In this document: positions 1-50,508 of the stretch, in pieces
Layout: the number at the start of each line of letters is the position of its first letter
Numbering within the stretch: the first letter of the stretch is position 1
Virus record (IMG/VR): IMGVR_UViG_3300013117_000343
Span: 1 to 50,508 of that record
Reading direction: 5' to 3' (one strand)
Origin: a virus
Length of the DNA stretch: 50,508 nt
Position numbers and translations under genes: made by a program
The notes under the pieces: model-generated
Told to the model about the DNA's origin: nothing
Seen by the model: the letters and a program-made list of their open reading frames with translations, nothing else
The model's database searches: none

Positions 1-119
1 GGAGCAATTGGTAAAGTTCTTGTAAGTGTTATTCACGTCTGGAAGCCTAGTCAGGATAACTGGGTGGATAAGGTTGAAGAGTGGACTGAGAAGATACAGA
101 AGGGGCTCTTCAAGGCAAG
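1..119. repeat. Terminal redundancy, left copy
   Basis: These bases are identical to 50390-50508. The most economical reading is a circular or circularly permuted genome whose contig ends overlap by an assembly word; 119 is a word size used by some assemblers. A gene runs in frame across the join, which supports circularity. A true short packaging repeat cannot be excluded from sequence alone. Confidence 0.95.
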
Positions 120-150
120 TGAAATATTAAAAAAGTTCAGCGGTGCGTGA
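1..150 (+). CDS. Small membrane protein, 3' part (gene begins at 50312)
   Basis: This is the end of a 75-residue protein whose start lies at 50312; joined across the repeat it is one uninterrupted frame ending in TGA at 148-150. The N-terminal half is hydrophobic with two short apolar stretches, and the C-terminal half is amphipathic and charged (residues 44-75, Trp and Lys rich). Size and layout would fit a holin-like or other membrane-active protein at the end of the late operon, but no family is recognised. It is followed by a possible gene with a GTGA overlap. Confidence 0.7.
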   Translation, partial: GAIGKVLVSVIHVWKPSQDNWVDKVEEWTEKIQKGLFKASEILKKFSGA

Positions 151-257
151 GGGTTGGGAAAGTAATATACTTTGTAGGGAAGCATACGAGAGTAGGACAT
201 TTAAAAACACCTTCAGGCACCTCATTCTTTGGTATTAAGGTTAGGTTTAGGTGGTAG
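147..257 (+). CDS. Possible 36-residue basic protein
   Basis: A GTG start overlaps the TGA of the preceding membrane protein (GTGA), the coupling used throughout this genome. The product is short and basic (Arg, Lys and His about one quarter) with no recognisable motif. The last 11 bases overlap the 3' end of the convergent helicase-like gene. It may be the last gene of the rightward operon or chance; the lack of its own ribosome binding site lowers confidence. Confidence 0.35.
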   Translation: MRVGKVIYFVGKHTRVGHLKTPSGTSFFGIKVRFRW

Positions 258-1446
258 AGGCTCTACGTGTTATCTTATACTTTCTCCCTCTACCATCTGC
301 AATTTCCTCTATTTCTCCACAATCTAATAGTGTTCTTATTATTATACTCATCTCTTGGCTGTCAGCCAGCCGCCAACACTTCCTAAGAAGTTCAGCATGA
401 TTGATTGGTCCACTCCTCTTAATCATTGAGTGCACTCTCTCTATCACCCCACCAATCTTAGTAGAAGTCACGCTATCAAGTATAGACATTAAATTATTCT
501 CATTAGACGCCATTAGGTTGAGGGCTTCATAAATATGTTCCTCTGATATTAGGAGGTCAGAACCCTCAGATACTGATAAAAGTGCTGATACTTTAAACAT
601 AGTATCATGCTTCCTCCCGTAATATCCATCTAGTTTCTCATCCCTAGTTACACTCATCTCCGTTTCATACCAGTCTATAGCTGCCTGCTTAGCTTTCTTG
701 GTAAATTTTACAGGTCCTCTAAGCTCAGACCTTATTATGTTTAGGTCATAAGTTAAGTCTTTCCTCATTTCCACTTCATCTGGGCTCTCCTCTATCTCCC
801 TCCCATCTGATGCCTCTTCATTAAATAGGTGGTCTTTTGAAGGTCTCTCTTGGTAGACGAAAACTACTCGGGATGTGAAGCCTCCTCCTACTGCTACGTC
901 TGGGATACTTTCGGCTAAGCTTGATTTTGTTGTTGCGGCTAGCATTCCTAAAGTGGGGTTTTTGAGGATTTCCTTACCACCACCTTTTGTATGGTATATC
1001 CACTCGCCTTTGGGACTGTCATAGAGGTCGTTTAGGAGGGAGGTAATGCCCCTATTTATTGCATCCTTACTTAGTAAAACCTGAAGCTCAGTTGAGAACA
1101 GCATACCATAGCAGGAGGTTCCAGTGGTTGACTTTAGGAGAGCACCTATAAGTGCTTCAGGGGTTACTTTTTGGGCAAACACTGTGGGGGGTTTAACCAT
1201 TTGTTCTATCATACCTCTGCCAATATTGAGAGCAGACGACTTCCTGCACTTAGCACTCTCGGCTACCAGTATTACAAACAAGTTGGGATATATTGTATAT
1301 TTAATTCTCGGTATCCAAACTGACCTTCCTATTGCAGCGCTTAATACTGTGAGCCCAGTCCACTGATGAAACGCTTTGGGACTTTCTTGATTGTAAGTGT
1401 AGTCTAAGTAAGTTTCTAACCATGGCTTCTTACAATGTCTTAACAT
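247..1446 (-). CDS. DUF3987-like phage primase/helicase ATPase
   Basis: A 399-residue protein with the layout of phage DUF3987 proteins, P-loop ATPases linked to the replisome. After an N-terminal region (residues 20-50, FHQWTGLTVLSAAIG) comes a Walker A-like loop at 62-71 (AESAKCRKSS), where the glycine normally before the catalytic Lys is Arg. TELQVLL (about 119-125) and NDLYDSP (139-145) follow, and the C-terminal 70 residues resemble a winged helix. The gene abuts the DNA polymerase gene upstream (1446) and is last in the leftward operon. Replicative helicase or helicase loader is inferred from family and context; the altered P-loop leaves activity uncertain. Confidence 0.65.
   Translation of the reverse strand: MLRHCKKPWLETYLDYTYNQESPKAFHQWTGLTVLSAAIGRSVWIPRIKYTIYPNLFVILVAESAKCRKSSALNIGRGMIEQMVKPPTVFAQKVTPEALIGALLKSTTGTSCYGMLFSTELQVLLSKDAINRGITSLLNDLYDSPKGEWIYHTKGGGKEILKNPTLGMLAATTKSSLAESIPDVAVGGGFTSRVVFVYQERPSKDHLFNEEASDGREIEESPDEVEMRKDLTYDLNIIRSELRGPVKFTKKAKQAAIDWYETEMSVTRDEKLDGYYGRKHDTMFKVSALLSVSEGSDLLISEEHIYEALNLMASNENNLMSILDSVTSTKIGGVIERVHSMIKRSGPINHAELLRKCWRLADSQEMSIIIRTLLDCGEIEEIADGRGRKYKITRRASTT
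252..295. terminator. Hairpin at the convergent junction of the two operons
   Basis: TGGTAGAGG (252-260) pairs perfectly with CCTCTACCA (287-295), 9 bp with a 26-nt loop; a smaller hairpin GTAGA/TCTAC (254-266) nests at its base. It sits where rightward and leftward transcripts collide, so a bidirectional terminator is plausible, although neither side has a clear T-run and the right arm lies inside the helicase-like gene. Confidence 0.35.
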
Positions 1447-3734
1447 TATAGTTTGAGCTCTTTCATATCACTCCAAACTTTTCCTGTCTTTATTTCTACT
1501 GGGATGACTAAGGCTTCCCCCACTGATACATCAAATGGGAATTCAAAGTAGTGTTTGATGAACCTAAATATATGCATTGGGTCAGTCTCGTCTGGGACTT
1601 GCATAAGGACGCTATCATGGACTTGCAACATCATCTCCCAGTCTTGAGGGAGGGCATTATACGCATTGACCAAGCCCATGTTTAAAACATCACTTACAGT
1701 TGACTGAGGGACATATGCGATAGCATCCCTAAGTAAGTCTTGGCTCCACCTCCCAAAGAACATCCTTTTTCTATTAAAGGGGGTTACTAACACTCGGGAC
1801 TTTCTTAGCATATCCTCTACTTGTTTGTGCCAAAGCTTAATACGAGGGTAATGGGCATAATACTGATTAAGAAGTTCTCTAGCACGAACTTCCGATTGTC
1901 CAATGAGTCTTGAGAAAGTCCTCGCTCCAATTCCATAATTAGACGCATGGATAAGTGTTTTAGCAAGTTGTCTTTCGTCTGAGGTGACATTGTTAAGTGT
2001 CTTCCCAAATATGTCCGAAGCGTTTTTCTTGTGGATATCGCCTCCTTGCTCAAATAGAATTTGTAAACGGGTTTCTTTTGCCAGAAACGCCACCACTCTC
2101 GCCTCTGCCTGGGATAAATCAGCGTTGACGAATGTTTTCCCAGGGTCTGACACAAATATACTTCGAACCAACCCCTTTCTATCAATGTTTTGAAGATTGG
2201 TGCCACTTCCGTAGACACTTTTTCTACTGGATAACCTGCCAGTTTCTGTTCCTGTGATGACATAATTACACCTTATCCTTCCATCGGGATCTAGAGGAGC
2301 CCTAATATAGTTGGAGAGCATATGCCTAACCTTCCTAATATCCAGGATTAGGTCAAATACTGGGTTTGGGAATTTTTTAGATAGAGCTTGGATTGCCTCT
2401 TCGTCGGCTGTGAGAGACTTGGTCTTCCTGTTTCGTTGAGGAGGGAGGCCCATCTCGGTATAGAGAAACTCTACCATTTGCTTGGAGCTTGAAGGGTTGA
2501 GGGGATGACCCACAGCCTTCTCTAACTTTACCTCCATATCAGTAAGGTCCTTGGAGAGGTTCTCATCTATTTGAGCCCTCTTCTTCAGGTCTATTTTAAC
2601 ACCTGTTCTCTGCATACCGATTAGAGGTTTTATTAGTTTGTGTGAGTGCTTCCTGTAAAAGTCCCAAGTCTTGAACTCTTTAAGTTCCTTTACTATTTCC
2701 ATTGCACATTCCCAGGTAACTACAGTATCGAGACAGTTGTATTTCCAGAGGACGTCTGGCCCACCAGTCCCTGGCATATCTTTGTAGAAAGGGCGTGTGG
2801 TATAAATAGAACAGAGGAAGTCCAAACCCTTACGAAGTTCGGGGTATATACAGTGAAAGCCTACCATTGTGTCTAGCCAAAGGTTTGGGACTTCTACTCC
2901 CCATTTGTCTCTTAACCAAATCATATCATACTGAGCGTTCTGAGCAATAAACTTAATAGTTGGAGATTGGAAGAGTTTTCTAACTCTACCTATTATTGCT
3001 ATCTCCTCTTCACTAGTCCACCAAGAGTTACCAGAGTAGAAGATAGGGATGCAGATAGAGTTCTCTTTAGACCAGCCTAAACCTAGACAGAGGATTTGGT
3101 TTTCACTGTCAGTCTCAATATCAAAGGCTATGTATTTCTCCCTCTCAAGTGAGGCCAGAGTCTTCATAATGGTTTCAAATGAGGGATTTATTATGAAGAT
3201 ATCTTTGTAATCAGCGGGAGGGTAGGGAGTTTTAACCTCTTCTCTAATACGGTTAAAGTCCATTACTACTATGGGCTTAAACTCATACTGACGCATTACA
3301 GAGTCTGGGTGGATGGTGGGAATTACCTTTATCCCATTGAAGTTTAGAATACTCCCTCTACGTTTAATAACTGTTTTGAGACCTGTGAGTGCGTAGAGGG
3401 GTTCGTTGCCTAGAGCTACTATTACGTTTGGTCTATACTTTAGGATTTCTTCTTGGAGTCTTTTATGAGATTGAGTAAGATATTCTGTTGGCTTCCATCT
3501 TTTCTTGTCTGTGTAATATACACTAAAATCATTTTTGGGAGGTCTCTCTTGAACTACATTATCTATATAGCACTCACTTCTCTTAATACCAGTTTCACTT
3601 AGTATCTGGTCTAATACTCTTCCTGCACCACCAACAAATGGGCGTCCTATCTTTTCTTCTTGTGCTCCTGGGCACTCACCTACTAACCATAGTTTTGCAC
3701 TTTTATCACCCTCTCCATACACCTTCTTCTCCAT
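1446..3734 (-). CDS. polA: Family A DNA polymerase with N-terminal uracil-DNA-glycosylase-like domain
   Basis: The 762-residue replicative polymerase has three parts. Residues 1-170 match family 4-type uracil-DNA glycosylases (GECPGAQEEKIGRPFVGG at 19-36, NVVQERPPKN at 59-68, VALGN at 106-110, HPD at 142-144), but the usual iron-sulfur cysteines are absent. Residues 195-345 are a 3'-5' exonuclease with DIE (205-207), NAQYD (266-270) and YNCLD (332-336). The polymerase domain carries motif A with Asp539, motif B with Arg588, Lys592, Tyr600 and Gly601, and motif C His706-Asp707. The residue matching E. coli Pol I Phe762 is His596. The ATG has GGGAGG upstream. The HNH gene end overlaps its start by 29 bases. 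Confidence 0.95.
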   Translation of the reverse strand: MEKKVYGEGDKSAKLWLVGECPGAQEEKIGRPFVGGAGRVLDQILSETGIKRSECYIDNVVQERPPKNDFSVYYTDKKRWKPTEYLTQSHKRLQEEILKYRPNVIVALGNEPLYALTGLKTVIKRRGSILNFNGIKVIPTIHPDSVMRQYEFKPIVVMDFNRIREEVKTPYPPADYKDIFIINPSFETIMKTLASLEREKYIAFDIETDSENQILCLGLGWSKENSICIPIFYSGNSWWTSEEEIAIIGRVRKLFQSPTIKFIAQNAQYDMIWLRDKWGVEVPNLWLDTMVGFHCIYPELRKGLDFLCSIYTTRPFYKDMPGTGGPDVLWKYNCLDTVVTWECAMEIVKELKEFKTWDFYRKHSHKLIKPLIGMQRTGVKIDLKKRAQIDENLSKDLTDMEVKLEKAVGHPLNPSSSKQMVEFLYTEMGLPPQRNRKTKSLTADEEAIQALSKKFPNPVFDLILDIRKVRHMLSNYIRAPLDPDGRIRCNYVITGTETGRLSSRKSVYGSGTNLQNIDRKGLVRSIFVSDPGKTFVNADLSQAEARVVAFLAKETRLQILFEQGGDIHKKNASDIFGKTLNNVTSDERQLAKTLIHASNYGIGARTFSRLIGQSEVRARELLNQYYAHYPRIKLWHKQVEDMLRKSRVLVTPFNRKRMFFGRWSQDLLRDAIAYVPQSTVSDVLNMGLVNAYNALPQDWEMMLQVHDSVLMQVPDETDPMHIFRFIKHYFEFPFDVSVGEALVIPVEIKTGKVWSDMKELKL

Positions 3735-4029
3735 GTTTTACAAACCTCCCCTCTTTGTCCCTTCCTCTAGTGTGCTCTGCATTAACCCAACCAGAGTTAT
3801 GGCACACCACACAAAGAATTTTTAGATTGTCTATATTATTGTTCATTTTATTACCATCTTTATGGTGAGTGTTTAGGTTATGTGGAAAGCGTTTTCCGCA
3901 ATTTTGACACAGTTTTTGGTCAACTCCATTTTCTTGAAGTATTTTTTTAACAGTTCTATAAATGGTTGACCTGCACGTTCCACCTTTCCATTGATGATTT
4001 TTGTTCCCTAATTGACCTTCTTTGGTCAT
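3706..4029 (-). CDS. HNH homing-type endonuclease
   Basis: A 107-residue HNH nuclease starting at ATG 4029, behind TAGGAGGT. It shows a zinc-binding pair LCQNCGKRF, the core NTHHKDGNKMNNNIDNL (His-His plus Asn of the beta-beta-alpha metal fold) and a second pair CVVCHNSG, the standard phage HNH layout. Such genes cut DNA at related sites and often spread as free-standing homing endonucleases. It sits between the polymerase and the methyltransferase fusion, and overlaps the polymerase start by 29 bases, typical of an inserted selfish gene. A role in packaging is less likely because it lies far from terminase. Confidence 0.88.
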   Translation of the reverse strand: MTKEGQLGNKNHQWKGGTCRSTIYRTVKKILQENGVDQKLCQNCGKRFPHNLNTHHKDGNKMNNNIDNLKILCVVCHNSGWVNAEHTRGRDKEGRFVKHGEEGVWRG

Positions 4030-4037
4030 AATACCTC

Positions 4038-4223
4038 CTACTTGTTTGGTCTCCCACACTCAGGACAAAAGTTTGAGCTCGGCCATATTATTGTTTTACA
4101 ATGTTTGCACCTGGGCATATCAACTGCCTTCATTCCACACACCACACAGAATTTGCCAGAATATATAGCCATTCCGTATTGTTGACATTGTTTGTTTGAA
4201 CACATTTTTATTCCAATTTCCAT
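4038..4223 (-). CDS. Double zinc-ribbon protein
   Basis: A 61-residue protein with a short C-x4-C pair near residues 8-13, FCVVCG, RCKHC and FCPECG: two treble-clef or rubredoxin-knuckle ribbons in series. The ATG at 4223 follows GGAGGAATAGT. It lies between the HNH gene and the ParB/methyltransferase fusion. Proteins of this sort usually bind nucleic acid or act as adaptors; nothing more specific can be read. Confidence 0.75.
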   Translation of the reverse strand: MEIGIKMCSNKQCQQYGMAIYSGKFCVVCGMKAVDMPRCKHCKTIIWPSSNFCPECGRPNK

Positions 4224-4224
4224 A

Positions 4225-5490
4225 CTATTCCTCCAATCTTTTAACTATGTTGTTGTAGTAGGTGTTATCTAACTCTATCCCTATCCCTATTCTACTAAGT
4301 TCCTTAGCCGCAACAATGGTGCTTCCGCTTCCTGCAAAGGGGTCTAATACTTTTTCACCAGGAAGGCTAGATAAACCAATAAGACCTCGCAAGAACTCTG
4401 TTGGCTTTTCCGTTGGGTGGATTTTCTTATTAGAGGGGACCCTCTTAATTGAGAAGATATCTCTAGGTGTTCCATTAAGTTTCCTCCCTCCTTTCCTACA
4501 ATAGAAGAATGGTTCGTAAGAGGAGGTAAAGTTAACAGACTGACTTGGAAAACCTCCACTGAGTTTGTCCCAGATTAGTGGGATGTGGTGGACCTGGAAG
4601 CCTACTTTTTCCAGTAGCTCTTTAATTTTGTTGTAATGTTGACATCCGAAGAAGATGTAAGCGTGCCTGTCATCCTTTAAAATGCGGAACATTTGAGCGA
4701 AGGCCTTATCCAACATGTCAAGGATGGTGAATTCATCATCTGGGCAGGGATATACCTTGTTGTGGGTCTTTTTAAAGGACTCGGCTTCGCCTAGGTTTAT
4801 CCCAAAGGGTGGGTCGGCTATGATAAGGTCAATTGACCCAGTTTCCATCTTTCCCATCTCCTTCACACAGTTGCCATGGATGATGTTGGGTGTTGCTATT
4901 ATCTTGCTGGTTTTAAGCCTCTTAGCTAGTTCAGCGTTTAGGATGTCTTCCTGCTTTTGCTTTAACTTTTTAAAAGCTACACTTTTGGACTTCTCTTTTT
5001 TGAGTTCGGGGAAGGCTTTCATTCCCCTAGCTAAAGCTATATCCATGGAGACTGTTCCCATACTTTCACCAAGGGCTTCAGCAGTGTCTCTCAACTTCCA
5101 ACCATCAGAGTCGTGTCCTTTAACTGCACTTCCATAAATCTTCTGTTTAAGTTTGTGAAGCTCAGCTTTTGCATTAACTTCCTCTTGCCAAGTGAAGGCT
5201 TCCCGCTGGATATTCTCCTCTAACTCAAGCTCTTTCTTCTCAAGTTCGTTCAGGTCCTTTCGAAACTTAACCTCAATTGAGCCCCACCTCTCCTCATTTT
5301 TAGTCCGTTTGAGTATTGAGAGGCAGGCTCGGAGCCTTCTCTCACCAGCTATTAACCTGTTCTTGTCATCTATTACAATTGGGTGGATTAAACCATAGGT
5401 CATAATAGATTGGGCAAGTTTGTCTACTCCCTCAAACTTCTTTCTAAACCTACTTCCTACTTGGATTTCGGTTATTTTAATTTTGGGCAT
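4225..5490 (-). CDS. ParB-like N-terminal domain fused to a DNA methyltransferase
   Basis: A 421-residue fusion. The first ~100 residues are a ParB/sulfiredoxin-type domain with the signature IAGERRLRA (about 48-56) and the ENIQREAFTW segment, followed by a helix-turn-helix stretch near 130-155. The C-terminal half is a beta-class amino-methyltransferase: catalytic DPPF at 226-229 comes before the AdoMet-binding FAGSG near 385, giving N6-adenine or N4-cytosine methylation of DNA. The start is the ATG at 5490, behind GGAGGAG and overlapping the upstream stop (TGATG). Such fusions are common on phages and mobile elements and may methylate at bound sites or protect against restriction. No matching nuclease gene is seen. 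Confidence 0.9.
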   Translation of the reverse strand: MPKIKITEIQVGSRFRKKFEGVDKLAQSIMTYGLIHPIVIDDKNRLIAGERRLRACLSILKRTKNEERWGSIEVKFRKDLNELEKKELELEENIQREAFTWQEEVNAKAELHKLKQKIYGSAVKGHDSDGWKLRDTAEALGESMGTVSMDIALARGMKAFPELKKEKSKSVAFKKLKQKQEDILNAELAKRLKTSKIIATPNIIHGNCVKEMGKMETGSIDLIIADPPFGINLGEAESFKKTHNKVYPCPDDEFTILDMLDKAFAQMFRILKDDRHAYIFFGCQHYNKIKELLEKVGFQVHHIPLIWDKLSGGFPSQSVNFTSSYEPFFYCRKGGRKLNGTPRDIFSIKRVPSNKKIHPTEKPTEFLRGLIGLSSLPGEKVLDPFAGSGSTIVAAKELSRIGIGIELDNTYYNNIVKRLEE

Positions 5491-5870
5491 CACTCCTCCA
5501 ATATTTTAATTTTGGTGAATTTGAGTCCTATTGCTTCTTTGTGAGTCATTGTCTTTCCGTCTACTACTACTATTCGTGAGCTAGGTAGACCCTTTATTGG
5601 GTTTAGTTTCTTATCTTTATCTACTGATATCATAAAGGGCGGCTGGTCTGGTTTAAGCTCTGGTTGGATTACTACGGGTTTAGTTGGCTCTGGTTTAATC
5701 TTATCATCTTTTCCACAGAGGTGCGTAATGTCAATTGTGTCCTTTCCCTCAAGTCCACTGATTATCTCATCAAGCATGAGCTTAGCACAGTCTGCTTTAA
5801 TCTCAAGCTCGTGTATGTCCTTGGTGGTGTTAAGCATCTTACTTACTGCTCTAAGCATGTTTATTATCAT
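5490..5870 (-). CDS. Hypothetical protein, helical N-terminus
   Basis: A 126-residue protein of unknown function. The start is taken at ATG 5870 because AAGGAGG precedes it. Residues 1-50 look helical, residues 60-85 are Pro and Lys rich (linker), and the C-terminus is more ordered. The stop overlaps the ParB/methyltransferase start, suggesting co-translation. A copy of the dispersed 23-bp palindrome ends immediately before its ribosome binding site. Confidence 0.65.
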   Translation of the reverse strand: MIINMLRAVSKMLNTTKDIHELEIKADCAKLMLDEIISGLEGKDTIDITHLCGKDDKIKPEPTKPVVIQPELKPDQPPFMISVDKDKKLNPIKGLPSSRIVVVDGKTMTHKEAIGLKFTKIKILEE

Positions 5871-5881
5871 AAGTCCTCCTT

Positions 5882-5904
5882 GTAATTTCAATTATTGAAC
5901 TTAT
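5882..5904 (-). promoter_or_regulatory. Dispersed 23-bp palindrome, copy 1
   Basis: Read leftward, ATAAGTTCAA, 3 nt, TTGAAATTAC, directly followed by the AAGGAGG of the 5870 gene. The surrounding 129-bp gap (5871-5999) holds no convincing gene. Its position in the mRNA leader and its recurrence elsewhere suggest an operator or RNA-level control site. Confidence 0.7.
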
Positions 5905-5999
5905 CAGATAAGGTAGAGGAGGGCTGCCTTGGTAGGAGTGAAAAATGTAAAGAACCCCCTTAGCATTTAACCAGGAGTGGGCACCCCCCTCTATGTAGA

Positions 6000-6377
6000 C
6001 TACCTTACTATCTTCTTTATGTCGTTTGAGAAAACTCCCTCATACTCTTTAACACTAAGAGCTGCATCCAGCTCCAGCCCTTTTGTGTCTTCAGTGTCGA
6101 AGTCTCCCCAGGTTAGACCTAATCCCTCACAAATCTCCCTCAACCTGAATTGAGCATTACCTTCAGGTTTTAGGGTAGTGTTCTCGAATACATGCCCTGG
6201 TTTCAACTTGTCGTCAGTTGCTTTCACGTTAGGGTCTGCAAACTCGAACTCCCACTTTACATAAGGGTAGTTCTTACCTTCTGCTATTGAGCAATTTACT
6301 ACTCTCAACCTGTAACTACCAGCTTCGGCATAACCAAAGCCGCCAGTCTCAGCATTAGGATTTACCGTGACTTTCAT
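6000..6377 (-). CDS. DUF669-like single-stranded DNA-binding protein
   Basis: A 125-residue protein starting at ATG 6377 behind AAAGGAGG. The pattern AGSYRLRVVNCSI, YPYVKWEFEF, NTTLKPEGNAQFRLREICEGLGL resembles phage DUF669 proteins, OB-fold-like ssDNA-binding factors normally found beside Sak4-type recombinases, as here. It probably coats ssDNA during replication and recombination. Unlike bacterial SSB it shows no acidic C-terminal tip (it ends in KKIVR). The upstream small gene overlaps its start by 23 bases. Confidence 0.7.
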   Translation of the reverse strand: MKVTVNPNAETGGFGYAEAGSYRLRVVNCSIAEGKNYPYVKWEFEFADPNVKATDDKLKPGHVFENTTLKPEGNAQFRLREICEGLGLTWGDFDTEDTKGLELDAALSVKEYEGVFSNDIKKIVR

Positions 6378-6516
6378 CAGCTTTACCTCCTTTCTTTTGG
6401 ATTTTGTGTTCTTTAAGCCAAGCATCACGCTTAGCCTTTTTGTGCTGCTTTTGAAGAACCTCCATTGTCATTTCGATGTCAGTGAGACCTGGTGTGTATC
6501 TTTTACTCTTCTTCAT
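6355..6516 (-). CDS. Small basic protein, 53 aa
   Basis: Begins MKKSKRYTPG and is Lys rich (KKAKRDAW, KIQKKGGK). A purine-rich GAAGGGGAAAG lies before the ATG, and the frame overlaps both the preceding micro-gene and the following ssDNA-binding gene, consistent with translational coupling. Unknown function; a nucleic-acid accessory protein of the recombination module is a guess from charge and position. Confidence 0.5.
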   Translation of the reverse strand: MKKSKRYTPGLTDIEMTMEVLQKQHKKAKRDAWLKEHKIQKKGGKADESHGKS

Positions 6517-6580
6517 CACTTTCCCCTTCTACCTCTACATAAGATATTGTTGATATACTATAGGTATATGTGTCTTCCAT
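6503..6580 (-). CDS. Acidic micro-protein, 25 aa
   Basis: A 25-residue frame beginning MEDTYTYSIS and ending in an acidic tail (ESDEEE). Its ATG overlaps the stop of the RecA-like ATPase gene (TAATG) and is preceded by GGAGGGAGG, a very strong ribosome binding site. The next gene starts inside its 3' end. The acidic tail could dock onto a basic replication partner; this is speculative. Confidence 0.45.
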   Translation of the reverse strand: MEDTYTYSISTISYVEVEGESDEEE

Positions 6581-7341
6581 TACCTCCCTCCATAAAGTTT
6601 ACTGAAGTCAGATGGAACTATCATGGGTATGTCTCTTGATGTTCTACAAGACCTCATACTGTCACCAACAGTTAACATCTCATAAGTAACCTTATCTCCT
6701 CTTACAGTTTTACGGAGCCAATACACCTCCTCAAACCCAACCCCTATCTTATCCTTCATTTGACCATCAATTAAGGGAAGGTAAGAAATCCTCCCAGTCA
6801 ACTCATCTTTATCTGCTCTCTCATGACAGATGAAGATTACGTTACACTTAAGTCTAAGGAGTGTATTATTAACTGTTTCATAGTTGGTAAGGGCTACACC
6901 ATAGAGAGGGAGGGTCATAGTAGATGTTGAATTAGCCGCCATTAAGAGTCTTTTAAGATGCTCATTCATGGAGGTATAGCTGTCTAATACCACGGTTTTA
7001 ATCTTTATCTTCTTGCCCTCCCTTTCAATAGTGCAATCATTATCAACAAGAGTTTGTATCATCTCAGCCAATCTCATATAACCCTTAGGTTTAGCCATGG
7101 TTACACGAGACCCTGGCTTAGGGTCTAATCCCGCTAACCTAACAAGAGTTAGTTCTGAAAGAGGGTCATCAATAGCCCATTGGATAATATCCCCCTTCTC
7201 TAACTTCCCTGAGATATTGTGCATCTTGTGAAGCTTGTTATCCACGTCTAAAAATAGAACGGGACCAGGTGCAGTTGAAGCGGCTGTGGTTTTACCACTC
7301 CCTGGTGGTCCTATCAGTAGACAACTGAAGATTTTCTCCAT
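6580..7341 (-). CDS. RecA-like (Sak4-type, AAA_24) recombination ATPase
   Basis: A 253-residue P-loop ATPase with Walker A GPPGSGKTT (11-19), a Walker B-type strand KTVVLDSYTSM, and the core VIFICHERAD typical of phage Sak4/AAA_24 recombinases, which pair or anneal ssDNA. It lies in a module with a PD-(D/E)XK nuclease, an unknown 87-aa protein and a DUF669-like ssDNA-binding protein: exonuclease, recombinase and SSB together. The start overlaps the stop of the previous gene at 7341. Confidence 0.82.
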   Translation of the reverse strand: MEKIFSCLLIGPPGSGKTTAASTAPGPVLFLDVDNKLHKMHNISGKLEKGDIIQWAIDDPLSELTLVRLAGLDPKPGSRVTMAKPKGYMRLAEMIQTLVDNDCTIEREGKKIKIKTVVLDSYTSMNEHLKRLLMAANSTSTMTLPLYGVALTNYETVNNTLLRLKCNVIFICHERADKDELTGRISYLPLIDGQMKDKIGVGFEEVYWLRKTVRGDKVTYEMLTVGDSMRSCRTSRDIPMIVPSDFSKLYGGR

Positions 7342-7604
7342 TATTTACCCTCCAATTTGTCTTTAGTTAACCAAAGGTGTATTTTACCATCTATCCTTGC
7401 TCTTCTAACATAACCAACGCCTAGTTGTCCAGCAAACTTTCTTAATAAGTATACGTTCCCTTGCTTAATCTCATCCTCATCAAAAACTATAGACTTGGTT
7501 GAGTCCAACACTTTTAAGGCGTTTAATACAGTCTCGTAAGGGAACTTACAACTTCTAGTAATAGATGGTCTGTCAGCTGTCTTAAAGTTAATCATGTTTT
7601 TCAT
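7341..7604 (-). CDS. Hypothetical 87-aa protein of the recombination module
   Basis: Begins MKNMINFKTADRPS behind GAGGAGG. The middle looks helical and the end beta-rich (GYVRRARIDGKIHLWLTKD). It overlaps the nuclease gene upstream by 4 bases and the Sak4-type gene downstream by 1, so it is almost certainly co-translated with them. No family is recognised; it may be a small winged-helix DNA-binding partner. Confidence 0.6.
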   Translation of the reverse strand: MKNMINFKTADRPSITRSCKFPYETVLNALKVLDSTKSIVFDEDEIKQGNVYLLRKFAGQLGVGYVRRARIDGKIHLWLTKDKLEGK

Positions 7605-8455
7605 TTCTTCACCTCCTCTACCTCTTTAAACGGTTCCCATTTTTCCACTTTATACTCCCTCTCAATAACCCGATGGTCCTCCCCATACATGCAGAGTGTC
7701 TTAAAAGGGCATTCAGAGTTGTAACTATAACATTGGTCCTTTCTTTCACACTCATAGAACTCATTCTCTTTCTCACACCAAAGAATATCCCTAATATACC
7801 TCTGAACATTAAGCTTAAACCTCTCCCTGAGTTGGGTAGTCCTGGTCTTAGGGTCTCGGTAGAAGTGTTCCTCAGCCTTCTTGGTCTTCTCAGTTACCCT
7901 CTTAGTTTCCTTCCAGGGTTGAAGAGCATTAACTACGCAGCCAAAGCATTTCTCCCCGAAGTAAGCTTCTGCGCACAGGATATACCCAGTTATTTGGAAG
8001 TCAAGGTCAAACTGTTTGAAGTAGTTGAAGTTAAGGACAGATGCTGTTTTATGCTCAACTATCCAAAGCTCCTTTCCCCATCTAACTGGTAAGTCTATCC
8101 TCCCTGCATAGAGTATATCTCCTATAGGATAAACGAAGCCTATCTCGGGCTTAGCCGCCAGTGTAAAAGGCTCCTTAGCATACACCTTTGCATACCATCT
8201 TAAAAGCTTCTCCCCATTTTCCTGAGTTCTAAGGCTATCACCTTCCCTATCTTTGTAGGTTTCCCTGAAAATCGCAATAGCTTTATCCATGCTATTGGAA
8301 TTATACCACATCTCTAGGGCTTTGTGAATAGCCCCTCCAAATTCTAACGGAGCACTGGTCACCTTAGGGGTTAGGTGCCTAACCATCCTATAATAGTACT
8401 TCTTCCGACATTCGAGAAAAGTACTAAGCATTGTGTAATCCCAGACTCTCTCCAT
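7601..8455 (-). CDS. PD-(D/E)XK nuclease, Cas4/RecB-like, with probable iron-sulfur cluster
   Basis: A 284-residue nuclease. Metal and catalytic residues appear in order: GAIHKALE with His44, GRIDLP with Asp121, EHKT with Glu134 and Lys136, then QITGY. Cys16 near the N-terminus and Cys242, Cys249 and Cys255 near the C-terminus match the four-cysteine iron-sulfur pattern of AddB/Cas4-type nucleases. It probably resects DNA ends for the adjacent Sak4-type recombinase. There are no CRISPR repeats or cas genes here, so Cas4 is a fold label only. The start follows AAAGGAG. Confidence 0.88.
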   Translation of the reverse strand: MERVWDYTMLSTFLECRKKYYYRMVRHLTPKVTSAPLEFGGAIHKALEMWYNSNSMDKAIAIFRETYKDREGDSLRTQENGEKLLRWYAKVYAKEPFTLAAKPEIGFVYPIGDILYAGRIDLPVRWGKELWIVEHKTASVLNFNYFKQFDLDFQITGYILCAEAYFGEKCFGCVVNALQPWKETKRVTEKTKKAEEHFYRDPKTRTTQLRERFKLNVQRYIRDILWCEKENEFYECERKDQCYSYNSECPFKTLCMYGEDHRVIEREYKVEKWEPFKEVEEVKK

Positions 8456-8467
8456 CGCTTCTCCTTT

Positions 8468-8695
8468 CTACATTTTTACTAGTTTAAATACTACGATGTT
8501 CCTTACATCTTTCCTAGCCTTTAGCTTCTTAACTATAGCTAAAGCCTTCTCCTTAGTGTTAGCAAAATATACTGGGTCTGATTCTACTTCGTAGAATATT
8601 GCATACTTTGCTTTTTTAGGGTTACCACGTATTACATCAATGCTCATTTTTGCCCGTGCCCGTGTGTCATTACCCCAATAACCGAAACATGCCAT
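8468..8695 (-). CDS. Hypothetical 75-aa protein
   Basis: Starts MACFGYWGNDTRARAK right after the radical SAM gene, using GGGGTGA as ribosome binding site. The second half (NTKEKALAIVKKLKARKDVRNIVVFKLVKM) alternates strand, helix and strand like a small ferredoxin-like or swapped-hairpin fold. No catalytic motif. It is last in the metabolic cassette before the recombination module. Confidence 0.6.
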   Translation of the reverse strand: MACFGYWGNDTRARAKMSIDVIRGNPKKAKYAIFYEVESDPVYFANTKEKALAIVKKLKARKDVRNIVVFKLVKM

Positions 8696-8696
8696 C

Positions 8697-9548
8697 TCAA
8701 TTCACCCCCTTCCCCTTAATCTCAACTGAACAGTGCCCCCACTCTTGAAACCTATTAAACTTCACCTTTACATCACATGGGTTGCACACCCCATATTCTT
8801 CACATCTTCTAAACCCTCTAATTAACTTAACCTTATCATTTAATATGTGACCCATTGGGTTAATATCATTGTAGAGGTCATGATGACATCTAAAAATAAA
8901 ACCAGAGGGGTTTATCAAGAGCTCAGAAGGCTTACACTTAACAGTTAGTTTTCTAAGTTTAGTGCAAGCATTTTGATATTTGTAAGTGTTCTTCTCCCAA
9001 CCAGTGCTTAAAAACCTTTTAGTTCTAAAGTCTATGCCCCTCTCCTTACACATCCTAATCATAGACCTGTTAGTGTTCATAAACATAATATTATCAAATC
9101 CCCAGATGCCCACCTTATACCCCATCTTTTGAAGGGTGTGAACCTTGCTAACCATCTCAGCTTGATTGGTTTTTTTGTGTAGGCTAAACCTAATACTGGC
9201 ATATTTAGCTCTTCTTTTAAATACGTAAGGGTCAACTCTACTTACGAACTCATCCAGGTTAAACATACCATTAGTTACTAGGTCTAACCCTATCCCCTTA
9301 CGATATAAACCATCTACTATGGTATAAAATTGTGGGTGGATAGTCGGCTCTCCTCCTTGGAGAGTAAGAGGTAGGTCTGCTCTGTTCTGTATGCGAGCCA
9401 AACCATCTATCCACCCCGTAGCTCCTAACTCCTCCGTCTTAACGAGCCTGTCGAACCTATTGATACAGTAGGTGCAAGCCATGTTACACCGAAAAGTTAA
9501 GAAAACTCCTACGTAGTTATAAGTTTTGGGTAGTGTGATTGGTCTCAT
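8697..9548 (-). CDS. Radical SAM enzyme with C-terminal cysteine cluster
   Basis: A 283-residue radical SAM protein. CNMACTYC (Cys21, 25, 28) is the CxxxCxxC loop that binds the [4Fe-4S] cluster and S-adenosylmethionine; LQGGEPTIHP is the GGEP motif and DLVTNG a later barrel strand. Further cysteines in the last 70 residues (RCHHDLY, CEEYGVCNPC, HCSVE) suggest an auxiliary SPASM/twitch-like cluster, as in enzymes modifying peptides, sugars or cofactors. The gene overlaps the E1-beta-like gene by 32 bases. Substrate unknown; the neighbourhood suggests a joint pathway with the thiamine-diphosphate pair. Confidence 0.9.
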   Translation of the reverse strand: MRPITLPKTYNYVGVFLTFRCNMACTYCINRFDRLVKTEELGATGWIDGLARIQNRADLPLTLQGGEPTIHPQFYTIVDGLYRKGIGLDLVTNGMFNLDEFVSRVDPYVFKRRAKYASIRFSLHKKTNQAEMVSKVHTLQKMGYKVGIWGFDNIMFMNTNRSMIRMCKERGIDFRTKRFLSTGWEKNTYKYQNACTKLRKLTVKCKPSELLINPSGFIFRCHHDLYNDINPMGHILNDKVKLIRGFRRCEEYGVCNPCDVKVKFNRFQEWGHCSVEIKGKGVN

Positions 9549-10056
9549 ATAAGTCCTTTTCTTCTATTACCAAAGTTGGTAATGGTGAGATAAACATACT
9601 GTTGTAGAGGCTTTGTATTCTCTCAGGTTTTACTAATCGGACGGTTGTGATGTGGGGCTCAAACACGTTGGTGAAGTCATGGTTGTGTTGAAGACCTACA
9701 TCAAATTTGCCATCCTGGGAACCAATTATCGCTCTGATTAGGATTGGAAGAGTGAATTGCCCACCACTCATCTTCGGCACTAGAGCCATGTGGTTTATAA
9801 TTGCATCGGCGGCTATTAGCATGAAGTCCATTCTTTGGAACACCACTATAGGTTTGTAGCCTTGCATCGCAAGACCTATTGCAGCCCCTGCAATTAAGTT
9901 TTCGCAGATGGGCATCTCTAAGCATTTTTTCGCATTTACTTTGGTCATGGTGCCATATATATCTCCTGCGTTTTTTAACCCTTCTCCGAGGAACACGGTC
10001 TTTGGTTGTTCTCCTAGCCATGTCATCACCTCCGTTAGTTCTTGTTTATAGGTCAT
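9517..10056 (-). CDS. Minimal E1-beta-like (PYR-domain) thiamine-diphosphate subunit
   Basis: A 179-residue protein matching the pyrimidine-binding domain of 2-oxoacid dehydrogenase E1-beta/transketolase proteins: FLGEGLKNAGDIYG, the Glu segment PICENLIAGAAIGLAMQG and SGGQFTLPILIRA. Ordinary E1-beta subunits are about 320 residues and add a C-terminal transketolase domain, which is missing; the protein ends soon after VRLVKP. The E1-alpha-like partner is two small genes upstream. Together they could form one active site for decarboxylation or C2 transfer. No E2 or E3 gene is present, so a classical dehydrogenase complex is unlikely. Ribosome binding site AAAGGAG. Confidence 0.85.
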   Translation of the reverse strand: MTYKQELTEVMTWLGEQPKTVFLGEGLKNAGDIYGTMTKVNAKKCLEMPICENLIAGAAIGLAMQGYKPIVVFQRMDFMLIAADAIINHMALVPKMSGGQFTLPILIRAIIGSQDGKFDVGLQHNHDFTNVFEPHITTVRLVKPERIQSLYNSMFISPLPTLVIEEKDLYETNHTTQNL

Positions 10057-10199
10057 ATTATCTCCTTTATTTTCTCTTTTTTATATTCATAGCCGCACAA
10101 AGGGCATTTTTCGTGTTGAATGCCAAACTCTGCATGGCAGTTACCACATGTTACTTCAACTTTTACAATCCCTAATCTAATTAGGTCTTTAAGTTTCAT
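10053..10199 (-). CDS. Zinc-ribbon protein, 48 aa
   Basis: Begins MKLKDLIRLG and contains CGNCHAEFG and CPLCGYEY, a four-cysteine zinc ribbon, with a Lys-rich tail. Its TGA overlaps the ATG of the E1-beta-like gene (ATGA), indicating coupled translation. No clear ribosome binding site of its own. It may be an adaptor of the neighbouring enzyme pair. Confidence 0.65.
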   Translation of the reverse strand: MKLKDLIRLGIVKVEVTCGNCHAEFGIQHEKCPLCGYEYKKEKIKEII

Positions 10200-10350
10200 T
10201 AGTTTGTTTTTGCCTTATGCTGTCAAGCACCTCCCATGTAGTGGGTTTATCAAGCCGCTTTAGAAATCGTATTTACCTTTCCAAAGGATAAAACCCTTGG
10301 TGCCATAGAAATAACAATTTCCATAAGAAACCATATTCCTTTACTTTCAT
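10189..10350 (-). pseudogene. Small gene split by one in-frame TAA
   Basis: From ATG 10350, behind AAAGGAGG, the frame encodes 25 residues beginning MKVKEYGFLW and ending FYPLER, meets TAA at 10273-10275, then stays open for 26 more codons (RFLKRLDKPTTWEVLDS and on) to TAA at 10189-10191. Both halves look protein-like and share one frame, so this is either a nonsense-broken gene or a 25-residue peptide. Other genes here end normally with TAA, so reassignment of that codon is unlikely. Confidence 0.4.
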
Positions 10351-10377
10351 AACTACCTCCTTTTTCTAACTACAATT

Positions 10378-10572
10378 TTAACACCCCATCCCTTCTACTG
10401 TTGCCTGTTTTATTATATCTTCTTGGGGGACACTTACATAGTGATGTTTACAAATCCAGACCTTCTTCCCATTGTGTTCTACCACCTGAAAATCTTTGGT
10501 AATGGGTTTCTTGCAGATAGGGCACTGACCCTTATCTACTCTACTAGATACAATGTTATTACATTGAGACAT
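10378..10572 (-). CDS. Small zinc-binding protein, 64 aa
   Basis: Contains GQCPICKKPI followed by WICKHHYV, a C-x2-C / C-x2-H zinc site. The ATG at 10572 is chosen because GGGGGTAGGTG precedes it; a GTG two codons earlier is possible. It overlaps the end of the E1-alpha-like gene and lies between the alpha and beta halves. Function unknown. Confidence 0.6.
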   Translation of the reverse strand: MSQCNNIVSSRVDKGQCPICKKPITKDFQVVEHNGKKVWICKHHYVSVPQEDIIKQATVEGMGC

Positions 10573-11197
10573 GTGCACCTACCCCCACGTGAGGCCACCT
10601 TCTCACATAGTTATACCTTATTATATTCCTCGCAACCATTGGTGTAAAGTTATGCCATCTCTCTTCTTTGGTGCTCTCCACCGCAAGGTCATTATCCTCT
10701 ATTATGAAGGTGAGAGGTAGACTGCGGGAGTTGCCAAACCTCACTGCCTCCATAAAATGCCCAGTGTCTTCTCCACCATCTCCCACGAAGCACCAGACAT
10801 GACCTTTAGACCTCTTCTTTTTTAATCCAAGGGCTAGACCTACAGCAATAGCACACCCTCCACCCACTATCGCTGAGGTTAGGAAGTTAATTGACTTATC
10901 GTAGATGTGCATGCTCCTTCCCTCTCCTTTGCAGATGCCACTCTTCCTACCTAAGATTTCATCATGGAGCTTTTGGGCATCTCCTCCTTTTAAGAGATAG
11001 TGGTAATGGTTTCTATGAGAACTAACTACCCAATCTTTAGGTTTAATTGAACTAAAGAGTGAGATTAGCTGCTCCTCATTTCCTCCTGATAAGTGGATGG
11101 GGCAGGAAATCTTACCTTGTTTAAATAAAGTCTTAATGTTCTCCTCAAACCCTATGAGCTCTTCCTTTGTCCATCTCTTATTAGGTATACTCTTCAT
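10559..11197 (-). CDS. Minimal E1-alpha-like (PP-domain) thiamine-diphosphate subunit
   Basis: A 212-residue protein aligned by motif with E1-alpha subunits of 2-oxoacid dehydrogenases: SSHRNHYHYLLKGGD, ILGRKSGICKGEGRSMH, a Gly-Ala helix GGGCAIAVGLALGL, and the metal/thiamine-diphosphate loop GDGGEDTGHFMEAVRF reaching the metal-ligand Asn in EDNDLAVES. Typical E1-alpha chains run 320-400 residues; this one stops shortly after the cofactor loop. With the E1-beta-like partner it forms a stripped-down TPP enzyme. The ATG overlaps the TGA of the upstream membrane-peptide gene. Capsule and lipopolysaccharide loci also carry E1-like pairs, a hint rather than proof of role. Confidence 0.87.
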   Translation of the reverse strand: MKSIPNKRWTKEELIGFEENIKTLFKQGKISCPIHLSGGNEEQLISLFSSIKPKDWVVSSHRNHYHYLLKGGDAQKLHDEILGRKSGICKGEGRSMHIYDKSINFLTSAIVGGGCAIAVGLALGLKKKRSKGHVWCFVGDGGEDTGHFMEAVRFGNSRSLPLTFIIEDNDLAVESTKEERWHNFTPMVARNIIRYNYVRRWPHVGVGAHVSM

Positions 11198-11409
11198 CTT
11201 AATATCTTTGATACCTCCATCATCGCCTCTATTTTACCGTTTATGAGCAATGGGTGATAAATACCCTGTTGACTTTTAATTACATCAAGGTATTTATTCA
11301 TGCTCTTTAATATCCTTATGCTCTCCCTTATCTTACCTATTTCAAACCAGACCTTCGCTGTTATTATAAGACATAAAATGTGGAATAAAGTAACTATCAA
11401 AGTCCCCAT
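11194..11409 (-). CDS. Single-pass membrane protein, 71 aa
   Basis: An N-terminal membrane helix (about residues 3-22, LIVTLFHILCLIITAKVW) is followed by a charged helical tail (EIGKIRESIRILKSMNKYLD). It overlaps the B12-type radical SAM gene by 13 bases and the E1-alpha-like gene by 4. It could tether the cassette to the membrane; inference only. Confidence 0.6.
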   Translation of the reverse strand: MGTLIVTLFHILCLIITAKVWFEIGKIRESIRILKSMNKYLDVIKSQQGIYHPLLINGKIEAMMEVSKILR

Positions 11410-12755
11410 ACTCTCCTCCTTGTCTCTAATCTAATCCGATTTAGCTCTTCCAGGGAAACTCCCATCATCCCTGCTATCTTTTTAGCCTTAAGAGTTGAGC
11501 TAAAGTTAATCCTATCCCACTCATAGGCTCTAATCATAGTTATCTCCTTAGAGGTGAACTCTGAGGTCTCTATTTGACCCTCTCTCCAGCTATCTCCCTC
11601 TTTTAGGCACTTCCCTTTGACGCACATGTCCCACAGGCGAGTATGTTTAAGAGGGGTGGCTGTAAAGACCTTAGTATAATCGGCGTCTATATACTCGGCT
11701 ACTTTAAGGGTCTTTCTAATCTCAGTCCAGGTCTCCCCTGGGAAACCTATGATGAAATTAGCCGCCACAAAGATACCATACTCTTTAGCATCTTGTATAA
11801 CACATTTGGCGTCTTCTAAGTCTATCCTTTTACCTATGATTTCCCTTTGAACTCTCCTGCTTCCACTCTCAATGGCTACATCGATATACTTACAGCCGCT
11901 CTTAGCCATAAGTCCAATCATCTCATCATCCATTTTGATTACTGAGGTAGCTATCATAGACCAAGGCATAGTGAGACCTCTCCTAATCATCTCTTGGAAA
12001 AGACTCTTAGCCCTCTTCTCATTATATAGTAGGTTATCGTCGTCAAAAATAAGAGACTTAATCTTATAATCCTTCTTAAGCCAGCTAATCTCTTCAATAA
12101 CATTTTCTACACTCCTTCCTCTCCAGCGTTTGCCCATTATCTCCTCTACTTGACAGAAACAACACCCATACGGACAGCCCCTAGACGTTATAATGCGTCC
12201 ATAAGGATACGAACACGGAGCGTCTACACTTTTCCGTATGGGTGGTTTATTTATATATGATTTTAAATCAATTAAGTCGTATGCGGGTAGGGGGAGTTCA
12301 TTTAACTTTTGGATTGGGAGGGCTTGGTGAATACCATGCCAACTATAGCCAAGGGTTATTTGGTTCATTAGGTATTCTCCCTCTCCCTTGACTATTATAT
12401 CTATCTCTGGAGCTTTTATTAAGATGTCAGCGTTCATACTGGGAGATACTCCTCCAACTACTACTTGTATTTTTTTAGATACAGCTTTAACTGCTTTGGC
12501 GGCTCTAAGAGTGGCTCCAAGTTGAGAGTCTATCATAGTAGTTATACCTACCATGTCTGGTTTCTCTTTCTCTACACGTTTTGCAAATACTGATGTTTCT
12601 AAGTCCTCTTTATAAGCATCTATTATATTTACCATAGTCCCATTCTTTCTAACTTTGGCGGCAAGGAGGCATAGATTGTAAGGTATGTAATCCCAGAGGA
12701 AATCCTTGTTTGTCTCACTCCATCTAAAGTTGGGGACTACAAGGGTTAGGTTCAC
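11397..12755 (-). CDS. Radical SAM enzyme with cobalamin-binding-like N-terminal domain
   Basis: A 452-residue protein of the B12-binding radical SAM class. Residues 1-140 form the Rossmann-like domain (MVGITTMIDSQLG, VVVGGVSPSMNADILI, IIVKGEGEYL); the classical DxHxxG histidine is not seen, so cobalamin binding is uncertain. Cys194, Cys198 and Cys201 (CPYGCCFC) form the cluster loop, followed by LIFDDDNLLYN and IDVAIESGS, usual for this class. Members methylate, cyclise or rearrange unactivated carbons in lipids, antibiotics and cofactors. GTG start. Context: between a 181-aa unknown and the E1-like genes. Confidence 0.9.
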   Translation of the reverse strand: MNLTLVVPNFRWSETNKDFLWDYIPYNLCLLAAKVRKNGTMVNIIDAYKEDLETSVFAKRVEKEKPDMVGITTMIDSQLGATLRAAKAVKAVSKKIQVVVGGVSPSMNADILIKAPEIDIIVKGEGEYLMNQITLGYSWHGIHQALPIQKLNELPLPAYDLIDLKSYINKPPIRKSVDAPCSYPYGRIITSRGCPYGCCFCQVEEIMGKRWRGRSVENVIEEISWLKKDYKIKSLIFDDDNLLYNEKRAKSLFQEMIRRGLTMPWSMIATSVIKMDDEMIGLMAKSGCKYIDVAIESGSRRVQREIIGKRIDLEDAKCVIQDAKEYGIFVAANFIIGFPGETWTEIRKTLKVAEYIDADYTKVFTATPLKHTRLWDMCVKGKCLKEGDSWREGQIETSEFTSKEITMIRAYEWDRINFSSTLKAKKIAGMMGVSLEELNRIRLETRRRVWGL

Positions 12756-13297
12756 AAGTCCTCCCTATTATCCCTCATCATGTTTAATGTCTCTTTGTTA
12801 AGTATCCTAAATGAGTGTAATTGCCTTCTAAACTCAAACTCTACCATCTCCTCCTCATAGAATACATACTCTATTACGGCCTTTCTGCCTGCTATTGAGA
12901 TAGGTAGACATACTCTTATATGACGAGAATGATTATGTATTGTCATTTCTTCTGGGTAATACTTAATAAAGTTAAATATCCTGCCCCTGATATAATTAGC
13001 AAGCCTTGTCCTAATCTTCTTCTGGCTCCATTTGTAATTAAGGCGTTCTTGTAACCAATTTCCTATAGCGTGTATTTCTTCTCTCCTTTTAGGAGCATTC
13101 TTAATAAACCTGTGTATAGTATTGTTAATCCTCCTATCAGGATTGTTTTGGGACACCAGCTGGGGTCTTAATCCCGTGGTGAGTGGAAGTGTCATTATAA
13201 GTAACATTAAACATACCCTATCCATATCCACAGTCAGGTTCCCCCTCACTATCCTCAACTGCCCACTCACATATGTGTGGAATTTGACTCTCACCAC
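12752..13297 (-). CDS. Hypothetical 181-aa protein
   Basis: No family recognised. From the GTG at 13297 the first residues are beta-like, then a hydrophobic segment (MDRVCLMLLIMTLPLTTG) that could be a signal or membrane helix if translation starts at ATG 13225. The rest is basic and helical (KRREEIHAIGNWLQERLNYKW) with a beta-rich end. The start is uncertain: neither candidate has a clear ribosome binding site. A 27-codon frame from ATG 13302 (MSGESQIPHICEWAVEDSEG) ends over ATG 13225, so coupled initiation there is possible. It overlaps the next gene by 4 bases. Confidence 0.5.
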   Translation of the reverse strand: MVRVKFHTYVSGQLRIVRGNLTVDMDRVCLMLLIMTLPLTTGLRPQLVSQNNPDRRINNTIHRFIKNAPKRREEIHAIGNWLQERLNYKWSQKKIRTRLANYIRGRIFNFIKYYPEEMTIHNHSRHIRVCLPISIAGRKAVIEYVFYEEEMVEFEFRRQLHSFRILNKETLNMMRDNREDL

Positions 13298-13326
13298 TCA
13301 TAATACACTTTGTGAAAGGGCAAAGT

Positions 13327-13704
13327 TTACTGCGACTGATGCCTAATTTTAACCTCTCTAAACCCCTTCTTAGTAGTCCTGTTAATCTCATTTTTATACT
13401 CCACTCTCTTCCTGTTAAGGTTTCTAATAGCTATTGCCCTTCTCCCTATCTCAGAGAGAGTAAACTTCTTCTCGCCGCCTTTCCTAATTTCATTCTCCAG
13501 GTTCCAAATGTCTATATTTGCCATAGTAAGTCTAATAGTTGCTGTTATTAAGTGAGAATTTATTCCTGAAGCATTGAGTCCCTTGATTATACTTTGGTAT
13601 TCAGGATATGCTGCTTCCTCACCAAAATATATTTTACGAATGAGAATTGAAAGCTTGTCTATTACATCACCAAGAGAGTATTGAGGTAGTTTAGACTTTT
13701 TCAC
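13327..13704 (-). CDS. DUF6165-like small protein
   Basis: A 125-residue protein. SLGDVIDKLSILIRKIYFG, MANIDIWNLENEIRKG and IGRRAIAIRNLNRKRVEYK resemble the short helical DUF6165 family (pattern DKLSILEIK, LWxIEDxIR, TNDxRAxxKxxIN), found near glycosyltransferase and lipopolysaccharide genes. The function of that family is unknown. Starts at GTG 13704 behind AAGGA. Its presence next to radical SAM and E1-like genes strengthens a link of the cassette with sugar or envelope chemistry. Family assignment is from memory of the pattern only. Confidence 0.55.
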   Translation of the reverse strand: MKKSKLPQYSLGDVIDKLSILIRKIYFGEEAAYPEYQSIIKGLNASGINSHLITATIRLTMANIDIWNLENEIRKGGEKKFTLSEIGRRAIAIRNLNRKRVEYKNEINRTTKKGFREVKIRHQSQ

Positions 13705-13895
13705 AATTTTTATCCTTTCTATGAATTGTCATGTGCTCACTAAATGTGACAACTGCACTACTACCGCAGTATACGTATTTTGTTATTTGACAGTATACTC
13801 TGTTTATATGCCTTTTTTTATGGGTGTATTCAACGTATGGTCTACCATTTTTATATTTTACTTTGTTAATATTTATAGGTGTTCCATTATAACTC
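13691..13895 (-). other. Open frame without a standard start, cysteine/histidine rich
   Basis: Just after the TGA at 13896-13898 a frame of 67 codons stays open to TAA at 13691-13693, with protein-like content (INKVKYKNGRPYVEYTHKKR, then YCQITKYVYC and SEHMTIHRKDKNC, a possible zinc finger). It contains no ATG until late, and the preceding CxxC gene ends in another frame at 13887. It could be the second half of that gene joined by a frameshift, a decayed gene, or use a rare start codon. Confidence 0.35.
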
Positions 13896-14090
13896 CATAA
13901 CTTTCAATAATATACTAAAACATCTCTTGCAAACGTGCATCTTCTTAACAAATTCTATTCTATTAGGGGGAGATAATAGAATACCTCCAAACTCTTCAAG
14001 TCTTTCTTTACAAAAATAGCAGATAGGTTTTATGCCTATTCCCTCTTTTCTCCTTCTTCTCCTAGCATCGCTATACTTATGCTTCCCCAT
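13887..14090 (-). CDS. Small zinc-binding basic protein, 67 aa
   Basis: Starts MGKHKYSDARRRRRKEG at ATG 14090, behind GGGAGGA. Two cysteine pairs, CYFCKERL and CKRCFSI, are spaced as in an HNH-like or zinc-ribbon fold, but no catalytic His-Asn is visible in this frame. The following startless frame also carries Cys and His residues, so the intact ancestral protein may have been longer. Confidence 0.6.
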   Translation of the reverse strand: MGKHKYSDARRRRRKEGIGIKPICYFCKERLEEFGGILLSPPNRIEFVKKMHVCKRCFSILLKVMEL

Positions 14091-14154
14091 AAATCCTCCC
14101 ATCATTTATCATCTTACACACTTCCATTAGGTCTTTGTCTACTTTCTCTCTCAT
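14077..14154 (-). CDS. Micro-protein, 25 aa
   Basis: Begins MREKVDKDLMEV, helical and charged. Its ATG overlaps the end of a copy of the dispersed palindrome and its 3' end overlaps the next start, the arrangement seen at 26751-26772. No ribosome binding site; the palindrome might act in initiation. Reality uncertain. Confidence 0.4.
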   Translation of the reverse strand: MREKVDKDLMEVCKMINDGRIYGEA

Positions 14155-14175
14155 AATTTCAATTTTTGAACTTAC
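14153..14175 (-). promoter_or_regulatory. Dispersed 23-bp palindrome, copy 2
   Basis: Read leftward, GTAAGTTCAA, 3 nt, TTGAAATTAT. It begins at the stop codon of the 31-aa membrane peptide gene and ends at the ATG of the 25-aa gene, so it fills the whole junction. Confidence 0.75.
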
Positions 14176-14270
14176 TACTTCCAAAGTAATGCACACACCA
14201 CATAAGCAATCCCATTAACTATTAGTGTTATCCCTATCAGCATCATCGTTGGGTTTTTAACCTCTATCAT
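14175..14270 (-). CDS. Membrane micro-protein, 31 aa
   Basis: Begins MIEVKNPTMM followed by one membrane helix (LIGITLIVNGIAYVVCALLW). The ATG overlaps the upstream TGA (ATGA) and AAAAGGAGG lies upstream. Function unknown. Confidence 0.6.
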   Translation of the reverse strand: MIEVKNPTMMLIGITLIVNGIAYVVCALLWK

Positions 14271-14365
14271 TGTTTGCCCCCGCCTCCTTTTCCTTCTGCC
14301 ATTAAATTATCCATTATTCTTAACATTTCCTTTTCACTTACAACATCCCCTAATTTATATGTCAT
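14267..14365 (-). CDS. Micro-protein, 32 aa
   Basis: Begins MTYKLGDVVSEKEML, helical, with a Gly-rich end. GAAGGAGAGG precedes the ATG, and its stop is coupled to the next membrane peptide. Function unknown. Confidence 0.55.
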   Translation of the reverse strand: MTYKLGDVVSEKEMLRIMDNLMAEGKGGGGKQ

Positions 14366-14395
14366 ATTAGTCCTCTCCTTCCCCTAAATCTTCTT

Positions 14396-15079
14396 TTACC
14401 CTTCATTCTCTTTTATTACATCCTCGATTTTTAAATCATCACCCCATTGGGATATATAAAATAAATCTTTACAATCTTTCACCATGCCAAAAACTATCGG
14501 GTCGGGAACATTTTGCACATGTGCAACAACAAACTCCGAAAAACAATCTAATTTTTTTGCTTTAACTACATTGTCCAGCACATATTCAGGGGGTGTTGTG
14601 TCCCATTCTCTTAATGGTGTTAACTTTACCTCCTTTTGCTTGTTAACCCTTTCGGATACTTTACCACCATAATGCAATAAACAGATAAAGCCAGCTAGGC
14701 AGACTCCAGAAATAATGGACGGCCACAATAAGACATTGTTTTCTTTGACCAAGTAAGACAAGCTAGTAATTGACACAAATAAACTTAATAAAGCACCCAA
14801 AAAAGTTAGGTTAGCTAATAGCTGTAGTCTCTTACGGTTGTTTAAACTTTTCTCAAAATCGTCCAAATTTTTAGGTGTTACATATTTATAATGTTCATAT
14901 GCTACTGCTCTTCCCTTTGATACAACAACCTTAGATTTAATGCATTCTAACACTTTAACTAGCCCACACATTTCCAGCTTCGCTAAATAATCTTCAATGT
15001 GTGGATTAAGCTCAACTGCTTCTCTTTTTTTAGCTTTCTCAGCTAACTTAAGTAATGCCCATTTGTCTCCCATTTTCAT
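14396..15079 (-). CDS. Two-pass membrane protein, 227 aa
   Basis: Residues 1-80 are cytoplasmic-like and basic, two hydrophobic helices follow (about 87-108 and 116-137), and a soluble C-terminal domain of ~80 residues ends acidic. The N-terminal part (HIEDYLAKLEMCGLVKVLEC) resembles a winged helix, so a membrane-bound sensor or regulator is conceivable. Starts behind AAGGAGGAGAG. No family recognised. Confidence 0.65.
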   Translation of the reverse strand: MKMGDKWALLKLAEKAKKREAVELNPHIEDYLAKLEMCGLVKVLECIKSKVVVSKGRAVAYEHYKYVTPKNLDDFEKSLNNRKRLQLLANLTFLGALLSLFVSITSLSYLVKENNVLLWPSIISGVCLAGFICLLHYGGKVSERVNKQKEVKLTPLREWDTTPPEYVLDNVVKAKKLDCFSEFVVAHVQNVPDPIVFGMVKDCKDLFYISQWGDDLKIEDVIKENEG

Positions 15080-15146
15080 CTCTCCTCCTTATCTATTAAC
15101 CCCTCCTCAATATCACAGGTTCTTTAACTAAACATTCATTACAAAA

Positions 15147-15254
15147 CTAAGCCTTAACTTTTTTATTAGGCGCAAAATCAAATACAGGCCTCCACTTACC
15201 ATTACCCTTAGTAATCTCAAAGTATTTATTGCAATGATAGCAGTTGTTACTCAT
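15147..15254 (-). CDS. Cysteine-pair micro-protein, 35 aa
   Basis: Begins MSNNCYHCNKYFEITKGNGK at ATG 15254, behind AGAGGAG; one CxxC pair and a basic tail. It lies right after the intein-bearing radical SAM gene and may be co-expressed with it. Confidence 0.5.
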   Translation of the reverse strand: MSNNCYHCNKYFEITKGNGKWRPVFDFAPNKKVKA

Positions 15255-15270
15255 TGGCTTCTCCTCTATT

Positions 15271-17304
15271 CTAAATAAAGTTAATATGCTCAGGTGGATT
15301 AAGGTAGTTCCATATGAATGCATTTGTGAAATCATGGCGGCACGAGCCAGCACACATAGTATGCACATCAAAATCTTCCCTCATATACTTAATTATATGC
15401 CAATACCTATCACTATCAATAATCTCTTTTAGAGTATTTTTCTTAAGGTCACCATAACAATAATCACTATTATTGAATAGATAACCACAAGGGTAGCATT
15501 TAGAATTCCCACTAATTTGAAAAATAAGGGGACAATCTACACATCTATCATAAGGTCTCCTACCCTTACTCGCTATCATCCCCCATTTAGGGACAATTTT
15601 AGTCTTATCATTAGATAGCTTCTGAGCTTGTTTCAACACCTCTAACACTCTCTTATTATCATACCAGTTTAAATTAAAGTGGGACATACCCTTACACCCT
15701 GGGTCAGAGAACTGTTTAATTACGAAATAGTCAACTCCCTCTCTTACTGCCCACTTAGCCTCTGGTATTACTTGCTCAAGACAGTCAGGTATAAACACCA
15801 TCTGAAGTCCAATGGTGCACTTATACCCTTTAGTTTTCTTAATATAGATTGCAGAACGGATAGCGGCCTGCACACGCTCCCACTGAGGAACACCATGAAT
15901 GGTTTTATATCCTCCTGAGTCAACGGCAGATAGGTTGAAGCGAAGCCATGTGCAGGTGGAGAGAAGAATTCTTAACTTAGTCTCATCTAAAAAGATACCA
16001 TTTGTTGCAAATCCTATGTCTAACCCCCACTTCTTACCCTCAATACAAGCATCATAGACGGCTGGGTTAAGTGTAGGCTCCCCATCTCCCGTGAGGGTAA
16101 GAGACTTAACTCCCAAGTATGGGGCATCTATAAAAAGTTTAATGAGTATATCTCTTGGTATAACATCCATTGACATCTTTTGATGTATACCATAACAATT
16201 GTGAACACAAAGTCCTTTTGCAATAAATGTATGACTTTCGGTTGTTAGGTCATACACTTCAGTAACTCTTCCGATTGACACAAAATTAACTCTTAATACG
16301 CCCTCAATTTTACAATCAAAAGCTTTTTCAAACTTTCTTGTTATAGCGGGAGTTGTTACTTGCATAAATCTAATACGATTTTCATAACCTTTTGTAACTC
16401 TTACCACTTTTACACTTTTACCATAATCCTCTAACGTGTTTGGAATGTGGAGCTTGTTCAATGACAATGTTATCATATGCAATACAGAAGTGTCGCTATT
16501 AGATATTCTCAAATTGTTTCCGCTTATACTTCCTTCAGCGTCAAAAATACCTCCAAGGTATCCTCTGTAGAAGCTTTGACTTTGCCCCAACAATAAGTCT
16601 TTGTAACTTATAAATTTTTTAAGAAGATGTGTGTGCTCTTTTCCTATTACATAAAGCTTATGCTTACTTCTTTTATAAGAAACAATGAAACCTATATCAA
16701 TTAGGTATTGATAGGCTCTATCAAGGGCTTCTATGTCAATCATGTCCAATCTCATATGATAGGTAGAGTATCTAGGTGATATATTAAATGTGCCATCACC
16801 ATCTATTATTCCTTTTACATAACCTATTTTGTAATCTCTATCTATTAACTGTATAGGTATTTGCTTTCCTATGTAATGAACATCATTATTATTCGTTAGT
16901 TTTCCAGCATCTTTCCATCCTCTATGTTTGACAAGGACTTGGTGGTCTGGAGTAATCTCTAATGTTTCTCCATTTGTAAAGTGCACTACATTGGTGATAG
17001 CCATTCTTTTGTGGATATCTGTAACAGTGGTATATTTTAATCTTCTTTGCTTATGTATATTTCCAATCTCATCAAAACCTATAACAGTGTCCCCAACCTT
17101 GACATCTTTTATTGGCTTTGTGCCCAAAGGTGTGGTTATTGGTGTATCTCCTGTTACACAATAAATACATTTAGCATTACACCTCTTAGTAGCACCAATA
17201 TCTATATGGAGGGGATATATTTTCCAACTGTTTCGGTAGTGGTTATTAACCCTGTCCAGGTGCCATAAGAGTTTACACCCATCAAAAAGGTAGGGGTTAT
17301 CCAC
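15271..17304 (-). CDS. Radical SAM/SPASM enzyme interrupted by an intein
   Basis: A 677-residue precursor: 48 N-terminal host residues, a 321-residue intein (49-369) and 308 C-terminal host residues. Splicing restores RCNAKCIYCYG, the CxxxCxxC loop for the [4Fe-4S]/AdoMet site; the intein sits exactly before the third cysteine. The mature ~356-residue enzyme also has LTGDGEPTLNP, IGFATNG and a C-terminal SPASM-like cysteine set (DRCVDCPL, KCYPCGY, CYGDL, CAGSC), typical of enzymes acting on peptides or carrying auxiliary clusters. Without splicing it should be inactive. GTG start behind GGAGG. Third radical SAM gene of the cassette; substrate unknown. Confidence 0.92.
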   Translation of the reverse strand: MDNPYLFDGCKLLWHLDRVNNHYRNSWKIYPLHIDIGATKRCNAKCIYCVTGDTPITTPLGTKPIKDVKVGDTVIGFDEIGNIHKQRRLKYTTVTDIHKRMAITNVVHFTNGETLEITPDHQVLVKHRGWKDAGKLTNNNDVHYIGKQIPIQLIDRDYKIGYVKGIIDGDGTFNISPRYSTYHMRLDMIDIEALDRAYQYLIDIGFIVSYKRSKHKLYVIGKEHTHLLKKFISYKDLLLGQSQSFYRGYLGGIFDAEGSISGNNLRISNSDTSVLHMITLSLNKLHIPNTLEDYGKSVKVVRVTKGYENRIRFMQVTTPAITRKFEKAFDCKIEGVLRVNFVSIGRVTEVYDLTTESHTFIAKGLCVHNCYGIHQKMSMDVIPRDILIKLFIDAPYLGVKSLTLTGDGEPTLNPAVYDACIEGKKWGLDIGFATNGIFLDETKLRILLSTCTWLRFNLSAVDSGGYKTIHGVPQWERVQAAIRSAIYIKKTKGYKCTIGLQMVFIPDCLEQVIPEAKWAVREGVDYFVIKQFSDPGCKGMSHFNLNWYDNKRVLEVLKQAQKLSNDKTKIVPKWGMIASKGRRPYDRCVDCPLIFQISGNSKCYPCGYLFNNSDYCYGDLKKNTLKEIIDSDRYWHIIKYMREDFDVHTMCAGSCRHDFTNAFIWNYLNPPEHINFI
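16198..17160 (-). mobile_element. Full-size intein with LAGLIDADG homing endonuclease
   Basis: Splice block A starts with Cys1 (CVTGDTPITTPLG, with KVGDTVIGF behind it); block B has NGETLEITPDHQVLV with the conserved His; two LAGLIDADG-type motifs, YVKGIIDGDG (residues 162-171 of the precursor) and YLGGIFDAEG (249-258), form the endonuclease; blocks F/G read VYDLTTESHTFIAKGLCVHN, ending His-Asn, with Cys as the +1 residue. All catalytic positions are present, so splicing and homing look functional. Confidence 0.93.
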
Positions 17305-17587
17305 TTTTCAAATCCTCCATTGCAGCCTTTACAAACTCTTCTGCTATTACATGGATTTGTTTAACTAGTGCTTCCCCCATTTGCATTACATCGGGAGCAC
17401 TAACTATAGAGCCTACAACTTGGCTCATAGACTTATTATCTCCAACTGGTGCTATAGTGAAAAGGATGAAACTCCTAGCTTTTCCAAGAGCACTCACTGC
17501 TTCCTTCATATTCTTATCAAGTGCTATCTTTCTGAGCTCAGGATTATTGTTTGTTATCACTATCCTCTCATCTCTATTCTTATCCAT
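17297..17587 (-). CDS. Hypothetical 96-aa helical protein
   Basis: ATG 17587 is preferred because GAGGAGGGG lies 5 nt upstream; ATG 17608 in the same frame would add seven residues. After a charged start (MDKNRDERIV) the protein is mostly helical with two long amphipathic helices (KEAVSALGKARSFILFTIA and EALVKQIHVIAEEFVKAAME). It overlaps the intein-bearing gene by 8 bases. Function unknown. Confidence 0.6.
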   Translation of the reverse strand: MDKNRDERIVITNNNPELRKIALDKNMKEAVSALGKARSFILFTIAPVGDNKSMSQVVGSIVSAPDVMQMGEALVKQIHVIAEEFVKAAMEDLKSG

Positions 17588-17597
17588 CTTCCCCTCC

Positions 17598-17765
17598 TCA
17601 TTTGACATACTTAATCTCCCTCGTGGGAAACCTAAGAACTAGGTCTTTATTAGCTTCCTCAATTGAGTCAAACTCTTTGCCTGCGGCATCTTGAGAGTTC
17701 TTAGCCACCCACCAAAAGGTTCTGTAAGCATCAACTATCTCCACTATCAGTTTAGTTTGGGTCAT
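17598..17765 (-). CDS. Hypothetical 55-aa protein
   Basis: Starts MTQTKLIVEIVDAYRTFWWV at ATG 17765 with AAGGAG upstream. Strand, helix, strand layout with an acidic middle (GKEFDSIEEANKDL). It overlaps the 79-aa gene by 14 bases. Function unknown. Confidence 0.55.
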   Translation of the reverse strand: MTQTKLIVEIVDAYRTFWWVAKNSQDAAGKEFDSIEEANKDLVLRFPTREIKYVK

Positions 17766-17991
17766 GGTTCTTCTCCTTAAGATAAATGTTTCCAAATTTA
17801 TCCATCATGACTTCGTCTTCGTCTATGCTGTAGCGAGGGAAGCCATACTCACATTGCCAGACGCCTTTACTTAACCTAACTAGAGGTCTCCCACAACTAC
17901 ATTTGGCGTTCCCATCAAAGATTGCGAACCACTGCCCTCCACTTAGCATCTCACTTTTATAATCCCCTTCAAACGGGACTCTCTCACTCAC
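17752..17991 (-). CDS. Small zinc-knuckle protein, 79 aa
   Basis: Contains AKCSCGRPLV and VWQCEYGFPRYS, a CxC plus single Cys arrangement that may be a degenerate zinc ribbon. GTG start just inside the end of the AAA+ ATPase gene. The acidic tail (SIDEDEVMMDK) may bind a partner, conceivably the ATPase. Confidence 0.55.
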   Translation of the reverse strand: MSERVPFEGDYKSEMLSGGQWFAIFDGNAKCSCGRPLVRLSKGVWQCEYGFPRYSIDEDEVMMDKFGNIYLKEKNHDPN

Positions 17992-19081
17992 TCTTCCCCT
18001 CTTTCCTAACCTTCTCTATAACCTTTTCAAAGTCATTACCCATACCAATATCCTGCACAACATTATCCCCCACTATTTTAAAATGCTTTCTCCTATTAAA
18101 TGCATCTTTTCCTTGAAGCTCAGTCTCAACTCCCTTATTAAAGTCATTTAACTCAATAGCCTTCTTCTTACCATAGGCTGCCTTCCTAGCTCCCAACAGG
18201 ATTGCATTTTTAATCTGACCTCCAGTGAGGTCATGGGTAGATAAAATCTCAAAGCAGACACATTTAGCTAACGGTGCCTCTTTAGGGATTAGGTTTCTCC
18301 AGATTTTTGCTCGGGACGCCTTGTCTGGTTTAGTGAACTCAAGCTTAAGACATATCCTTCTTTCAAGTGCGGGGTCTAACTCATGGCTTCTATTAGTGGT
18401 GAGGATACAGGTCCCCTCAAACCGCTCAATCTCGGTGAGGAGGGTATTTATCTCAGCGGCTAGGATAGCTCCCACCTTATTCCTGCTGTATACTAGACTA
18501 TCGCACTCATCTAATATTACTACTGCATCTTTAGAATGGGCAGAGGAAAATGCCTTGGCTATATTCCTCTCTGCCTGTCCTGGGACTGAGCTCTGGATAT
18601 TTTTGGTGCTTAACATTAAATAATCTTTACCAAGAGCCTCCGCAATAGCTTCAGCACACATAGTCTTCCCAGTTCCTGGAGGTCCCCAGAAGAGGAGGAT
18701 AGCACCCTTCCCCTTCTCAATAGTAGAGGCAAACCCCCACTCCTGAAATATCTTCTCACTTATCTCAGCGTTAGATTGGGAGATTGTCTCTAAGATTAAC
18801 TGCTTAACCTTCTCAGGGAGGACTAATATATTCATCATACTATTAACCTTCTTCCTCTTCTTAATCTCCTGTCTCCCTATTACCCTGAACTCGGCTTGGG
18901 TGATATAACTTCGCCCAACATCTAATATGTAATGCTTACCTTGACAATAGCCAGTAATAGTATACTCCTTACCTATGGTGTAACTATGACTACAAGTATT
19001 ACTCATAACCACCACCTTAGTTCCAAGAGGCAGTAACTTAACTGGCAGCTCTGGTCTTCTCAGCCAATCCTCTGAAGTCAT
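17984..19081 (-). CDS. AAA+ ATPase with N-terminal small beta domain
   Basis: A 365-residue ATPase. Residues 10-70 look like a small SH3/KOW-type barrel (LPLGTKVVVMSNTCS to EFRVIGR). The AAA+ core has Walker A GPPGTGKT (133-140), Walker B VVILDECDS (187-195), sensor 1 TTNR (228-231) and an arginine-finger region ALERRI (238-243), closest to FtsH/katanin-like or 26S-type remodelling ATPases. It lacks protease and primase motifs, so it probably remodels a phage or host protein. GAAAGGAGGG precedes the ATG. A 19-codon frame at 19041-19097 (MKGGKDDFRGLAEK), with AAAGGAGG upstream, overlaps its start and might be a leader peptide. Confidence 0.87.
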   Translation of the reverse strand: MTSEDWLRRPELPVKLLPLGTKVVVMSNTCSHSYTIGKEYTITGYCQGKHYILDVGRSYITQAEFRVIGRQEIKKRKKVNSMMNILVLPEKVKQLILETISQSNAEISEKIFQEWGFASTIEKGKGAILLFWGPPGTGKTMCAEAIAEALGKDYLMLSTKNIQSSVPGQAERNIAKAFSSAHSKDAVVILDECDSLVYSRNKVGAILAAEINTLLTEIERFEGTCILTTNRSHELDPALERRICLKLEFTKPDKASRAKIWRNLIPKEAPLAKCVCFEILSTHDLTGGQIKNAILLGARKAAYGKKKAIELNDFNKGVETELQGKDAFNRRKHFKIVGDNVVQDIGMGNDFEKVIEKVRKEGKSE

Positions 19082-19125
19082 CTTTCCCTCCTTTCATTTT
19101 TTCCTCCTTTTTTTAAGTTAAAGCC

Positions 19126-19148
19126 ATAATTTCAATTTTTGAAAATAT
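19126..19148 (-). promoter_or_regulatory. Dispersed 23-bp palindrome, copy 3 (imperfect)
   Basis: Read leftward, ATATTTTCAA, 3 nt, TTGAAATTAT; the left arm is degenerate. It overlaps the last codons and stop of the 117-aa gene and precedes the AAA+ ATPase leader. It keeps the same orientation to transcription as the other copies. Confidence 0.5.
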
Positions 19149-19485
19149 AACTGAAGAGTGAGTTCCACCTACCCCACTTCCTCACCATCTTGATATGCCC
19201 ATTTCTTGCTTCAGCTAACCCACTATAACTAACTTGGTCAACATATTCATGCCCTCTCCCAAACACCATAGTCTCAAAGATAAGTGGAGGTCCCGAAGGG
19301 GAGAAGTTATGGTTTAACTCTAACCCTAACCAGACAGTGGATACCCATCCTCCCCACCAAAGTTTAGTCTGCTCAATAATCTTATACTCACTATTATCCT
19401 CCAAGAGCTTAGCCCACTCCGTCATAGTAAGAGGTCTAAGATACTTATCATAATAACGAGGTCCTAAATTTAAAAAGTTATCCAT
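19132..19485 (-). CDS. Hypothetical 117-aa protein
   Basis: Aromatic-rich, especially Trp (LWWGGWVSTVWLGLELNHN), with a mixed alpha/beta outline and no known motif. The NHNFSPSGPPLIFETMVFG segment suggests a compact globular domain. It starts on a TAATG overlap with the upstream gene. Function unknown. Confidence 0.6.
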   Translation of the reverse strand: MDNFLNLGPRYYDKYLRPLTMTEWAKLLEDNSEYKIIEQTKLWWGGWVSTVWLGLELNHNFSPSGPPLIFETMVFGRGHEYVDQVSYSGLAEARNGHIKMVRKWGRWNSLFSYIFKN

Positions 19486-19838
19486 TATACCTTCCTATAT
19501 AACTGCTTTCCTTTAAGAGTGAGGAAGACCATTTCCCTAATATCATCTACCAACTCTTTCATTTGTGTAGCACTGTTAACATTACACCCATCGTAATCAT
19601 AACAGATGCTGTGAATATTCCTAAGCTGGTCTCTATAATACTCTTTAGAGAAGGGCTTGTAAATATTACAAGGCTTCCCAAACATCTTCTCATCTTTCTT
19701 TTTAGTTAAATACCACTTTTTCTTATGCTGTAATATTCTGTTTGTGTTAGCATTATAGTAAAGCCTAACCTTATTTAAAACTTTCTTTTTGTTCCTCTTA
19801 TAATATTTTCTATCAATTTCTTTTCTGTTCTTAGCCAT
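19485..19838 (-). CDS. Basic helical phage protein, 117 aa
   Basis: The N-terminal 60 residues are strongly basic with a repeated K-x-Y-Y-x-x-N pattern (RKYYKRNKKKVLNK, RLYYNANTNRILQHKKKWY), the arrangement often found ahead of nuclease domains in phage HNH or GIY-YIG proteins. No catalytic core follows; the C-terminal part is acidic/helical. Possibly a DNA-binding remnant or stand-alone adaptor. Confidence 0.55.
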   Translation of the reverse strand: MAKNRKEIDRKYYKRNKKKVLNKVRLYYNANTNRILQHKKKWYLTKKKDEKMFGKPCNIYKPFSKEYYRDQLRNIHSICYDYDGCNVNSATQMKELVDDIREMVFLTLKGKQLYRKV

Positions 19839-19960
19839 TATATACTTTCATCTACTTGAGTGGGTGACTGGCTACCCTTCCCAGTTCTTATCGTGCTTTT
19901 TGTCAGATACGAAAGGAGTTTACCTTTAAACAACTGACTTGGCGTGCAGAACCCACTCAT
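19838..19960 (-). CDS. Possible 40-aa protein
   Basis: Begins MSGFCTPSQLFKGKLLS and ends over the next ATG (TAATG). Ser/Thr/Lys rich with no motif and no clear ribosome binding site. Gene packing and coupling are the main support. Confidence 0.35.
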   Translation of the reverse strand: MSGFCTPSQLFKGKLLSYLTKSTIRTGKGSQSPTQVDESI

Positions 19961-19963
19961 TAT

Positions 19964-20083
19964 TTACTTATGGTTATGGTAGCTTCCAAAAATTGCGGCA
20001 ATTATAATAATAGTCCAAGCTGGATGTAACCACACAAACTCAAATAATCTCTCTATCACCTTATTTGTCCAATGCCAATTCAC
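19964..20083 (-). CDS. Single-pass membrane peptide, 39 aa
   Basis: GTG start at 20083 with GGAGG 8-10 nt upstream. The sequence ends in one membrane helix (HPAWTIIIIAAIFGSYHNHK) after a Trp-rich amphipathic part. Function unknown; one of several tiny membrane proteins in the early block. Confidence 0.55.
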   Translation of the reverse strand: MNWHWTNKVIERLFEFVWLHPAWTIIIIAAIFGSYHNHK

Positions 20084-20098
20084 TTAACAAACCTCCAA

Positions 20099-20488
20099 TT
20101 AATCCACCATTCCCAATCTTTTCATCAATGCCTCTCTCTTCTCTGGAGGCAAATTCTTAAACGCTTTAGTAATAGGGTCATCCTTAGCCCTCACTCCCCT
20201 AACCTTAGTCTTAACTTTAGGCAGATGTGTCCTCCCCTTCCTCAACTTCCCAATACTCTCCCTCAACTCATCCTCACTCATACTTGCAACAGTAGACTGA
20301 TAGCTTGGTGCACTCTCCTGTATAACCTTCCACTCCTTATCCTCTCCCAAGTCAATCAGAGTAGAACCCCCTTTATAAGTCTCAGGCTTCATATAAGTAA
20401 TTCCCATCTCACTCTCCACTACCCAGTTAACAAGAGCCTCAAACACTTCTCCCTCAACTGTCTTACTTATAATATCACCCTTCTTCAT
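20099..20488 (-). CDS. Hypothetical 129-aa protein
   Basis: Start ATG 20488 (a TTG one codon earlier is possible), overlapping the upstream gene end by 14 bases. The N-terminal half is beta-rich (KGDIISKTVEGEVFEALVNW); the C-terminal half is basic and helical (LPKVKTKVRGVRAKDD, LPPEKREALMKRLGM). Its last ten residues look like a peptide that docks on a partner. Function unknown. Confidence 0.6.
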   Translation of the reverse strand: MKKGDIISKTVEGEVFEALVNWVVESEMGITYMKPETYKGGSTLIDLGEDKEWKVIQESAPSYQSTVASMSEDELRESIGKLRKGRTHLPKVKTKVRGVRAKDDPITKAFKNLPPEKREALMKRLGMVD

Positions 20489-20675
20489 CAAACCAACCCT
20501 TCACCAAATCATAAAACTTTTTATCAAAACTCAACACCATTGCTATCTCTTCTACACTCTCGGGCTCAACCTTATCCCCTATAAGTTTGACCAGCATCCC
20601 TCTATACCCACTATCACTCTCATAAACCTTCACCCTCTTATCCTTCAAAGTTACTCTATACATTACTTTCCGCAT
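20475..20675 (-). CDS. Hypothetical 66-aa protein
   Basis: ATG 20675 with GGGAGGTG upstream. Begins MRKVMYRVTLKDKRVKVYES, beta-rich, then acidic and helical. It overlaps genes on both sides. Function unknown. Confidence 0.55.
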   Translation of the reverse strand: MRKVMYRVTLKDKRVKVYESDSGYRGMLVKLIGDKVEPESVEEIAMVLSFDKKFYDLVKGWFDEEG

Positions 20676-20973
20676 GCTTCACCTCCCTCTTAACCACCTC
20701 TCCACAATCTATACACTTAACCAGATGGTGAAGAACCCCTTCTAAAAACTCCATCTCAATTTGGAGCTGGGGATGTTTACAATTCCTCTCCTGTAGGTAG
20801 ACCACATCACAATTATCTCTCTCACTCACCCTAACCACTCTTACCCTATCTAACACCTGACTCTTAAATATATCTCTCGCATAGTTAATTGCGTTCATCT
20901 CTCTCCAAAGCTCTCCCACCACCTCATCGTGGTCTGAGTGTGCTTTTCTTCTTAATACTACGAATGCTGGCAT
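20656..20973 (-). CDS. Hypothetical 105-aa protein with cysteine/histidine cluster
   Basis: Start ATG 20973 is favoured by AAGGAGG. The C-terminal half has NCKHPQLQ and HHLVKCIDCGEVV, together a plausible C-H / C-x2-C zinc site; the N-terminal half is alpha/beta. It overlaps the next gene by 20 bases. Confidence 0.6.
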   Translation of the reverse strand: MPAFVVLRRKAHSDHDEVVGELWREMNAINYARDIFKSQVLDRVRVVRVSERDNCDVVYLQERNCKHPQLQIEMEFLEGVLHHLVKCIDCGEVVKREVKHAESNV

Positions 20974-20975
20974 GT

Positions 20976-21236
20976 TTACCTCCTTATCTTCTGTATTGCC
21001 CAAACTTGTCCTACTCTGTCTAACTTCTTTGTTCTAATCTTGAAATCCGCTTTAACGGCTCTGAAGTTTTGCAAAGCTACTGTTCCAAAAAGTCGGTTTG
21101 GCTCTTCTAAAGTTATCTTAATAGCTTCGCCTACCTTCAAACCTCTAATAACCTCCCATTGAGCGTAGTATTTCCATTTTGCTCTGCCTCCCCAAAGAAC
21201 ATCATCAGCTTTGATTTTCTCCATCTTAATGGTCAT
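20976..21236 (-). CDS. Hypothetical 86-aa beta-rich protein
   Basis: MTIKMEKIKADDVLWGGRAK, later EAIKITLEEPNRLFGTVALQ. Short strands and basic loops suggest a small beta-barrel nucleic-acid binder. AAGGAAG precedes the ATG. It overlaps the 111-aa gene by 11 bases. Function unknown. Confidence 0.55.
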   Translation of the reverse strand: MTIKMEKIKADDVLWGGRAKWKYYAQWEVIRGLKVGEAIKITLEEPNRLFGTVALQNFRAVKADFKIRTKKLDRVGQVWAIQKIRR

Positions 21237-21561
21237 CTCTTCTTCCTTTATGTTTAGTTCTACCCTTAGGTATCTTTACCTTCTTAAACACGGCATCTAA
21301 TAACTTAACATCAGGCACTTCCAATCCCATATACTCAATATAGTATGATAGCTTCTTAATAACCTTCTTATAATAAAATGCCTGATTTCTCCACTTTAGA
21401 GATGTCTTAGAATGCCGAACCATCTTCCTGTGTCGTAGACTTTGGAGCTCATTTAGTATCAAAGGTAGGTTTACCCCTATACATTCATTTAGATTGGGAT
21501 AACTACAATCATAACTATCCTCAATTATACACATATAATTATTGTTATATTTGCATCTCAT
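21226..21561 (-). CDS. Hypothetical 111-aa protein
   Basis: The start ATG 21561 overlaps the TGA of the upstream zinc gene (ATGA). Four cysteines lie in the first 30 residues (MRCKYNNNYMC, DCSYPNLNEC), then a long basic helical region (RHRKMVRHSKTSLKWRNQAF, then KKVIKK) and a Lys/Arg-rich tail. Probably a small nucleic-acid-binding protein. Confidence 0.6.
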   Translation of the reverse strand: MRCKYNNNYMCIIEDSYDCSYPNLNECIGVNLPLILNELQSLRHRKMVRHSKTSLKWRNQAFYYKKVIKKLSYYIEYMGLEVPDVKLLDAVFKKVKIPKGRTKHKGRRDDH

Positions 21562-21740
21562 CTGAAATCCCTTAATTCGGCTGGTGTCATATCCTTTATC
21601 CAACCCATCACCTTTGGCATACACTCTCTACACCTTGCTTTGAATACCCCTTTCTTAACCTCAATATAGTAGTAATCATTTACTCTCACCTTATGCCCAC
21701 AATAAACTCTACCTCTACCCCCTTTAACCCTGATTACCAT
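21558..21740 (-). CDS. Small zinc-binding protein, 60 aa
   Basis: VYCGHKVRVNDYYYIEVKKG then ARCRECMPKVM: C-x2-H and C-x2-C, a plausible zinc ribbon. Basic N-terminus. It overlaps neighbours on both sides. Function unknown. Confidence 0.6.
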   Translation of the reverse strand: MVIRVKGGRGRVYCGHKVRVNDYYYIEVKKGVFKARCRECMPKVMGWIKDMTPAELRDFR

Positions 21741-21849
21741 TATCCTCTTCCTCTTCTCCTATTACCTCTTTCACCTTATGCACCTTAACCTGCACAAGTC
21801 CCTCTTCATCGGTCTCTACCCTCAATATTACCTCAAATAAACCTTTCAT
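21724..21849 (-). CDS. Acidic-tailed small protein, 41 aa
   Basis: Begins MKGLFEVILRVETDEEG and ends GEEEEDNGNQG. The ATG overlaps the previous TGA, with AAGGAGG upstream. A two-stranded start and acidic tail; unknown function, possibly a DNA mimic or partner-docking protein. Confidence 0.5.
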   Translation of the reverse strand: MKGLFEVILRVETDEEGLVQVKVHKVKEVIGEEEEDNGNQG

Positions 21850-21992
21850 CTCCCTATCCTCCTTATATACCACTCATCCATTATGTCAGATAAAGTAACA
21901 TTATGAGTTTCCATTAAATCTACTATCTGTGTAACATTATCTATCTTTCTAGGTTCCCTTATAAACTTATCCTTAATATCTGTCTTAGCCAT
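21846..21992 (-). CDS. Small helical protein, 48 aa
   Basis: Begins MAKTDIKDKFIREPRKID; AAAGGAGG lies before the ATG, and a perfect copy of the dispersed palindrome sits directly upstream of that site. The second half (QIVDLMETHNVTLSDIMDEW) looks like a helix-turn-helix, so a small regulator is possible. Confidence 0.6.
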   Translation of the reverse strand: MAKTDIKDKFIREPRKIDNVTQIVDLMETHNVTLSDIMDEWYIRRIGR

Positions 21993-22005
21993 TATAACCT
22001 CCTTT

Positions 22006-22028
22006 GTAAGTTCAATAATTGAACTTAC
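22006..22028 (-). promoter_or_regulatory. Dispersed 23-bp palindrome, copy 4 (perfect arms)
   Basis: GTAAGTTCAA, 3 nt, TTGAACTTAC: both 10-bp arms are perfectly complementary. Placed between the 83-aa gene stop and the AAAGGAGG of the 48-aa gene. Confidence 0.8.
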
Positions 22029-22031
22029 TCC

Positions 22032-22283
22032 CTAATTATTATTCAACTTAGCAAGCGTAGTATCTACAAAATTTAAGTGTCCCTTACTTATCAACATACA
22101 TATCACCCCACTCGCATATGATAACACATTCAGTGGGTTATCCCCTTTATCACTCGCAAGGGCAATCAACGCCTCCATAACCCCTTTCTTCGCCATCAAC
22201 TTCATAACCTTATTAGCAAGCTTCTTTTGGTCTTTCGTGAGACCACTCCTATTTCCCTCATCCCCAAACTTCAAAGGCTCCAT
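22032..22283 (-). CDS. Hypothetical 83-aa helical protein
   Basis: Begins MEPLKFGDEGNRSGLTKDQK behind GGAGGAG. All-helical appearance with a hydrophobic helix (LNVLSYASGVICMLI). Third gene from the leftward promoter, so expected to be made early. Function unknown. Confidence 0.6.
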   Translation of the reverse strand: MEPLKFGDEGNRSGLTKDQKKLANKVMKLMAKKGVMEALIALASDKGDNPLNVLSYASGVICMLISKGHLNFVDTTLAKLNNN

Positions 22284-22420
22284 CTCAACTCCTCCTGGTC
22301 TTCACCCAATGGTCTTATCTCCACCCTCTGAGCGCCATTTACTTCCATACTCATCCCCAAACTATCCAATGGTTCCACATAGCTCTCCGCAAACAACCAT
22401 CTCATTATATCATCAGGCAC
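22271..22420 (-). CDS. Small acidic protein, 49 aa
   Basis: GTG start at 22420 with GAGGGGG upstream (an ATG five codons in is also possible). Contains DDIMRWLFAESYVEPLDSL and an acidic C-terminus. It overlaps both neighbours (8 and 13 bases). Function unknown. Confidence 0.5.
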   Translation of the reverse strand: MPDDIMRWLFAESYVEPLDSLGMSMEVNGAQRVEIRPLGEDQEELRWSL

Positions 22421-22547
22421 CTTCTACCCCCTCTCTACCAAATACATCAATCATTACCCTATTTGTCCACTTCAACTTCCCATTCGGTTTAATCTTATCA
22501 ACAGGTGGTTTATTTTGATATGCTAAATATTTATCCAACTTATCCAT
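22413..22547 (-). CDS. First leftward gene, 44 aa
   Basis: Begins MDKLDKYLAYQNKPPVDKIK, 144 bases downstream of the leftward promoter -10 box. GGGGTGAG precedes the ATG. Being first in the early operon, it is a candidate host-takeover peptide; no motif supports a specific role. Confidence 0.55.
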   Translation of the reverse strand: MDKLDKYLAYQNKPPVDKIKPNGKLKWTNRVMIDVFGREGVEGA

Positions 22548-22690
22548 TTTATCTCACCCCTTCTCCTTTACTTATTTTTGTTACAATGTGTGTTTTGAAT
22601 ATTATGTTCGTAAGTTCAAACTTTTAAAAAGTAGTATTTTTAGTTTAGGTCTTGAAAAAGCAATTACCTATGGTTCAAGTATATATAAGA

Positions 22691-22719
22691 AGTATATCAC
22701 GAGGTAAGGGCTTTGTCAA
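22691..22719 (-). promoter_or_regulatory. Early leftward promoter
   Basis: On the minus strand TTGACA (22714-22719), a 17-nt spacer and TATACT (22691-22696), near-consensus for the housekeeping sigma factor. The spacer (AAGCCCTTACCTCGTGA) closely resembles that of the rightward promoter at 24264, so one activator or repressor may read both. Expected to drive the whole leftward block. Confidence 0.85.
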
Positions 22720-23012
22720 GTTATTTTTTTTGTTGTAACCTATTGGGATTATTAGGGTTGTGAGAAGTCAAAAAAAATAAATTTTGAGGGTATTTCAAAA
22801 ATTGAGAGGGCGACCTCAAAGGGTGAAATTGCGTTTTTGGGGTTTGGTGAGCCAGTAGAGGCAAAGTAATAGCGAGGGTATAGGGGAGTATAGGGTTGGA
22901 AAAGATGAGGGCTTATATTGGAGATTTGAGTAGAGGCGGGGTTGAGGGTGTAAGTTCAATAAAGAGATTTTAAATTACCTTAAAACACGGAGTTCATTGG
23001 AGTTATGTAAAT

Positions 23013-23102
23013 CCGTGTAACTCTGTGTAACTTTGAAATTACGCTAAGCTGTTGGGATTATTGGGGTTATAGAAAAAGAACCAAAGTTACACAGTTACAC
23101 AG
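23013..23102 (+). repeat. Origin repeat unit 1
   Basis: Starts with CCGTGTAACT followed by CTGTGTAACTTT (23013-23034), then a half-site TTGAAATTAC (23033-23042), ATTATTGGGGTT (23057-23068), AGAAAA, and the inverted boxes AAAGTTACACAGTTACACAG (23083-23102). The same order recurs in unit 2. Confidence 0.75.
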
Positions 23103-23197
23103 GGGGTTGCTGGGTGCTTTTAAATGTTTTTAAGAAGTATGTTTATATATATATTTTATATATATTATAAATATATTTATAAAGTAAAATAGGATAC

Positions 23198-23286
23198 CCG
23201 TGTAACTGTGTAACTTTCGCCAGATTTCTATAAGTCCTTCTAATTATTGGGGTTCGGAGAAAATGAGGGTTACACAGAGTTACACA
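23198..23286 (+). repeat. Origin repeat unit 2
   Basis: Direct copy of unit 1 about 185 bp on: CCGTGTAACTGTGTAACTTT (23198-23217), AATTATTGGGGTT (23242-23254), AGAAAA, and inverted boxes GTTACACAGAGTTACACA (23269-23286). Each unit holds two head-to-head pairs of GTGTAACT boxes, eight boxes in all. Confidence 0.75.
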
Positions 23287-23495
23287 AAACGCTGTAAGTC
23301 TAATAAACTCCGTGTTTTAAAGAGATTTAAAAAGTCCTGTAATTTCAATAAATCACTTATGATGTCAATACAATACTAACCTGTTAATACAATGTTAGTT
23401 TATGGGAGTAATTTTCAAAAATGGTGGGATAAAACTAATATATCGGCGTGTTATCTATGTGATGTTTTATAAAAATGTTAGAGTTAATGTTAGAG

Positions 23496-23846
23496 TTAGA
23501 GTGTTATACCTAACTCTGCGAGTTTATCTGCTGATAAACCTTGCAAAACTTTTATTGCTTGTTGATTTTTGCGTCGTGTTGCTTTCAAACGTTCTTTGAC
23601 TTCTGGTGAAAGTTCACGAGATACGATGTGTCCATTGTCAGTTTTTAACTTTAACCTTGCTGTATTACATTGATTGATTTTATGCTTATCATTGATGAGT
23701 TTCAAAACTTCTTTCTCTGATAAGTTATCCGTTGCGTCGGCAACGCTATCAAATAATGTAATCTCACAAGTTCCCGTAATTTCTGTTCCTGCGTCGTCAA
23801 AGTCATCAGGGACATTGTATTTTATACCTACTTCAAGTTTACGCAT
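23496..23846 (-). CDS. Hypothetical 116-aa protein with its own promoter and foreign codon use
   Basis: Starts at ATG 23846 (CTCGGAGGTCT upstream). N-terminal half beta-rich and acidic (GIKYNVPDDFDDAGTEITGT), C-terminal half helical and basic (SPEVKERLKATRRKNQQAIK) with an end LSADKLAELGITL. Arginine is coded mainly by CGT, CGA and CGC, while most phage genes here use AGA/AGG, so it was probably acquired recently. Alone between the origin and the late promoter, it is a candidate moron or regulator. No family recognised. Confidence 0.75.
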   Translation of the reverse strand: MRKLEVGIKYNVPDDFDDAGTEITGTCEITLFDSVADATDNLSEKEVLKLINDKHKINQCNTARLKLKTDNGHIVSRELSPEVKERLKATRRKNQQAIKVLQGLSADKLAELGITL

Positions 23847-23926
23847 AGACCTCCGAGCATAGCATAAACACGCCGACATATTTAGTTTTTAAAGAGCAAT
23901 ATGATTATACTAATGGTTGTATTATA

Positions 23927-23954
23927 AGTATAGCATATATAACTATAATGTCAA
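23927..23954 (-). promoter_or_regulatory. Promoter of the isolated 116-aa gene
   Basis: Minus strand TTGACA (23949-23954), 16-nt spacer, TATACT (23927-23932), with a further TATAAT just downstream. The transcript would start near 23920 and reach the ATG at 23846. Its spacer differs from those of the two main promoters, which suits independent, perhaps constitutive, expression. Confidence 0.75.
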
Positions 23955-24263
23955 GGGAAATCTACATAAATCGTATCAGGGCTAATGTTGTAAGTGATTG
24001 CCTCCATTAGAGTTAGAGAAACGCCCCGAGCCGTCGGCTCTGCGTGTATGTATAATATAGGTAATGCCCCTATATGTATGCTATGTAATCAAGGTATGTT
24101 ATGTTATTTAATATAACCTACCCACCACACCCCCCAGAGTGTTTAGTTTTATTAGTTTACCCCCAAATTTACGCTACCAAAATTTGAGGCTCAAAAGTTA
24201 TAAGTTCAATGATTTCAAAGGGTTAGAGCAAATAAAAAAATCCGTAATTTCAACACTTTTCCC

Positions 24264-24292
24264 TTGACAAAACCTACCTTGTGTGATATACT
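24264..24292 (+). promoter_or_regulatory. Rightward (structural operon) promoter
   Basis: TTGACA (24264-24269), 17-nt spacer AAACCTACCTTGTGTGA, TATACT (24287-24292). A palindrome half-site GTAATTTCAA (24244-24253) lies 10 nt before the -35 box, a natural regulator position. The stretch 24019-24243 upstream has no gene; it holds A+T-rich sequence and a degenerate half-site near 24201. Confidence 0.88.
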
Positions 24293-24359
24293 ATACAATG
24301 GAAATATAGTATGTTTGGGGTATAGATTTTAAAAGTTGAACAAAGCCGATTTGGATTTT

Positions 24360-24462
24360 TTGAAATTACACGCCTCGTCTTGACGAAGACTGGGGTGATA
24401 GTTACTAAGCTTAGCGACACATTACATTGACTTAAATGTTGATGCCTTTGTGTCGCTTTTTT
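24360..24462 (+). terminator. Structured leader with terminator-like hairpin before terminase
   Basis: In the 5' leader of the structural operon: half-site TTGAAATTAC (24360-24369), small hairpin GTCTT/AAGAC (24377-24390), then a 9-bp perfect stem AGCGACACA (24413-24421) with TGTGTCGCT (24449-24457) enclosing an inner ACATT/AATGT stem, and a T6 run (24457-24462). This has the form of an intrinsic terminator 20 nt before the first gene, so the operon probably needs attenuation control or antitermination. Confidence 0.7.
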
Positions 24463-24483
24463 GTTTAGTAGAGGGAGGTGGAA

Positions 24484-25017
24484 ATGGGACAGGTAAAACC
24501 ACATAATATGAAGGCTATATCTACTCTTGCAAATGAACCTGTTAATATGAGTTCTAGAATTCAACTGATGATTGCTATGGATATTGCGGGTTCGAGTGGT
24601 AAGGATATGGAGAGTGCGCTGGGTATGTCAGGGACTAGGATATCTGCTATTAGGAATAGTCCTCTTTTTATGTCAAGAAGGAAGAGGAAGTGGAGAGAGC
24701 TTCAGGATAGGGTAATTGATAATAAGGTTGATGGGATAGTTAGTGGAGACCCTGTAGAGAGTAAAATTAAGGCACTTGCTATTAAGGCTATAGAGGCTCA
24801 AGAGAAGATGTTGGATGGTGCTGGGAGTGAGTTTGTAAGGAACTCTATTTCTAACTCCATACTTGATAGGGCGGGGTATAAAGCTCATACTGAGAAGACT
24901 AAGATTACGGTGGAAGTTACGGATAAGATGGCTGATAGGTTTGAGCGAGTTATGAAAATGGCGCAAAGTGGTGATAGTAGCAGTAAGGTATCTATTACAA
25001 CAGAACGAGAAGAATAA
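24484..25017 (+). CDS. terS: Terminase small subunit
   Basis: A 177-residue protein immediately before the large terminase. A helix-turn-helix-like segment (KDMESALGMSGTRISAIRNS, about residues 40-60), a basic patch SRRKRKWR, a long helical oligomerisation region and an acidic/serine-rich C-terminus match small terminases, which bind the packaging site and load the motor. ATG 24484 behind AGGGAGG; first gene after the late promoter. Confidence 0.78.
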   Translation: MGQVKPHNMKAISTLANEPVNMSSRIQLMIAMDIAGSSGKDMESALGMSGTRISAIRNSPLFMSRRKRKWRELQDRVIDNKVDGIVSGDPVESKIKALAIKAIEAQEKMLDGAGSEFVRNSISNSILDRAGYKAHTEKTKITVEVTDKMADRFERVMKMAQSGDSSSKVSITTEREE

Positions 25018-25127
25018 TGATAGATGACATAGATGCTATGCGTCTTGTTAATAGAGGTGAAAGTAATGGACTTAGTAAGGATGTCAGAAAAACAGAGGTT
25101 AGTTTTAAGGAAACAATGTCTTCGTAG
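25017..25127 (+). CDS. Possible 36-aa overlapping protein
   Basis: Begins MIDDIDAMRLVNRGESNG on a TAATG overlap with the small terminase and runs 62 bases into the large terminase in another frame. It may only serve to bring ribosomes to the terL start. Content is plausible but unsupported. Confidence 0.3.
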   Translation: MIDDIDAMRLVNRGESNGLSKDVRKTEVSFKETMSS

Positions 25128-26754
25128 TCTTTACGCATTTTGTGTTGGTGTGATGGGCTACGACGATATTACGGAAGACCTCCATGGAGAGTATTGTAGG
25201 TTTTTAGAGGGGGATAGTAGAAGGAAACAAGCTACTATGCCCCGTTCTTTTGTTAAGACTTGGATTGGGTCGATAGCTTACCCGATTTGGGCGACCTTGA
25301 TTAGACGAGCGGCTGATGAGTTCCCAGAAGGGACTGACCCAACTGATAAGTTTTGGAAATTGGGACCTGATATGAGGATACTTGTTGCAAGTTATGTAAT
25401 TAGTAATGCTGAGAAGATGATTTCCCTTATTAGGAAGACTTATGAGAGTAATCCTGTGATGCAGATGCTGTTTCCAGAAGTAATACCGAGGAATTTTAAT
25501 AAGATTAGGTGGAGTAATCAGAGTGCTTGTATAAATAGAGCTAATAATTATACTGAAAGTACTTTTGAGGCAGCTGGAGTAGGTGGTGCCTCTATCTCTC
25601 GGCATTATGATTTGGTAGTAGAGGATGACCTTGTATATGCCAAGAAAGATGACCTCACTGGGAAGGAGTTACATCCAAGTCAGGAAGATATAGATAAGGC
25701 TATTGGGTGGCATAAGCTCACTCACTCACTATTGGTTCCTGGTAGACATACTAGGATTTATAATATTGGGACTAGATGGGCTAAGAGAGACCTTATTAAG
25801 TATATCTGGGATAATGAGCCAAGTTATGAGAGGTTTATGAGGGCTGCTGTTAAGCTTGAGCAACTAAACGCTGGTTTAAATTGGGAGGAGTGTGACCCAG
25901 AGTGGCCTGAGTGTTATGACAAGAAACAGTTAAGAGGGATAAGAGATGCCCAAGGCACCTACATATTCTCCACGCAATACCTCCTCTTTCCACGCTCGCC
26001 TGAAGAGATGTTATTCAAAAAGCCATGGCTTCAGCTTTACACTAGTCCAGGAGAGGTTCCTGAGACCATTAGGAAGTTTACCACTGTAGACCTTGCTGAA
26101 TGGGGAAGCTCTAAACGCAAGAGGGGGGACTGTAATGCAGTTGTCCTTACTTGTGGTTGGGACCACCTTAATCACGTATGGTTAGTCCACTATGATACTG
26201 GTAGGTTTGACCCGAGTGAGGTAATTAAACTAATGGGGAAGCATTGGAACTTATTTCACCCTGAGAGTATCAGTGTGGAGAGTGTATATTATCAGAAGTC
26301 ACTTGCCCACTTTGCCCGCATTTACATGGAAGATGGTAAGGTGCCTTGGATGCGTATTCATAATATTAAACCTGAGGGGAATGAGAGTAAGGAACTTAGG
26401 ATTAGAGCTATTGAGCCAATTGCTTCAAACCTTGCTGTTCATTGTAAAGATAGTCATAAAGAGTTTATAGATGAGTTTTGTGATTATGTCCCTAATGACC
26501 ATACTTGTAAGAAGGATATATTGGATGCCCTTGCTTATCAAATTCAGGTGGCTAGACCTGGTGTCGCTAAAAGGGATGTTAGTGTGAGGAATAGGAATGA
26601 TTTCCTCCCTTTAGGGAATATTGATGACTTTTTAAAGGAGGCCTGGGGAAAGGGGAGAGGGAAAGGTATCTTTGGAGACCAACTTCCTAAAACTGACCCC
26701 TTTACTGAGCAAGAGGTTGAGGTTATACTGGAAGACCCGTTGGTTGGTTTATAA
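25066..26754 (+). CDS. terL: Terminase large subunit (packaging ATPase/nuclease)
   Basis: A 562-residue motor protein. ATPase: Walker A-like MPRSFVKTW, of the classical PRxxxKT terminase form, adenine/coupling segments, and Walker B HYDLVVEDD. Nuclease: FTTVDLAEWG with the first catalytic Asp, ISVESVYYQ with the second acidic residue, and KDILDALAYQ with the third. ATG 25066 is preferred because AGAGGTGA precedes it; an upstream in-frame start at 25033 lacks one. Follows terS. Its stop codon lies in a copy of the dispersed palindrome. Confidence 0.92.
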   Translation: MDLVRMSEKQRLVLRKQCLRSLYAFCVGVMGYDDITEDLHGEYCRFLEGDSRRKQATMPRSFVKTWIGSIAYPIWATLIRRAADEFPEGTDPTDKFWKLGPDMRILVASYVISNAEKMISLIRKTYESNPVMQMLFPEVIPRNFNKIRWSNQSACINRANNYTESTFEAAGVGGASISRHYDLVVEDDLVYAKKDDLTGKELHPSQEDIDKAIGWHKLTHSLLVPGRHTRIYNIGTRWAKRDLIKYIWDNEPSYERFMRAAVKLEQLNAGLNWEECDPEWPECYDKKQLRGIRDAQGTYIFSTQYLLFPRSPEEMLFKKPWLQLYTSPGEVPETIRKFTTVDLAEWGSSKRKRGDCNAVVLTCGWDHLNHVWLVHYDTGRFDPSEVIKLMGKHWNLFHPESISVESVYYQKSLAHFARIYMEDGKVPWMRIHNIKPEGNESKELRIRAIEPIASNLAVHCKDSHKEFIDEFCDYVPNDHTCKKDILDALAYQIQVARPGVAKRDVSVRNRNDFLPLGNIDDFLKEAWGKGRGKGIFGDQLPKTDPFTEQEVEVILEDPLVGL

Positions 26755-26773
26755 GTTCAAAAATTGAAATTAT
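26751..26773 (+). promoter_or_regulatory. Dispersed 23-bp palindrome, copy 5
   Basis: ATAAGTTCAA, 3 nt, TTGAAATTAT. Contains the terL stop codon (TAA 26752-26754) and the first bases of the next ATG (26772), so it spans the entire gene junction, as at 14153. Confidence 0.75.
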
Positions 26774-26903
26774 GCCCTTCACTTCACACGCTCAAGAGTC
26801 TTGGATGAGACATAATAAACCCAGCATGTGGAGAAAATGGATAAGGAAGTATGGGCACTATAGAGGTAAAAACAAGTATTCTAAAGCTTTAGCTGGAGGG
26901 TAA
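26772..26903 (+). CDS. Small basic protein, 43 aa
   Basis: Begins MPFTSHAQESWMRHNKPSMW, followed by RKWIRKYGHYRGKNKYSKAL. Highly basic and aromatic. No ribosome binding site other than the palindrome. It could bind DNA during packaging; unknown. Confidence 0.5.
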   Translation: MPFTSHAQESWMRHNKPSMWRKWIRKYGHYRGKNKYSKALAGG

Positions 26904-26904
26904 A

Positions 26905-27060
26905 ATGTGGGATGGTAAAAGGAGAAGAGGACATCCAAGAACAGAGGCTCAAAGAAGAGCAAGACATAGAAGACTCTATGGGAAGAAGAGTAAACTCCCT
27001 AAAAGGGGAACTGGACTTAAGAAGAGAGGGAATAAGTATACAGAGGCCCTAAGCAAATGA
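26905..27060 (+). CDS. Small very basic protein, 51 aa
   Basis: Begins MWDGKRRRGHPRTEAQRRAR; more than a third Arg/Lys. GGAGGG precedes the ATG. Resembles short DNA-binding proteins packaged with phage DNA; unverified. Confidence 0.55.
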   Translation: MWDGKRRRGHPRTEAQRRARHRRLYGKKSKLPKRGTGLKKRGNKYTEALSK

Positions 27061-27173
27061 ATAAGAAGAGCTACCTGGATAAAAAGTGGAAGAGTTTAGA
27101 GAAGAGAGGTATTAAACGCCCAAAGAGTGAGAAAGAGAACAAAGAGAGGTTAAAAGCAGCCCATGGTTATTGA
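27057..27173 (+). CDS. Small basic protein, 38 aa
   Basis: Begins MNKKSYLDKKWKSLEKRG; ATGA overlap with the previous gene and 11-base overlap with the portal start. Third of a run of Lys/Arg-rich micro-proteins between terminase and portal. Confidence 0.5.
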   Translation: MNKKSYLDKKWKSLEKRGIKRPKSEKENKERLKAAHGY

Positions 27174-28887
27174 TGGACTTGAGGGTAAAAAACCTAAACG
27201 CTTAGACTATTGGAAGACTCAAATTAGGATGGGAGTAAGGTATCGCACCCAATATGGGAGGTCTAATGAGTGGAGGCGCTACAAGACCATGCTTAGAGGC
27301 TTCTGGGGAGAGAGTATAGTCCCAGTAAATATAATACACGCCGTGGCTCGCTCAATCATTCCCCAAGTCTACTTTCGAAACCCCCGAGTAGCTGTTCTTC
27401 CGATGAAGCCAGGATACACGATGCATGCCAGAGTTTTAGAGAGAGTAGATAACTACCTTTTAAGGGAACTTGGTATCAAAAAACAACTCAAATCCATGAT
27501 ACTTGACTGTTACACTTGTGGTAGAGGTCCAGGCATCTTCGGTTATGATACGGAATTTGGCTTCAACCCCTCCTTCTCATCAGAAGAGTTTGAAGATAGT
27601 TCCCTCACTACCTTTAATAAAAAAGGTGAAAGAATAGAGTATAATATAGACGTAAAACCTGGTATGCCCTGGTTCCTTCGATGTAATCCAGCAGACTTTA
27701 TAGTCCCCTGGGGAACCCACGAGTGGGGGGAGAACCAATGGTATGGATTTAGGAAGATGAGACCTTTAAAAGACATAAAAGAGGACCCTAAATATAAGAA
27801 TAAAGCTAAACTTAAAGCCCCCTACAAAACCAGACTAGGGGGAAGCCCAGAAGGGATACCTGGTGGTATTAACCAGACCCTTGAAGAAGATTGGCAGAGT
27901 GAATGGGTAGAGCTTTGGGAAATACATGACCTAAGAAGCGGAAGGTTGATGGTAATATCTCTTGACCACAATAAGTTTCTTAGAGATGATTATGATTATC
28001 TTCAAATTGAGGGATTAAATGCTAGAGTTCTTGGCTTCAACGAAGACCCAGACTACTTCTGGTGGGCTCCAGACGCTCGTATGATAGAAAAGCAGCAATT
28101 AGAGCTAAATGATGTAAGAACTATGGCTAAGATGCACCGAAGAGTAGCACTTCTCAAGATATTATATGATAAAGGCCTCCTTAAAAAGGATGAGTTAACT
28201 AAACTACTCGATGCTGACCCCAAAGCAGCCGTTGGAGTAGAGGTAGGCCCTCAAGGAGACATTAGAAAGGTAGTGAGCCTCCTCCAATCCCATGTCCCAC
28301 CCGATTTCAACATAGCCGCTCGAGAGATTAGAGAAGATGTAAGAGAAATTGTAGGCTTCTCCCGAAATCAAATGGGTTCCTTCGAGGCTCCCAGTGGTAG
28401 AAGGACAGCCCACGAGGCGGAAATTGTAAGAGCAGCCAGTATGATTAGAATAGATGAAAGAAGAGATGGTGTGGCTGACCTCCTATCCTCAATTCTTAGA
28501 GGTATGAACCAGATAATCTTTGACAATTGGACAGCAGAGCGTCTAATAGATATAGTAGGCAACGATGGAGCAAAATACTGGATACGCTTTACAGGTCGTG
28601 AAATTAAAGGTGAGTTTAACTATAAGATAAACCCAGAAGAGGCAATTCCAACAGACCAAAGAGTTCGTCAAGCCCAAGCTGAGAAGTTTATAGAGCTCTC
28701 GTTAAAGATACCAGGCCTCGATACCAAATATCTACTTGAAAGTTACGCTTCCCAATTTGATTGGATAGACCCAAAGCTCCTATTCCCAGGAGAAGGTCCT
28801 GGTAGAAGCCCAGAGAAAGCTATGATGTTCAACGACTTCATGAGAATGGGTGGGGGTAGGGGTAGCTTCCCAGGATTAGGAGGATAG
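27163..28887 (+). CDS. Portal protein
   Basis: A 574-residue protein in the canonical place after terminase. RYKTMLRGFWGESIVPVNII and VARSIIPQVYFRNPRVAVLP are typical of the portal wing; the central helical part, QMGSFEAPSGRRTAHEAEIV and the stem-like segment after FDNWTAERLIDIVG fit the dodecameric DNA gate of the capsid vertex. The C-terminus is Gly-rich. It holds the packaging motor and later the tail. Confidence 0.88.
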   Translation: MVIDGLEGKKPKRLDYWKTQIRMGVRYRTQYGRSNEWRRYKTMLRGFWGESIVPVNIIHAVARSIIPQVYFRNPRVAVLPMKPGYTMHARVLERVDNYLLRELGIKKQLKSMILDCYTCGRGPGIFGYDTEFGFNPSFSSEEFEDSSLTTFNKKGERIEYNIDVKPGMPWFLRCNPADFIVPWGTHEWGENQWYGFRKMRPLKDIKEDPKYKNKAKLKAPYKTRLGGSPEGIPGGINQTLEEDWQSEWVELWEIHDLRSGRLMVISLDHNKFLRDDYDYLQIEGLNARVLGFNEDPDYFWWAPDARMIEKQQLELNDVRTMAKMHRRVALLKILYDKGLLKKDELTKLLDADPKAAVGVEVGPQGDIRKVVSLLQSHVPPDFNIAAREIREDVREIVGFSRNQMGSFEAPSGRRTAHEAEIVRAASMIRIDERRDGVADLLSSILRGMNQIIFDNWTAERLIDIVGNDGAKYWIRFTGREIKGEFNYKINPEEAIPTDQRVRQAQAEKFIELSLKIPGLDTKYLLESYASQFDWIDPKLLFPGEGPGRSPEKAMMFNDFMRMGGGRGSFPGLGG

Positions 28888-28998
28888 TTGAAGGTATTGA
28901 CTATATGTCCTAAGTGTAACAAGTGCTTCAAAGGAGAGCGTTGTTCCAATTGTGAAAAGGAGTTAAAAGATGCCGAGAGGAAAAACAGACCTAACTAG
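28888..28998 (+). CDS. Zinc-ribbon micro-protein, 36 aa (TTG start)
   Basis: TTG at 28888 follows AGGAGG at ideal spacing, directly after the portal stop. TICPKCNKCFKGERCSNCEK carries CPKC and CSNC, a treble-clef-like zinc site. It overlaps the next gene by 29 bases. The unusual start codon is supported only by the ribosome binding site and the cysteine pattern. Confidence 0.6.
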   Translation: MKVLTICPKCNKCFKGERCSNCEKELKDAERKNRPN

Positions 28999-29206
28999 TA
29001 ATGAGTATGACTCTTACCTTGCAAGTAAGGGTAAACATAGAGAGTTAGCCAAGCGAAACGCTGAGAGGAAGAGTAAGGGCTATAAAGGTTGGCACTTTGG
29101 ACTTGGAGACAAACCAGTGTTTACAAGAAATAAAGAAGAGTTTAAACGGGAACTTAACCGACGAGGACTGGTTATGAAAGATGATGTAGCTAGGGACCTC
29201 AGATAG
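28970..29206 (+). CDS. Hypothetical 78-aa basic protein
   Basis: Begins MPRGKTDLTSNEYDSYLASK after AAAAGGAG. Lys/Arg-rich, helical, with a GWHFGLGDKPVFTRNKEEF motif. Lies between portal and scaffold, so possibly a minor head component. Confidence 0.6.
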   Translation: MPRGKTDLTSNEYDSYLASKGKHRELAKRNAERKSKGYKGWHFGLGDKPVFTRNKEEFKRELNRRGLVMKDDVARDLR

Positions 29207-29214
29207 GAGGAACT

Positions 29215-29502
29215 ATGGACCCCGAAAAGAGATTAACTTCTAAAGCATTAGCATCAGCTCTTAGTGGCACTCCCCAGGAAAGGATGGAAGAGGAGAAGAC
29301 AATCTTCCTAAAATACACTCCAGGGAAAAGACCAGAAGTAACCTTTACTGGTTTCTGGTCAGGGAAATTTATAAAAGCTGCAATGGATAGTATAAGTAGA
29401 AGTTATAGATTAAGAAGGCGAGACATAACACGACCTGTAAGGGCTAACCCTGAGGTCGAACCCAAACCCGATGAGGGAAAGAAGGAGGTAGCAAATGTTT
29501 AG
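29215..29502 (+). CDS. Hypothetical 95-aa protein
   Basis: GGAGG precedes the ATG. Helical N-terminus (LTSKALASALSGTPQERMEE), a FTGFWSGKFIKAAMDSISRS core that could bind membrane or capsid, and a charged tail. Overlaps the scaffold start by 8 bases. Function unknown. Confidence 0.55.
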   Translation: MDPEKRLTSKALASALSGTPQERMEEEKTIFLKYTPGKRPEVTFTGFWSGKFIKAAMDSISRSYRLRRRDITRPVRANPEVEPKPDEGKKEVANV

Positions 29503-30250
29503 GCATATGAATTACATCTACCCAAACCTACTTCAGTTAAGTGGGAGAAGATGGTTTGCTGATGGAGATGGAGGCGATGGAGACAAAGGCGACAAAGGCG
29601 ACAAAAGTGGCGGAGATAGTGTATCCAAAGCTGACCACGACGCAATAGTAGCGGAACTTGAAAAAAGCAAAGGGGAATTGGAAGATTTAAGGTTAGAGGT
29701 TCTCTCTCCTGAATACCTTGACTGGTTAAATAGTAGTAAAGATGACAAGGGTGATAAAGGGGACAAGAAAGAGGACAAAGGGGAAAAGAAGGATGAACTC
29801 TCGGACGAAGCTCTGGAGAAGTTAACTCCAAAGCAAATCTTAGACCTCGCAACTAAAAGAGCTGAGGATAAGTTTAGAGGAGAGATGGACGACCTTAAGA
29901 AGTCGAGTAAAGCAGACCGAGATGCGGACACCAAGAGAGAAATAGATGCCTTCTCCCGTCAACACGAGGATTTCAAAACCTACCGACCCATAATGTATGG
30001 TCTATCCCTTGACCCTAAGAATGCAAACCTAACCCTTGGTGAGCTTTATGCTAAAGCTAAAGACCACGTAAAGGGCATCCACACCGAGACTTCAGAAGCT
30101 GATAAGAAGAAGCAACAGAAGTCTAAGAGTGAAAAACCTGGAGGAGCTTCTGAAAGTTACGATGAACTTAAAAAGCTCAGTCCAGATGAAGCCGCTAAGA
30201 AGTCATTAGAAGAAGTAAAAGGTAAGCTTGGAGAAATCCCCGCTGCATAA
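29495..30250 (+). CDS. Capsid scaffolding protein (putative)
   Basis: A 251-residue, Lys/Glu/Asp-rich, largely helical protein directly before the major capsid gene, as expected for a scaffold that shapes the procapsid. Residues 22-45 contain GDxGDK-type repeats and residues 80-100 more GDK repeats, giving flexible collagen-like stretches. Coiled-coil-like parts follow (VAELEKSKGELEDLRLEVL). AAGGAGG before the ATG. No protease is seen nearby, so the scaffold may leave intact. Confidence 0.75.
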   Translation: MFRHMNYIYPNLLQLSGRRWFADGDGGDGDKGDKGDKSGGDSVSKADHDAIVAELEKSKGELEDLRLEVLSPEYLDWLNSSKDDKGDKGDKKEDKGEKKDELSDEALEKLTPKQILDLATKRAEDKFRGEMDDLKKSSKADRDADTKREIDAFSRQHEDFKTYRPIMYGLSLDPKNANLTLGELYAKAKDHVKGIHTETSEADKKKQQKSKSEKPGGASESYDELKKLSPDEAAKKSLEEVKGKLGEIPAA

Positions 30251-30270
30251 CATAGAAGAGGGGAGTTACA

Positions 30271-31254
30271 ATGGCAACATTAACTGAATATCTAAACACG
30301 TTGTATACTACCACCTGGGCTAAAAGGAGACCTGGTATTGTAGACCAAGTTTTCGAGGAGAACAGGTTAGTTGCATTGTGGAAGTCCAAGGGGATGTTCA
30401 AATCAGAGGATACCTCTGGTAGAAGACTTGAAATACCTCTTAGGATTAAAAAGACCACTACCGCTAAGTTCTTTGCAAAGGGTGGAACTTTCACAATCAG
30501 TGACTTCGACCCACTAACTGTTGCTTATGACACTTGGAGGAACTTGGGTGACCAGATAGTAAGGTATTGGGTAGATGACAAAGTAAATGGTGGAAGTGAA
30601 GCAGCTCACATTAAGCTGATGAATGCAAAGATTAACACTGTAAGAGACACCCTACAAGAGGAGCTTGAAACTGCGATTTGGGCGGATACTGGTGGTAGCT
30701 CAGTAGATGATTACAATGGGATGCAATATCTCATTGATGATGTTCCATCTACTAGTGCAACAATCCACGGTATCAACCAGTCCACAGCCGTTGATGAGGC
30801 TGGCAACTACTACTGGAGAAACCAGACGAAAACAGCAACTGGTGCATTCTCGGTCTATGGTGAGTCTGACATGACCAACTTAATGAACACCTGCCAAAGG
30901 TGGGGTAAGATAGATTGCTTAGTTAGCGACCAGACAACCTATGAACTTGGTGAGTCTGAGGCACTTGAGAGAGTAAGTGTAGTAAATAAAGAAGCAGTAA
31001 GTTTGGGACTAGACCATATTACATTTAAGGGTCGTCCTTGGATATGGTCTCCAAAGTGCACCACTGGTTACACTTACATGTTAGATAGAAGACACATTGG
31101 GTTTAGTTATGACCCAGCGGTCAACTTCGTCATGGGTCCTTGGAAGGAAATACCAAACCAGTTCAAAGATGTAGTTTGTCAGGTAGTTCAGAGAGGTCAA
31201 ACCTGGGTAGACAAAAGAAGGTGCCACGGGGTTATAATCTCACAAGCTGCATAG
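30271..31254 (+). CDS. Major capsid protein
   Basis: A 327-residue protein after the scaffold, the expected place and size for an HK97-fold capsid subunit without a large delta domain. TEYLNTLYTTTWAKRRPGIV, GRRLEIPLRIKKTTTAKFFA, the helical VRDTLQEELETAIWADTG (spine-helix-like) and a C-terminal beta part FKDVVCQVVQRGQTWVDKRR agree with this. The gene is flanked downstream by hairpins that may stabilise an abundant mRNA. Confidence 0.85.
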   Translation: MATLTEYLNTLYTTTWAKRRPGIVDQVFEENRLVALWKSKGMFKSEDTSGRRLEIPLRIKKTTTAKFFAKGGTFTISDFDPLTVAYDTWRNLGDQIVRYWVDDKVNGGSEAAHIKLMNAKINTVRDTLQEELETAIWADTGGSSVDDYNGMQYLIDDVPSTSATIHGINQSTAVDEAGNYYWRNQTKTATGAFSVYGESDMTNLMNTCQRWGKIDCLVSDQTTYELGESEALERVSVVNKEAVSLGLDHITFKGRPWIWSPKCTTGYTYMLDRRHIGFSYDPAVNFVMGPWKEIPNQFKDVVCQVVQRGQTWVDKRRCHGVIISQAA

Positions 31255-31266
31255 AACTAAACTTCG

Positions 31267-31286
31267 GGGTGGGAGCCAACTCACCC
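31267..31286 (+). other. Hairpin after the major capsid gene
   Basis: GGGTG (31267-31271) pairs with CACCC (31282-31286), with inner AG/CT. No T-run, so more likely an mRNA-stability or processing element than a terminator. Confidence 0.45.
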
Positions 31287-31322
31287 TTAGAGGTAGCCCA
31301 TAAACCTAAGAAGGAGGAATAG

Positions 31323-32117
31323 ATGGGAACAGATAAGATTACGATTAGAAATCAGGGTGAAACTGAGGACTCTGGTTTAGTAAACTGGAGGGGTGACCAG
31401 GTAACATTACCTCAAGGGGGTCAGGGAGTATACCAAGCTTCCCAAATTCAAATGGCTCGGTTAGGTTCAAGGAAGGTAGTTGGGGATAGGGTCTTTAGGT
31501 ATGCTAGGGCAGGTGCAGGGGGAACAATAGCCGCTGGTAATCTAATGCAATCCCCTGATGTAAATGCTGGCGAGGTAAGCGTAGTCCAGACTACCGCTGG
31601 TCAACACAACATAGGGGATAGAACTCTTAACCTTTACTCCTCTGGGAGTGTAGGTTCTGGTGAGTATAACGAAGGCTATGTCTTTGTAGCTGAGGGCACA
31701 AGCCCTGGCCCAATGTATCGAATTAAGAACCACGGTGACATTGCAGCAACAGCAACAGGGACGCTGGAACTCTACGATGTCCTCGTAACCACCCACACAG
31801 CCGCTGACCAAGTTACTGTTCTTAGGAACATGTATAATAAAGTGGTTGAAGCAGGAGCTACTGGTGATGTTCCTGTAGGTGTAGCCCCAATTACAGTAAC
31901 CACTAACGACTATTTTTGGCTTCAGACCTGGGGTCCATGTGCTTTGATGAACTCCACTGGAACTGGTATTATAGCTAAAGGTGGTATGGCATTTGTTGGT
32001 GGGACTGGTGCTGCTCAGGCAGCTACAGCCGCAGGAACAAGCTGTAGTATTGGTTACGCTATGGCTCTTGGGACTGATAGTGAGTATAGTCCAATTTTCT
32101 TGCAGATAGCACCTTAA
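31323..32117 (+). CDS. Capsid decoration or minor head protein (putative)
   Basis: A 264-residue Gly/Ala/Thr-rich beta protein. The part around ARAGAGGTIAAGNLMQSPDV and the end GYAMALGTDSEYSPIFLQIA resemble DUF2190-type decoration proteins, which sit on capsomers. Follows the capsid gene with AAGGAGG. Function is inferred from composition and position. Confidence 0.6.
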   Translation: MGTDKITIRNQGETEDSGLVNWRGDQVTLPQGGQGVYQASQIQMARLGSRKVVGDRVFRYARAGAGGTIAAGNLMQSPDVNAGEVSVVQTTAGQHNIGDRTLNLYSSGSVGSGEYNEGYVFVAEGTSPGPMYRIKNHGDIAATATGTLELYDVLVTTHTAADQVTVLRNMYNKVVEAGATGDVPVGVAPITVTTNDYFWLQTWGPCALMNSTGTGIIAKGGMAFVGGTGAAQAATAAGTSCSIGYAMALGTDSEYSPIFLQIAP

Positions 32118-32134
32118 CATAAAGGTAAACTACG

Positions 32135-32182
32135 GAAAGGGGGGAGATTAACCCTCTCTCCTTTCTGAACTTAAAGAAAGGA
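32135..32182 (+). promoter_or_regulatory. Mutually exclusive hairpins before the glycosyltransferase gene
   Basis: GAAAGGGGGGA (32135-32145) pairs with TCTCTCCTTTC (32155-32165), 11 bp with two G-U pairs. The same TCCTTTC (32159-32165) can instead pair with GAAAGGA (32176-32182) beside the ribosome binding site GGAAGGG of the gene at 32195. The first fold would free that site, the second would block it, so translation could be tuned. Confidence 0.5.
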
Positions 32183-32194
32183 AGGGTTAAAATC

Positions 32195-33124
32195 ATGGCG
32201 AAGAAGAAAGTAAAAGAGGAGAAAATAGTTCCAAAGATACTGATAGGGGTTCCCATCCTAAGTTGGTCTCACGAGTTCGCTGAGAGCTTCCTTAGGTTTT
32301 GGACAGAGCTTATGACTTATAGGCATAAGGGAACTAAGTTTCATGTTGCGTATAAGTTTATGCACAGAATGCCCGTTCACATGGCTGAAGAGAGGCTCGT
32401 GGACCTAGCAATCGAAAGTGGTTGCACTCATCTTTTACTAATGGATGATGATGTTTACGACGTAACAGCAGATATGTTTCTTAAACTGTTGAGTGACGAT
32501 AAGGATATAGTTGGGGGTGTAATGCACGCTTCAGGCTTTCCTTATGCGATGTGTGCTTTTAGAAGATATGATACCAAGCAGAAGGTGGCTAATATGCCAA
32601 TTCTTAAAGGTCCAGCTCGTCTTTATGAGGTGCCTCCAGACCAAAGGAAGGGTCTTCAAAAGGTAGACCTTATGGCTTACTGTTTTACCCTATTTAAAGT
32701 TGATGTCTTCAAGAAGCTTAAAAAACCTTGGTTTAAATGTAATACCCAGGCACCCACCGACAGTTGGTTTAGTGATAGTGTGTTGGATGCAGGCCTCGAA
32801 TACTATGTTGACTTCAGCATTTGGGTCAATCATAGGGGAGTAACTATACAGAACGTAGCACTCTGGCGTCAAATGGGGAGTCTTAAAATTCAAAATGATG
32901 CAGCTAGGATGATAGTGCTATCCCCAGAAGAGATGAGAAGACATGAGGCTTACATGACACTTAGACTTGAGACCGCTGAGAAAGCGTTAAAGTCTGAGGC
33001 TAAGGAGAAACTAACTTTCTTTCAAAAGAAGAGGGGGAAGAACCCAATAGGAACTGTTGTTGTAAAGGATGGGAAGGATGAGAAGGGAACTTTAGGTAAA
33101 CGGGAAGTCAACAAACGACACTAA
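32195..33124 (+). CDS. GT-A-like glycosyltransferase in the structural operon
   Basis: A 309-residue protein. KILIGVPILSWSHEFAESFL opens a Rossmann-like fold; THLLLMDDDVYDVTADMF has the metal/nucleotide-sugar DxD motif (Asp84-86), followed by GGVMHASGFPYAMCAFRRYD, as in GT-A enzymes. The catalytic core ends near residue 240; the rest is a basic helical tail. It may glycosylate capsid or tail protein, the host envelope, or modified DNA. Its site between capsid and tail genes and its own leader structure favour expression with virion genes. Confidence 0.78.
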   Translation: MAKKKVKEEKIVPKILIGVPILSWSHEFAESFLRFWTELMTYRHKGTKFHVAYKFMHRMPVHMAEERLVDLAIESGCTHLLLMDDDVYDVTADMFLKLLSDDKDIVGGVMHASGFPYAMCAFRRYDTKQKVANMPILKGPARLYEVPPDQRKGLQKVDLMAYCFTLFKVDVFKKLKKPWFKCNTQAPTDSWFSDSVLDAGLEYYVDFSIWVNHRGVTIQNVALWRQMGSLKIQNDAARMIVLSPEEMRRHEAYMTLRLETAEKALKSEAKEKLTFFQKKRGKNPIGTVVVKDGKDEKGTLGKREVNKRH

Positions 33125-33137
33125 AGAGGGGGAAGTC

Positions 33138-33632
33138 ATGGCTTATACAGTAACAGTAACAAGTCCAATGAAGCACGCAGAGAGGATTAGTAGGAGCTTG
33201 GGTGTATATGCTGGAAAGTGTGACATTTCAGCTTACGCCACTGCAGACCTTGCAGAGATAACAGCAATTACTAAGTATTTTGTAGACGTAGCACACACGG
33301 GTGCAGTTAATGCTAAGGTAGCTAAGGGTGTTCTTTCCTGTGTAGCAAATGGTCCAAGTGATAATGGACACATTTTTGAATGGAATGCAACTGGTGGTTA
33401 CTTTGAGTGCTTCAAACCTAGTGGTGTTCCTGTGGCATCTGGTGGAATAACAATAAATGCAGGAACTACTGGAACATCAGTGTTCTTTGACCCTGCTAAT
33501 AGTAAATTTTATTCTACTACTGGAGGAACTGTAACTGAGTTCGTTGGAACAACCTGTGCCGCAGTAGTTGCTACCCAGATGGCTGGGGATGCTGGGGAGA
33601 TAACCTTTACAGCGATAGGGTTTATAAGGTAA
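33138..33632 (+). CDS. Virion structural protein, 164 aa (putative)
   Basis: Beta-rich and Gly/Thr/Ala-rich (MAYTVTVTSPMKHAERIS, GGITINAGTTGTSVFFDPAN). Resembles small head or decoration proteins of phages. AGAGGGGG before the ATG; the stop overlaps the next start (TAATG). No family named. Confidence 0.6.
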   Translation: MAYTVTVTSPMKHAERISRSLGVYAGKCDISAYATADLAEITAITKYFVDVAHTGAVNAKVAKGVLSCVANGPSDNGHIFEWNATGGYFECFKPSGVPVASGGITINAGTTGTSVFFDPANSKFYSTTGGTVTEFVGTTCAAVVATQMAGDAGEITFTAIGFIR

Positions 33633-34060
33633 TGGATGAAATACTTGACTTAATCTATGAAGCAGAGAGTTCAAGTGGAAGGGATAAGAAAGCTTATGTT
33701 CCTCATCCCGAGTCTGGTGCTCTTGGAGGCTATCAAATAAAACGCTCAGCCTTTAGGAGCATTCAGAAAATGTTTCCAGACAAGTGGAAGGATAAGACCT
33801 TTAAAAGTGTAGCGTTGGATGATAAGCAAGCAAGGGAAGCTGCACGAGACATATTTAGATTTAACACAGTGTCTTTCCCTAATGATTATAAGGTAGTATT
33901 CACGTCCAAAGAAGATGTTATGGATGCTCTTGTAATGGCATATAAAGAGGGAGTAGGTGGAGTTTTAAGCACAGACCCAGAGGTGGTAAAAAGAAGGAAG
34001 GACTACTTGAATAAAATCAAAAGTATAAGGTCAAGGTATACAGAACAAATAATGAGGTAA
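33632..34060 (+). CDS. Lytic transglycosylase-like protein
   Basis: A 142-residue protein: EAESSSGRDKK then SGALGGYQIKRSAF matches the SLT/lysozyme-like pattern, in which Glu of the first motif (Glu12) is catalytic and GxYQI follows; VMDALVMAYKEGVGGVLS fits the later helix. It would cleave peptidoglycan, either as a virion enzyme opening the wall during entry or as the endolysin. No signal peptide. No other clear cell-wall hydrolase is seen, so it is the best lysis-enzyme candidate. Confidence 0.72.
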   Translation: MDEILDLIYEAESSSGRDKKAYVPHPESGALGGYQIKRSAFRSIQKMFPDKWKDKTFKSVALDDKQAREAARDIFRFNTVSFPNDYKVVFTSKEDVMDALVMAYKEGVGGVLSTDPEVVKRRKDYLNKIKSIRSRYTEQIMR

Positions 34061-34063
34061 ATT

Positions 34064-34819
34064 ATGGGATTAGGAACTCTGACGAGGGATGAATTTGTAA
34101 CAGAAATCTGCGACATCTGTGGAAAGTCTGAGACGGCCAGTGCTATCTCTGGAGCCGTTCTTCAAACCAGGGTAAGAACTTACCTCAACTGGGCTCAGAA
34201 AAGGGTAGCTCGTTTCTATAACTTTCATGAGCTTAATACTCTCCTTGAAACCGCTGCTACAGTTGCGGATGTTAAGACCTACCCAATGATTACTGGGACT
34301 AACAATTTAGGATTAACTAATCCAAAGGATATATCATCTATTAGACTAATAGATAGTGAGAATTCGAGGAAGTTGACCCGCTGGAGCTATCGAAAGTTTG
34401 ACAAGTACTTTCCCTACCCCACCAACTACTCCACTGGGAGGCCTCAAATATACGCACGTTGGGGGAGTAATCTTGAGTTCTTTAGAATACCTAACGCTGC
34501 ATACACTCTCTACATTAGATACCCTCAATGGGCTACAGACTTTTCAACTGGAGACCAGACATCAGATTATGAGAACAAAGACCAACTTATAATGACTGCT
34601 GGGATACTGGAGACCTACTTAGCTCTGGAGGAGTATAAGGATGCAGAGGTATACTACGCTCGTTTTCTTGGGCAGTTGAGAGATGCAGCTAGGGCAGAGG
34701 GGGATACAGATTGGGAGCCAGAGGCAGAACCCTTTGGAACTCTTATGTATAGAAGTGGGGAGCCTTGGAAAGACCCATTTGGGACTGTTGATGACCCACT
34801 ATACGGCTATTCAGAATAG
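34064..34819 (+). CDS. Head-tail adaptor protein (putative)
   Basis: A 251-residue protein with helical N-terminus (VRTYLNWAQKRVARFYNFHE), a beta middle (GRPQIYARWGSNLEFFRIPN) and helical end (LETYLALEEYKDAEVYYARF). This layout is typical of phage head-tail adaptors or tubular tail protein A analogues that join portal and tail. Position after the head genes agrees. Confidence 0.68.
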   Translation: MGLGTLTRDEFVTEICDICGKSETASAISGAVLQTRVRTYLNWAQKRVARFYNFHELNTLLETAATVADVKTYPMITGTNNLGLTNPKDISSIRLIDSENSRKLTRWSYRKFDKYFPYPTNYSTGRPQIYARWGSNLEFFRIPNAAYTLYIRYPQWATDFSTGDQTSDYENKDQLIMTAGILETYLALEEYKDAEVYYARFLGQLRDAARAEGDTDWEPEAEPFGTLMYRSGEPWKDPFGTVDDPLYGYSE

Positions 34820-34833
34820 AAGGAGGTAATGTA

Positions 34834-35148
34834 ATGGCAAGAAGAAGAGCTAGTTTACACACGAACATAAGCACAGACACTACAATAGCAACTGCGCCTT
34901 CAGTTTACTATGGCTGTTTAGCTCAGTGCCTAACCACGGGGCCATCTCAGGTTTTCGTGTATGATGCTACTGCTACAGCTACTGGCACAGTTATTGGTGG
35001 AGCTTATGCCACTGGTAGTGTGGCTGGACAGTTGTCTATTAACATGGCACCGCCAGGTGGTGTAGTATGTGACTTAGGTATCCATGCTAATGTTACCTGC
35101 ACAACTGCGGTTGATAATATTACAATATTTTGGGGACCTATTCAGTAG
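34834..35148 (+). CDS. Small structural protein, 104 aa
   Basis: Begins MARRRASLHTNISTDTTIAT after AAGGAGG; Ala/Thr/Gly-rich with regular beta strands, much like the 127-aa and 110-aa proteins at 35189 and 42953. These may be related small virion proteins, for example fibre or capsid decoration. Confidence 0.6.
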   Translation: MARRRASLHTNISTDTTIATAPSVYYGCLAQCLTTGPSQVFVYDATATATGTVIGGAYATGSVAGQLSINMAPPGGVVCDLGIHANVTCTTAVDNITIFWGPIQ

Positions 35149-35154
35149 AAGATT

Positions 35155-35177
35155 GTAAGTTCAATATTTGAAATTAT
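35155..35177 (+). promoter_or_regulatory. Dispersed 23-bp palindrome, copy 6
   Basis: GTAAGTTCAA, 3 nt, TTGAAATTAT, followed immediately by AGGAGG and the ATG at 35189. The only copy found between tail-region genes. Confidence 0.78.
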
Positions 35178-35188
35178 AGGAGGCGACG

Positions 35189-35572
35189 ATGGCAATAGGT
35201 AAGAGAGTAAAGGTAGGAGGTAGTTATTACAAAGGACACAAACTAACAGTTAGCTCAACTGTCGGAGACTATGTCCTTGCAATCATACCCTCCACTACAG
35301 GTTGCGCAGTAAACGGCCTGAGTATTACCCCAGCGTCCTATGGCTCTGGTGATTACTTCGGAGTCTACCATGTAGATAATACGGCAACTTCAGGTGGAAG
35401 TGTGTTGCAAACTCTAGCAGAGAACATATACAATATAGGTGGTGGTATAAGTGTAATGTTAGATTTCGCCTCCCTTGAGCTTCTAAATCAAGGGGAGTCT
35501 CTTCGCTTCATCTATACCAACGCTGCAACAGTTGCTACTGATGTTTTTGTAACCAGCGAGGTAATCAAATAG
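35189..35572 (+). CDS. Structural protein, 127 aa
   Basis: Begins MAIGKRVKVGGSYYKGHKLT; beta-rich with SYGSGDYFGVYHVDNTATSG and SLRFIYTNAATVATDVFVTS. Resembles phage beta-sandwich minor structural proteins and the proteins at 34834 and 42953. Directly behind palindrome copy 6. Confidence 0.6.
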   Translation: MAIGKRVKVGGSYYKGHKLTVSSTVGDYVLAIIPSTTGCAVNGLSITPASYGSGDYFGVYHVDNTATSGGSVLQTLAENIYNIGGGISVMLDFASLELLNQGESLRFIYTNAATVATDVFVTSEVIK

Positions 35573-35581
35573 GAGGGAATT

Positions 35582-36172
35582 ATGGGATACAGCGTAGGAG
35601 GAGGGGGTAGACCAGATACCCCAAGTTATAAAGCTAAAGGGGAGAAGTTGACTAAAGCAATAGTAATTGAGGAGGTAAAAATAATTGAGGTTCCTAAGAC
35701 TTATACTATACCTATCATTAAGAACGTAGAGACTGAGCAGGTAAAATACGTAACTAAAGAGGAAGAGCAGGTTAAGTATAAGACTAATGAGGTTGAGACA
35801 GTTAAGTTTAATGTTAAAGAGCAAACTACTACGAGGTATGAGCCTAAGGTAGAAGAAACAATTAAATTTGTCCCAGTAGAGGTAAAGGTAGAGAAACCAG
35901 TAGTGGTTGAGAAAGATTATGAAAAGCCTAAGATATTGGAGAAAGAGTATATAGTTGCAACAGTAAAGGATATGGCAAATGTTAGGGATTTAATGGCTTT
36001 AATCCCCAAGTTAATATTAGATATAGCAAGTGTGAAAAAGGAGTTGGAGGGGTTGAGGAACGTGAAGTTGGTTGAGAAAATAGTGGAGGTCCCTAAAATC
36101 CAATGGATACCTACACCCACTGAGAGGATAGTTTGGAAAGACGTGGAAAGGGAGAGACCGAGTGCCAGTTAA
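35582..36172 (+). CDS. Val/Glu/Lys repeat protein, 196 aa
   Basis: Residues 24-115 repeat the theme VEEVKIIEVPKTYTIPIIKN: short strands of alternating Val/Ile and charged residues (VETEQVKYVTKEEEQVKYKT, VEETIKFVPVEVKVEKPVVV), and the end has VEKIVEVPKIQWIPTPTERI. The pattern recalls alveolin-type EKxVEVP repeats of protist cytoskeletons, probably by convergence. Between them is a helical segment (DLMALIPKLILDIASVKKEL). Likely an elongated virion rod or fibre-linker; the fibre gene follows with an 11-base overlap. Confidence 0.6.
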   Translation: MGYSVGGGGRPDTPSYKAKGEKLTKAIVIEEVKIIEVPKTYTIPIIKNVETEQVKYVTKEEEQVKYKTNEVETVKFNVKEQTTTRYEPKVEETIKFVPVEVKVEKPVVVEKDYEKPKILEKEYIVATVKDMANVRDLMALIPKLILDIASVKKELEGLRNVKLVEKIVEVPKIQWIPTPTERIVWKDVERERPSAS

Positions 36173-38156
36173 GGTTGATAATATAAGAACTGAAGATTGG
36201 TTGGATAGTTATTATCTAAGATTAGATGGGTCTACTACTATGACTGGGGACTTAGCCATGGGAGGTAATGAAATTTATGGAAATTCAACCTCAGGAGGTG
36301 ACCTCTATCTGCGTGGTACCTCTCACGGAGATAATAACGGGGATGTGATAGTAAATGATTTGGGGGGTAACATAACATTATGTTCATCTACCATACTTAA
36401 GGCTAATTTTACTAATGAGTATGTAAGAACTGATGATATTAGGATGGGGATAAATGTAGCATATAATAATGCTCGTATAAGATTGTATAAAGAAGTTGTT
36501 ACTAACTTAAATGAACATACAAATAATATTAAATCTTCAGTCCATCATGCACGTACTACAGATGGAAGTTATTGGGTGCAAAATTTAATGTTTGATAACA
36601 CTATGTCTGGTGGAGGGAGAGCATATACTGCTGGTGTTTGGGGAGATATTTATAATAGAAATACAGACCCTGACTCAATAGCTATTGCTAATTATGGAGT
36701 TGTAAGAGTATTAAATTCTGCAAGAGGAAAGAACACGTGTCAAGTGGCAGTAATAGAACACGATACAGATGCAGACGCAACAAGCTATACACTATTTTCT
36801 GGGAGTATAGTGGGTGCTGGAACAGGCACACCTGCAACAGCTAAAGGTTTAAGTTTAGGTAATATAGATGTAGCTACTGATAACTGGGCGATTTACACAA
36901 GATTAGGAACTGTATATTTTGGAGATGATTTAGGAGTTGGTATAACAGCTCCTACTGCTAATGCTCATGTCAAAGGTTTGCTAACAACTGCCCTCACAGG
37001 CACAGTAGCGGCAACCAATGGTTCTGACGCAATAGTAGGGACAGGAACTAACTTTGACAATGGAGAAATAGCAGTTGGTGATGCTATTAAAATAGAATCA
37101 GATGAAGCCGCAGGATACGAAATCTTCACAGTAGCTACTATTACAGATGATACTAACTTAACAGTAGACTCCAACTACGCAGGAACTACAGATAGTGGCT
37201 TAGACGCTTGGAGTGATAGTGATTTATTTAGGGTAGATGATGGTGATGGAAGTAATGCTATAACAGTTACAAAAAGTAGGTATGTGGGTCTTAGAATAGC
37301 AGCTCCAGCTCACCCATTACAGTTATCTCTGTCTGGAGATTATTTTTCTATAACAGATAGTGGAGATTCAGATGGTGATAGAGTAAGAATTGGAGATAGT
37401 AGCGGAAATGGGGGTTATATAAGTCTTTATGATGATAGCGAAACAAGCACAGCTTTAATAAGGTCTTATGCGATTTCAAGTGTTCAGGCATATTTTATAG
37501 CAGGCAACGTCGGCATTGGAGATACAGCACCAAATCAATTACTCGGTTTATTAGGAGCAAACGCCCAAATATCCGTAGAGGAAAGTGATACAGAGTTTAT
37601 AAGGATAGGTGTAGGTGAAACAGAGGGAAAAGCAATAATTGGTTGGGACGATGGAACTGATTTACAATTAGGATTATATACCTCACCTACAGATACAACA
37701 ATTGACCCAAAAATGACAATATCTTCAGCAGGTGTAGTAGATGTAGTAGGAGGTTTAACTGCTGGCTCATTTATAAGCGATACAACCATTGCTTCTGGGA
37801 CAAATTTAGCCGCAGGGACATCTCTTAAGGTAAGCACTTTTACTCAAGCTACTGTAGACGCACAGGATATAGTATTAGCTGTTGGCTATAACCTTACTCC
37901 AGCTACAAGTTATATCACTTTAAACAATGCCAACGCCGTAGGAACAGCTATAACTTTAGTAGAAGCCGCCGCAATATTAGACGGTATGGAATTTGAGATA
38001 CATAATATAGATGGTGCTAATAACATAACCTTTGCCAATATCGCAGGGGTTCAAGTAGTAAATGGCGGGGCAATAACTTTAGGACCTAATGATGTTGTAA
38101 AATTTAGATATGTTACTAACCAATATATACAGTCAACAGTAGTATCTAATAACTAA
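36162..38156 (+). CDS. Tail fibre / receptor-binding protein
   Basis: A 664-residue protein starting at GTG 36162. LRLDGSTTMTGDLAMGGNEI (residues 19-38) is the well-known phage fibre repeat motif. Low-complexity beta segments follow (NGDVIVNDLGGNITL, GNGGYISLYDDSE), and the end has a small beta domain (FEIHNIDGANNITFANIAGV). Such trimeric fibres bind the host surface. No chaperone or intramolecular protease motif is recognised. Confidence 0.82.
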   Translation: MPVKVDNIRTEDWLDSYYLRLDGSTTMTGDLAMGGNEIYGNSTSGGDLYLRGTSHGDNNGDVIVNDLGGNITLCSSTILKANFTNEYVRTDDIRMGINVAYNNARIRLYKEVVTNLNEHTNNIKSSVHHARTTDGSYWVQNLMFDNTMSGGGRAYTAGVWGDIYNRNTDPDSIAIANYGVVRVLNSARGKNTCQVAVIEHDTDADATSYTLFSGSIVGAGTGTPATAKGLSLGNIDVATDNWAIYTRLGTVYFGDDLGVGITAPTANAHVKGLLTTALTGTVAATNGSDAIVGTGTNFDNGEIAVGDAIKIESDEAAGYEIFTVATITDDTNLTVDSNYAGTTDSGLDAWSDSDLFRVDDGDGSNAITVTKSRYVGLRIAAPAHPLQLSLSGDYFSITDSGDSDGDRVRIGDSSGNGGYISLYDDSETSTALIRSYAISSVQAYFIAGNVGIGDTAPNQLLGLLGANAQISVEESDTEFIRIGVGETEGKAIIGWDDGTDLQLGLYTSPTDTTIDPKMTISSAGVVDVVGGLTAGSFISDTTIASGTNLAAGTSLKVSTFTQATVDAQDIVLAVGYNLTPATSYITLNNANAVGTAITLVEAAAILDGMEFEIHNIDGANNITFANIAGVQVVNGGAITLGPNDVVKFRYVTNQYIQSTVVSNN

Positions 38157-38166
38157 GGGGGGAATT

Positions 38167-38364
38167 ATGAGTGAAATAGCTCTTGATGCAGATACTATCC
38201 AGATAACTACAGAAGTAGTTACTATAAAAGTAAGGGGAGCCTTAATTGATAAAAGGGCTGTGTTGGTGGAAGAGAGAGATAATTATACAACAGAATATAA
38301 TGCAAAGATAGCAGTTATAGACAGACAGTTAGGAGTGTTAAATGCTGAACGAGATAGGGGGTAA
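38167..38364 (+). CDS. Small coiled-coil protein, 65 aa
   Basis: Short beta start, then a heptad-like helix (VRGALIDKRAVLVEERDNYT to AVIDRQLGVLNAERD). AAGGGGGG before the ATG. Directly after the fibre; could be a fibre tip partner or chaperone. Confidence 0.55.
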   Translation: MSEIALDADTIQITTEVVTIKVRGALIDKRAVLVEERDNYTTEYNAKIAVIDRQLGVLNAERDRG

Positions 38365-38365
38365 T

Positions 38366-38551
38366 ATGAGATACGAAATATCAGATAATCAAATTAGAAG
38401 TCTAAAGGGTATATTAGCTAACGCTAATATTAAAGGGGTGGAGGCCCCCATGATTATTGAACTTAATAATGTTCTTTCAAGACCAATAATAGAGAAGCCC
38501 AAAATTGAAAAGGAGGGTGGTGGTGAACGGAAAGACGAAGGAAAAGCTTAG
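38366..38551 (+). CDS. Small helical protein, 61 aa
   Basis: Start ATG 38366 with AGGGGG upstream. MRYEISDNQIRSLKGILANA is helical, and the tail is charged (EKPKIEKEGGGERKDEGKA). Overlaps the membrane protein gene. Function unknown. Confidence 0.5.
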   Translation: MRYEISDNQIRSLKGILANANIKGVEAPMIIELNNVLSRPIIEKPKIEKEGGGERKDEGKA

Positions 38552-38768
38552 TGACATTGGGAGAGTTTTAAGGTTCATTACCCCAATACTAATAGCACTT
38601 ATCTTATTTATATTAAATGGTTTTAGAAGTGATATTAGGGATGTGAGGGCTCAAATTTTCAAAATATCTAAAGATATAGTGTATAAGTGTGATTATACTG
38701 AAGACCAAAAGAGATTATGGGAAGTAATAGATAACATAACAAAAAGACTTGATAAACGTAGGAGGTGA
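38523..38768 (+). CDS. Single-pass membrane protein, lysis candidate
   Basis: GTG 38523 is selected because AGGAGG ends 6 nt before it; GTGs at 38517 and 38520 are alternatives. About 81 residues: short basic start, one membrane helix (FITPILIALILFILNGF), then a long charged coiled-coil (RSDIRDVRAQIFKISKDIVY). Shape fits a pinholin, i-spanin-like or antiholin protein. Confidence 0.55.
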   Translation: MNGKTKEKLSDIGRVLRFITPILIALILFILNGFRSDIRDVRAQIFKISKDIVYKCDYTEDQKRLWEVIDNITKRLDKRRR

Positions 38769-38771
38769 GTC

Positions 38772-39530
38772 ATGGCTCTTGGAGATGGTAGTGGGTGGGA
38801 CAATACAACTCCCACAGACGCTACAGTAGCGACAAGTATTGATGATTATAATAGAGACCTTAGGATTGGGGTTCAGGGTAGGATGAACTTGGAACATGAG
38901 TGGCCTGCAAGTCAAAGTGCCACTAGTGAAGGTGGTAGGCATAAGTTTATCACTTTCATTGACGACACTAAACCCACTCTCTCTGGAACTCAGGTTGCTG
39001 GGATTTATTCCAAGACCGATAACCTCTTCTTTGAGAAGAGTGCTGGGACTGAGGTTCAGATAGTAGCGGGAACAGCTGTGGGTGATGGTAAGATACTGAT
39101 GAGTGCTACCGATACCAGTGCGGGATATTTAATAGATAAGGTTGACGGAGCCACTATCACTGCAAGCGGCACAAACCTACAGTCTATGGTAGTTAAAACC
39201 ACTGCCTATGACAGCGGCTGGTTTGCAGTAACTAAAGGGACTGCAGTTACTAAAACTCATGGTCTTGGGACTATCAAGTTGGTGACTTCTCTCTTCTACT
39301 CCCCAGACTCAAGTGGAACTACCTTTGTTGCGGTTGTGGGGCAGGTAGGTCAACATGAGGGTGCAACACAAGATAGTATGGGAGGTCTGGTAGACAATAT
39401 ATCAACGACTACTCTTAGAGCAGTCCCAGCCGATGCAAGTGTTGTCGTCGGTAGTCAAAGTGGAGCAGGTAGTTGGTTCTATAAAACCAATAATGGTTAT
39501 TATCGTGTGGTAGCATTAGCATTAGTATAA
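38772..39530 (+). CDS. Tail/fibre-associated protein, 252 aa
   Basis: Starts MALGDGSGWDNTTPTDATVA with AGGAGG. The N-terminal 70 residues (DDYNRDLRIGVQGRMNLEHE) occur in many phage fibre or appendage proteins as a virion-attachment segment; the rest is beta-rich with a compact end domain (TKTHGLGTIKLVTSLFYSPD). Probably a second short fibre or tail-tip protein. Confidence 0.65.
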   Translation: MALGDGSGWDNTTPTDATVATSIDDYNRDLRIGVQGRMNLEHEWPASQSATSEGGRHKFITFIDDTKPTLSGTQVAGIYSKTDNLFFEKSAGTEVQIVAGTAVGDGKILMSATDTSAGYLIDKVDGATITASGTNLQSMVVKTTAYDSGWFAVTKGTAVTKTHGLGTIKLVTSLFYSPDSSGTTFVAVVGQVGQHEGATQDSMGGLVDNISTTTLRAVPADASVVVGSQSGAGSWFYKTNNGYYRVVALALV

Positions 39531-39539
39531 GGAGACATT

Positions 39540-41795
39540 ATGCCTTGGTCTCACGTTTACTCTCCAACTAAAGGAATGGTAACAAATATAGCCCCTACCC
39601 TCCTACCCAAAGAAGCCAGTCCCTATATTAAGGGTTGCTACCTCAAGCATGGAGAGGTAGTTAGTGACTTCGGCTATGTAGACTTTCCAATCCCCTCTGC
39701 TACCCAAACTAACCAACTTAATGGGACTGTTATGCTAATTGACCAGTTTTACAAAGAGGATGGAACCTCCTCTCTTTTAGCTTTCACCACGACTAACGTT
39801 TACAAATATAACACTACCACTGAGACTTGGGATGTGGTTACTCAAGGAATTGAGATAGATGACTGTGAGGCTGCTTGGGATGCTAAAGCTAATGTTACTT
39901 CCACTAGGGATAGTGCTGTTAAACTTAGGGACACCTATAGTGCTAAGCATGTGATTGCGGCTGGGTTCACCACAGGAATTGTTAGTAGTGAGGATGACCT
40001 CCAAAATACTGATATTAGTGCTGCTACTAACACTCACTTATCTTATTGGATTAGGGCAACTGCAGCTGTAGCGGCAGAGGTCTTCTCAATTAGACTTGAT
40101 GAACAGGCGGCGTGTGCAGCTGGTGCAACATACGCTGACTATTATGTTCCAGCTCTCGTAGCTGATGAGTGGCAGCATGTAGTAGTAGACATATCAGCTC
40201 CAGATGATGATGATGGGGGGACTTACCCTGATGACCTTGACGCCCTAGCGAGTGTAGGCTTAATAGCTAATAGTGACCCAGGGGCAGTAACAATCTATAT
40301 AGATGATATGAGAACAGTAAAGGCCTTCACTGGAGATGGGGATAATAAGTTTAGCACTACTGCTATGAGCAATACCTTTATGGTAACTAATGGGATAGAC
40401 CAACCTCAAAAATATACGGGTTCTGGGTTATTCGCAGACTTGACCACCACACTGGCGGCTGGAGCTATTACCACCTCCGAGGTAATATTAACTGCCAAAG
40501 ACCATGTGGTGCTCTTCAACAATACTGAGAATGGGGCGGATGCTCCCCTAAGGGCAACCTGGTCAAATATAGGCAGAATAGAGGATTACGTTGGAGGCAC
40601 TGCAGGCTACCAAGACCTAACCGATGATGAGAGCTGGGTAATAGCAGCAGAGCAATTAAGTGAGAATGCGTGGGCAATATATAAAGAGAGGTCTATAGTT
40701 TTGATGGTTTGGGTAGGTGGAGCTACCCCTTTTAGGTTTATGACAATGGTCACTGGGACTGGGGCTTTAAGTAAGGATGCAATAGTTGATGTTGGTGGAG
40801 AGCATATGGTCTTAGGCCCTGATGTTACATTTGCTTACAAGGGCACTGGGGAAATAGAAATATTAGATGACCCAGTTAAGAGAACTATGTATGATAGGCT
40901 GAGCAGGGAGTATGCTGGTAGGAGCTTCATAATATATGTCGAGGAAGATGATGAGCTTCAAGTTTGGATACCCACTATACCAACGTCTTCAAGCTCTGGT
41001 TCAATTACGGAGTTCGCTGACGGTGGTGGAGGTCAAGTTACTGTTACTTCGGCAGCCCACGGCCTCTCCAACGATGATAGGGTTATAATCACTGAAACTG
41101 TTAACTATAATGGGGAGTATACAATAGCGGGCGTAGCCACCAATACCTTTGAGATTACTGCAACCTGGGCAGTTGATGATGCCACTGGAACTTGGAGAGT
41201 AACTCAAGGCTACCCCAATGAAGTTTGGTGTTATGATGTAGTGAGGGAAGTTTGGTATAGGAAGAGTAGGAGCATGACAGGCTATGGCTTTTACCAAGCT
41301 GCCAGCTCCCTAACCATAGGGGAACTAACTGGGAACATTGGTGAGCAGGACTGGCGCTTTGGGGATATGTTGACTAAGGCTTATGCCCCAATTACTTTAG
41401 TTGGGGACAATGATGGTAAGGTTTATCAATTAAGTAAAACTACTCTCAACAACGATGGGACTGCTATAACTAATGAGTTTCAGACCCCTGACTTTGTTCT
41501 CCCTGGAACTGAAGATTATATGAACTATTATATGAGAGTTCCCCAACTAATATTTGAAGCTAAAGGTCAAAGTGTGACTACCACTTGGTCTGGGGATGGA
41601 GGGAACACTTGGCATGCTACTGAGGGTGGAGGAGGGAACACCTCTGCTCTAACCAGTGATTATAAGATTTACCAACAAGACTTTGATACAAGTGTTAGAA
41701 AGATTAGGTTTAAGTTCTTAAATAATACTGCGAGTAGTGGATTTTATTTAAGATATTATGGGTTTTATTGGAGAGAGAAGAGTGGGAGGTTATAA
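39540..41795 (+). CDS. Tail nozzle-like (tubular tail protein B-type) protein
   Basis: A 751-residue protein. [20 protein letters not shown] at the start, [20 protein letters not shown] and [15 protein letters not shown] in the middle are typical of podovirus nozzle proteins (T7 gp12-like, beta-propeller). Two insertions stand out: residues ~105-260, a carbohydrate-binding-like jelly roll ([28 protein letters not shown]), and residues ~485-550, a small beta module ([16 protein letters not shown]). It would close the tail and may touch host glycans. Confidence 0.72.
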
Positions 41796-42241
41796 TGCCA
41801 GAGGTTGAACATGGTTCTGTAGACTTATCTGGTGGTGTAATTGGTAATTTGCCGGTTGGTAACCTAAATGGTGGAGCTAGTGCTTCATCTTCTACATATT
41901 GGAGGGGTGATGCTACTTGGGTTACTCCTACGGATACATCTGTAACATTGGGAGCATGGGTTGCAAGGAATAATGATACAGTTTACCAAGCTGCTACTGA
42001 TGGATTTGTATTAGCGTTTACTACAGATGATAGTGACAATGAATGGATAAGATGTTGGTCTGATGGTGATAATCCACCTACAACATTAAGGCATCAATCG
42101 GGAAGTAATACATTTGAGTCTGCTAATGGTGCAGGGTGTTGTGTGCCAGTTAAGAAAGATGATTATTATAAGGTTAGAGGAGCAGATTATGGTGATAATA
42201 ATCTTGGAACAACAACAGTTTATTGGATACCATTGAGTTAG
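41795..42241 (+). CDS. Structural protein, 148 aa
   Basis: The ATG overlaps the previous TAA (TAATG) and follows [26 protein letters not shown] and [20 protein letters not shown] are phage fibre-like segments; the end ([18 protein letters not shown]) is beta. Probably a fibre tip or knob. Confidence 0.62.
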
Positions 42242-42249
42242 GAGGTTTT

Positions 42250-42522
42250 ATGTTTGAAGTTAAAACAGGCTATGGTTATTTTAAGGATTTAAAAGAACAT
42301 ATAATAACTAAAGCTGAGCTTCCCTTAGGTAGACATCCAATTAAGGATGGTTACACCTATGTTGAAGTAGATGATAAAAATGCTTTGGCTAGTATAAAAG
42401 TTTATAAAAGGCCACTATCTGCAAAGGAAGTTAGGGAGCAAAAAATAGTGCGTGAAATGGGTAAGATTACAAGAGCTACTGCTATTCAGAGCTTATTAGA
42501 TAAGGGAGAAATAGATGCTTGA
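42250..42522 (+). CDS. Hypothetical 90-aa protein
   Basis: Start ATG 42250, behind AGGAGG. Begins MFEVKTGYGYFKDLKEHIIT, beta/alpha, with a Lys/Arg-rich helical end. Located after fibre-like genes, so possibly a small tail or assembly protein. Confidence 0.55.
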   Translation: MFEVKTGYGYFKDLKEHIITKAELPLGRHPIKDGYTYVEVDDKNALASIKVYKRPLSAKEVREQKIVREMGKITRATAIQSLLDKGEIDA

Positions 42523-42943
42523 TAAAGAACTAGCCTTAATCTTAATAGTAACAATCTCCACCCTCCTCTGGGCTCTTGGAGGAAAGTATTGGAAAGGGTT
42601 TAGGAGGATAGTCCTCCCAATCCTAATTAGTTTTGTTGGGTTAAGTTTGGGATTAGCGGTTGGGAAGTTAGTCCTCTATTCCCTAATCCATTGGGGGGTA
42701 ACATCTCTACCTTATGGTGAAAAAACCCCATACTGGGTGAAATCCCTTGTTGGGTGCTCCTATGTTGCCCCAAGTTTAATATTTGGTTTTACTCTTTGGC
42801 AAGTGATATTGCCTACAGCGTTCATAGTAACCTTTATTTTAAGTAACTGGAAGCCCACTTCCAAAGACTTCACTTGGAAGGCTTGTGAACTCTCAGTCGG
42901 CTTTCTTAAGGGTATGACAGATGGAATAGTAATGATATTTTAA
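42515..42943 (+). CDS. Multi-pass membrane protein, holin candidate
   Basis: A 142-residue protein with three or four hydrophobic helices (ELALILIVTISTLLWAL, VLPILISFVGLSLGLAVGKL, LIFGFTLWQVILPTAFIVTF). No family recognised. A holin is the simplest explanation given the late-operon position, though the helices are longer than in most holins. Overlaps the previous gene by 8 bases. Confidence 0.58.
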   Translation: MLDKELALILIVTISTLLWALGGKYWKGFRRIVLPILISFVGLSLGLAVGKLVLYSLIHWGVTSLPYGEKTPYWVKSLVGCSYVAPSLIFGFTLWQVILPTAFIVTFILSNWKPTSKDFTWKACELSVGFLKGMTDGIVMIF

Positions 42944-42952
42944 GGAGAAATT

Positions 42953-43285
42953 ATGCCAGAGTTTAAAAAGATTCAATCAGGGATGTTCGACGTCCCTTAT
43001 GGAGTAGCCAGTGCGGATATAACTACAGGTCTCACGGTGGTAGCCACCACTGGTGGTAACTACCATGGATGCTCCCTGATAGCGGGAGCAACAGCCAAGG
43101 CGACAATTTACATCTATGATAACGCCTCAACTACCAGTGGAAACAAACTGGACATGTTTGTGGTGAAAACTGGGGGAGATGTTTGGATAGATAGGTTTAT
43201 CCCAGTTATTGCTAAAAATGGGATTAGTGTGAGTTTAACGGGAGTTGGGAGTGAGGGGGTAGTTTTCTTTTCGCCTAAAGGATAG
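42953..43285 (+). CDS. Structural protein, 110 aa
   Basis: Begins MPEFKKIQSGMFDVPYGVAS; beta-rich (GGNYHGCSLIAGATAKATIY), similar in style to proteins at 34834 and 35189, perhaps paralogues. AAGGAG precedes the ATG. Confidence 0.6.
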   Translation: MPEFKKIQSGMFDVPYGVASADITTGLTVVATTGGNYHGCSLIAGATAKATIYIYDNASTTSGNKLDMFVVKTGGDVWIDRFIPVIAKNGISVSLTGVGSEGVVFFSPKG

Positions 43286-43293
43286 GAGGAATT

Positions 43294-44082
43294 ATGATTA
43301 ACAAACTTAAATGGTTATGGAAGAATAGGGCTAGATGGGTGGGTAATGAAGGAGGCTTTTGGCAATTCTTAGCCAACCCAGCATTTTGGAAAGGTGTAAG
43401 TCAGGTTGGTAGCACCTACCTTGCTTATAAAAGTAGTAAAGATAAGGGGGGAGGTGGAGGTGGAGGAGAACAAATCGTAAGTAAGGAGTTTCAAGACCCT
43501 CTTAAACATCATGTGGCTACACCTATGGCTAGGTTTCTTGGTGAGGGTATAGGAAGAGGCCTTCCAAAATATGAGGGGGAGATGTATGAGCCTCTTGACC
43601 CTTATACTAAAAGTAGGTACTCAGAGTTTATGAAACTCGACCCTGGAGAATGGTTTGAGGAAGCTGTAGGGGGACCTGAGACTAAAAGGTTTAAAGAGGA
43701 GCTACTTCCTGAGATTAGGGAGGGTTACGCTGGAAGTCTTAGAGGAAGTGGAAGGTTTAGGGCGGAGGAAGCGGGGATAGGTAGGTTTAGTGAATATCTT
43801 GCTGGAGAGAGGGCTAGGCAAATTCCCGAGATTTCTAAAGCACAGTTTGGGATGGGAATGAGTAGGGCTGCTTATGAAAGTGTTGGAAAAGAAATTAAAT
43901 ATAAAAAGTGGTTGAGCGAACTTCCTGAGTATAATCCAATATTGGATAAGGCTATGGCTTTCCTTGCAGGACCAACTGGAAGAGATGTGGCTGTGGCAAC
44001 TGACCCAGGACAAAAATCACCTTGGGGGGATTTACTTAAGATGGGGATGGAAATATTTCAGCAGTGGCAGACCAAAAAGTAA
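43294..44082 (+). CDS. Internal/ejection protein, 262 aa (putative)
   Basis: A Trp- and Gly-rich start with amphipathic helix (WQFLANPAFWKGVSQVGSTY), a poly-Gly linker near residues 52-58, then a helical, charged body (RYSEFMKLDPGEWFEEAVGG). This arrangement is typical of small internal virion proteins ejected before DNA. AGGAGG before the ATG. Confidence 0.6.
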   Translation: MINKLKWLWKNRARWVGNEGGFWQFLANPAFWKGVSQVGSTYLAYKSSKDKGGGGGGGEQIVSKEFQDPLKHHVATPMARFLGEGIGRGLPKYEGEMYEPLDPYTKSRYSEFMKLDPGEWFEEAVGGPETKRFKEELLPEIREGYAGSLRGSGRFRAEEAGIGRFSEYLAGERARQIPEISKAQFGMGMSRAAYESVGKEIKYKKWLSELPEYNPILDKAMAFLAGPTGRDVAVATDPGQKSPWGDLLKMGMEIFQQWQTKK

Positions 44083-44100
44083 ACTGTATAAGGAGGTTTT

Positions 44101-44673
44101 ATGGCTATAATAAACTTAGGTCAAATAGGAGAGCAGCGGGAAAGTTGGGCTAAACCTTTAGCTGATAGGGAGAGTAAGTATACTGATGCTCTTATTAAAG
44201 CCAAAGCAACAGAGGCTGAGGCTGAGAGTAAGAGGAAGGATGAGAGTAGAGCTTATATTAAACAAGCTTACAAGAACTACTGGAAGAAGAGTGAGACAGA
44301 GAGAGGTCTCTTTGATAATACTCCAGAGGGTAAGGAGTTTCATAAACTTGCTAAAAAACATATTGATGAGTGGTATGATAAAGAGGGGAAACCCATTAGG
44401 TATCCTATAGAGAATGAACCTACCCCTGAGGAGGAGAATGCAGCTAAACTTGCACTTGAGAGGGCTAAAAGAGGTCTAGACCCATCACCAGAAGGAGCAG
44501 CTGCTATTATCAAAGTTATTCAAAATGGTATAATGGACCAAACTATAGAAGAGGCTGAGGGTGCGCAGGCAATCAAATACTATATGCAATTCATCCAGAG
44601 CCGATTTACTGGCGGCTTGGGTGGGGGAGCAGGAGCAGACACTCAAGACCCACTAAACCTAATGGGAAGATAA
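44101..44673 (+). CDS. Internal/helical virion protein, 190 aa (putative)
   Basis: Highly charged and helical (KATEAEAESKRKDESRAYIK, YWKKSETERGLFDNTPEGKE) with a Gly-rich tail. Stands between two putative ejection proteins; stop and next start overlap (TAATG). Confidence 0.58.
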   Translation: MAIINLGQIGEQRESWAKPLADRESKYTDALIKAKATEAEAESKRKDESRAYIKQAYKNYWKKSETERGLFDNTPEGKEFHKLAKKHIDEWYDKEGKPIRYPIENEPTPEEENAAKLALERAKRGLDPSPEGAAAIIKVIQNGIMDQTIEEAEGAQAIKYYMQFIQSRFTGGLGGGAGADTQDPLNLMGR

Positions 44674-47600
44674 TGGCAATAGCTGAAATGCAAAAACTGA
44701 AGGAGAAGTATCCTCAGTACAAAGATATACCTGATGAGAGGCTACTTCAACATGTGGTTAAGAGATACCCAGTTTATGCTCCAATTGCTGAGAGGGAGTT
44801 CGGTGCAATTAAGGAGAGGAAAGAGACTCTTCTTGAGAGGCATAAGAGGGGGAGAAGGATTATAGGGGAGAGGGCAAAGAAGTTTGGAGAGTTCATGGGT
44901 GAGAGAATAGAACCTCAGATTGAGGGTCAATTTGAAGCGGGGTATAAACCTCAGAGATGGGAGTATTGGGTTAAGAATGCCGCAACAGCGGCGGTGTTGA
45001 CTCATATGGGTATTGAGGCTGGGAAAATAATTCTCTCAGCTCCACAGACTCAGTTAGCTCTCTCAAGGTTAGCCTCTAAACCTGAATTGCAAAAAATTCC
45101 CAAAGATAAGATGTTTAGTGCTATGCAGAAGATTACCTCTGGGGTTGGGAAATTGACAGCGGAGGAGAGTGCTATTTGGGGTAGAGTTGAGAAGAGTATG
45201 GAGAGGTTGGCAGGGGCTTATAAGGTTGGGGGAATTAAGACAGCCACTCCCAGGTTTGGGTTTGGTTGGTTGGCTAAGGCTCTTAAAATGACAGCTACTA
45301 AGCCATTTACCTTACCTAGGGCTAGGATACCTAAGGAAGTGGGGAAGCCTATTGAGCCTGAGAGGATGCCTAAGACTGAGATTGGGAAGGCTTTGAGGAC
45401 TCAATTTTTAGCTAAGGAGAAAGTTCCCCTACATCCAGCGGCTGAGGGGAGGGCGGCTCTTGCTAAGATTAAAGCTATGGTTGAACCCCCAATTAAGGAT
45501 GTAAAAGCGTTGAAGGCAGTAAGAACACAGGAAATAGCTAAACTTAAAAAGACCAAGTTCCCTATCAAAGCTACCTTCATGGATGAGGAAGTTAAGGTAA
45601 TGGGAGCCGCTGATGACTTTGAGCCATACAAAACTGCGGCTAAGGGTAGGAGGGATGTAACTCAACTCATGGTTCAAAGACCTGATGGGACTAAATCTAT
45701 TATGATGGCATCCCATCTTAAAGTAAAGGGTAAACCCCTTATTACACCCACTCCCAAAGCTATATTGAAAAAGTTGCCTACTTTCAAGGATATGATAACT
45801 AAGAAGCCTCCCGTAATTTCAAAAGTTGAAGTTACAAAGCCTCCCAAGAAGGTATCTGATTATGTAAACATGTATTTGCAAAAACAAGGTGTCCCTAGTG
45901 TTTCTGATGTTAAGGATATGTCTTTGGAGCAACTAAGGTCAGAGAAGAAGCGATTGATGAAACTATCTTTTATGCCCCTTAGAGATGTAGGGGCAACTTG
46001 GTTGGCTAAAGCAATGGGTGGAGATATAGATAAAGCAGGTCAAGTAGATTTAGGGATAAGCAAAACTCTCAATAACATTACGAATTATATAGAAGCTAGG
46101 ATTGAGAAGCCCAAGCCGCCAGCTGAAATTAAGGTTAAGTTTAAACCAGGCACCCATAGCGTGGAATATCAGACACCAGCTGGTGCTCGTTCAACCCTTA
46201 TGTCAGCTGATGAGTTAGAGATTATTAAAACTCAATTAGCCGCTGGACAAGTTCCTAAAGACTTCTCAGGAATTCCCATAGTAAGAATACTAGATACCTT
46301 TGGGGTCAAAGGTGAAGCAGGTTTTGCTAGCGTGGAAGCCTTAGGAGAATTCGAAGACCTAATGACTAATATCACAGGTAAAGGTGAAGAAGTCTCCAGT
46401 AAATTTAAAAGCTTTGCTAAGAAGATAGGCACCCCTTTCTTTATAGGTCAAAAATACCCAGCATTCAAACCCGTATACTCCGCTGTCCAAAATGGTATAG
46501 ATTATAAGCATGAACTCTTCTACGGAGGCCAAGCTATAATTCAACTTAAGAAGTTGGCTAAACTCCCAGTAGAGTCTCAAGAGAAGGTAGTAAATATAAT
46601 CAAACTTGGTAATAGTGTGGCAGTTCGAAGATGGTATAATAAGGGTGAGTTAAAGGTTAAGTTTGGTTTTAATGATGCCGAGATAGATGCTTATGAAAGA
46701 GTTAGAAGACTTTACAAATACTCTACCAATATGGAAATTAAGACTCGTAAGATGTTTATGGAGTATGATAAGATGACTCCAGATAAACAAAGAATAGCAG
46801 ATGAGGCCTTAGCACTAGCAGTGAATAAGTTGGGAGGCTATGTTTCTCAAACTCGAGCAGGTGGGAATTGGGCTGTATTTGCTCCTCCATCTGAAGGGGA
46901 GAGTATAGCATCATTTTTCAACCTCTACAAGAATAAATCTGACGCTGTTAATGCGGCTAAGTTAATCCCAAACTCCAAGGTCTACCTAAGAGATGAGGCA
47001 GTTAAGAGAGGTATTTACAGGCATCTTACTCTTGCTGATTTAGAGAACTTAGTTGAGGCCTCTGACGTAGATGTCAGGTCCTCAGACATAGAAGCTCTCC
47101 GAAATGAACTTAGAAAGAGAACTTTCAGTGCTCACTGGATTAAAAGAAAGGATGTCCCAGGTTACGATTGGACTTGGGAGAATGTCCTCGAAAGCTCAGT
47201 TGACTACCTCGAAGGAGCCGCCAATAAGTTATCTAAAATAACTGGTCGTCAAGGAGCTGAAGCCGCATTTAGGGAGAACGTTGAGGGTATGAGCCCAGAA
47301 CTTAGAGCCTACGCCCGTGACTTTATAGACCTAGCCCACGACACGGGTCAGATAGGTTGGAAGTGGATAGCGAGGATGGCCTACACTTGGAGGTTAGCAT
47401 TTGATATGTCCTTCTTATCTCAAAACCTAACCCAACCAATCCCAACCACCCTACCTCTACTTGGTAAATACTTTCCAAAAGCTCAACCAGAGAAGGTTCT
47501 CACTGACTCTTACAAACAAGCTCAACGATACTTTTTCCACTTATGGAAGGGAGAGTCCCACGGTCTCTCTTCTGAACTCTTAGGTTACCTAAACAAACTC

Positions 47601-48782
47601 CACCGTCAAGGAGTTCTTGGTGACCAGATGACACGCTTCCAACTTGCAGTTAGAGGTTTAACTAAAGCTGAATGGGAGAAGTGGGTAGGCTCCTTTGGTA
47701 GAGCATCCGAGTTTGTGAACCGAACCACCACTGCCATAGCAGCTTATAGAGCTGGGACTGAGACCCAAGGTTTAAAGGGAAGGGAAGCTTTGGTAGAATT
47801 TGGTAAGAACTTTGTGGGACAAACTCAATTCTTTTATGGTAAGCATAACCTTCCTCAATTGGTTAGTGGGGCAGGCGGCTGGAGGCCTCTCGCTAAAACA
47901 ATGTATATATTTATGCATTATGGAACGAGTTTCCTTCAGAGACTCAACGCTTCTATGCCTTGGAGAGGAGCCCCAGCTAGAGAGAGTGTAAGGGGTTTGG
48001 GATACCTATTATCCCTCGCTGGGGTTAAGGGTCTCCCATTTGCAGCTCTCCTTATGTTAGGTTATAGAATGCTTAAGGGTAGAACAGCTGAGAGTGATGC
48101 CCGTGATATGATGGATAAAGCTAATGTTCCAAAGAAAGTGCAGAGGATGATATTGGGTGGAGCCCCTAGTCTAATGGGAATAGATAGTAGTATGCTCTTA
48201 GGCGTGGGAGACATAGTTAGGGAAGACCTCTTCCGAGACCCCACTGCTATACTTGGCGCAACCTCCAGTTTTTTTAAGCAGGGGAAGAGGGCAGTTCAGA
48301 GAGCTAAAGATGGTGATGTTAAGGGAGCCCTTGCAGAGGCTAGCCCAGACGTTATTAGGAATATGTATAAGGCGGCTAGACAAGCTAGAGAGGGTATTAG
48401 GAATATTAAGAATGTCCTAATAGCAACCCCTTCTAAACTGGATAATGTTCTTAAATCTATGGGTTTTACAACCATTACTGAGAGTGAGGCCTACGCAGCT
48501 AAGAGAGCTAAAACAACTATTAGAGCTAGAGGAGCAACTGTTAGTTCAGATTGGCACAGACGCTATGCCTGGGCAGTATATAAGAAAGATGGACTTAAGA
48601 TGCAAAGGTTAAGACAAGAAAGGATTGAGCATAATAGGGAGGCCTCCAGAGAGGATAAGATAGTATTTAGTAGGCAATCAATAAGAAGTTGGATGCAAAA
48701 GTTTAAGGGGAGAGATGTATCAGTCCCTCGTAAGCTTAGAAAGAAGTATAAGCGAATAGAGGAATTATACGAAAGAGAGTAG
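44673..48782 (+). CDS. Large internal virion protein, 1369 aa
   Basis: The largest gene, at the 3' end of the structural operon, the usual place of giant podovirus ejection proteins. The N-terminal ~110 residues are basic; residues ~110-480 are linker-like and Lys/Pro-rich; the middle has a compact domain (LGGYVSQTRAGGNWAVFAPP) seen in large polyvalent phage proteins; the C-terminal third is helical and partly apolar (RLAFDMSFLSQNLTQPIPTT). No lysozyme-type catalytic motif was found. It likely forms part of an ejection channel. Contains one copy of the dispersed palindrome. Confidence 0.72.
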   Translation: MAIAEMQKLKEKYPQYKDIPDERLLQHVVKRYPVYAPIAEREFGAIKERKETLLERHKRGRRIIGERAKKFGEFMGERIEPQIEGQFEAGYKPQRWEYWVKNAATAAVLTHMGIEAGKIILSAPQTQLALSRLASKPELQKIPKDKMFSAMQKITSGVGKLTAEESAIWGRVEKSMERLAGAYKVGGIKTATPRFGFGWLAKALKMTATKPFTLPRARIPKEVGKPIEPERMPKTEIGKALRTQFLAKEKVPLHPAAEGRAALAKIKAMVEPPIKDVKALKAVRTQEIAKLKKTKFPIKATFMDEEVKVMGAADDFEPYKTAAKGRRDVTQLMVQRPDGTKSIMMASHLKVKGKPLITPTPKAILKKLPTFKDMITKKPPVISKVEVTKPPKKVSDYVNMYLQKQGVPSVSDVKDMSLEQLRSEKKRLMKLSFMPLRDVGATWLAKAMGGDIDKAGQVDLGISKTLNNITNYIEARIEKPKPPAEIKVKFKPGTHSVEYQTPAGARSTLMSADELEIIKTQLAAGQVPKDFSGIPIVRILDTFGVKGEAGFASVEALGEFEDLMTNITGKGEEVSSKFKSFAKKIGTPFFIGQKYPAFKPVYSAVQNGIDYKHELFYGGQAIIQLKKLAKLPVESQEKVVNIIKLGNSVAVRRWYNKGELKVKFGFNDAEIDAYERVRRLYKYSTNMEIKTRKMFMEYDKMTPDKQRIADEALALAVNKLGGYVSQTRAGGNWAVFAPPSEGESIASFFNLYKNKSDAVNAAKLIPNSKVYLRDEAVKRGIYRHLTLADLENLVEASDVDVRSSDIEALRNELRKRTFSAHWIKRKDVPGYDWTWENVLESSVDYLEGAANKLSKITGRQGAEAAFRENVEGMSPELRAYARDFIDLAHDTGQIGWKWIARMAYTWRLAFDMSFLSQNLTQPIPTTLPLLGKYFPKAQPEKVLTDSYKQAQRYFFHLWKGESHGLSSELLGYLNKLHRQGVLGDQMTRFQLAVRGLTKAEWEKWVGSFGRASEFVNRTTTAIAAYRAGTETQGLKGREALVEFGKNFVGQTQFFYGKHNLPQLVSGAGGWRPLAKTMYIFMHYGTSFLQRLNASMPWRGAPARESVRGLGYLLSLAGVKGLPFAALLMLGYRMLKGRTAESDARDMMDKANVPKKVQRMILGGAPSLMGIDSSMLLGVGDIVREDLFRDPTAILGATSSFFKQGKRAVQRAKDGDVKGALAEASPDVIRNMYKAARQAREGIRNIKNVLIATPSKLDNVLKSMGFTTITESEAYAAKRAKTTIRARGATVSSDWHRRYAWAVYKKDGLKMQRLRQERIEHNREASREDKIVFSRQSIRSWMQKFKGRDVSVPRKLRKKYKRIEELYERE
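45813..45835 (+). repeat. Dispersed 23-bp palindrome, intragenic copy 7
   Basis: GTAATTTCAA, 3 nt, TTGAAGTTAC inside the 1369-aa gene, one mismatch between the arms. The only full copy found within a coding sequence; here it encodes VISKVEVT. Confidence 0.6.
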
Positions 48783-48785
48783 GCG

Positions 48786-48866
48786 ATGGATGTTGAGAGG
48801 ATAGTATTAGGTTTAATAGTAATAGCATGGATATGCTTGGCAATTAAAGCTTGGAGAAACTTATGA
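48786..48866 (+). CDS. Membrane micro-protein, 26 aa
   Basis: Begins MDVERIVLGL and is almost one membrane helix (IVLGLIVIAWICLAIKAW). Its TGA overlaps the ATG of the ATP-grasp gene (ATGA). Could be a small holin-type peptide or an anchor. Confidence 0.55.
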   Translation: MDVERIVLGLIVIAWICLAIKAWRNL

Positions 48867-50185
48867 GAGTCTTCTTATTTATAAGTAAAGCTGGAGACTC
48901 TCTTCCTATTGCCCAAAGGGTAATGGAAGAGGGACATAGGGTCATCTTCCACATAAATGAAAAGGATAAGAGGAGAGTAGGAGAGGGTCTCATTGAGAAG
49001 TCCCCAGTTAAGGAAGTTTTAATCTCTAAAGAGGGAGAACTTAATAAAGGTATACTTAAGTATATCTTATACCCTAAACCCGGCTGCATAGTCTTCGACA
49101 TGGTAGGTAAAGGGTATGGTAAGGCGGCTGACCTTCTTAGAAAGAAAGGCTTCCCAGTAATTGGTGGAAGTTATTGGGGAGACCAGGTAGAGCTTGATAG
49201 GCCTTATGGAAACAAAATTATGAAAATGGCTGGCATAAACACTCCCAAAACCTACACTTTTAATGATTATCCAACTGCTATTAAGTTTGTGGAGAGCACC
49301 AACTTACCCTACGTTTACAAACCTTCTGGTAATCAGCCCACTACCACAACCTATATAGCTCAAAAAGCTGACGACTTAGTTGGTATTCTTGAGTATTACT
49401 CTGATATAAAAGAGGAATTTGAACTCCAAGAGAAAGTGGAAGGTATAGAGATAAGCACCGAACTCTGGTTTAACGGAAGTTCTGTCCTGAGTGTTAATCA
49501 CACCATGGAAGAAAAAACGTTAATGGAAGGGGGGATAGGTCCTAAGACTGGTTGCATGGGGGATGTAGTATGGATTGGCACTCAGGATTCTAAACTTTAC
49601 AGGGAGGGTATTGGTAAGATGGTCTCTATTCTAAATAAGGTTAAGTATAGGGGCCCTATAGATTTAAACACAATAGTAACTAAAAGTAAACTCTATGGGT
49701 TGGAGTTTACTGCACGCTTTGGGTATAATGCACTCTTTAGTCTACTGGAGCTTTACTCTGGTAGGTTGGGAGACCTTTTGTATGGTGTGGCTTCAGGTTC
49801 CACTAAGAGTTTAAACTTTAAAAAGGGTTGGTCAATTAGTGTGACCTTCAACTTGGAACCATACCCAATGGATGTAGAACCCGATTATTCTAAAGATATA
49901 CTTGTGCAGGGGATTAGTAGACAGAATTTAAAGCACATTTGGTTTTATGATGTTTATAAAAAGGGAGATAGTTTTGCTTGCTCAGGTAATGGAGGGAATT
50001 TAGGTTGTGTAACAGCGAGAAGTCTCTCAGGTTCTACTGGAGATGAGAATACAGTTAGGGAGGCTAAGAGGAGGGCTTATAGAACCCTCTCTAATTTAAT
50101 TATCCCTGATGTGATGTATAGGAGAGATATAGGGCTTAGAGTTCCCTCTGAGTATGGGCAGTTAAAGGAGTGGGGTTGGCTATGA
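48863..50185 (+). CDS. PurD-like ATP-grasp ligase
   Basis: A 440-residue enzyme from ATG 48863 (TTGGAGA upstream). KPSGNQPTTTTYIAQ is the ATP-binding lysine strand; LQEKVEGIEISTELWF and GLEFTARFGYNALF carry the acidic metal/ATP residues; GIGPKTGCMGDVVW matches the GPNTGGMG signature of phosphoribosylamine-glycine ligase. The N-terminal MRVFLFISKAGDSLPIAQRV is the usual Rossmann-like domain. It ligates a carboxylate to an amine using ATP. Whether it makes purines or a special amide is open, since no other purine genes are present. Confidence 0.82.
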   Translation: MRVFLFISKAGDSLPIAQRVMEEGHRVIFHINEKDKRRVGEGLIEKSPVKEVLISKEGELNKGILKYILYPKPGCIVFDMVGKGYGKAADLLRKKGFPVIGGSYWGDQVELDRPYGNKIMKMAGINTPKTYTFNDYPTAIKFVESTNLPYVYKPSGNQPTTTTYIAQKADDLVGILEYYSDIKEEFELQEKVEGIEISTELWFNGSSVLSVNHTMEEKTLMEGGIGPKTGCMGDVVWIGTQDSKLYREGIGKMVSILNKVKYRGPIDLNTIVTKSKLYGLEFTARFGYNALFSLLELYSGRLGDLLYGVASGSTKSLNFKKGWSISVTFNLEPYPMDVEPDYSKDILVQGISRQNLKHIWFYDVYKKGDSFACSGNGGNLGCVTARSLSGSTGDENTVREAKRRAYRTLSNLIIPDVMYRRDIGLRVPSEYGQLKEWGWL

Positions 50186-50340
50186 GTATAAGAGAGCATA
50201 ATGAGAAGATATTACATATTGTAAAGGAAATAACGGCAATTGAGAAGGAGCTTAACGAGGCAATAGACAGGTTGCTGGAAGCACTCGACCTAACAAGGAG
50301 GGGGGTATGTGGTGAGAAAGATAGTAGGGTTGATAACTAG
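50182..50340 (+). CDS. Small coiled-coil protein, 52 aa
   Basis: ATGA overlap with the ATP-grasp stop. HIVKEITAIEKELNEAIDRL forms a clear heptad helix; the end is charged. Followed by a membrane gene in another frame whose ribosome binding site lies inside this one. Confidence 0.6.
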   Translation: MSIREHNEKILHIVKEITAIEKELNEAIDRLLEALDLTRRGVCGEKDSRVDN

Positions 50341-50508
50341 CATCATAGCATGGTTTTTGAAGAATGTGAACATGCTAGTTGGTGTAGTGGGAGCAATTGG
50401 TAAAGTTCTTGTAAGTGTTATTCACGTCTGGAAGCCTAGTCAGGATAACTGGGTGGATAAGGTTGAAGAGTGGACTGAGAAGATACAGAAGGGGCTCTTC
50501 AAGGCAAG
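50312..50508 (+). CDS. Small membrane protein, 5' part (continues at position 120)
   Basis: GTG 50312 follows AAGGAGGGGGG. Begins MRKIVGLITSIIAWFLKNVN, hydrophobic with a second apolar stretch (MLVGVVGAIGKVLVSVIHVW). The frame runs off the window and finishes at 150 after circularisation, 75 residues in total. Possible holin; last strongly supported gene of the rightward operon. Confidence 0.7.
   Translation, partial: MRKIVGLITSIIAWFLKNVNMLVGVVGAIGKVLVSVIHVWKPSQDNWVDKVEEWTEKIQKGLFKA
50390..50508. repeat. Terminal redundancy, right copy
   Basis: Identical to 1-119. Joining the two copies gives a 50,389-bp circle in which the preceding gene reads through without interruption. Confidence 0.95.

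Follow-up and report, generated by a model that had tools for sequence, protein, structure and literature searches.

Dispersed symmetric palindromes as putative operators in the genome of an uncultured phage lineage

Control of a whole genome through dispersed operators is known from only a few phages. The viral record analysed here, of 50,508 bp and hereafter called the window, raises the question of whether it holds another case: an initial annotation noticed six copies of a 23-bp palindrome in its gene junctions, compared them with the stoperators of mycobacteriophage L5, and left a choice among an operator, an RNA hairpin, a partition site and a recombination site. What, then, is this palindrome, and what might bind it?

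Palindromes and half-sites in the window

The window carries a direct terminal repeat of 119 bp and is thus probably a complete phage genome, either terminally redundant or circular. Its genes form two divergent arms joining near 22-24.5 kb, where the GC skew also turns; the left arm encodes a uracil-glycosylase/PolA fusion, a DUF3987 protein, a ParB_N-DNA methylase, an AAA_24 ATPase and a PD-(D/E)XK nuclease, and the right arm encodes TerS, TerL, portal and capsid proteins. Nucleotide and protein look-ups in annotated phage records retrieved nothing resembling the window, and Rfam and tRNA scans gave no match. Throughout this work, gene calls are heuristic, promoters are consensus predictions, relatives are metagenomic fragments and the host is uncultured.

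Searching for RTAANTTCAANNNTTGAANTTAY with up to two mismatches, we found seven full palindromes in the window (Table 1), whereas 100 dinucleotide shuffles averaged 0.03 and never gave more than one. All six annotated copies were recovered at their positions, together with a seventh, at 45813. The 3-nt spacer is indeed invariant and, since the inner sequence is mostly T-N-A, the dyad is really 11-1-11. Five of the six annotated copies had been described as directly preceding a ribosome binding site (RBS) or start; by inspection this is clear for those at 5882, 19126, 22006 and 35155, but the copy at 26751 overlaps the terL stop and that at 14153 has no clear RBS after it. When the in-gene copy at 45813 is compared with its homologue at 18974 in the relative G024, the dyad is kept and the encoded residues differ (VISKVEVT vs ASSKFELT).

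Exact half-sites (RTAAKTTCAA) number 19 in the window, against 0.96 expected. Twelve of them are parts of full sites and the other seven are confined to 22610-24369, where six had already been annotated. The promoters predicted in the window carry these half-sites and not full weak sites, and the late promoter has one on either side, at 24244 and 24360.

Table 1. Palindromes, lone half-sites, predicted promoters and selected genes in the window.
Feature	Coordinates	Strand	Remarks
Full palindrome GTAATTTCAATTATTGAACTTAT	5882-5904	.	Precedes AAGGAGG/ATG of leftward gene 5490-5870
Full palindrome ATAATTTCAATTTTTGAACTTAC	14153-14175	.	Leftward-arm junction
Full palindrome ATAATTTCAATTTTTGAAAATAT, one mismatch	19126-19148	.	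End of 19132-19485(-), ahead of 17984-19081(-)
Perfect symmetric palindrome GTAAGTTCAATAATTGAACTTAC	22006-22028	.	Between 22032-22283(-) and 21846-21992(-)
Full palindrome	26751-26773	.	Includes the terL stop codon (TAA, 26752-26754); orthologous position kept across lineage
Full palindrome	35155-35177	.	Between 34834-35148(+) and 35189-35572(+), immediately ahead of RBS
Full palindrome	45813-45835	.	Absent from initial annotation; within 1369-aa ORF 44673-48782(+)
Lone half-site GTAAGTTCAA	22610-22619	+	Downstream of predicted leftward promoter 22719-22691
Lone half-site	22950-22959	+	Near iteron-like repeats
Lone half-site	23033-23042	-	Faces 22950
Lone half-site	23339-23348	+	Opposite side of iteron-like cluster
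Lone half-site	24200-24209	+	Absent from initial annotation; upstream of late promoter
Lone half-site	24244-24253	+	Ends 10 nt ahead of late promoter -35
Lone half-site	24360-24369	-	Downstream of late promoter, faces 24244
Predicted late promoter TTGACA-N17-TATACT	24264-24292	+	Upstream of terS/terL; consensus match only
Predicted leftward (replication arm) promoter TTGACA-N17-TATACT	22691-22719	-	Consensus match only
Predicted promoter of switch-region gene	23927-23954	-	Consensus match only
Terminase large subunit gene terL (phrog_38)	25033-26754	+	Family match
Switch-region protein SRP-A, 116 aa	23496-23846	-	Conserved within the TerL clade of the window

Conservation and placement in related phages

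Scanning 2.9 million viral contigs for the pattern yielded 73 stretches, and many contigs held several copies. The majority of the stretches belong to one coherent phage lineage, which has TerL (30-63% identical), portal, capsid, the PolA fusion and other proteins in common. After collapsing related sequences at about 65% identity, 112 non-redundant copies gave the symmetric consensus RTAANTTCAANNNTTGAANTTAY, with a T-N-A centre. The sites are kept in relatives of the window and, as reported above, shuffled sequence does not reproduce their number, so that the observation withstands both refuting conditions named in the initial annotation. As a background, 975 kb of phage DNA chosen only by a common portal family contained one copy, on the contig most closely related to a motif-bearing one. 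Gene ends in a further phage group, whose portal is DUF935-like (G001, G019, G037 and L189), also carry the palindrome or a near variant of it. A literature search for the motif found no report in phages.

Placement at gene junctions is pronounced: in 50 of the 94 sites a stop codon is found on one side (-5 to 40 nt away) and an RBS with its start on the other (within 60 nt), an arrangement seen at 1.3% of random positions. Five sites (5%) lie within long ORFs, where 61% would by chance. In 18 sites the TAA of the palindrome is itself the stop codon. Orthologous positions recur after terL and after the homologues of 34064-34819 and 43294-44082, with gene order around the sites preserved among homologous regions. 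Spacing between sites is more even than random in the window, G041, G024 and G001 (p 0.006-0.02).

The site is a symmetric dyad. The initial annotation held that copies are always oriented with transcription; among relatives we could see a weak bias only, because the G/A asymmetry at positions 5 and 19 is loose (sense GA:TC 21:9, p=0.043), 35 sites are symmetric at this pair and the copy at 22006 is symmetric throughout. Watson-Crick pairs at positions 5/19 occur in 46 of the 112 copies, with 44.8 expected (Fisher p=0.83), and positions 4/20 are uncompensated; positions 1/23 are correlated (p=4e-5), perhaps because of lineage.

To offset the bias of the first scan towards the motif, we also retrieved TerL relatives by protein. 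At the terL stop, many of them carry a palindrome of another sequence with the same 10-3-10 architecture, and the copies of such a shifted palindrome within one genome agree with each other. For instance, G439 contains five copies of TCRTATTCATNNNATGAATAYGA (TTCAT..ATGAA type), which is found in none of nine other genomes, and G440 contains five to seven of YCATTTTCAANNNTTGAAATTRR; the palindrome is TTATTTCAA..TTGAATTAA in L316 and GTTTAA..TTAAAC in L321/X124. Variants of the TTTAA..TTAAA and TTATTTCAA types also occupy the terL-stop position, and many more distant TerL relatives have no palindrome there. Such co-shifting is the trace expected from a co-evolving cognate binder, and would be compatible with a binder encoded by the phage as well as with a change of host.

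Weak copies around predicted promoters

We examined 48 non-redundant, non-coding matches to TTGACR-N16-18-TATNNT in the lineage, all of them promoters predicted from consensus. Within about 130 bp of these there are 34 palindrome copies matching at least 15 of 18 positions, against 0.12 expected after shuffling, none of which overlaps the core promoter. Upstream copies end 12, 19-24, 28-32, 44 and 52-53 nt ahead of the -35, the best-fitting period being 10.6 bp (p=0.0008). Further copies form a second cluster, their centres lying 72-79 bp past the first base of the -35, or some +38 to +44 relative to the start. An upstream and a downstream copy occur together at promoters such as G008 8130, G009 708, G016 12621, G035 594, G029 1091, G004 1119 and G039 6277, where the centres are 95-116 bp apart (114 in G008, 116 in G016 and 108 in G009); pairs in relatives span 95-120 bp overall. 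The upstream gaps alone are phased; by a hand estimate the pair distances are not significantly so, for which reason we put forward looping between flanking copies as a hypothesis.

Candidate binding proteins

Tyrosine (PF00589) and serine (PF00239) recombinases were detected in none of 18 contigs, which include the window and G041, both with terminal repeats. None of these contigs had an HTH_3 match above the cut-off, so that a lysogeny repressor is not evident; the switch region of G005 gave one weak HTH match. We found no small gene with a recognisable regulator domain common to all near-complete genomes. Nor did the proteins scanned include any recognisable ParA or centromere-binding protein.

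Two unrelated switch-region proteins, SRP-A and SRP-B, are present one per clade, each behind its own strong predicted promoter. The structure model of SRP-A was of low confidence (pLDDT 69), with no recognisable fold; SRP-B, of 76 aa and directly behind its promoter, gave a good beta-beta-alpha model (pLDDT 82), but it matched no fold among PDB or viral structures, belongs to no Pfam family and is not homologous to SRP-A. Since both clades share the same operator, neither protein is convincing as the binder. The occurrence of the palindrome in unrelated phages favours a binder that is encoded by the host or a mobile element, or horizontally exchanged.

Function of the palindrome and alternative explanations

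Among the options initially left open, an operator or stoperator-like DNA site fits best, given the placement at junctions, the presence on both arms, the phased promoter copies and the co-shifting of sites, and the palindrome, whose arms do not covary as an RNA stem would, reads as a double-stranded DNA operator rather than an RNA hairpin. We consider it rather probable that it is the recognition site of a symmetric, sequence-specific transcription regulator controlling the whole phage genome, in which copies flanking promoters would regulate initiation and junction copies would act as roadblocks. We infer a protein that would bind the dyads genome-wide as a dimer, and would repress rather than activate by acting on RNA polymerase. 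In the switch region, weaker copies or half-sites placed on a single helical face to either side of the main promoters would regulate initiation, most simply via looping or contact with RNA polymerase, as GalR does at OE/OI. The strong junction copies, every 3-10 kb, would be stoperator-like roadblocks to elongation, by which the two arms are kept closed or paced.

The chief rival to looping is contact activation. A class I-type activator would bind upstream in phase with RNA polymerase and activate late transcription, the junction copies being titration or decoy sites that set its timing by copy number. The upstream gaps of 12, 22 and 32 nt, which put the centres near -59, -69 and -79 with a 10.6-bp phase, agree with this, as does the Omnitrophota cassette site described below, 13 nt ahead of the -35. 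However, the promoters are already close to the sigma-70 consensus, the downstream sites at about +40 misfit pure activation and decoys need no placement at gene junctions, all of which makes such an activator unlikely. Somewhat better placed, although still doubtful, is a binder encoded by the host or another mobile element, with the phages carrying the sites and the shifts following the host, an explanation compatible with operator function. The site is common to unrelated phages with a different portal (G001, G019/G037/L189) and to mobile cassettes of Omnitrophota, and the near-complete phage genomes have no regulator gene that all of them conserve; yet just 18 of the 384 Omnitrophota genomes carry the strict site, once per genome and for the most part in mobile cassettes, not in a core regulon.

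The two remaining explanations dispense with a transcription regulator. An RNA hairpin serving at gene junctions as a processing, translation or termination signal would account for the position just ahead of RBSs, and perfect dyads can fold; it is disfavoured, and indeed very improbable, because 5/19 pairing is at chance rate, 4/20 is uncompensated and the copies upstream of promoters lie outside the transcripts from those promoters, and there is no Rfam match. Sites that organise, partition or recombine the genome (resembling parS, Xer sites or module boundaries), for which even spacing would be the purpose, would agree with the spacing reported above and with the junctions, but we detected no recombinase in the 18 contigs and recognised no ParA or centromere-binding gene among the proteins scanned that could support them, homologous gene order is preserved around the sites and the promoter-phased copies would stay unexplained; we hold this to be improbable, if slightly less so than the hairpin.

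Comparison with known systems

L5-type stoperators from cluster A mycobacteriophages (L5, TipsytheTRex) are asymmetric, strictly oriented 13-mers, bound by a monomer and present in more than 20 copies per genome (PMC9283540). The analogy drawn in the initial annotation holds for dispersal: in both systems the copies are spread along the two arms, where they occupy short intergenic spaces and also occur at promoters. It is only partial in that our site is a symmetric 23-bp dyad, with seven copies per genome and a weak orientation bias, and in that we found no integrase or recognisable repressor, so that an L5-like immunity system is not evident. SPBRE of Bacillus phage SPbeta is a 15-bp motif in promoter regions whose binder, the tyrosine-recombinase-fold repressor MrpR, was unidentified for 24 years, and which also touches toxin-antitoxin genes (PMC10516654). 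Both are dispersed, repeated intergenic elements with a toxin-antitoxin connection, although here the 18 contigs gave no PF00589 match. In the gal system of E. coli, the GalR operators OE (-60.5) and OI (+53.5) are 113 bp apart and depend on helical phase, with repression at 103, 113, 123 and 133 bp (PMC4693257). Here too dyads flank promoters, the upstream ones centred at about -66 to -79 and the downstream ones at about +38 to +44, with 95-120 bp between the two; unlike in gal, the loop is hypothetical, the pair distances are not significantly phased and there are many more sites along the genome. The late promoters of the P2 Ogr/P4 system carry a phage regulator site at about -55 that is also borne by promoters of another element, which recalls the Omnitrophota cassettes; as far as we know, the sequence of that site and its binder are unrelated to the palindrome.

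A dispersed symmetric operator system is of a generally known kind, and the combination of features is new: an apparently non-integrating, uncultured lineage would combine symmetric dispersed operators with helically phased copies at promoters and with site specificities that change as a group from one genome to the next. Such switching makes the co-evolution of site and binder directly testable.

The palindrome at toxin and defence cassettes of Omnitrophota

In a genome collection, 8 of 42 exact palindrome matches were in Omnitrophota. Across 384 Omnitrophota genomes, 18 held one site each and the reversed control gave 0 sites. Most Omnitrophota copies are just upstream of promoters of mobile cassettes for toxins, toxin-antitoxin systems or defence, which encode nucleotidyltransferase (MNT) operons, Fic, a DUF4143 ATPase, AbiEi (AbiE) or a HipA N-terminus. 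Two host systems were considered and rejected as the origin of the site: a Xer/dif-like site, given its presence in only 18 of 384 genomes and its location in mobile cassettes, and a LexA-like box, as the palindrome seems to be absent from core genes.

Omnitrophota are an indirect lead to the phage host. CRISPR spacers in Omnitrophota gave five weak matches, none within an array, and a TerL search of their genomes retrieved distant terminases only. A more speculative proposal, which we regard as possible but not likely, is that the palindrome is a regulatory currency common to these phages, unrelated phages and mobile defence elements of Omnitrophota: with the site of the phage regulator built into toxin-antitoxin, Fic, AbiE and HipA promoters, infection would switch host defence on or off, through the incoming regulator or its titration by phage DNA. 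The presence of the palindrome at defence cassettes connects phage regulation with host defence in a rare and testable way, and points towards a host for a phage family lacking isolates.

The -35 in the cassettes is overlapped by another palindrome, B (GTTGACATCT-N7-AGATGTCAAC). Searched for independently, B turned up in 23 of 368 genomes; at most of its loci the phage-type palindrome precedes it by exactly 1 nt, and two of these loci show symmetric TTTAG..CTAAA changes in the phage-type palindrome. The cassettes appear to be inserted after the first codons of miaB-like genes.

Probable replication origin and metabolic-looking genes

The switch region of the window, where its two divergent arms meet, likely holds the replication origin, in a segment with iteron-like repeats present as 17-nt copies in perfect inverted orientation (see table). 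The metabolic-looking genes of the leftward replication arm encode two radical SAM proteins, one of them B12-binding, and a transketolase/E1-dehydrogenase-like enzyme that is present as its two halves.

Features of the window and related viral contigs (contig coordinates)
Feature	Location	Strand	Remarks
Iteron-like repeats GTTACACAG/CTGTGTAAC	window 23013-23286		surround AT-rich stretch 23142-23183
Metabolic-looking genes	window 8697-12755	-	replication arm
SRP-B	L033:5521-5748	-	alignment A5
SRP-B	L059:373-600	+	alignment A5
SRP-B	L010:13909-14136	-	alignment A5
Small Cro-like HTH protein	G005 32666-32782		switch region
Palindrome within small early gene	G005 (34873), G039 (3012), G044 (3177)		early operons
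NLVCRITVTS-like motif proteins	G041 22499-22909 and 24157-24477
NLVCRITVTS-like motif proteins	G005 27777-28166 and 10062-10577

Small proteins of related phages

SRP-B is a conserved early protein of 76 aa that one clade encodes in its switch region, behind a strong promoter; it also occurs in contigs other than the three tabulated (alignment A5). Its structure was confidently modelled as beta-beta-alpha, and comparison of the model with the PDB and viral folds returned no match. The Cro-like protein, with an open frame of 71 aa, scores under the HTH_3 cut-off. In the small early gene, the palindrome is translated in the one frame that it leaves open, and the encoded peptide, VSSxxEIT, is kept among relatives. 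Several structural proteins end in, or repeat internally, a motif resembling NLVCRITVTS.

Palindromes in prokaryotic genomes

Omnitrophota chromosomes (L171, L174-L177, L179-L185, L280-L301) carry mobile toxin/defence cassettes of the MNT, Fic, AbiEi, HipA and DUF4143 types, whose insertion points seem to lie behind the opening codons of miaB-like genes. Their composite promoter consists, in order, of the phage-type palindrome, 1 nt and a second palindrome of 27 bp over the -35. In L142 an apparent remnant of a large serine recombinase adjoins the cassette. Contig L157, a member of the phage lineage with the palindrome at the terL stop codon, sits in a Thermoplasmata MAG and was probably misbinned into this archaeal genome.

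Follow-up and report, generated by a model that had tools for sequence, protein, structure and literature searches.

The radical SAM (rSAM)/thiamine-diphosphate (ThDP) cassette carried by the viral DNA analysed here (50,508 nucleotides, hereafter the window) was confirmed, and its genes make up a single functional unit. Many environmental phages carry the same conserved set of rSAM enzymes, a miniature ThDP enzyme and a glycosyltransferase (GT), the probable job of which is to assemble an unusual sugar and attach it. Between 8.5 and 17.3 kb, the minus strand of the window encodes two rSAM enzymes of the twitch/SPASM type (rSAM_A and rSAM_C), one of the B12 type (rSAM_B), a mini E1alpha/E1beta pair and a DUF-like gene. 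All the genes named in a preliminary description of this DNA were found where it had placed them, with Pfam matches for the rSAM, E1alpha and E1beta genes, and its proposal that they form one conserved unit held, given that the combination was found again across several viral lineages, in dozens of contigs, and also in three MAG contigs of cellular origin with E1 and rSAM genes (Desulfobacterales, Deltaproteobacteria and Nanoarchaeota). This recurrence is not what single, scattered genes or a set of housekeeping enzymes would give. In unrelated phages E1alpha, E1beta, rSAM_A, rSAM_C, the DUF-like gene and the GT gene formed a single contiguous operon, which was seen with the GT included in loci L224, L225/L092, L229/L232 and L230. 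In records of 30 kb or more that contain E1, rSAM matches lay within 5 kb of E1 in 35 of 55 cases against 7.5 expected, a figure reached by none of 20,000 random placements (0/20,000). A survey of Desulfobacterota found the mini E1 in only one of 395 genomes, the starting genome, the remaining 24 matches being long open frames of ordinary E1alpha; within what was searched, the module is thus mostly viral. The collections used contained no isolated phage with the cassette.

The E1-alpha- and E1-beta-like genes proposed earlier were confirmed as a compact pair on the minus strand. Mini E1beta (9517..10056; PF02779, Transket_pyr, 42 bits) is the pyrimidine-binding half and aligned with residues 237-405 of PHROG 34187, while mini E1alpha (10559..11197; PF00676, E1_dh, 76 bits; TIGR03182, 128 bits) is the diphosphate-binding half and aligned with residues 5-198, the two being halves of one phage family, phrog_34187. 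The catalytic residues Glu52 and His124 of E1beta were kept, both of them invariant across 78 rows, and G139, D140 and N169 of the E1alpha GDG...N ThDP motif were conserved in 167-169 of 169 rows. The proteins measure 212 aa (E1alpha) and 179 aa (E1beta), and the E1beta of relatives is mostly about 150-230 aa. The transketolase C-terminal domain (PF02780) was absent from the window record and from all 21 cassette records, and no E2 core (PF00198) was found in these 21 records, some of which may be fragments, indicating that the pair is not a 2-oxoacid dehydrogenase complex. Homology to E1alpha/E1beta, the GDG...N motif and the catalytic Glu and His all place the pair close to the alphaKADH2 superfamily, but a complete E1beta is lacking; being a truncated form, it was not filed as an ordinary alphaKADH2 member, and its sequence predicts that it works like the alphaKADH2-type class of ThDP carboligases. 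RNA structure in the gap between the E1beta and E1alpha genes did not exceed that of shuffled sequences (z = -0.8).

A reciprocal scan starting from rSAM_A recovered a ThDP enzyme in 46 of 52 loci (39/44 after dereplication at 90%), compared with none of the 50 GT-family loci without rSAM_A used as the comparison set. According to Pfam, these enzymes were of three types: an E1 pair (n = 26), a split mini-transketolase (n = 15) or an acetolactate-synthase-like protein (n = 5). Five of the six loci without a ThDP enzyme were short or cut by the contig end, leaving a single rSAM_A locus (L315) with none within 10 kb. Parsimony on the rSAM_A tree required at least 11 changes of ThDP type. This repeated swapping between three superfamilies, which had been overlooked in the preliminary description, suggests that this step of the chemistry is indispensable and is under pressure to diversify. 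According to a 2025 review, ketone acceptors are known for only three of the nine ThDP superfamilies, namely DC, TK and alphaKADH2, and branching of sugars has been shown for each of them (PMC12247030); the three swapped types are those same three superfamilies known for adding carbon branches to keto-sugars. A zinc alcohol dehydrogenase was present in 84 of 92 E1 clusters without rSAM versus 3 of 74 rSAM clusters, an exclusivity that is partly inherited because the HldE-associated E1s mostly belong to one clade; in one cluster the dehydrogenase was fused to E1. We infer that it is an alternative carbonyl maker where rSAM is missing.

All three rSAM genes previously reported were verified, the cassette enzymes possessing the CxxxCxxC motif and a Radical_SAM domain, although the third is not a plain gene, as it is interrupted by an intein. 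rSAM_A (8697..9548, minus strand; PF04055, 33 bits) belongs to the cassette core; its cysteines C21/C25/C28 and the C-terminal C205, C221, C249, C255 and C258 were invariant in alignments of 13 and 19 rows, and the five C-terminal ones predict an auxiliary cluster of the SPASM/twitch type. rSAM_B (11397..12755, minus strand; PF04055, 91 bits; PF02310, B12-binding, 62 bits) was found in some relatives only and is an optional, not a core, member. The rSAM_C gene (15271-17304 with the intein, minus strand) matched PF04055 (36 bits) and SPASM (PF13186), and four extra cysteines (C267, C285, C330 and C334), conserved in 93% or more of the 75 rows, appear to fit a single auxiliary cluster in the style of BtrN. 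NCBIfam scores of the rSAM proteins were all far below the cut-offs, placing them in no characterised family; several of the best matches were peptide maturases. SPASM-type enzymes act mostly on peptides.

The intein of rSAM_C, which the preliminary description had missed, spans 321 aa (16198..17160, minus strand; PF14890, PF01079, PF14528 and TIGR01443, intein_Cterm) and combines a Hint domain with two LAGLIDADG motifs, both intact. It is of class 1, with Cys1, a TPDH block B (TxxH) and the C-terminal His-Asn of ...VHN/Cys+1, and is inserted at the third cysteine of the CxxxCxxC motif, between ...TKRCNAKCIY and CYGIHQK.... The N-terminal extein (17161..17304, 48 aa) ends in ...RCNAKCIY, and the C-terminal extein (15271..16197; PF04055 and PF13186), delimited by alignment with intein-free relatives, begins with Cys+1. 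The site is empty in the rSAM_C relatives, except for one distant relative with a different intein at the same position. The third cluster cysteine is therefore Cys1 of the intein before splicing and Cys+1 after it, and splicing would be required before the [4Fe-4S] cysteine triad could stand in a continuous chain. A match to NF038136 (intein-containing Rv2578c-family radical SAM) covered the intein and both CxxxCxxC flanks, making the same insertion site likely, although that is another radical SAM family and the score was 74 versus a cut-off of 700. No paper on Rv2578c with its intein was found in the literature search. Among phages, a radical-SAM-like protein of Rctr197k was rejected as an intein relative, its intein lying outside any CxxxCxxC motif.

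The sixth cassette member lies on the plus strand (32195..33124), next to the major head gene, and its GT-A fold and DxD motif (MDDD) predict a glycosyltransferase. The earlier suggestion that this gene belongs with the others was upheld by homologues in contiguous operons with cassette genes in unrelated phages. The ATP-grasp gene (48851-50185), put forward in the same way, does not appear to be a member and was set aside as a clade gene, since every copy found came from the clade of the window's phage (G003, G007 and G008) and cassette records of other lineages had none. The small DUF-like protein (13327..13704, minus strand) has homologues inside the cassettes of other phages; its AlphaFold model consisted of four helices (pLDDT 87) and gave no fold match above noise in the PDB, so no function was assigned to it. 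Its former label "DUF6165-like" was not sustained, as no DUF6165 match was obtained at E 0.1 and Pfam yielded only a sub-threshold DUF4254 match (21 bits, cut-off 27); the literature search found no paper on DUF6165. As for the zinc-ribbon, membrane and other micro-proteins, the open frames are real (8468-8695, 10378-10578, 11194-11409, 12752-13297, 13887-14105 and 14396-15079), but they are not conserved cassette genes, none having a relative among about 167 related loci.

Taken as one pathway, the cassette would produce a sugar of unusual structure, probably with a carbon branch or a carbon extension, and attach it to a surface, either a virion protein or the host envelope; we give this reading a probability of roughly 45%. 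The substrate, the order of steps, the acceptor and the role of each enzyme are what we infer. An rSAM enzyme with an auxiliary cluster would turn a hydroxyl group into a carbonyl on a sugar that is either activated or attached already, as BtrN does on an inosamine, and to this carbonyl the mini ThDP enzyme would add an acyl unit (C2 or longer) drawn from a 2-oxo acid or a ketose, although a free ketol or aldehyde might be its product in place of a branch. The second rSAM enzyme, together with rSAM_B where present, would carry out further C-H modification, the GT-A enzyme would transfer the sugar to its virion or host-surface acceptor, and the DUF-like protein would be a small accessory. A C2-extended group on a sugar, one of several products listed in the preliminary description, is the best-supported reading, on the strength of the ThDP swapping and the sugar-branching precedents. 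Counted against a sugar pathway were the position of the window cassette beside replication genes, the peptide habit of SPASM enzymes, the lack of a characterised family for the rSAM proteins and the failure to recognise any gene for nucleotide-sugar synthesis in the window.

The same sugar chemistry might instead remodel host LPS or capsule, at a heptose-like residue for instance, against superinfection or as a receptor change, and not decorate the virion. Related E1 pairs of cyanophages and many viral contigs do lie in clusters with HldE-like kinase/nucleotidyltransferase, phosphoheptose isomerase and epimerase genes, and the chromosomal copy in the Desulfobacterales MAG adjoins a GT2 gene; nevertheless, HldE is mostly missing from the window and from rSAM-type clusters (4/73 rSAM loci) and GT genes lie near the major head gene in two lineages, which makes this alternative rather unlikely. 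Genomic position bears also on the idea that phage DNA is hypermodified with a glycosylated or carbon-extended base. The window cassette adjoins replication genes, with the GT alone of its members near structural genes, rSAM_A weakly matches a phage family resembling QueE, and viral glycosyltransferases acting on DNA are known (cited in PMC12619734). In another lineage, however, the trio E1beta-rSAM_C-E1alpha and two GT-like genes form part of the virion structural operon, lying between the genes for the major head and tail tape measure proteins. Neither a thymidylate-synthase-type hydroxymethylase in the 21 cassette records, on which ThyA-like hypermodification was rejected, nor any other base-modification gene among the cassette proteins was recognised; phage DNA as a target, raised in the preliminary description, received no positive evidence and is improbable.

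A RiPP-like modification, in which the ThDP enzyme would yield a peptide ketone or aldehyde, would agree with the SPASM match of rSAM_C and with the peptide maturases among the NCBIfam matches. Yet GT or GT-like genes recur next to the cassette, and none of the small ORFs in the window cassette was found again at related loci, leaving no candidate precursor peptide; we consider this a poor prospect. The clear E1alpha/E1beta homology could finally point to an auxiliary metabolic E1 feeding central carbon (a pyruvate dehydrogenase or transketolase boost), with rSAM genes nearby by accident. The missing E2 core and transketolase C-terminal domain speak against it, and the interchange with two other ThDP superfamilies and the strong linkage to rSAM_A largely refute it, so that it is hardly credible.

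A more specific version of the sugar-branching pathway, which we advance tentatively, is a new phage glycan pathway in which rSAM would make the carbonyl and exchangeable ThDP superfamilies would set the branch, so that the surface epitope changes fast, an intein on the cluster cysteine gating the rSAM step in some phages. Neither a paper coupling rSAM chemistry to ThDP carboligation in phages (limited open-access search) nor one on a phage transketolase together with radical SAM was found in the literature search. The replacement of one ThDP superfamily by another is a natural experiment on which step matters, and the product is directly testable, as is the idea that an intein within the active-site cysteine motif makes activation of a radical SAM enzyme conditional. 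Such a pathway would account for hundreds of phage genes that look like those of radical SAM enzymes, pyruvate dehydrogenase or transketolase, and its compact ThDP enzymes, about 390 residues in size, could serve to form C-C bonds.

Among known systems, the nearest fold to the window GT was that of viral GT-A glycosyltransferases such as STIV A197 (Z 18.7, rmsd 2.3 Å over 167 residues), followed by LH3 (Z 17.9), yet identity to the former group was 20%. The "transketolase central region" protein of cyanophages S-SM2 and P-TIM68 (PHROG 34187) is a fused E1alpha-E1beta relative (47% and 35-38% identity to the window halves), the gene of which has heptose-type genes and one for a zinc alcohol dehydrogenase as neighbours; the record as a whole gave no match to radical SAM. 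BtrN, a twitch radical SAM enzyme that oxidises an alcohol to a ketone (PMC9012708), shares with rSAM_C the radical SAM core and four conserved auxiliary cysteines, and by analogy an alcohol-to-ketone role is proposed, although a PDB sequence comparison with an rSAM_C relative yielded no BtrN chain. YerE-like ThDP decarboxylases (yersiniose and erwiniose) have the TPP_enzyme_N/M/C architecture of the replacement enzyme in five rSAM_A loci, a likeness at the level of general architecture, and perform the chemistry proposed for the cassette, placing an acyl unit onto a keto-sugar; no CDP-dideoxysugar genes were recognised with the cassette. The E1-type precedents are AviB1/AviB2 (avilamycin), proposed to add a C2 acyl unit to a sugar carbonyl, and Pau11/Pau12 (paulomycin) (PMC4425429, PMC4753412), which with KbDH-alpha/beta are alphaKADH2 sugar-branching enzymes. 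Like them, the phage enzyme is an E1alpha/E1beta-type pair clustered with glycosyltransferases and keeps the ThDP catalytic residues; unlike them, it is partnered by radical SAM enzymes, and whereas both Pau proteins have their full length (325 and 345 aa), the phage pair does without the transketolase C-terminal domain.

The cassette genes are arranged on the minus strand of the window, a linear IMG/VR virus record, and run from 17.3 to 8.5 kb in reading order. The radical SAM gene rSAM_C (15271-17304, -) comes first and is followed by small ORFs, the gene for the small helical DUF-like protein (13327-13704, -), a 181-aa ORF, the B12-binding rSAM_B (11397-12755, -), a 71-aa membrane ORF, E1alpha (10559-11197, -), a 66-aa zinc-ribbon ORF, E1beta (9517-10056, -), rSAM_A (8697-9548, -) and a final 75-aa ORF. 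Near-identical sequence was present in other metagenome contigs (for example L004, L005 and L090), which excludes a one-off assembly error; L005 also has the intein-bearing rSAM_C gene. Elsewhere in the window, a DNA methyltransferase fused to a ParB-like domain is encoded at 4225-5493 (-), and long open frames at 20072-20584 (+) and 20099-20491 (-) overlap on opposite strands, one being probably spurious. An ATP-grasp protein related to phosphoribosylglycinamide synthetase (48851-50185, +) was found only in the phage clade of the window.

A radical SAM gene was located near E1 in 73 of 165 E1 loci, most of the others having an HldE-like gene. Among 50 records selected by E1 alone, most compared records being fragments without host information, 27 (excluding the window's own phage) had a radical SAM gene at most 5 kb away from E1, a clustering that exceeded 20,000/20,000 random placements, with closely related records counted as if independent. 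In the E1alpha tree, E1s associated with radical SAM genes were scattered over the base, and most HldE-type E1s, the relatives in heptose-type gene clusters, formed one supported clade of 49 rows; the outgroup branch is very long, which leaves the root unsure. The E1beta-rSAM_C-E1alpha trio of the 735-kb phage LR756501 (L009, 10397-12615, +) is embedded in an extended series of genes resembling glycosyltransferases and methyltransferases, in a record with nine radical SAM matches. A Desulfobacterales MAG (L162, 5863-10935, +) carries a run of GT2, rSAM_A, rSAM_C, E1alpha, E1beta and a second rSAM_C, adjoining apparently chromosomal housekeeping genes.

A scan with rSAM_A alone yielded 52 usable loci and served as an independent test of linkage, since the query carried no ThDP information. 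The E1 pair was present in 26 loci, a split transketolase without the third domain in 15, and an acetolactate-synthase-like enzyme, mostly adjoining a class I aminotransferase, in five. Five of the six loci with none of these (L287, L302, L311, L322 and L329) were short or cut contigs, leaving L315 as the sole real absence within 10 kb; after dereplication 39 of 44 loci had a ThDP enzyme. None of the three was found in GT-family loci lacking rSAM_A (0/50). At least 11 changes of ThDP type were counted on the rSAM_A tree, on moderately supported branches, and the sisters L319 (transketolase) and L323 (acetolactate-synthase-like) differ in type with rSAM_A about 80% identical. The cassette is almost certainly one unit. 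In L326 (7349-12554, +) a single run comprises an acetolactate-synthase-like enzyme, a class I aminotransferase, rSAM_A, a GT-like gene and rSAM_C, which suggests a product variant with an amino group.

In cyanophages S-SM2 and P-TIM68, phrog_34187 occurs as a fused protein, one half of which was matched by the window E1alpha and the other by the window E1beta. The ThDP motif of E1alpha (G139, D140, N169) was kept in 167-169 of 169 rows, and the catalytic Glu52 and His124 of E1beta in 78/78; neither a transketolase C-terminal domain nor an E2 core gene was found in 21 cassette records. Profile scans confirmed at least 543 viral-contig relatives of E1alpha; cellular genomes, whose contigs were covered by one scan, gave few. 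A 716-aa fusion of zinc alcohol dehydrogenase, mini E1alpha and E1beta is encoded in L118 (8369-10519, +).

A 321-aa intein (16198-17160, -) interrupts the window rSAM_C. It matches Hint, LAGLIDADG and C-terminal splicing models, has TPDH as its block-B motif and retains two LAGLIDADG motifs in intact form. TKRCNAKCIY precedes the intein, which begins CVTGDTPITTPLG and ends FIAKGLCVHN, and CYGIHQK follows, placing it at the third cysteine of CxxxCxxC. The site is empty (CNAKCIYCYG) in the closest relatives, L012 and L014 (69% identical over aligned positions). A distant 707-aa relative from another virus record (L020, 7154-9277, +) has a different intein at the same cysteine, its junctions reading RCNHDCFFC before LVAGT and VVHN before CVYAQ (the boundary placed after the shared cysteine), so inteins have entered this position on at least two occasions. 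Among 136 rSAM_C frames there was no third distinct long case; two additional rows belong to the window's own phage. The alignment of NCBIfam NF038136 (Rv2578c-type radical SAM proteins) spans both junctions of the window intein, so this insertion site has probably been recorded before, in a different radical SAM family. An intein related to that of the window occurs in a 1089-aa 'radical SAM protein-like' protein of virus Rctr197k (L257, 10792-14061, +), in which precursor the CxxxCxxC motif was not read. A PDB search with an rSAM_C relative returned weak radical SAM matches only.

One ORF separates the GT gene (32195-33124, +) from the major head gene upstream of it, and within the clade of the window the GT gene is conserved. 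In the unrelated phages L224, L225, L229 and L232 its homologue ends a contiguous operon, E1alpha-E1beta-rSAM_A-rSAM_C-DUF-GT, and L230 has the same genes with DUF in first place. The AlphaFold model (25 sequences, pLDDT 84) adopts a GT-A fold whose nearest structural matches are STIV A197 (Z 18.7) and lysyl hydroxylase LH3. We consider the cassette to be a glycan pathway with a probability of about 0.75. As to the acceptor, the proximity of GT genes to head genes favours the virion; in another lineage, two further GT-like genes accompany an overlapping E1beta-rSAM_C-E1alpha trio in the interval from the major head gene to the tail tape measure gene, and PMC12619734 cites reports of virion glycosylation in mycobacteriophages. 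The heptose-type relatives of E1 favour the host envelope.

The most economical pathway, proposed tentatively and at slightly less than even odds, would begin with a radical SAM enzyme making a carbonyl, to which the ThDP enzyme would transfer a carbon unit; further radical SAM tailoring would follow, and GT would transfer the product. A requirement of each E1 for a carbonyl-making partner would agree with the near-exclusivity of zinc alcohol dehydrogenase, once fused to E1, to radical-SAM-free E1 clusters: in a finer count it occurred in 84/92 E1 loci without radical SAM versus 3/74 with it, a pattern for which E1 relatedness accounts in part. Oxidation of a cyclitol alcohol, yielding a ketone, is exemplified among radical SAM enzymes by the twitch enzyme BtrN (PMC9012708), and AviB1/AviB2 and Pau11/Pau12 are E1-type precedents (PMC4425429, PMC4753412). 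According to a 2025 review, ketone acceptors are known for only three of nine ThDP superfamilies, the decarboxylases (e.g. YerE), transketolases and alphaKADH2 E1 pairs, with sugar branching known or proposed for each (PMC12247030); the ThDP kinds in the rSAM_A loci belong to these same three superfamilies.

Follow-up and report, generated by a model that had tools for sequence, protein, structure and literature searches.

The window analysed here, a stretch of 50,508 nucleotides of phage DNA, encodes a radical SAM/SPASM enzyme whose cluster-binding motif is interrupted, directly before the third [4Fe-4S] cysteine, by a full-length class-1 LAGLIDADG intein, very probably self-splicing and persisting as a selfish element. 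The precursor is specified by a single open reading frame on the minus strand (15271-17304; 677 amino acids, GTG start; Pfam annotation), within which the intein extends from Cys1 to Asn321 (16198-17160, minus strand; precursor residues 49-369). Its N-terminal junction reads RCNAKCIY/CVTGDT and its C-terminal junction GLCVHN/CYGIHQ. The N-extein consequently ends in CNAKCIY (17161-17181), which carries the first (codon 17179-17181) and the second (codon 17167-17169) cluster cysteine, the latter being Cys-3, while the C-extein starts with CYG (16189-16197), whose cysteine is both Cys+1 and the third cysteine of the CX3CX2C motif. Once joined, the exteins comprise 356 amino acids and read CNAKCIYCYG across the site. 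A preliminary description had already placed an intein at these positions, with Cys1 following Cys-Ile-Tyr and the third cluster cysteine as the +1 residue; coordinates and junctions alike proved to be exact.

Intein-free homologues, which the preliminary description had named as the check on the insertion point, exist among phages at 70% (L153), 61% (L154), 50% (L155 and L156) and 42% (L157) identity, and they fix this point exactly because they read straight through a contiguous CX3CX2C motif. In total, an alignment search with the extein recovered 71 relatives from viral contigs, 66 of which lack an intein and five of which carry one; since several of them are near-identical contigs, these tallies count contigs and not events. 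One of the five (L152) represents the same virus as the window, with a single base difference over 12,031 compared. The other four are members of the same enzyme family from phages, and three of these (L203, L205, L209) possess an intein directly before the third cysteine, at the same site as in the window. The inteins of these four proteins measure 168-341 amino acids, against 321 in the window, and a Pfam scan of L203, L209 and L217 gave no match to LAGLIDADG_3. In the fourth protein (L217:2287-3846), the intein is situated ahead of the second cluster cysteine, the single case that we saw of an insertion at a cluster cysteine other than the third; a scan of 222 loci with a pattern stricter than necessary found none at the first. 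Among the relatives found, no pair of alleles with and without the intein was closer than 70% protein identity, and at the DNA level 56 of 72 bases agree between the intein-free site of L153 and the joined site of the window. With the closest empty allele being only 70% identical, recent homing is not demonstrated.

The block names and residue roles used in the following are those generally established for inteins. Block A is represented by CVTGDT (17143-17160), block B by TPDH (16942-16953; intein residues 70-73), block F by VYDLTTESH (16231-16257; residues 302-310) and the end of block G by CVHN with its penultimate His and terminal Asn (16198-16209; TIGR01443), all on the minus strand. Cys1, the TxxH signature of block B and a terminal His-Asn followed by Cys (VHN/C) are all as expected of a class-1 intein, in which position 1 is Cys or Ser and the terminal Asn precedes Cys, Ser or Thr. 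Between blocks B and F lie two LAGLIDADG motifs, GIIDGDG (16792-16812; residues 117-123) and GIFDAEG (16531-16551; residues 204-210), both matched by PF14528 and each with its acidic residue intact, as is to be expected of a LAGLIDADG endonuclease. The two endonuclease motifs, the block B histidine and the terminal His-Asn that had been reported beforehand are thus all present. The GC content of the intein (0.337) is lower than that of the extein (0.389) and of the window (0.409), which fits a later arrival in the gene. The cysteine three residues ahead of the terminal Asn in CVHN (16198-16209) sets this intein apart from most of its same-site relatives, which read VSHN, and it possibly provides a further thiol near the active site.

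Profile searches are in keeping with these readings. Pfam recognizes LAGLIDADG_3 (PF14528; E 2.3e-11, 44.2 bits against a cut-off of 22.5) and, together with the CX3CX2C motif, a Radical_SAM domain (PF04055; E 9.9e-9, 36 bits against 29.5); the SPASM domain (PF13186) is a marginal match (E 2.5e-4, 21.7 bits against 21.5) that recurs in L153, the relative at 70% identity (23.3 bits). Intein_splicing (PF14890; E 6.7e-8) stays under its curated cut-off (32.9 versus 35.8 bits), as does, slightly, the NCBIfam intein_Nterm model (E 6.9e-5), while intein_Cterm (TIGR01443; E 1.1e-5) surpasses its own. The top NCBIfam match, the intein-containing Rv2578c family radical SAM model, has an E value of 9.5e-21 and covers residues 33-375, mainly the intein, at a score far below its cut-off. 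We also modelled the intein from an alignment of 30 same-site inteins, consisting of that of the window and 29 chosen from 108 matches with both junctions. The model (mean pLDDT 87.4) shares the Hint fold of the splicing domain with the Ssp DnaB and Mtu RecA inteins, which reside in other host genes (Z 20.8-19), and the endonuclease fold with I-DmoI, likewise from a different host gene (Z 16.9); a sequence search of the PDB was consistent with these structural matches.

Collectively, the sequence suggests that the window intein is probably functional. From its intact residues we infer splicing by the standard Cys1/Asn/Cys+1 route, whereby excision would restore the CX3CX2C motif and yield a working 356-residue enzyme. 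Homing, which we infer as well, would direct the intein into a coding site that can neither drift nor tolerate imprecise loss, and the element would thereby persist in a selfish manner.

The insertion site is not special to the phage studied here, as inteins occupy it in many radical SAM enzymes. Scanning DNA for CX3CX(Y/F) followed directly by C-x-x-GDT produced 24 viral loci and at least 120 loci in genomes. In the viral set, a script identified both junctions in 12 of 25 matches (11 of the 24 loci), those of L023 were recognized by eye, L008 and L009 hold incomplete inteins, and the remaining 10 loci either match by chance or encode proteins without an intein. Among the genome matches listed, both junctions were readable in 96 of 120; of the others, 18 run off the end of the extracted DNA, one (L072) is apparently frameshifted and five are due to chance. 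Judged by the letters preceding the junction, 93 of the 96 genome cases (from at least 120 loci) are of the Rv2578c/PA0069 type and three of the AmmeMemoRadiSam type, and their hosts are Actinomycetota (80), Pseudomonadota (11) and members of other phyla (5). Profile-based family assignment covered representatives only (nine proteins, later nine with Pfam or four with NCBIfam), and it identified as host proteins Rv2578c/PA0069, AmmeMemoRadiSam (TIGR04337), B12-binding radical SAM proteins, QueE (TIGR03365; L253) and DUF5131 (L249). In the DUF5131 protein (L249:841-2811) the intein precedes the last cysteine of a motif with non-canonical spacing, CX6CX2C. Two inteins at the third-cysteine site start with serine, one in QueE (L253:904-2856) and one in a B12-binding radical SAM protein (L151:6284-8857); the latter was the one locus obtained when viral contigs were scanned for Ser1, a scan restricted to TCN codons. 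Cys1 is hence common at this site without being required. Counting the SPASM family of the window, inteins recur at the cluster motif of radical SAM enzymes in at least six families, and NCBIfam additionally contains a model for an intein-containing Tes radical SAM protein (NF045703). A candidate annotated as radical SAM protein-like (KX853510) was rejected, as it reads as a helicase-like protein of which only the intein resembles that of the window.

NCBIfam moaA models match the window protein, and on account of these matches and of general knowledge we take MoaA to be a radical SAM enzyme. The MoaA protein of Pyrococcus abyssi, an archaeal cellular enzyme in contrast to the phage enzyme studied here, harbors an intein as well, and both Cys-3 and Cys1 are present in it as they are in the window precursor; by its Cys-3, this intein should likewise sit before the third cluster cysteine. 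According to two reports, splicing of the P. abyssi intein is blocked by a disulfide that links Cys-3 to Cys1 (PMC10663303; PMC3922620). One might therefore envisage a selected redox switch, in which oxidation would lock the window precursor in such a disulfide at the first splicing step so that the oxygen-sensitive enzyme would be freed only in reducing cells. The residue arrangement of the precursor, Cys-3 plus Cys1, corresponds to this MoaA-type redox trap, and our model can be superimposed on 3nzm, a redox-trapped DnaE intein with its N-extein and a chain range starting at -4 (Z 16.7, rmsd 2.5, 151 residues). Nevertheless, we consider such a switch unlikely. Cys-3 is the second cluster ligand and thereby unavoidable for any insertion at this place, whatever the intein does; the inteins of L151 and L253 start with Ser, which makes a Cys-3/Cys1 disulfide impossible in them; and relatives of the enzyme at 70-42% identity manage without an intein altogether. 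We found no evidence of selection for a disulfide switch. What stands of the redox-sensitive activation previously suggested is that, by analogy with MoaA, redox-controlled splicing is possible, an idea already published to which our data add no specific support; a redox response, if there is one, would follow incidentally from Cys-3 adjoining Cys1. A search of the control genomes with TIGR02668 revealed no MoaA with an intein, and our literature searches on intein-bearing radical SAM proteins brought up no case other than MoaA; further reports may exist.

It had also been stated that the enzyme cannot bind its cluster until splicing has taken place. This is not established, as the precursor reads C-NAK-C-IY-C1 and intein Cys1 thereby serves as the third cysteine of a full CX3CX2C motif. 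The local cysteine triad should accordingly be present before splicing, although the barrel is interrupted. It is conceivable, if very improbable, that the precursor binds an iron-sulfur cluster or another metal via Cys1, occupying the splicing nucleophile, and that the state of the cluster instead of a disulfide would gate splicing. Were this true, it would extend to the Cys1 inteins at this position in every radical SAM family, whereas Ser1 inteins would be exempt.

Returning to the self-splicing selfish element that we favor, homology alone cannot demonstrate activity, and 17 of the 96 bacterial same-site inteins (from at least 120 loci) are shorter than 200 amino acids, which leaves little room for an endonuclease. 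The window copy might by the same token be a broken intein that has lost both splicing and homing. We regard this as very improbable, given that all catalytic positions checked are intact and the frame is open throughout. The view that the enzyme contains a conserved insertion domain here and no intein, by which the preliminary description would have fallen, is refuted: nothing that we saw speaks for it, the closest of the 71 relatives, at 70, 61, 50 and 42% identity, lack the segment and read straight through the site, and all intein motifs are present.

As to the kinship of the window intein, its same-site relatives can be aligned over its entire length, with a best identity of 33% (E 1e-44 in a small search set). 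This best value pertains to the Rv2578c/PA0069 intein (NF038136), which is inserted at the identical site, before the last cysteine of CX3CX2C, yet in a radical SAM family other than the phage SPASM proteins to which the window enzyme belongs, with members in Actinomycetota, Pseudomonadota and others. When 296 Actinomycetota genomes were searched with the window intein, matches emerged in 33. Thirty of the matches were taken as loci, and five more places, one of which shares a contig stretch with L254, fall outside these. In 27 of the 30, the intein resides at the third-cysteine site of a radical SAM protein, so that the nearest relatives found share their motif with the window intein but sit in another family of enzymes. 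The remaining three are the DUF5131 protein L249, with its intein at the corresponding place, and L257 and L258, where it lies in a gene that resembles, by reading and not by profile, an anaerobic ribonucleotide reductase. A 48-intein tree unites the Rv2578c inteins from bacteria with those from phages (support 98), the AmmeMemoRadiSam inteins with two B12 inteins (99), and the inteins of L203, L209 and L217 with one another (98); the window intein is unplaced. AU tests permit its placement among the other inteins of phage SPASM proteins (p 0.835) as well as among those of the Rv2578c family (p 0.72), and they do not reject one origin for all inteins at the radical SAM site (p 0.083). As these tests settle neither the closest kin nor a single origin, we do not claim separate invasions.

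Taken alone, the window intein is one more active-site intein. The presence of inteins in catalytic motifs is a known rule, as described for, e.g., the P-loops of phage terminases (PMC5050341), and together with its relatives the window intein makes the cluster motif of radical SAM enzymes a counterpart, as a recurrent site of inteins, to the P-loop of ATPases. That inteins recur in this way in several families of radical SAM enzymes is the most useful outcome of our analysis and the part worth following. The natural contrasts it offers, between Cys1 and Ser1, with and without an endonuclease, and with and without an intein, allow claims about redox or metal sensors to be tested directly. At the same time, intein-bearing radical SAM genes may be misread in annotation.

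The interrupted gene belongs to a block on the minus strand of the window (8697-17304) that comprises three radical SAM genes and a TPP-dependent enzyme in split form (Transket_pyr, 9517-10056; E1_dh, 10559-11197). In the other two radical SAM genes (8697-9548 and 11397-12755, the latter B12-binding), CX3CX2C is uninterrupted. Matches to the TPP genes of the window are located near a SPASM-type gene in 12 of 73 phage loci compared (L004, L153, L154, L170, L183, L185, L186, L194, L195, L199, L203 and L206; L152, the window's own virus, was excluded). As a guess, the SPASM enzyme might serve in the modification of a small molecule or of surface sugars. Elsewhere in the window (1446-3734), a single 762-residue frame joins a uracil DNA glycosylase domain (PF03167, 4e-22) at its N-terminus to a DNA polymerase of family A.

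Follow-up and report, generated by a model that had tools for sequence, protein, structure and literature searches.

A 365-bp dyad of inverted short boxes around an A+T core as the probable replication origin of a phage encoding a DUF3987 predicted helicase

Within a 50,508-nt virus record (IMGVR_UViG_3300013117_000343; hereafter the window, meaning the whole stretch of DNA that was analysed), we identified an imperfect dyad of about 365 bp, at positions 22968-23332 and centred on 23150, which is very probably the replication origin of the phage. Its place and layout are kept in relatives, its core is the least stable in the genome, a minimum of GC skew lies nearby, strong promoter matches fall outside it, and the same kind of arrays adjoin initiator-type helicase genes of unrelated phages; these findings, all obtained by computation, lend good support to a preliminary description of the segment as origin-like. 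From them we infer origin activity, as well as melting of the core, bidirectional replication and the identity of the box-binding protein. In the mechanism that we propose, oligomers of a phage-encoded initiator would occupy the GTGTAACT boxes on each flank of the A+T core; this initiator would most likely be the DUF3987 predicted helicase (247-1446), whose C-terminal winged helix would contact the boxes much as SaPI Rep and Cch2 contact their iterons; the core would melt, and two forks would depart in opposite directions, each arm being copied along the direction of its genes. We place the probability of this joint reading, in which an origin at 22968-23332 is served by a box-binding phage initiator, most likely the DUF3987 helicase, and gives rise to two divergent forks, at roughly 0.7. 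For most uncultured phages both origins and initiators are unknown, and here anatomy, conservation and a blind box search converge on an origin.

The record carries an exact 119-bp repeat at both ends and is thus most simply read as a closed circle; the genome, of 50,389 bp, is probably circular. Its leftward arm holds replication and metabolic genes, including those for the DUF3987/primase-like protein, a Sak4-like ATPase and a PD-(D/E)XK exonuclease, and the replisome further comprises a family A DNA polymerase with 3'-5' exonuclease, fused to a uracil-DNA-glycosylase domain (1446-3734, minus strand). The gene at 4225-5493 joins a ParB N-terminal domain to an N6/N4 DNA methyltransferase. The rightward arm opens with the small (24478-25017) and large (25033-26754) terminase subunits, both on the plus strand, which we used for finding relatives. 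The closest named terminases, from the spring-water podovirus MW202554.1, cyanophages and others, are about 20-29% identical; no DNA-level similarity to named phages was found, and terminase relatives sought in GTDB genomes yielded none that could be confirmed. An unusual metabolic island (8697-17304 and 48851-50185) encodes several radical SAM proteins, one of them B12-binding, a GARS-like ATP-grasp protein and a split thiamine-pyrophosphate enzyme (9517-10056, 10559-11197); its radical SAM/SPASM gene (15271-17304) is interrupted by an intein that has a LAGLIDADG domain, and the island is partly present in the relatives L013, L036, L037 and G003.

The dyad matches its own opposite strand at 65% identity over 365 bp. 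Scored over all centres of the genome, the symmetry at 23150 is the strongest (114 of 200 symmetric positions pair, z 9.7), followed by that at 23155, within the same dyad (z 4.8), and by the best unrelated centre at z 4.4. Its outer arms, at 22968-23005 and 23295-23332, are 84% complementary over 38 nt and contain the near-perfect 19-bp inverted repeat noted previously at 22980-22998 and 23302-23320, in which 18 of 19 positions match. Between the arms, eight GTGTAAC boxes spread over about 270 bp of non-coding DNA form four pairs: an outer left pair on the plus strand (23015 and 23025, a 10-bp step, within 23013-23036), an inner left pair on the minus strand that points away from the core (23086 and 23094, an 8-bp step, within 23084-23102), an inner right pair on the plus strand (23200 and 23208, within 23198-23216) and an outer right pair on the minus strand (23269 and 23279, within 23267-23287). 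The order across the dyad is two right-reading boxes, two left-reading, the A+T core, two right and two left. Seven of the eight boxes read GTGTAACT, and the one at 23269 reads GTGTAACC. The former occurs nine times in 50.5 kb, seven of these within the dyad (shuffle mean 1.8, maximum 4), and the eight copies of the box 7-mer within 400 bp are the genome maximum, with six copies in the runner-up interval at 26.8 kb. No 50-mer of the genome is less stable than the core at 23142-23191 (z 5.7 versus 3.5 for the runner-up), the proposed DNA-unwinding element. Each half also holds an internal spacer, with TTGGGATTATTGGGGTT at 23038-23068 and TTATTGGGGTT at 23224-23254, both copies on the plus strand of a three-copy direct repeat that recurs at 22729-22759. 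Folded as a single DNA strand, the dyad region reaches z -8.7 relative to shuffles. The preliminary description had already listed the eight boxes in four pairs, a 50-bp A+T tract at 23141-23190 and the framing palindrome half-sites, all of which are found where it placed them, and had organised them into two direct units (23013-23102 and 23198-23286); those units do exist, but each is palindromic in itself, which is why two direct units were perceived, and the whole is better described as a single dyad of about 365 bp.

Distant relatives, found through their terminase at 53-68% identity, retain this arrangement. At the matching place they carry a member of the same small gene family that borders the dyad in the window (gene 23496), and in L013, L014, L015/L017 and L025 inverted boxes flank an A+T core at the equivalent position while the arms have diverged; boxes to the left of the core read mostly leftward and those to the right mostly rightward. 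A contig edge cuts the locus of L011, where the right half only is visible. The preliminary description had held that absence of the boxes from close relatives would speak against an origin; we looked for them there, and the outcome did not speak against one. The variants seen among relatives are themselves related (GTGTAACT, GTGGAAC and, in L036, GTGGTAAC). The dyad outscores every other in its locus in L025 (109 of 200, z 8.6), where it is comparable to that of the window, and also in L032 (z 6.5); for L014 and L015/L017 the best-scoring dyad falls on the core at one size of the scanning interval and is weak (z 4.2-4.4), and dyad analysis of L037 and L023 revealed none. Compared with each other, the arms within a single phage reach a score z of 19 in the window and 23.6 in L025, versus at most 10 for arms of different phages, and non-box arm positions pair at 49-50%, versus roughly 28% expected from composition, an expectation computed by hand. 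Since arms are more alike within a phage than between phages, it appears, as far as these alignments indicate, that each lineage has duplicated or homogenised the arms of its own origin. Sibling samples yielded near-identical contigs that carry the same segment; these show six variable sites in 2.2 kb and none in the dyad, too few for significance. L082 and L036, which come from the same metagenome, are alike in tetranucleotide use (0.92) and complementary in gene content, and are probably fragments of one phage.

Beyond these relatives, MW202554.1, whose DUF3987 protein and terminase are 28% and 29% identical to those of the window, also combines the two features, its top-scoring dyad (z 7.8, at 35895) falling on the 50-mer of lowest stability (35858), close to where transcription diverges from the terminase side; no GTGTAAC boxes were found in this dyad. 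The A+T-cored dyad of this phage (L230, 35780-35960) includes an exact DnaA box, TTATCCACA, of which the window has no copy. The more distant DUF3987 phages Pseudomonas phage PaP2 and Vibrio phage VS-ABTNL-3 showed no comparable dyad or box cluster.

To follow the boxes independently of relatedness, the doublet GTGTAACT-N0-4-GTGTAACTTT was scanned blind against IMG/VR and GTDB contigs, giving at least 136 loci with our own phage and L014 excluded. Strong clusters, defined as at least five boxes on both strands within 450 bp, are found at 18 of 136 loci among the matches listed, and box clusters occur in unrelated phages as well as prophages. Hosts among the matches listed include Lacrimispora, Companilactobacillus, Bacilliculturomica and Selenomonadales. 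Counting as neighbours a DUF927 helicase with a Cch helix-turn-helix domain (HTH_56), a VirE-like helicase or an AAA/primase protein, such a gene adjoins the cluster at 13 of the 18 strong loci versus 4 of the 118 others (Fisher 3.6e-11), or at 7 of 10 versus 4 of 118 with duplicates grouped by hand (Fisher 3.8e-7), all among the matches listed and in a test that is partly circular because loci of this very set supplied the AAA/primase query (L106) and the family models. The Pfam assignments are free of this circularity (DUF927, E 1e-27 to 1e-44; VirE, E 1e-61 to 1e-80).

The pattern extends to other box sequences in six annotated phages that encode DUF927 or VirE helicases and were picked on protein similarity, not on boxes. 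All six carry a phage-specific box array in both orientations, A+T-rich in between, directly after the helicase gene or, in phiRg507T2_3, one small gene further on. The box is GGTAACCGA in Thermoanaerobacterium phage THSA-485A (GGTAACC counted ten times), AGGTGAAAC in FP_Epona (GGTGAAA, ten copies) and GACAACCAA in phiPaco (CAACCAA, seven copies); GTAACAA occurs seven times in phiRg507T2_3 and four times in Roseburia phage Jekyll, and GTAACCA four times in AC844P1, while in the rest of the same six loci the most repeated 7-mer has only three or four copies. THSA-485A is much like the window in having an A+T core flanked by two units that share a spacer, CCTCAAACCCGCAT. Judged from sequence, many unrelated phages share this pairing of boxes and helicase. 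Its signature, a DUF927 or VirE helicase gene followed at once by inverted short-box arrays around an A+T core, may offer a way to find origins in numerous phages and prophages, and the pairing itself becomes directly testable.

A more tentative proposal, which we consider possible though doubtful, is that GTGTAACT is an origin box of unrelated phages that use different families of helicase-initiator, namely DUF3987, DUF927/Cch-like, VirE-like and AAA primase-helicases. If true, either the winged helices are homologous beyond detection and have been swapped among helicases, or a common factor reads the box, and the octamer would amount to an origin code common to phages of different bacterial phyla. 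When profiles of the DUF3987 winged helix and of the DUF927 C-terminus were compared, they did not match, despite the box common to their origins.

Which protein reads the boxes in the window is suggested by the DUF3987 gene (247-1446, minus strand; PF13148, E 4.8e-18), overlooked in the preliminary description, which had recognised no Rep protein. Its product carries a modelled C-terminal winged helix (residues ~328-396) and has an even chance of being the binder. The AF2 model, built from four sequences, has a mean pLDDT of 45 with a low-confidence and unreliable ATPase part, and residues 331-390 form a confident winged helix (local pLDDT 68-87), in which 61-68 residues align to known winged helices at Z ~10, many with an rmsd of 1.3-2 Å. 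A survey of mobile-element primases predicted DUF3987 to be a mobile-element helicase and the C-terminal winged helices of such primase/helicase proteins to recognise origins (PMC5862659); a family described by prediction gains here a concrete candidate initiator domain. A homologue of 50% identity is encoded in G003, which by its terminase is of the L015/L017 phage type, and the boxes of L015/L017 are of GTGKAAC type. No box cluster was found in the junction after the DUF3987 gene, which ends at 247, the proposed origin lying at 23.1 kb. The P-loop is degenerate (ESAKCRKS here, with R replacing the glycine before K in 3/3 homologues that cover the site), leaving helicase activity unsure.

This degeneracy would suit a different division of labour at the same origin, in which box binding falls to gene 23496, another early gene or a host factor, with the DUF3987 helicase only loaded at the site. 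We consider this unlikely, and weigh it here because the gene 23496 family adjoins the origin in many relatives and because GTGTAACT is common to phages with helicase families whose C-termini lack detectable homology, as a common binder predicts. The gene itself (23496-23879, minus strand), small and conserved, and present ahead of the terminase genes in many relatives as well, had been offered earlier as the possible initiator. Its product belongs to no family in Pfam, PHROG or NCBIfam, a fold search with its model gave no confident match to any DNA-binding fold, and its family lies beside GTGTAACT, GTGGAAC and GTGGTAAC boxes alike, which does not support an initiator role; the gene is probably not the initiator. 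Members of this family combine a beta-hairpin with long helices, and their strand orientation flips among relatives. DnaA was rejected on both box and domain: the window has no exact copy of TTATCCACA in its 50.5 kb, and a phage-encoded DnaA C-terminal DNA-binding domain (PF08299) was detected at E<=1 neither in the window nor in seven relatives, with 12 of 14 control genomes positive. Two further sets of candidates were set aside. The FtsH/CDC48-like AAA gene at 17984-19081 was not found in 11 of the 12 related records searched, many of them fragments, its sole match being a near-identical sibling; the conserved early genes at 20099, 20656 and 21226 showed no recognised DNA-binding family.

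Transcription signals bear on whether the boxes might serve as operators. Three promoter-like sites that agree with the consensus at 11 of 12 positions share TTGACA ... TG-TATACT, including the TG before the -10 element, and surround the proposed origin: one for the leftward early/replication arm (22691-22719, minus strand), one upstream of gene 23496-23879 (23927-23954, minus strand) and one for the rightward terminase/structural arm (24264-24292, plus strand). The region as a whole has 15 promoter-like matches, not clearly in excess of shuffles (11.2, sd 3.4), and we therefore give weight to the three 11/12 sites only. A position between divergent arms, with strong promoter matches on either side, is what one would expect if the boxes were operators at which a phage repressor or activator governs the divergent early (left) and late (right) transcripts. 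We regard such a regulatory region as very improbable: all three sites lie outside 22968-23332, the nearest some 250 bp off the edge of the dyad, the boxes are overlapped by none and the dyad contains chance-level matches only; an operator has no need of the least stable core in the genome; and in other phages the same arrays follow helicase genes, with no promoter pair implied. Least plausible of all is a packaging (pac/cos) or partition/recombination site, which would fit a small terminase gene at most 1.2 kb away and the encoded ParB-N/methyltransferase fusion, and against which stand the replication helicases that adjoin the box arrays of other phages, the location of the ParB-N domain on a DNA methyltransferase and the lack of a ParA-like partner among the genes scanned.

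Returning to the origin, cumulative GC skew, which the preliminary description had proposed to follow around 23.1 kb, has its minimum at 22.57-22.6 kb, 0.4-0.6 kb away, and its maximum near 0/50.4 kb, nearly opposite on the circle; because skew tracks gene direction in this genome, it is weak evidence for a start near 23 kb. Relatives have similar promoter-like sites ahead of their terminase genes. A motif, TTGAACTTA(C/T), occurs in leaders downstream of promoters, namely the leftward promoter in the window (22608-22620, minus strand) and the pre-terminase ones in relatives (L011 1115, L013 8589, L014 2944, L015 2244, L025 1338, L036 9361), and is possibly a regulatory or antitermination signal. 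The terminase leader at 24360-24470 closes with a hairpin-like GCGACACA...TGTGTCGC and, after it, a run of T directly ahead of the small subunit, and relatives have similar terminase leaders; an Rfam search gave no match.

The proposed origin shares features with several known types. Iteron plasmids, lambda O and P4-type origins have repeated initiator boxes beside an A+T-rich unwinding region, as does the window, whose boxes differ in standing in both orientations, symmetric about the core, and in lying outside any initiator gene. DnaA-type origins combine clustered short boxes with an unwinding element; the window has such a cluster and a proposed unwinding element, and differs from them in the absence of an exact TTATCCACA and of the DnaA C-terminal domain in the phages tested. 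Palindromic inverted boxes around an A+T spacer, with single-strand folding potential, are also found in herpes simplex oriS/oriL (PMC12543377), whereas the box sequence here is unrelated, the window belongs to a bacterial virus, and the window proteins scanned gave no Pfam match to a UL9-type SF2 origin-binding helicase. In SaPI Rep and Cch2, C-terminal domains recognise iteron origins, and the short-repeat origin lies directly downstream of the helicase gene (PMC7581432; for the SaPI Rep/SCC Cch2 origins, Ubeda 2007 as cited there). Like these systems, the window has several clustered short repeats. It encodes a predicted helicase with a modelled C-terminal winged helix and a degenerate P-loop. 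In the six named phages, related arrays with an A+T core adjoin DUF927 and VirE helicases in a layout that comes near to that of SaPI Rep and Cch2. The proposed origin of the window would work in the SaPI Rep/Cch manner, but since it is not directly downstream of the helicase gene, we do not count it as a member of that type, from which it differs in a candidate helicase of another family, DUF3987, in an origin some 23 kb from the helicase gene, and in the arrangement of its boxes as a 365-bp dyad whose arms evolve together.
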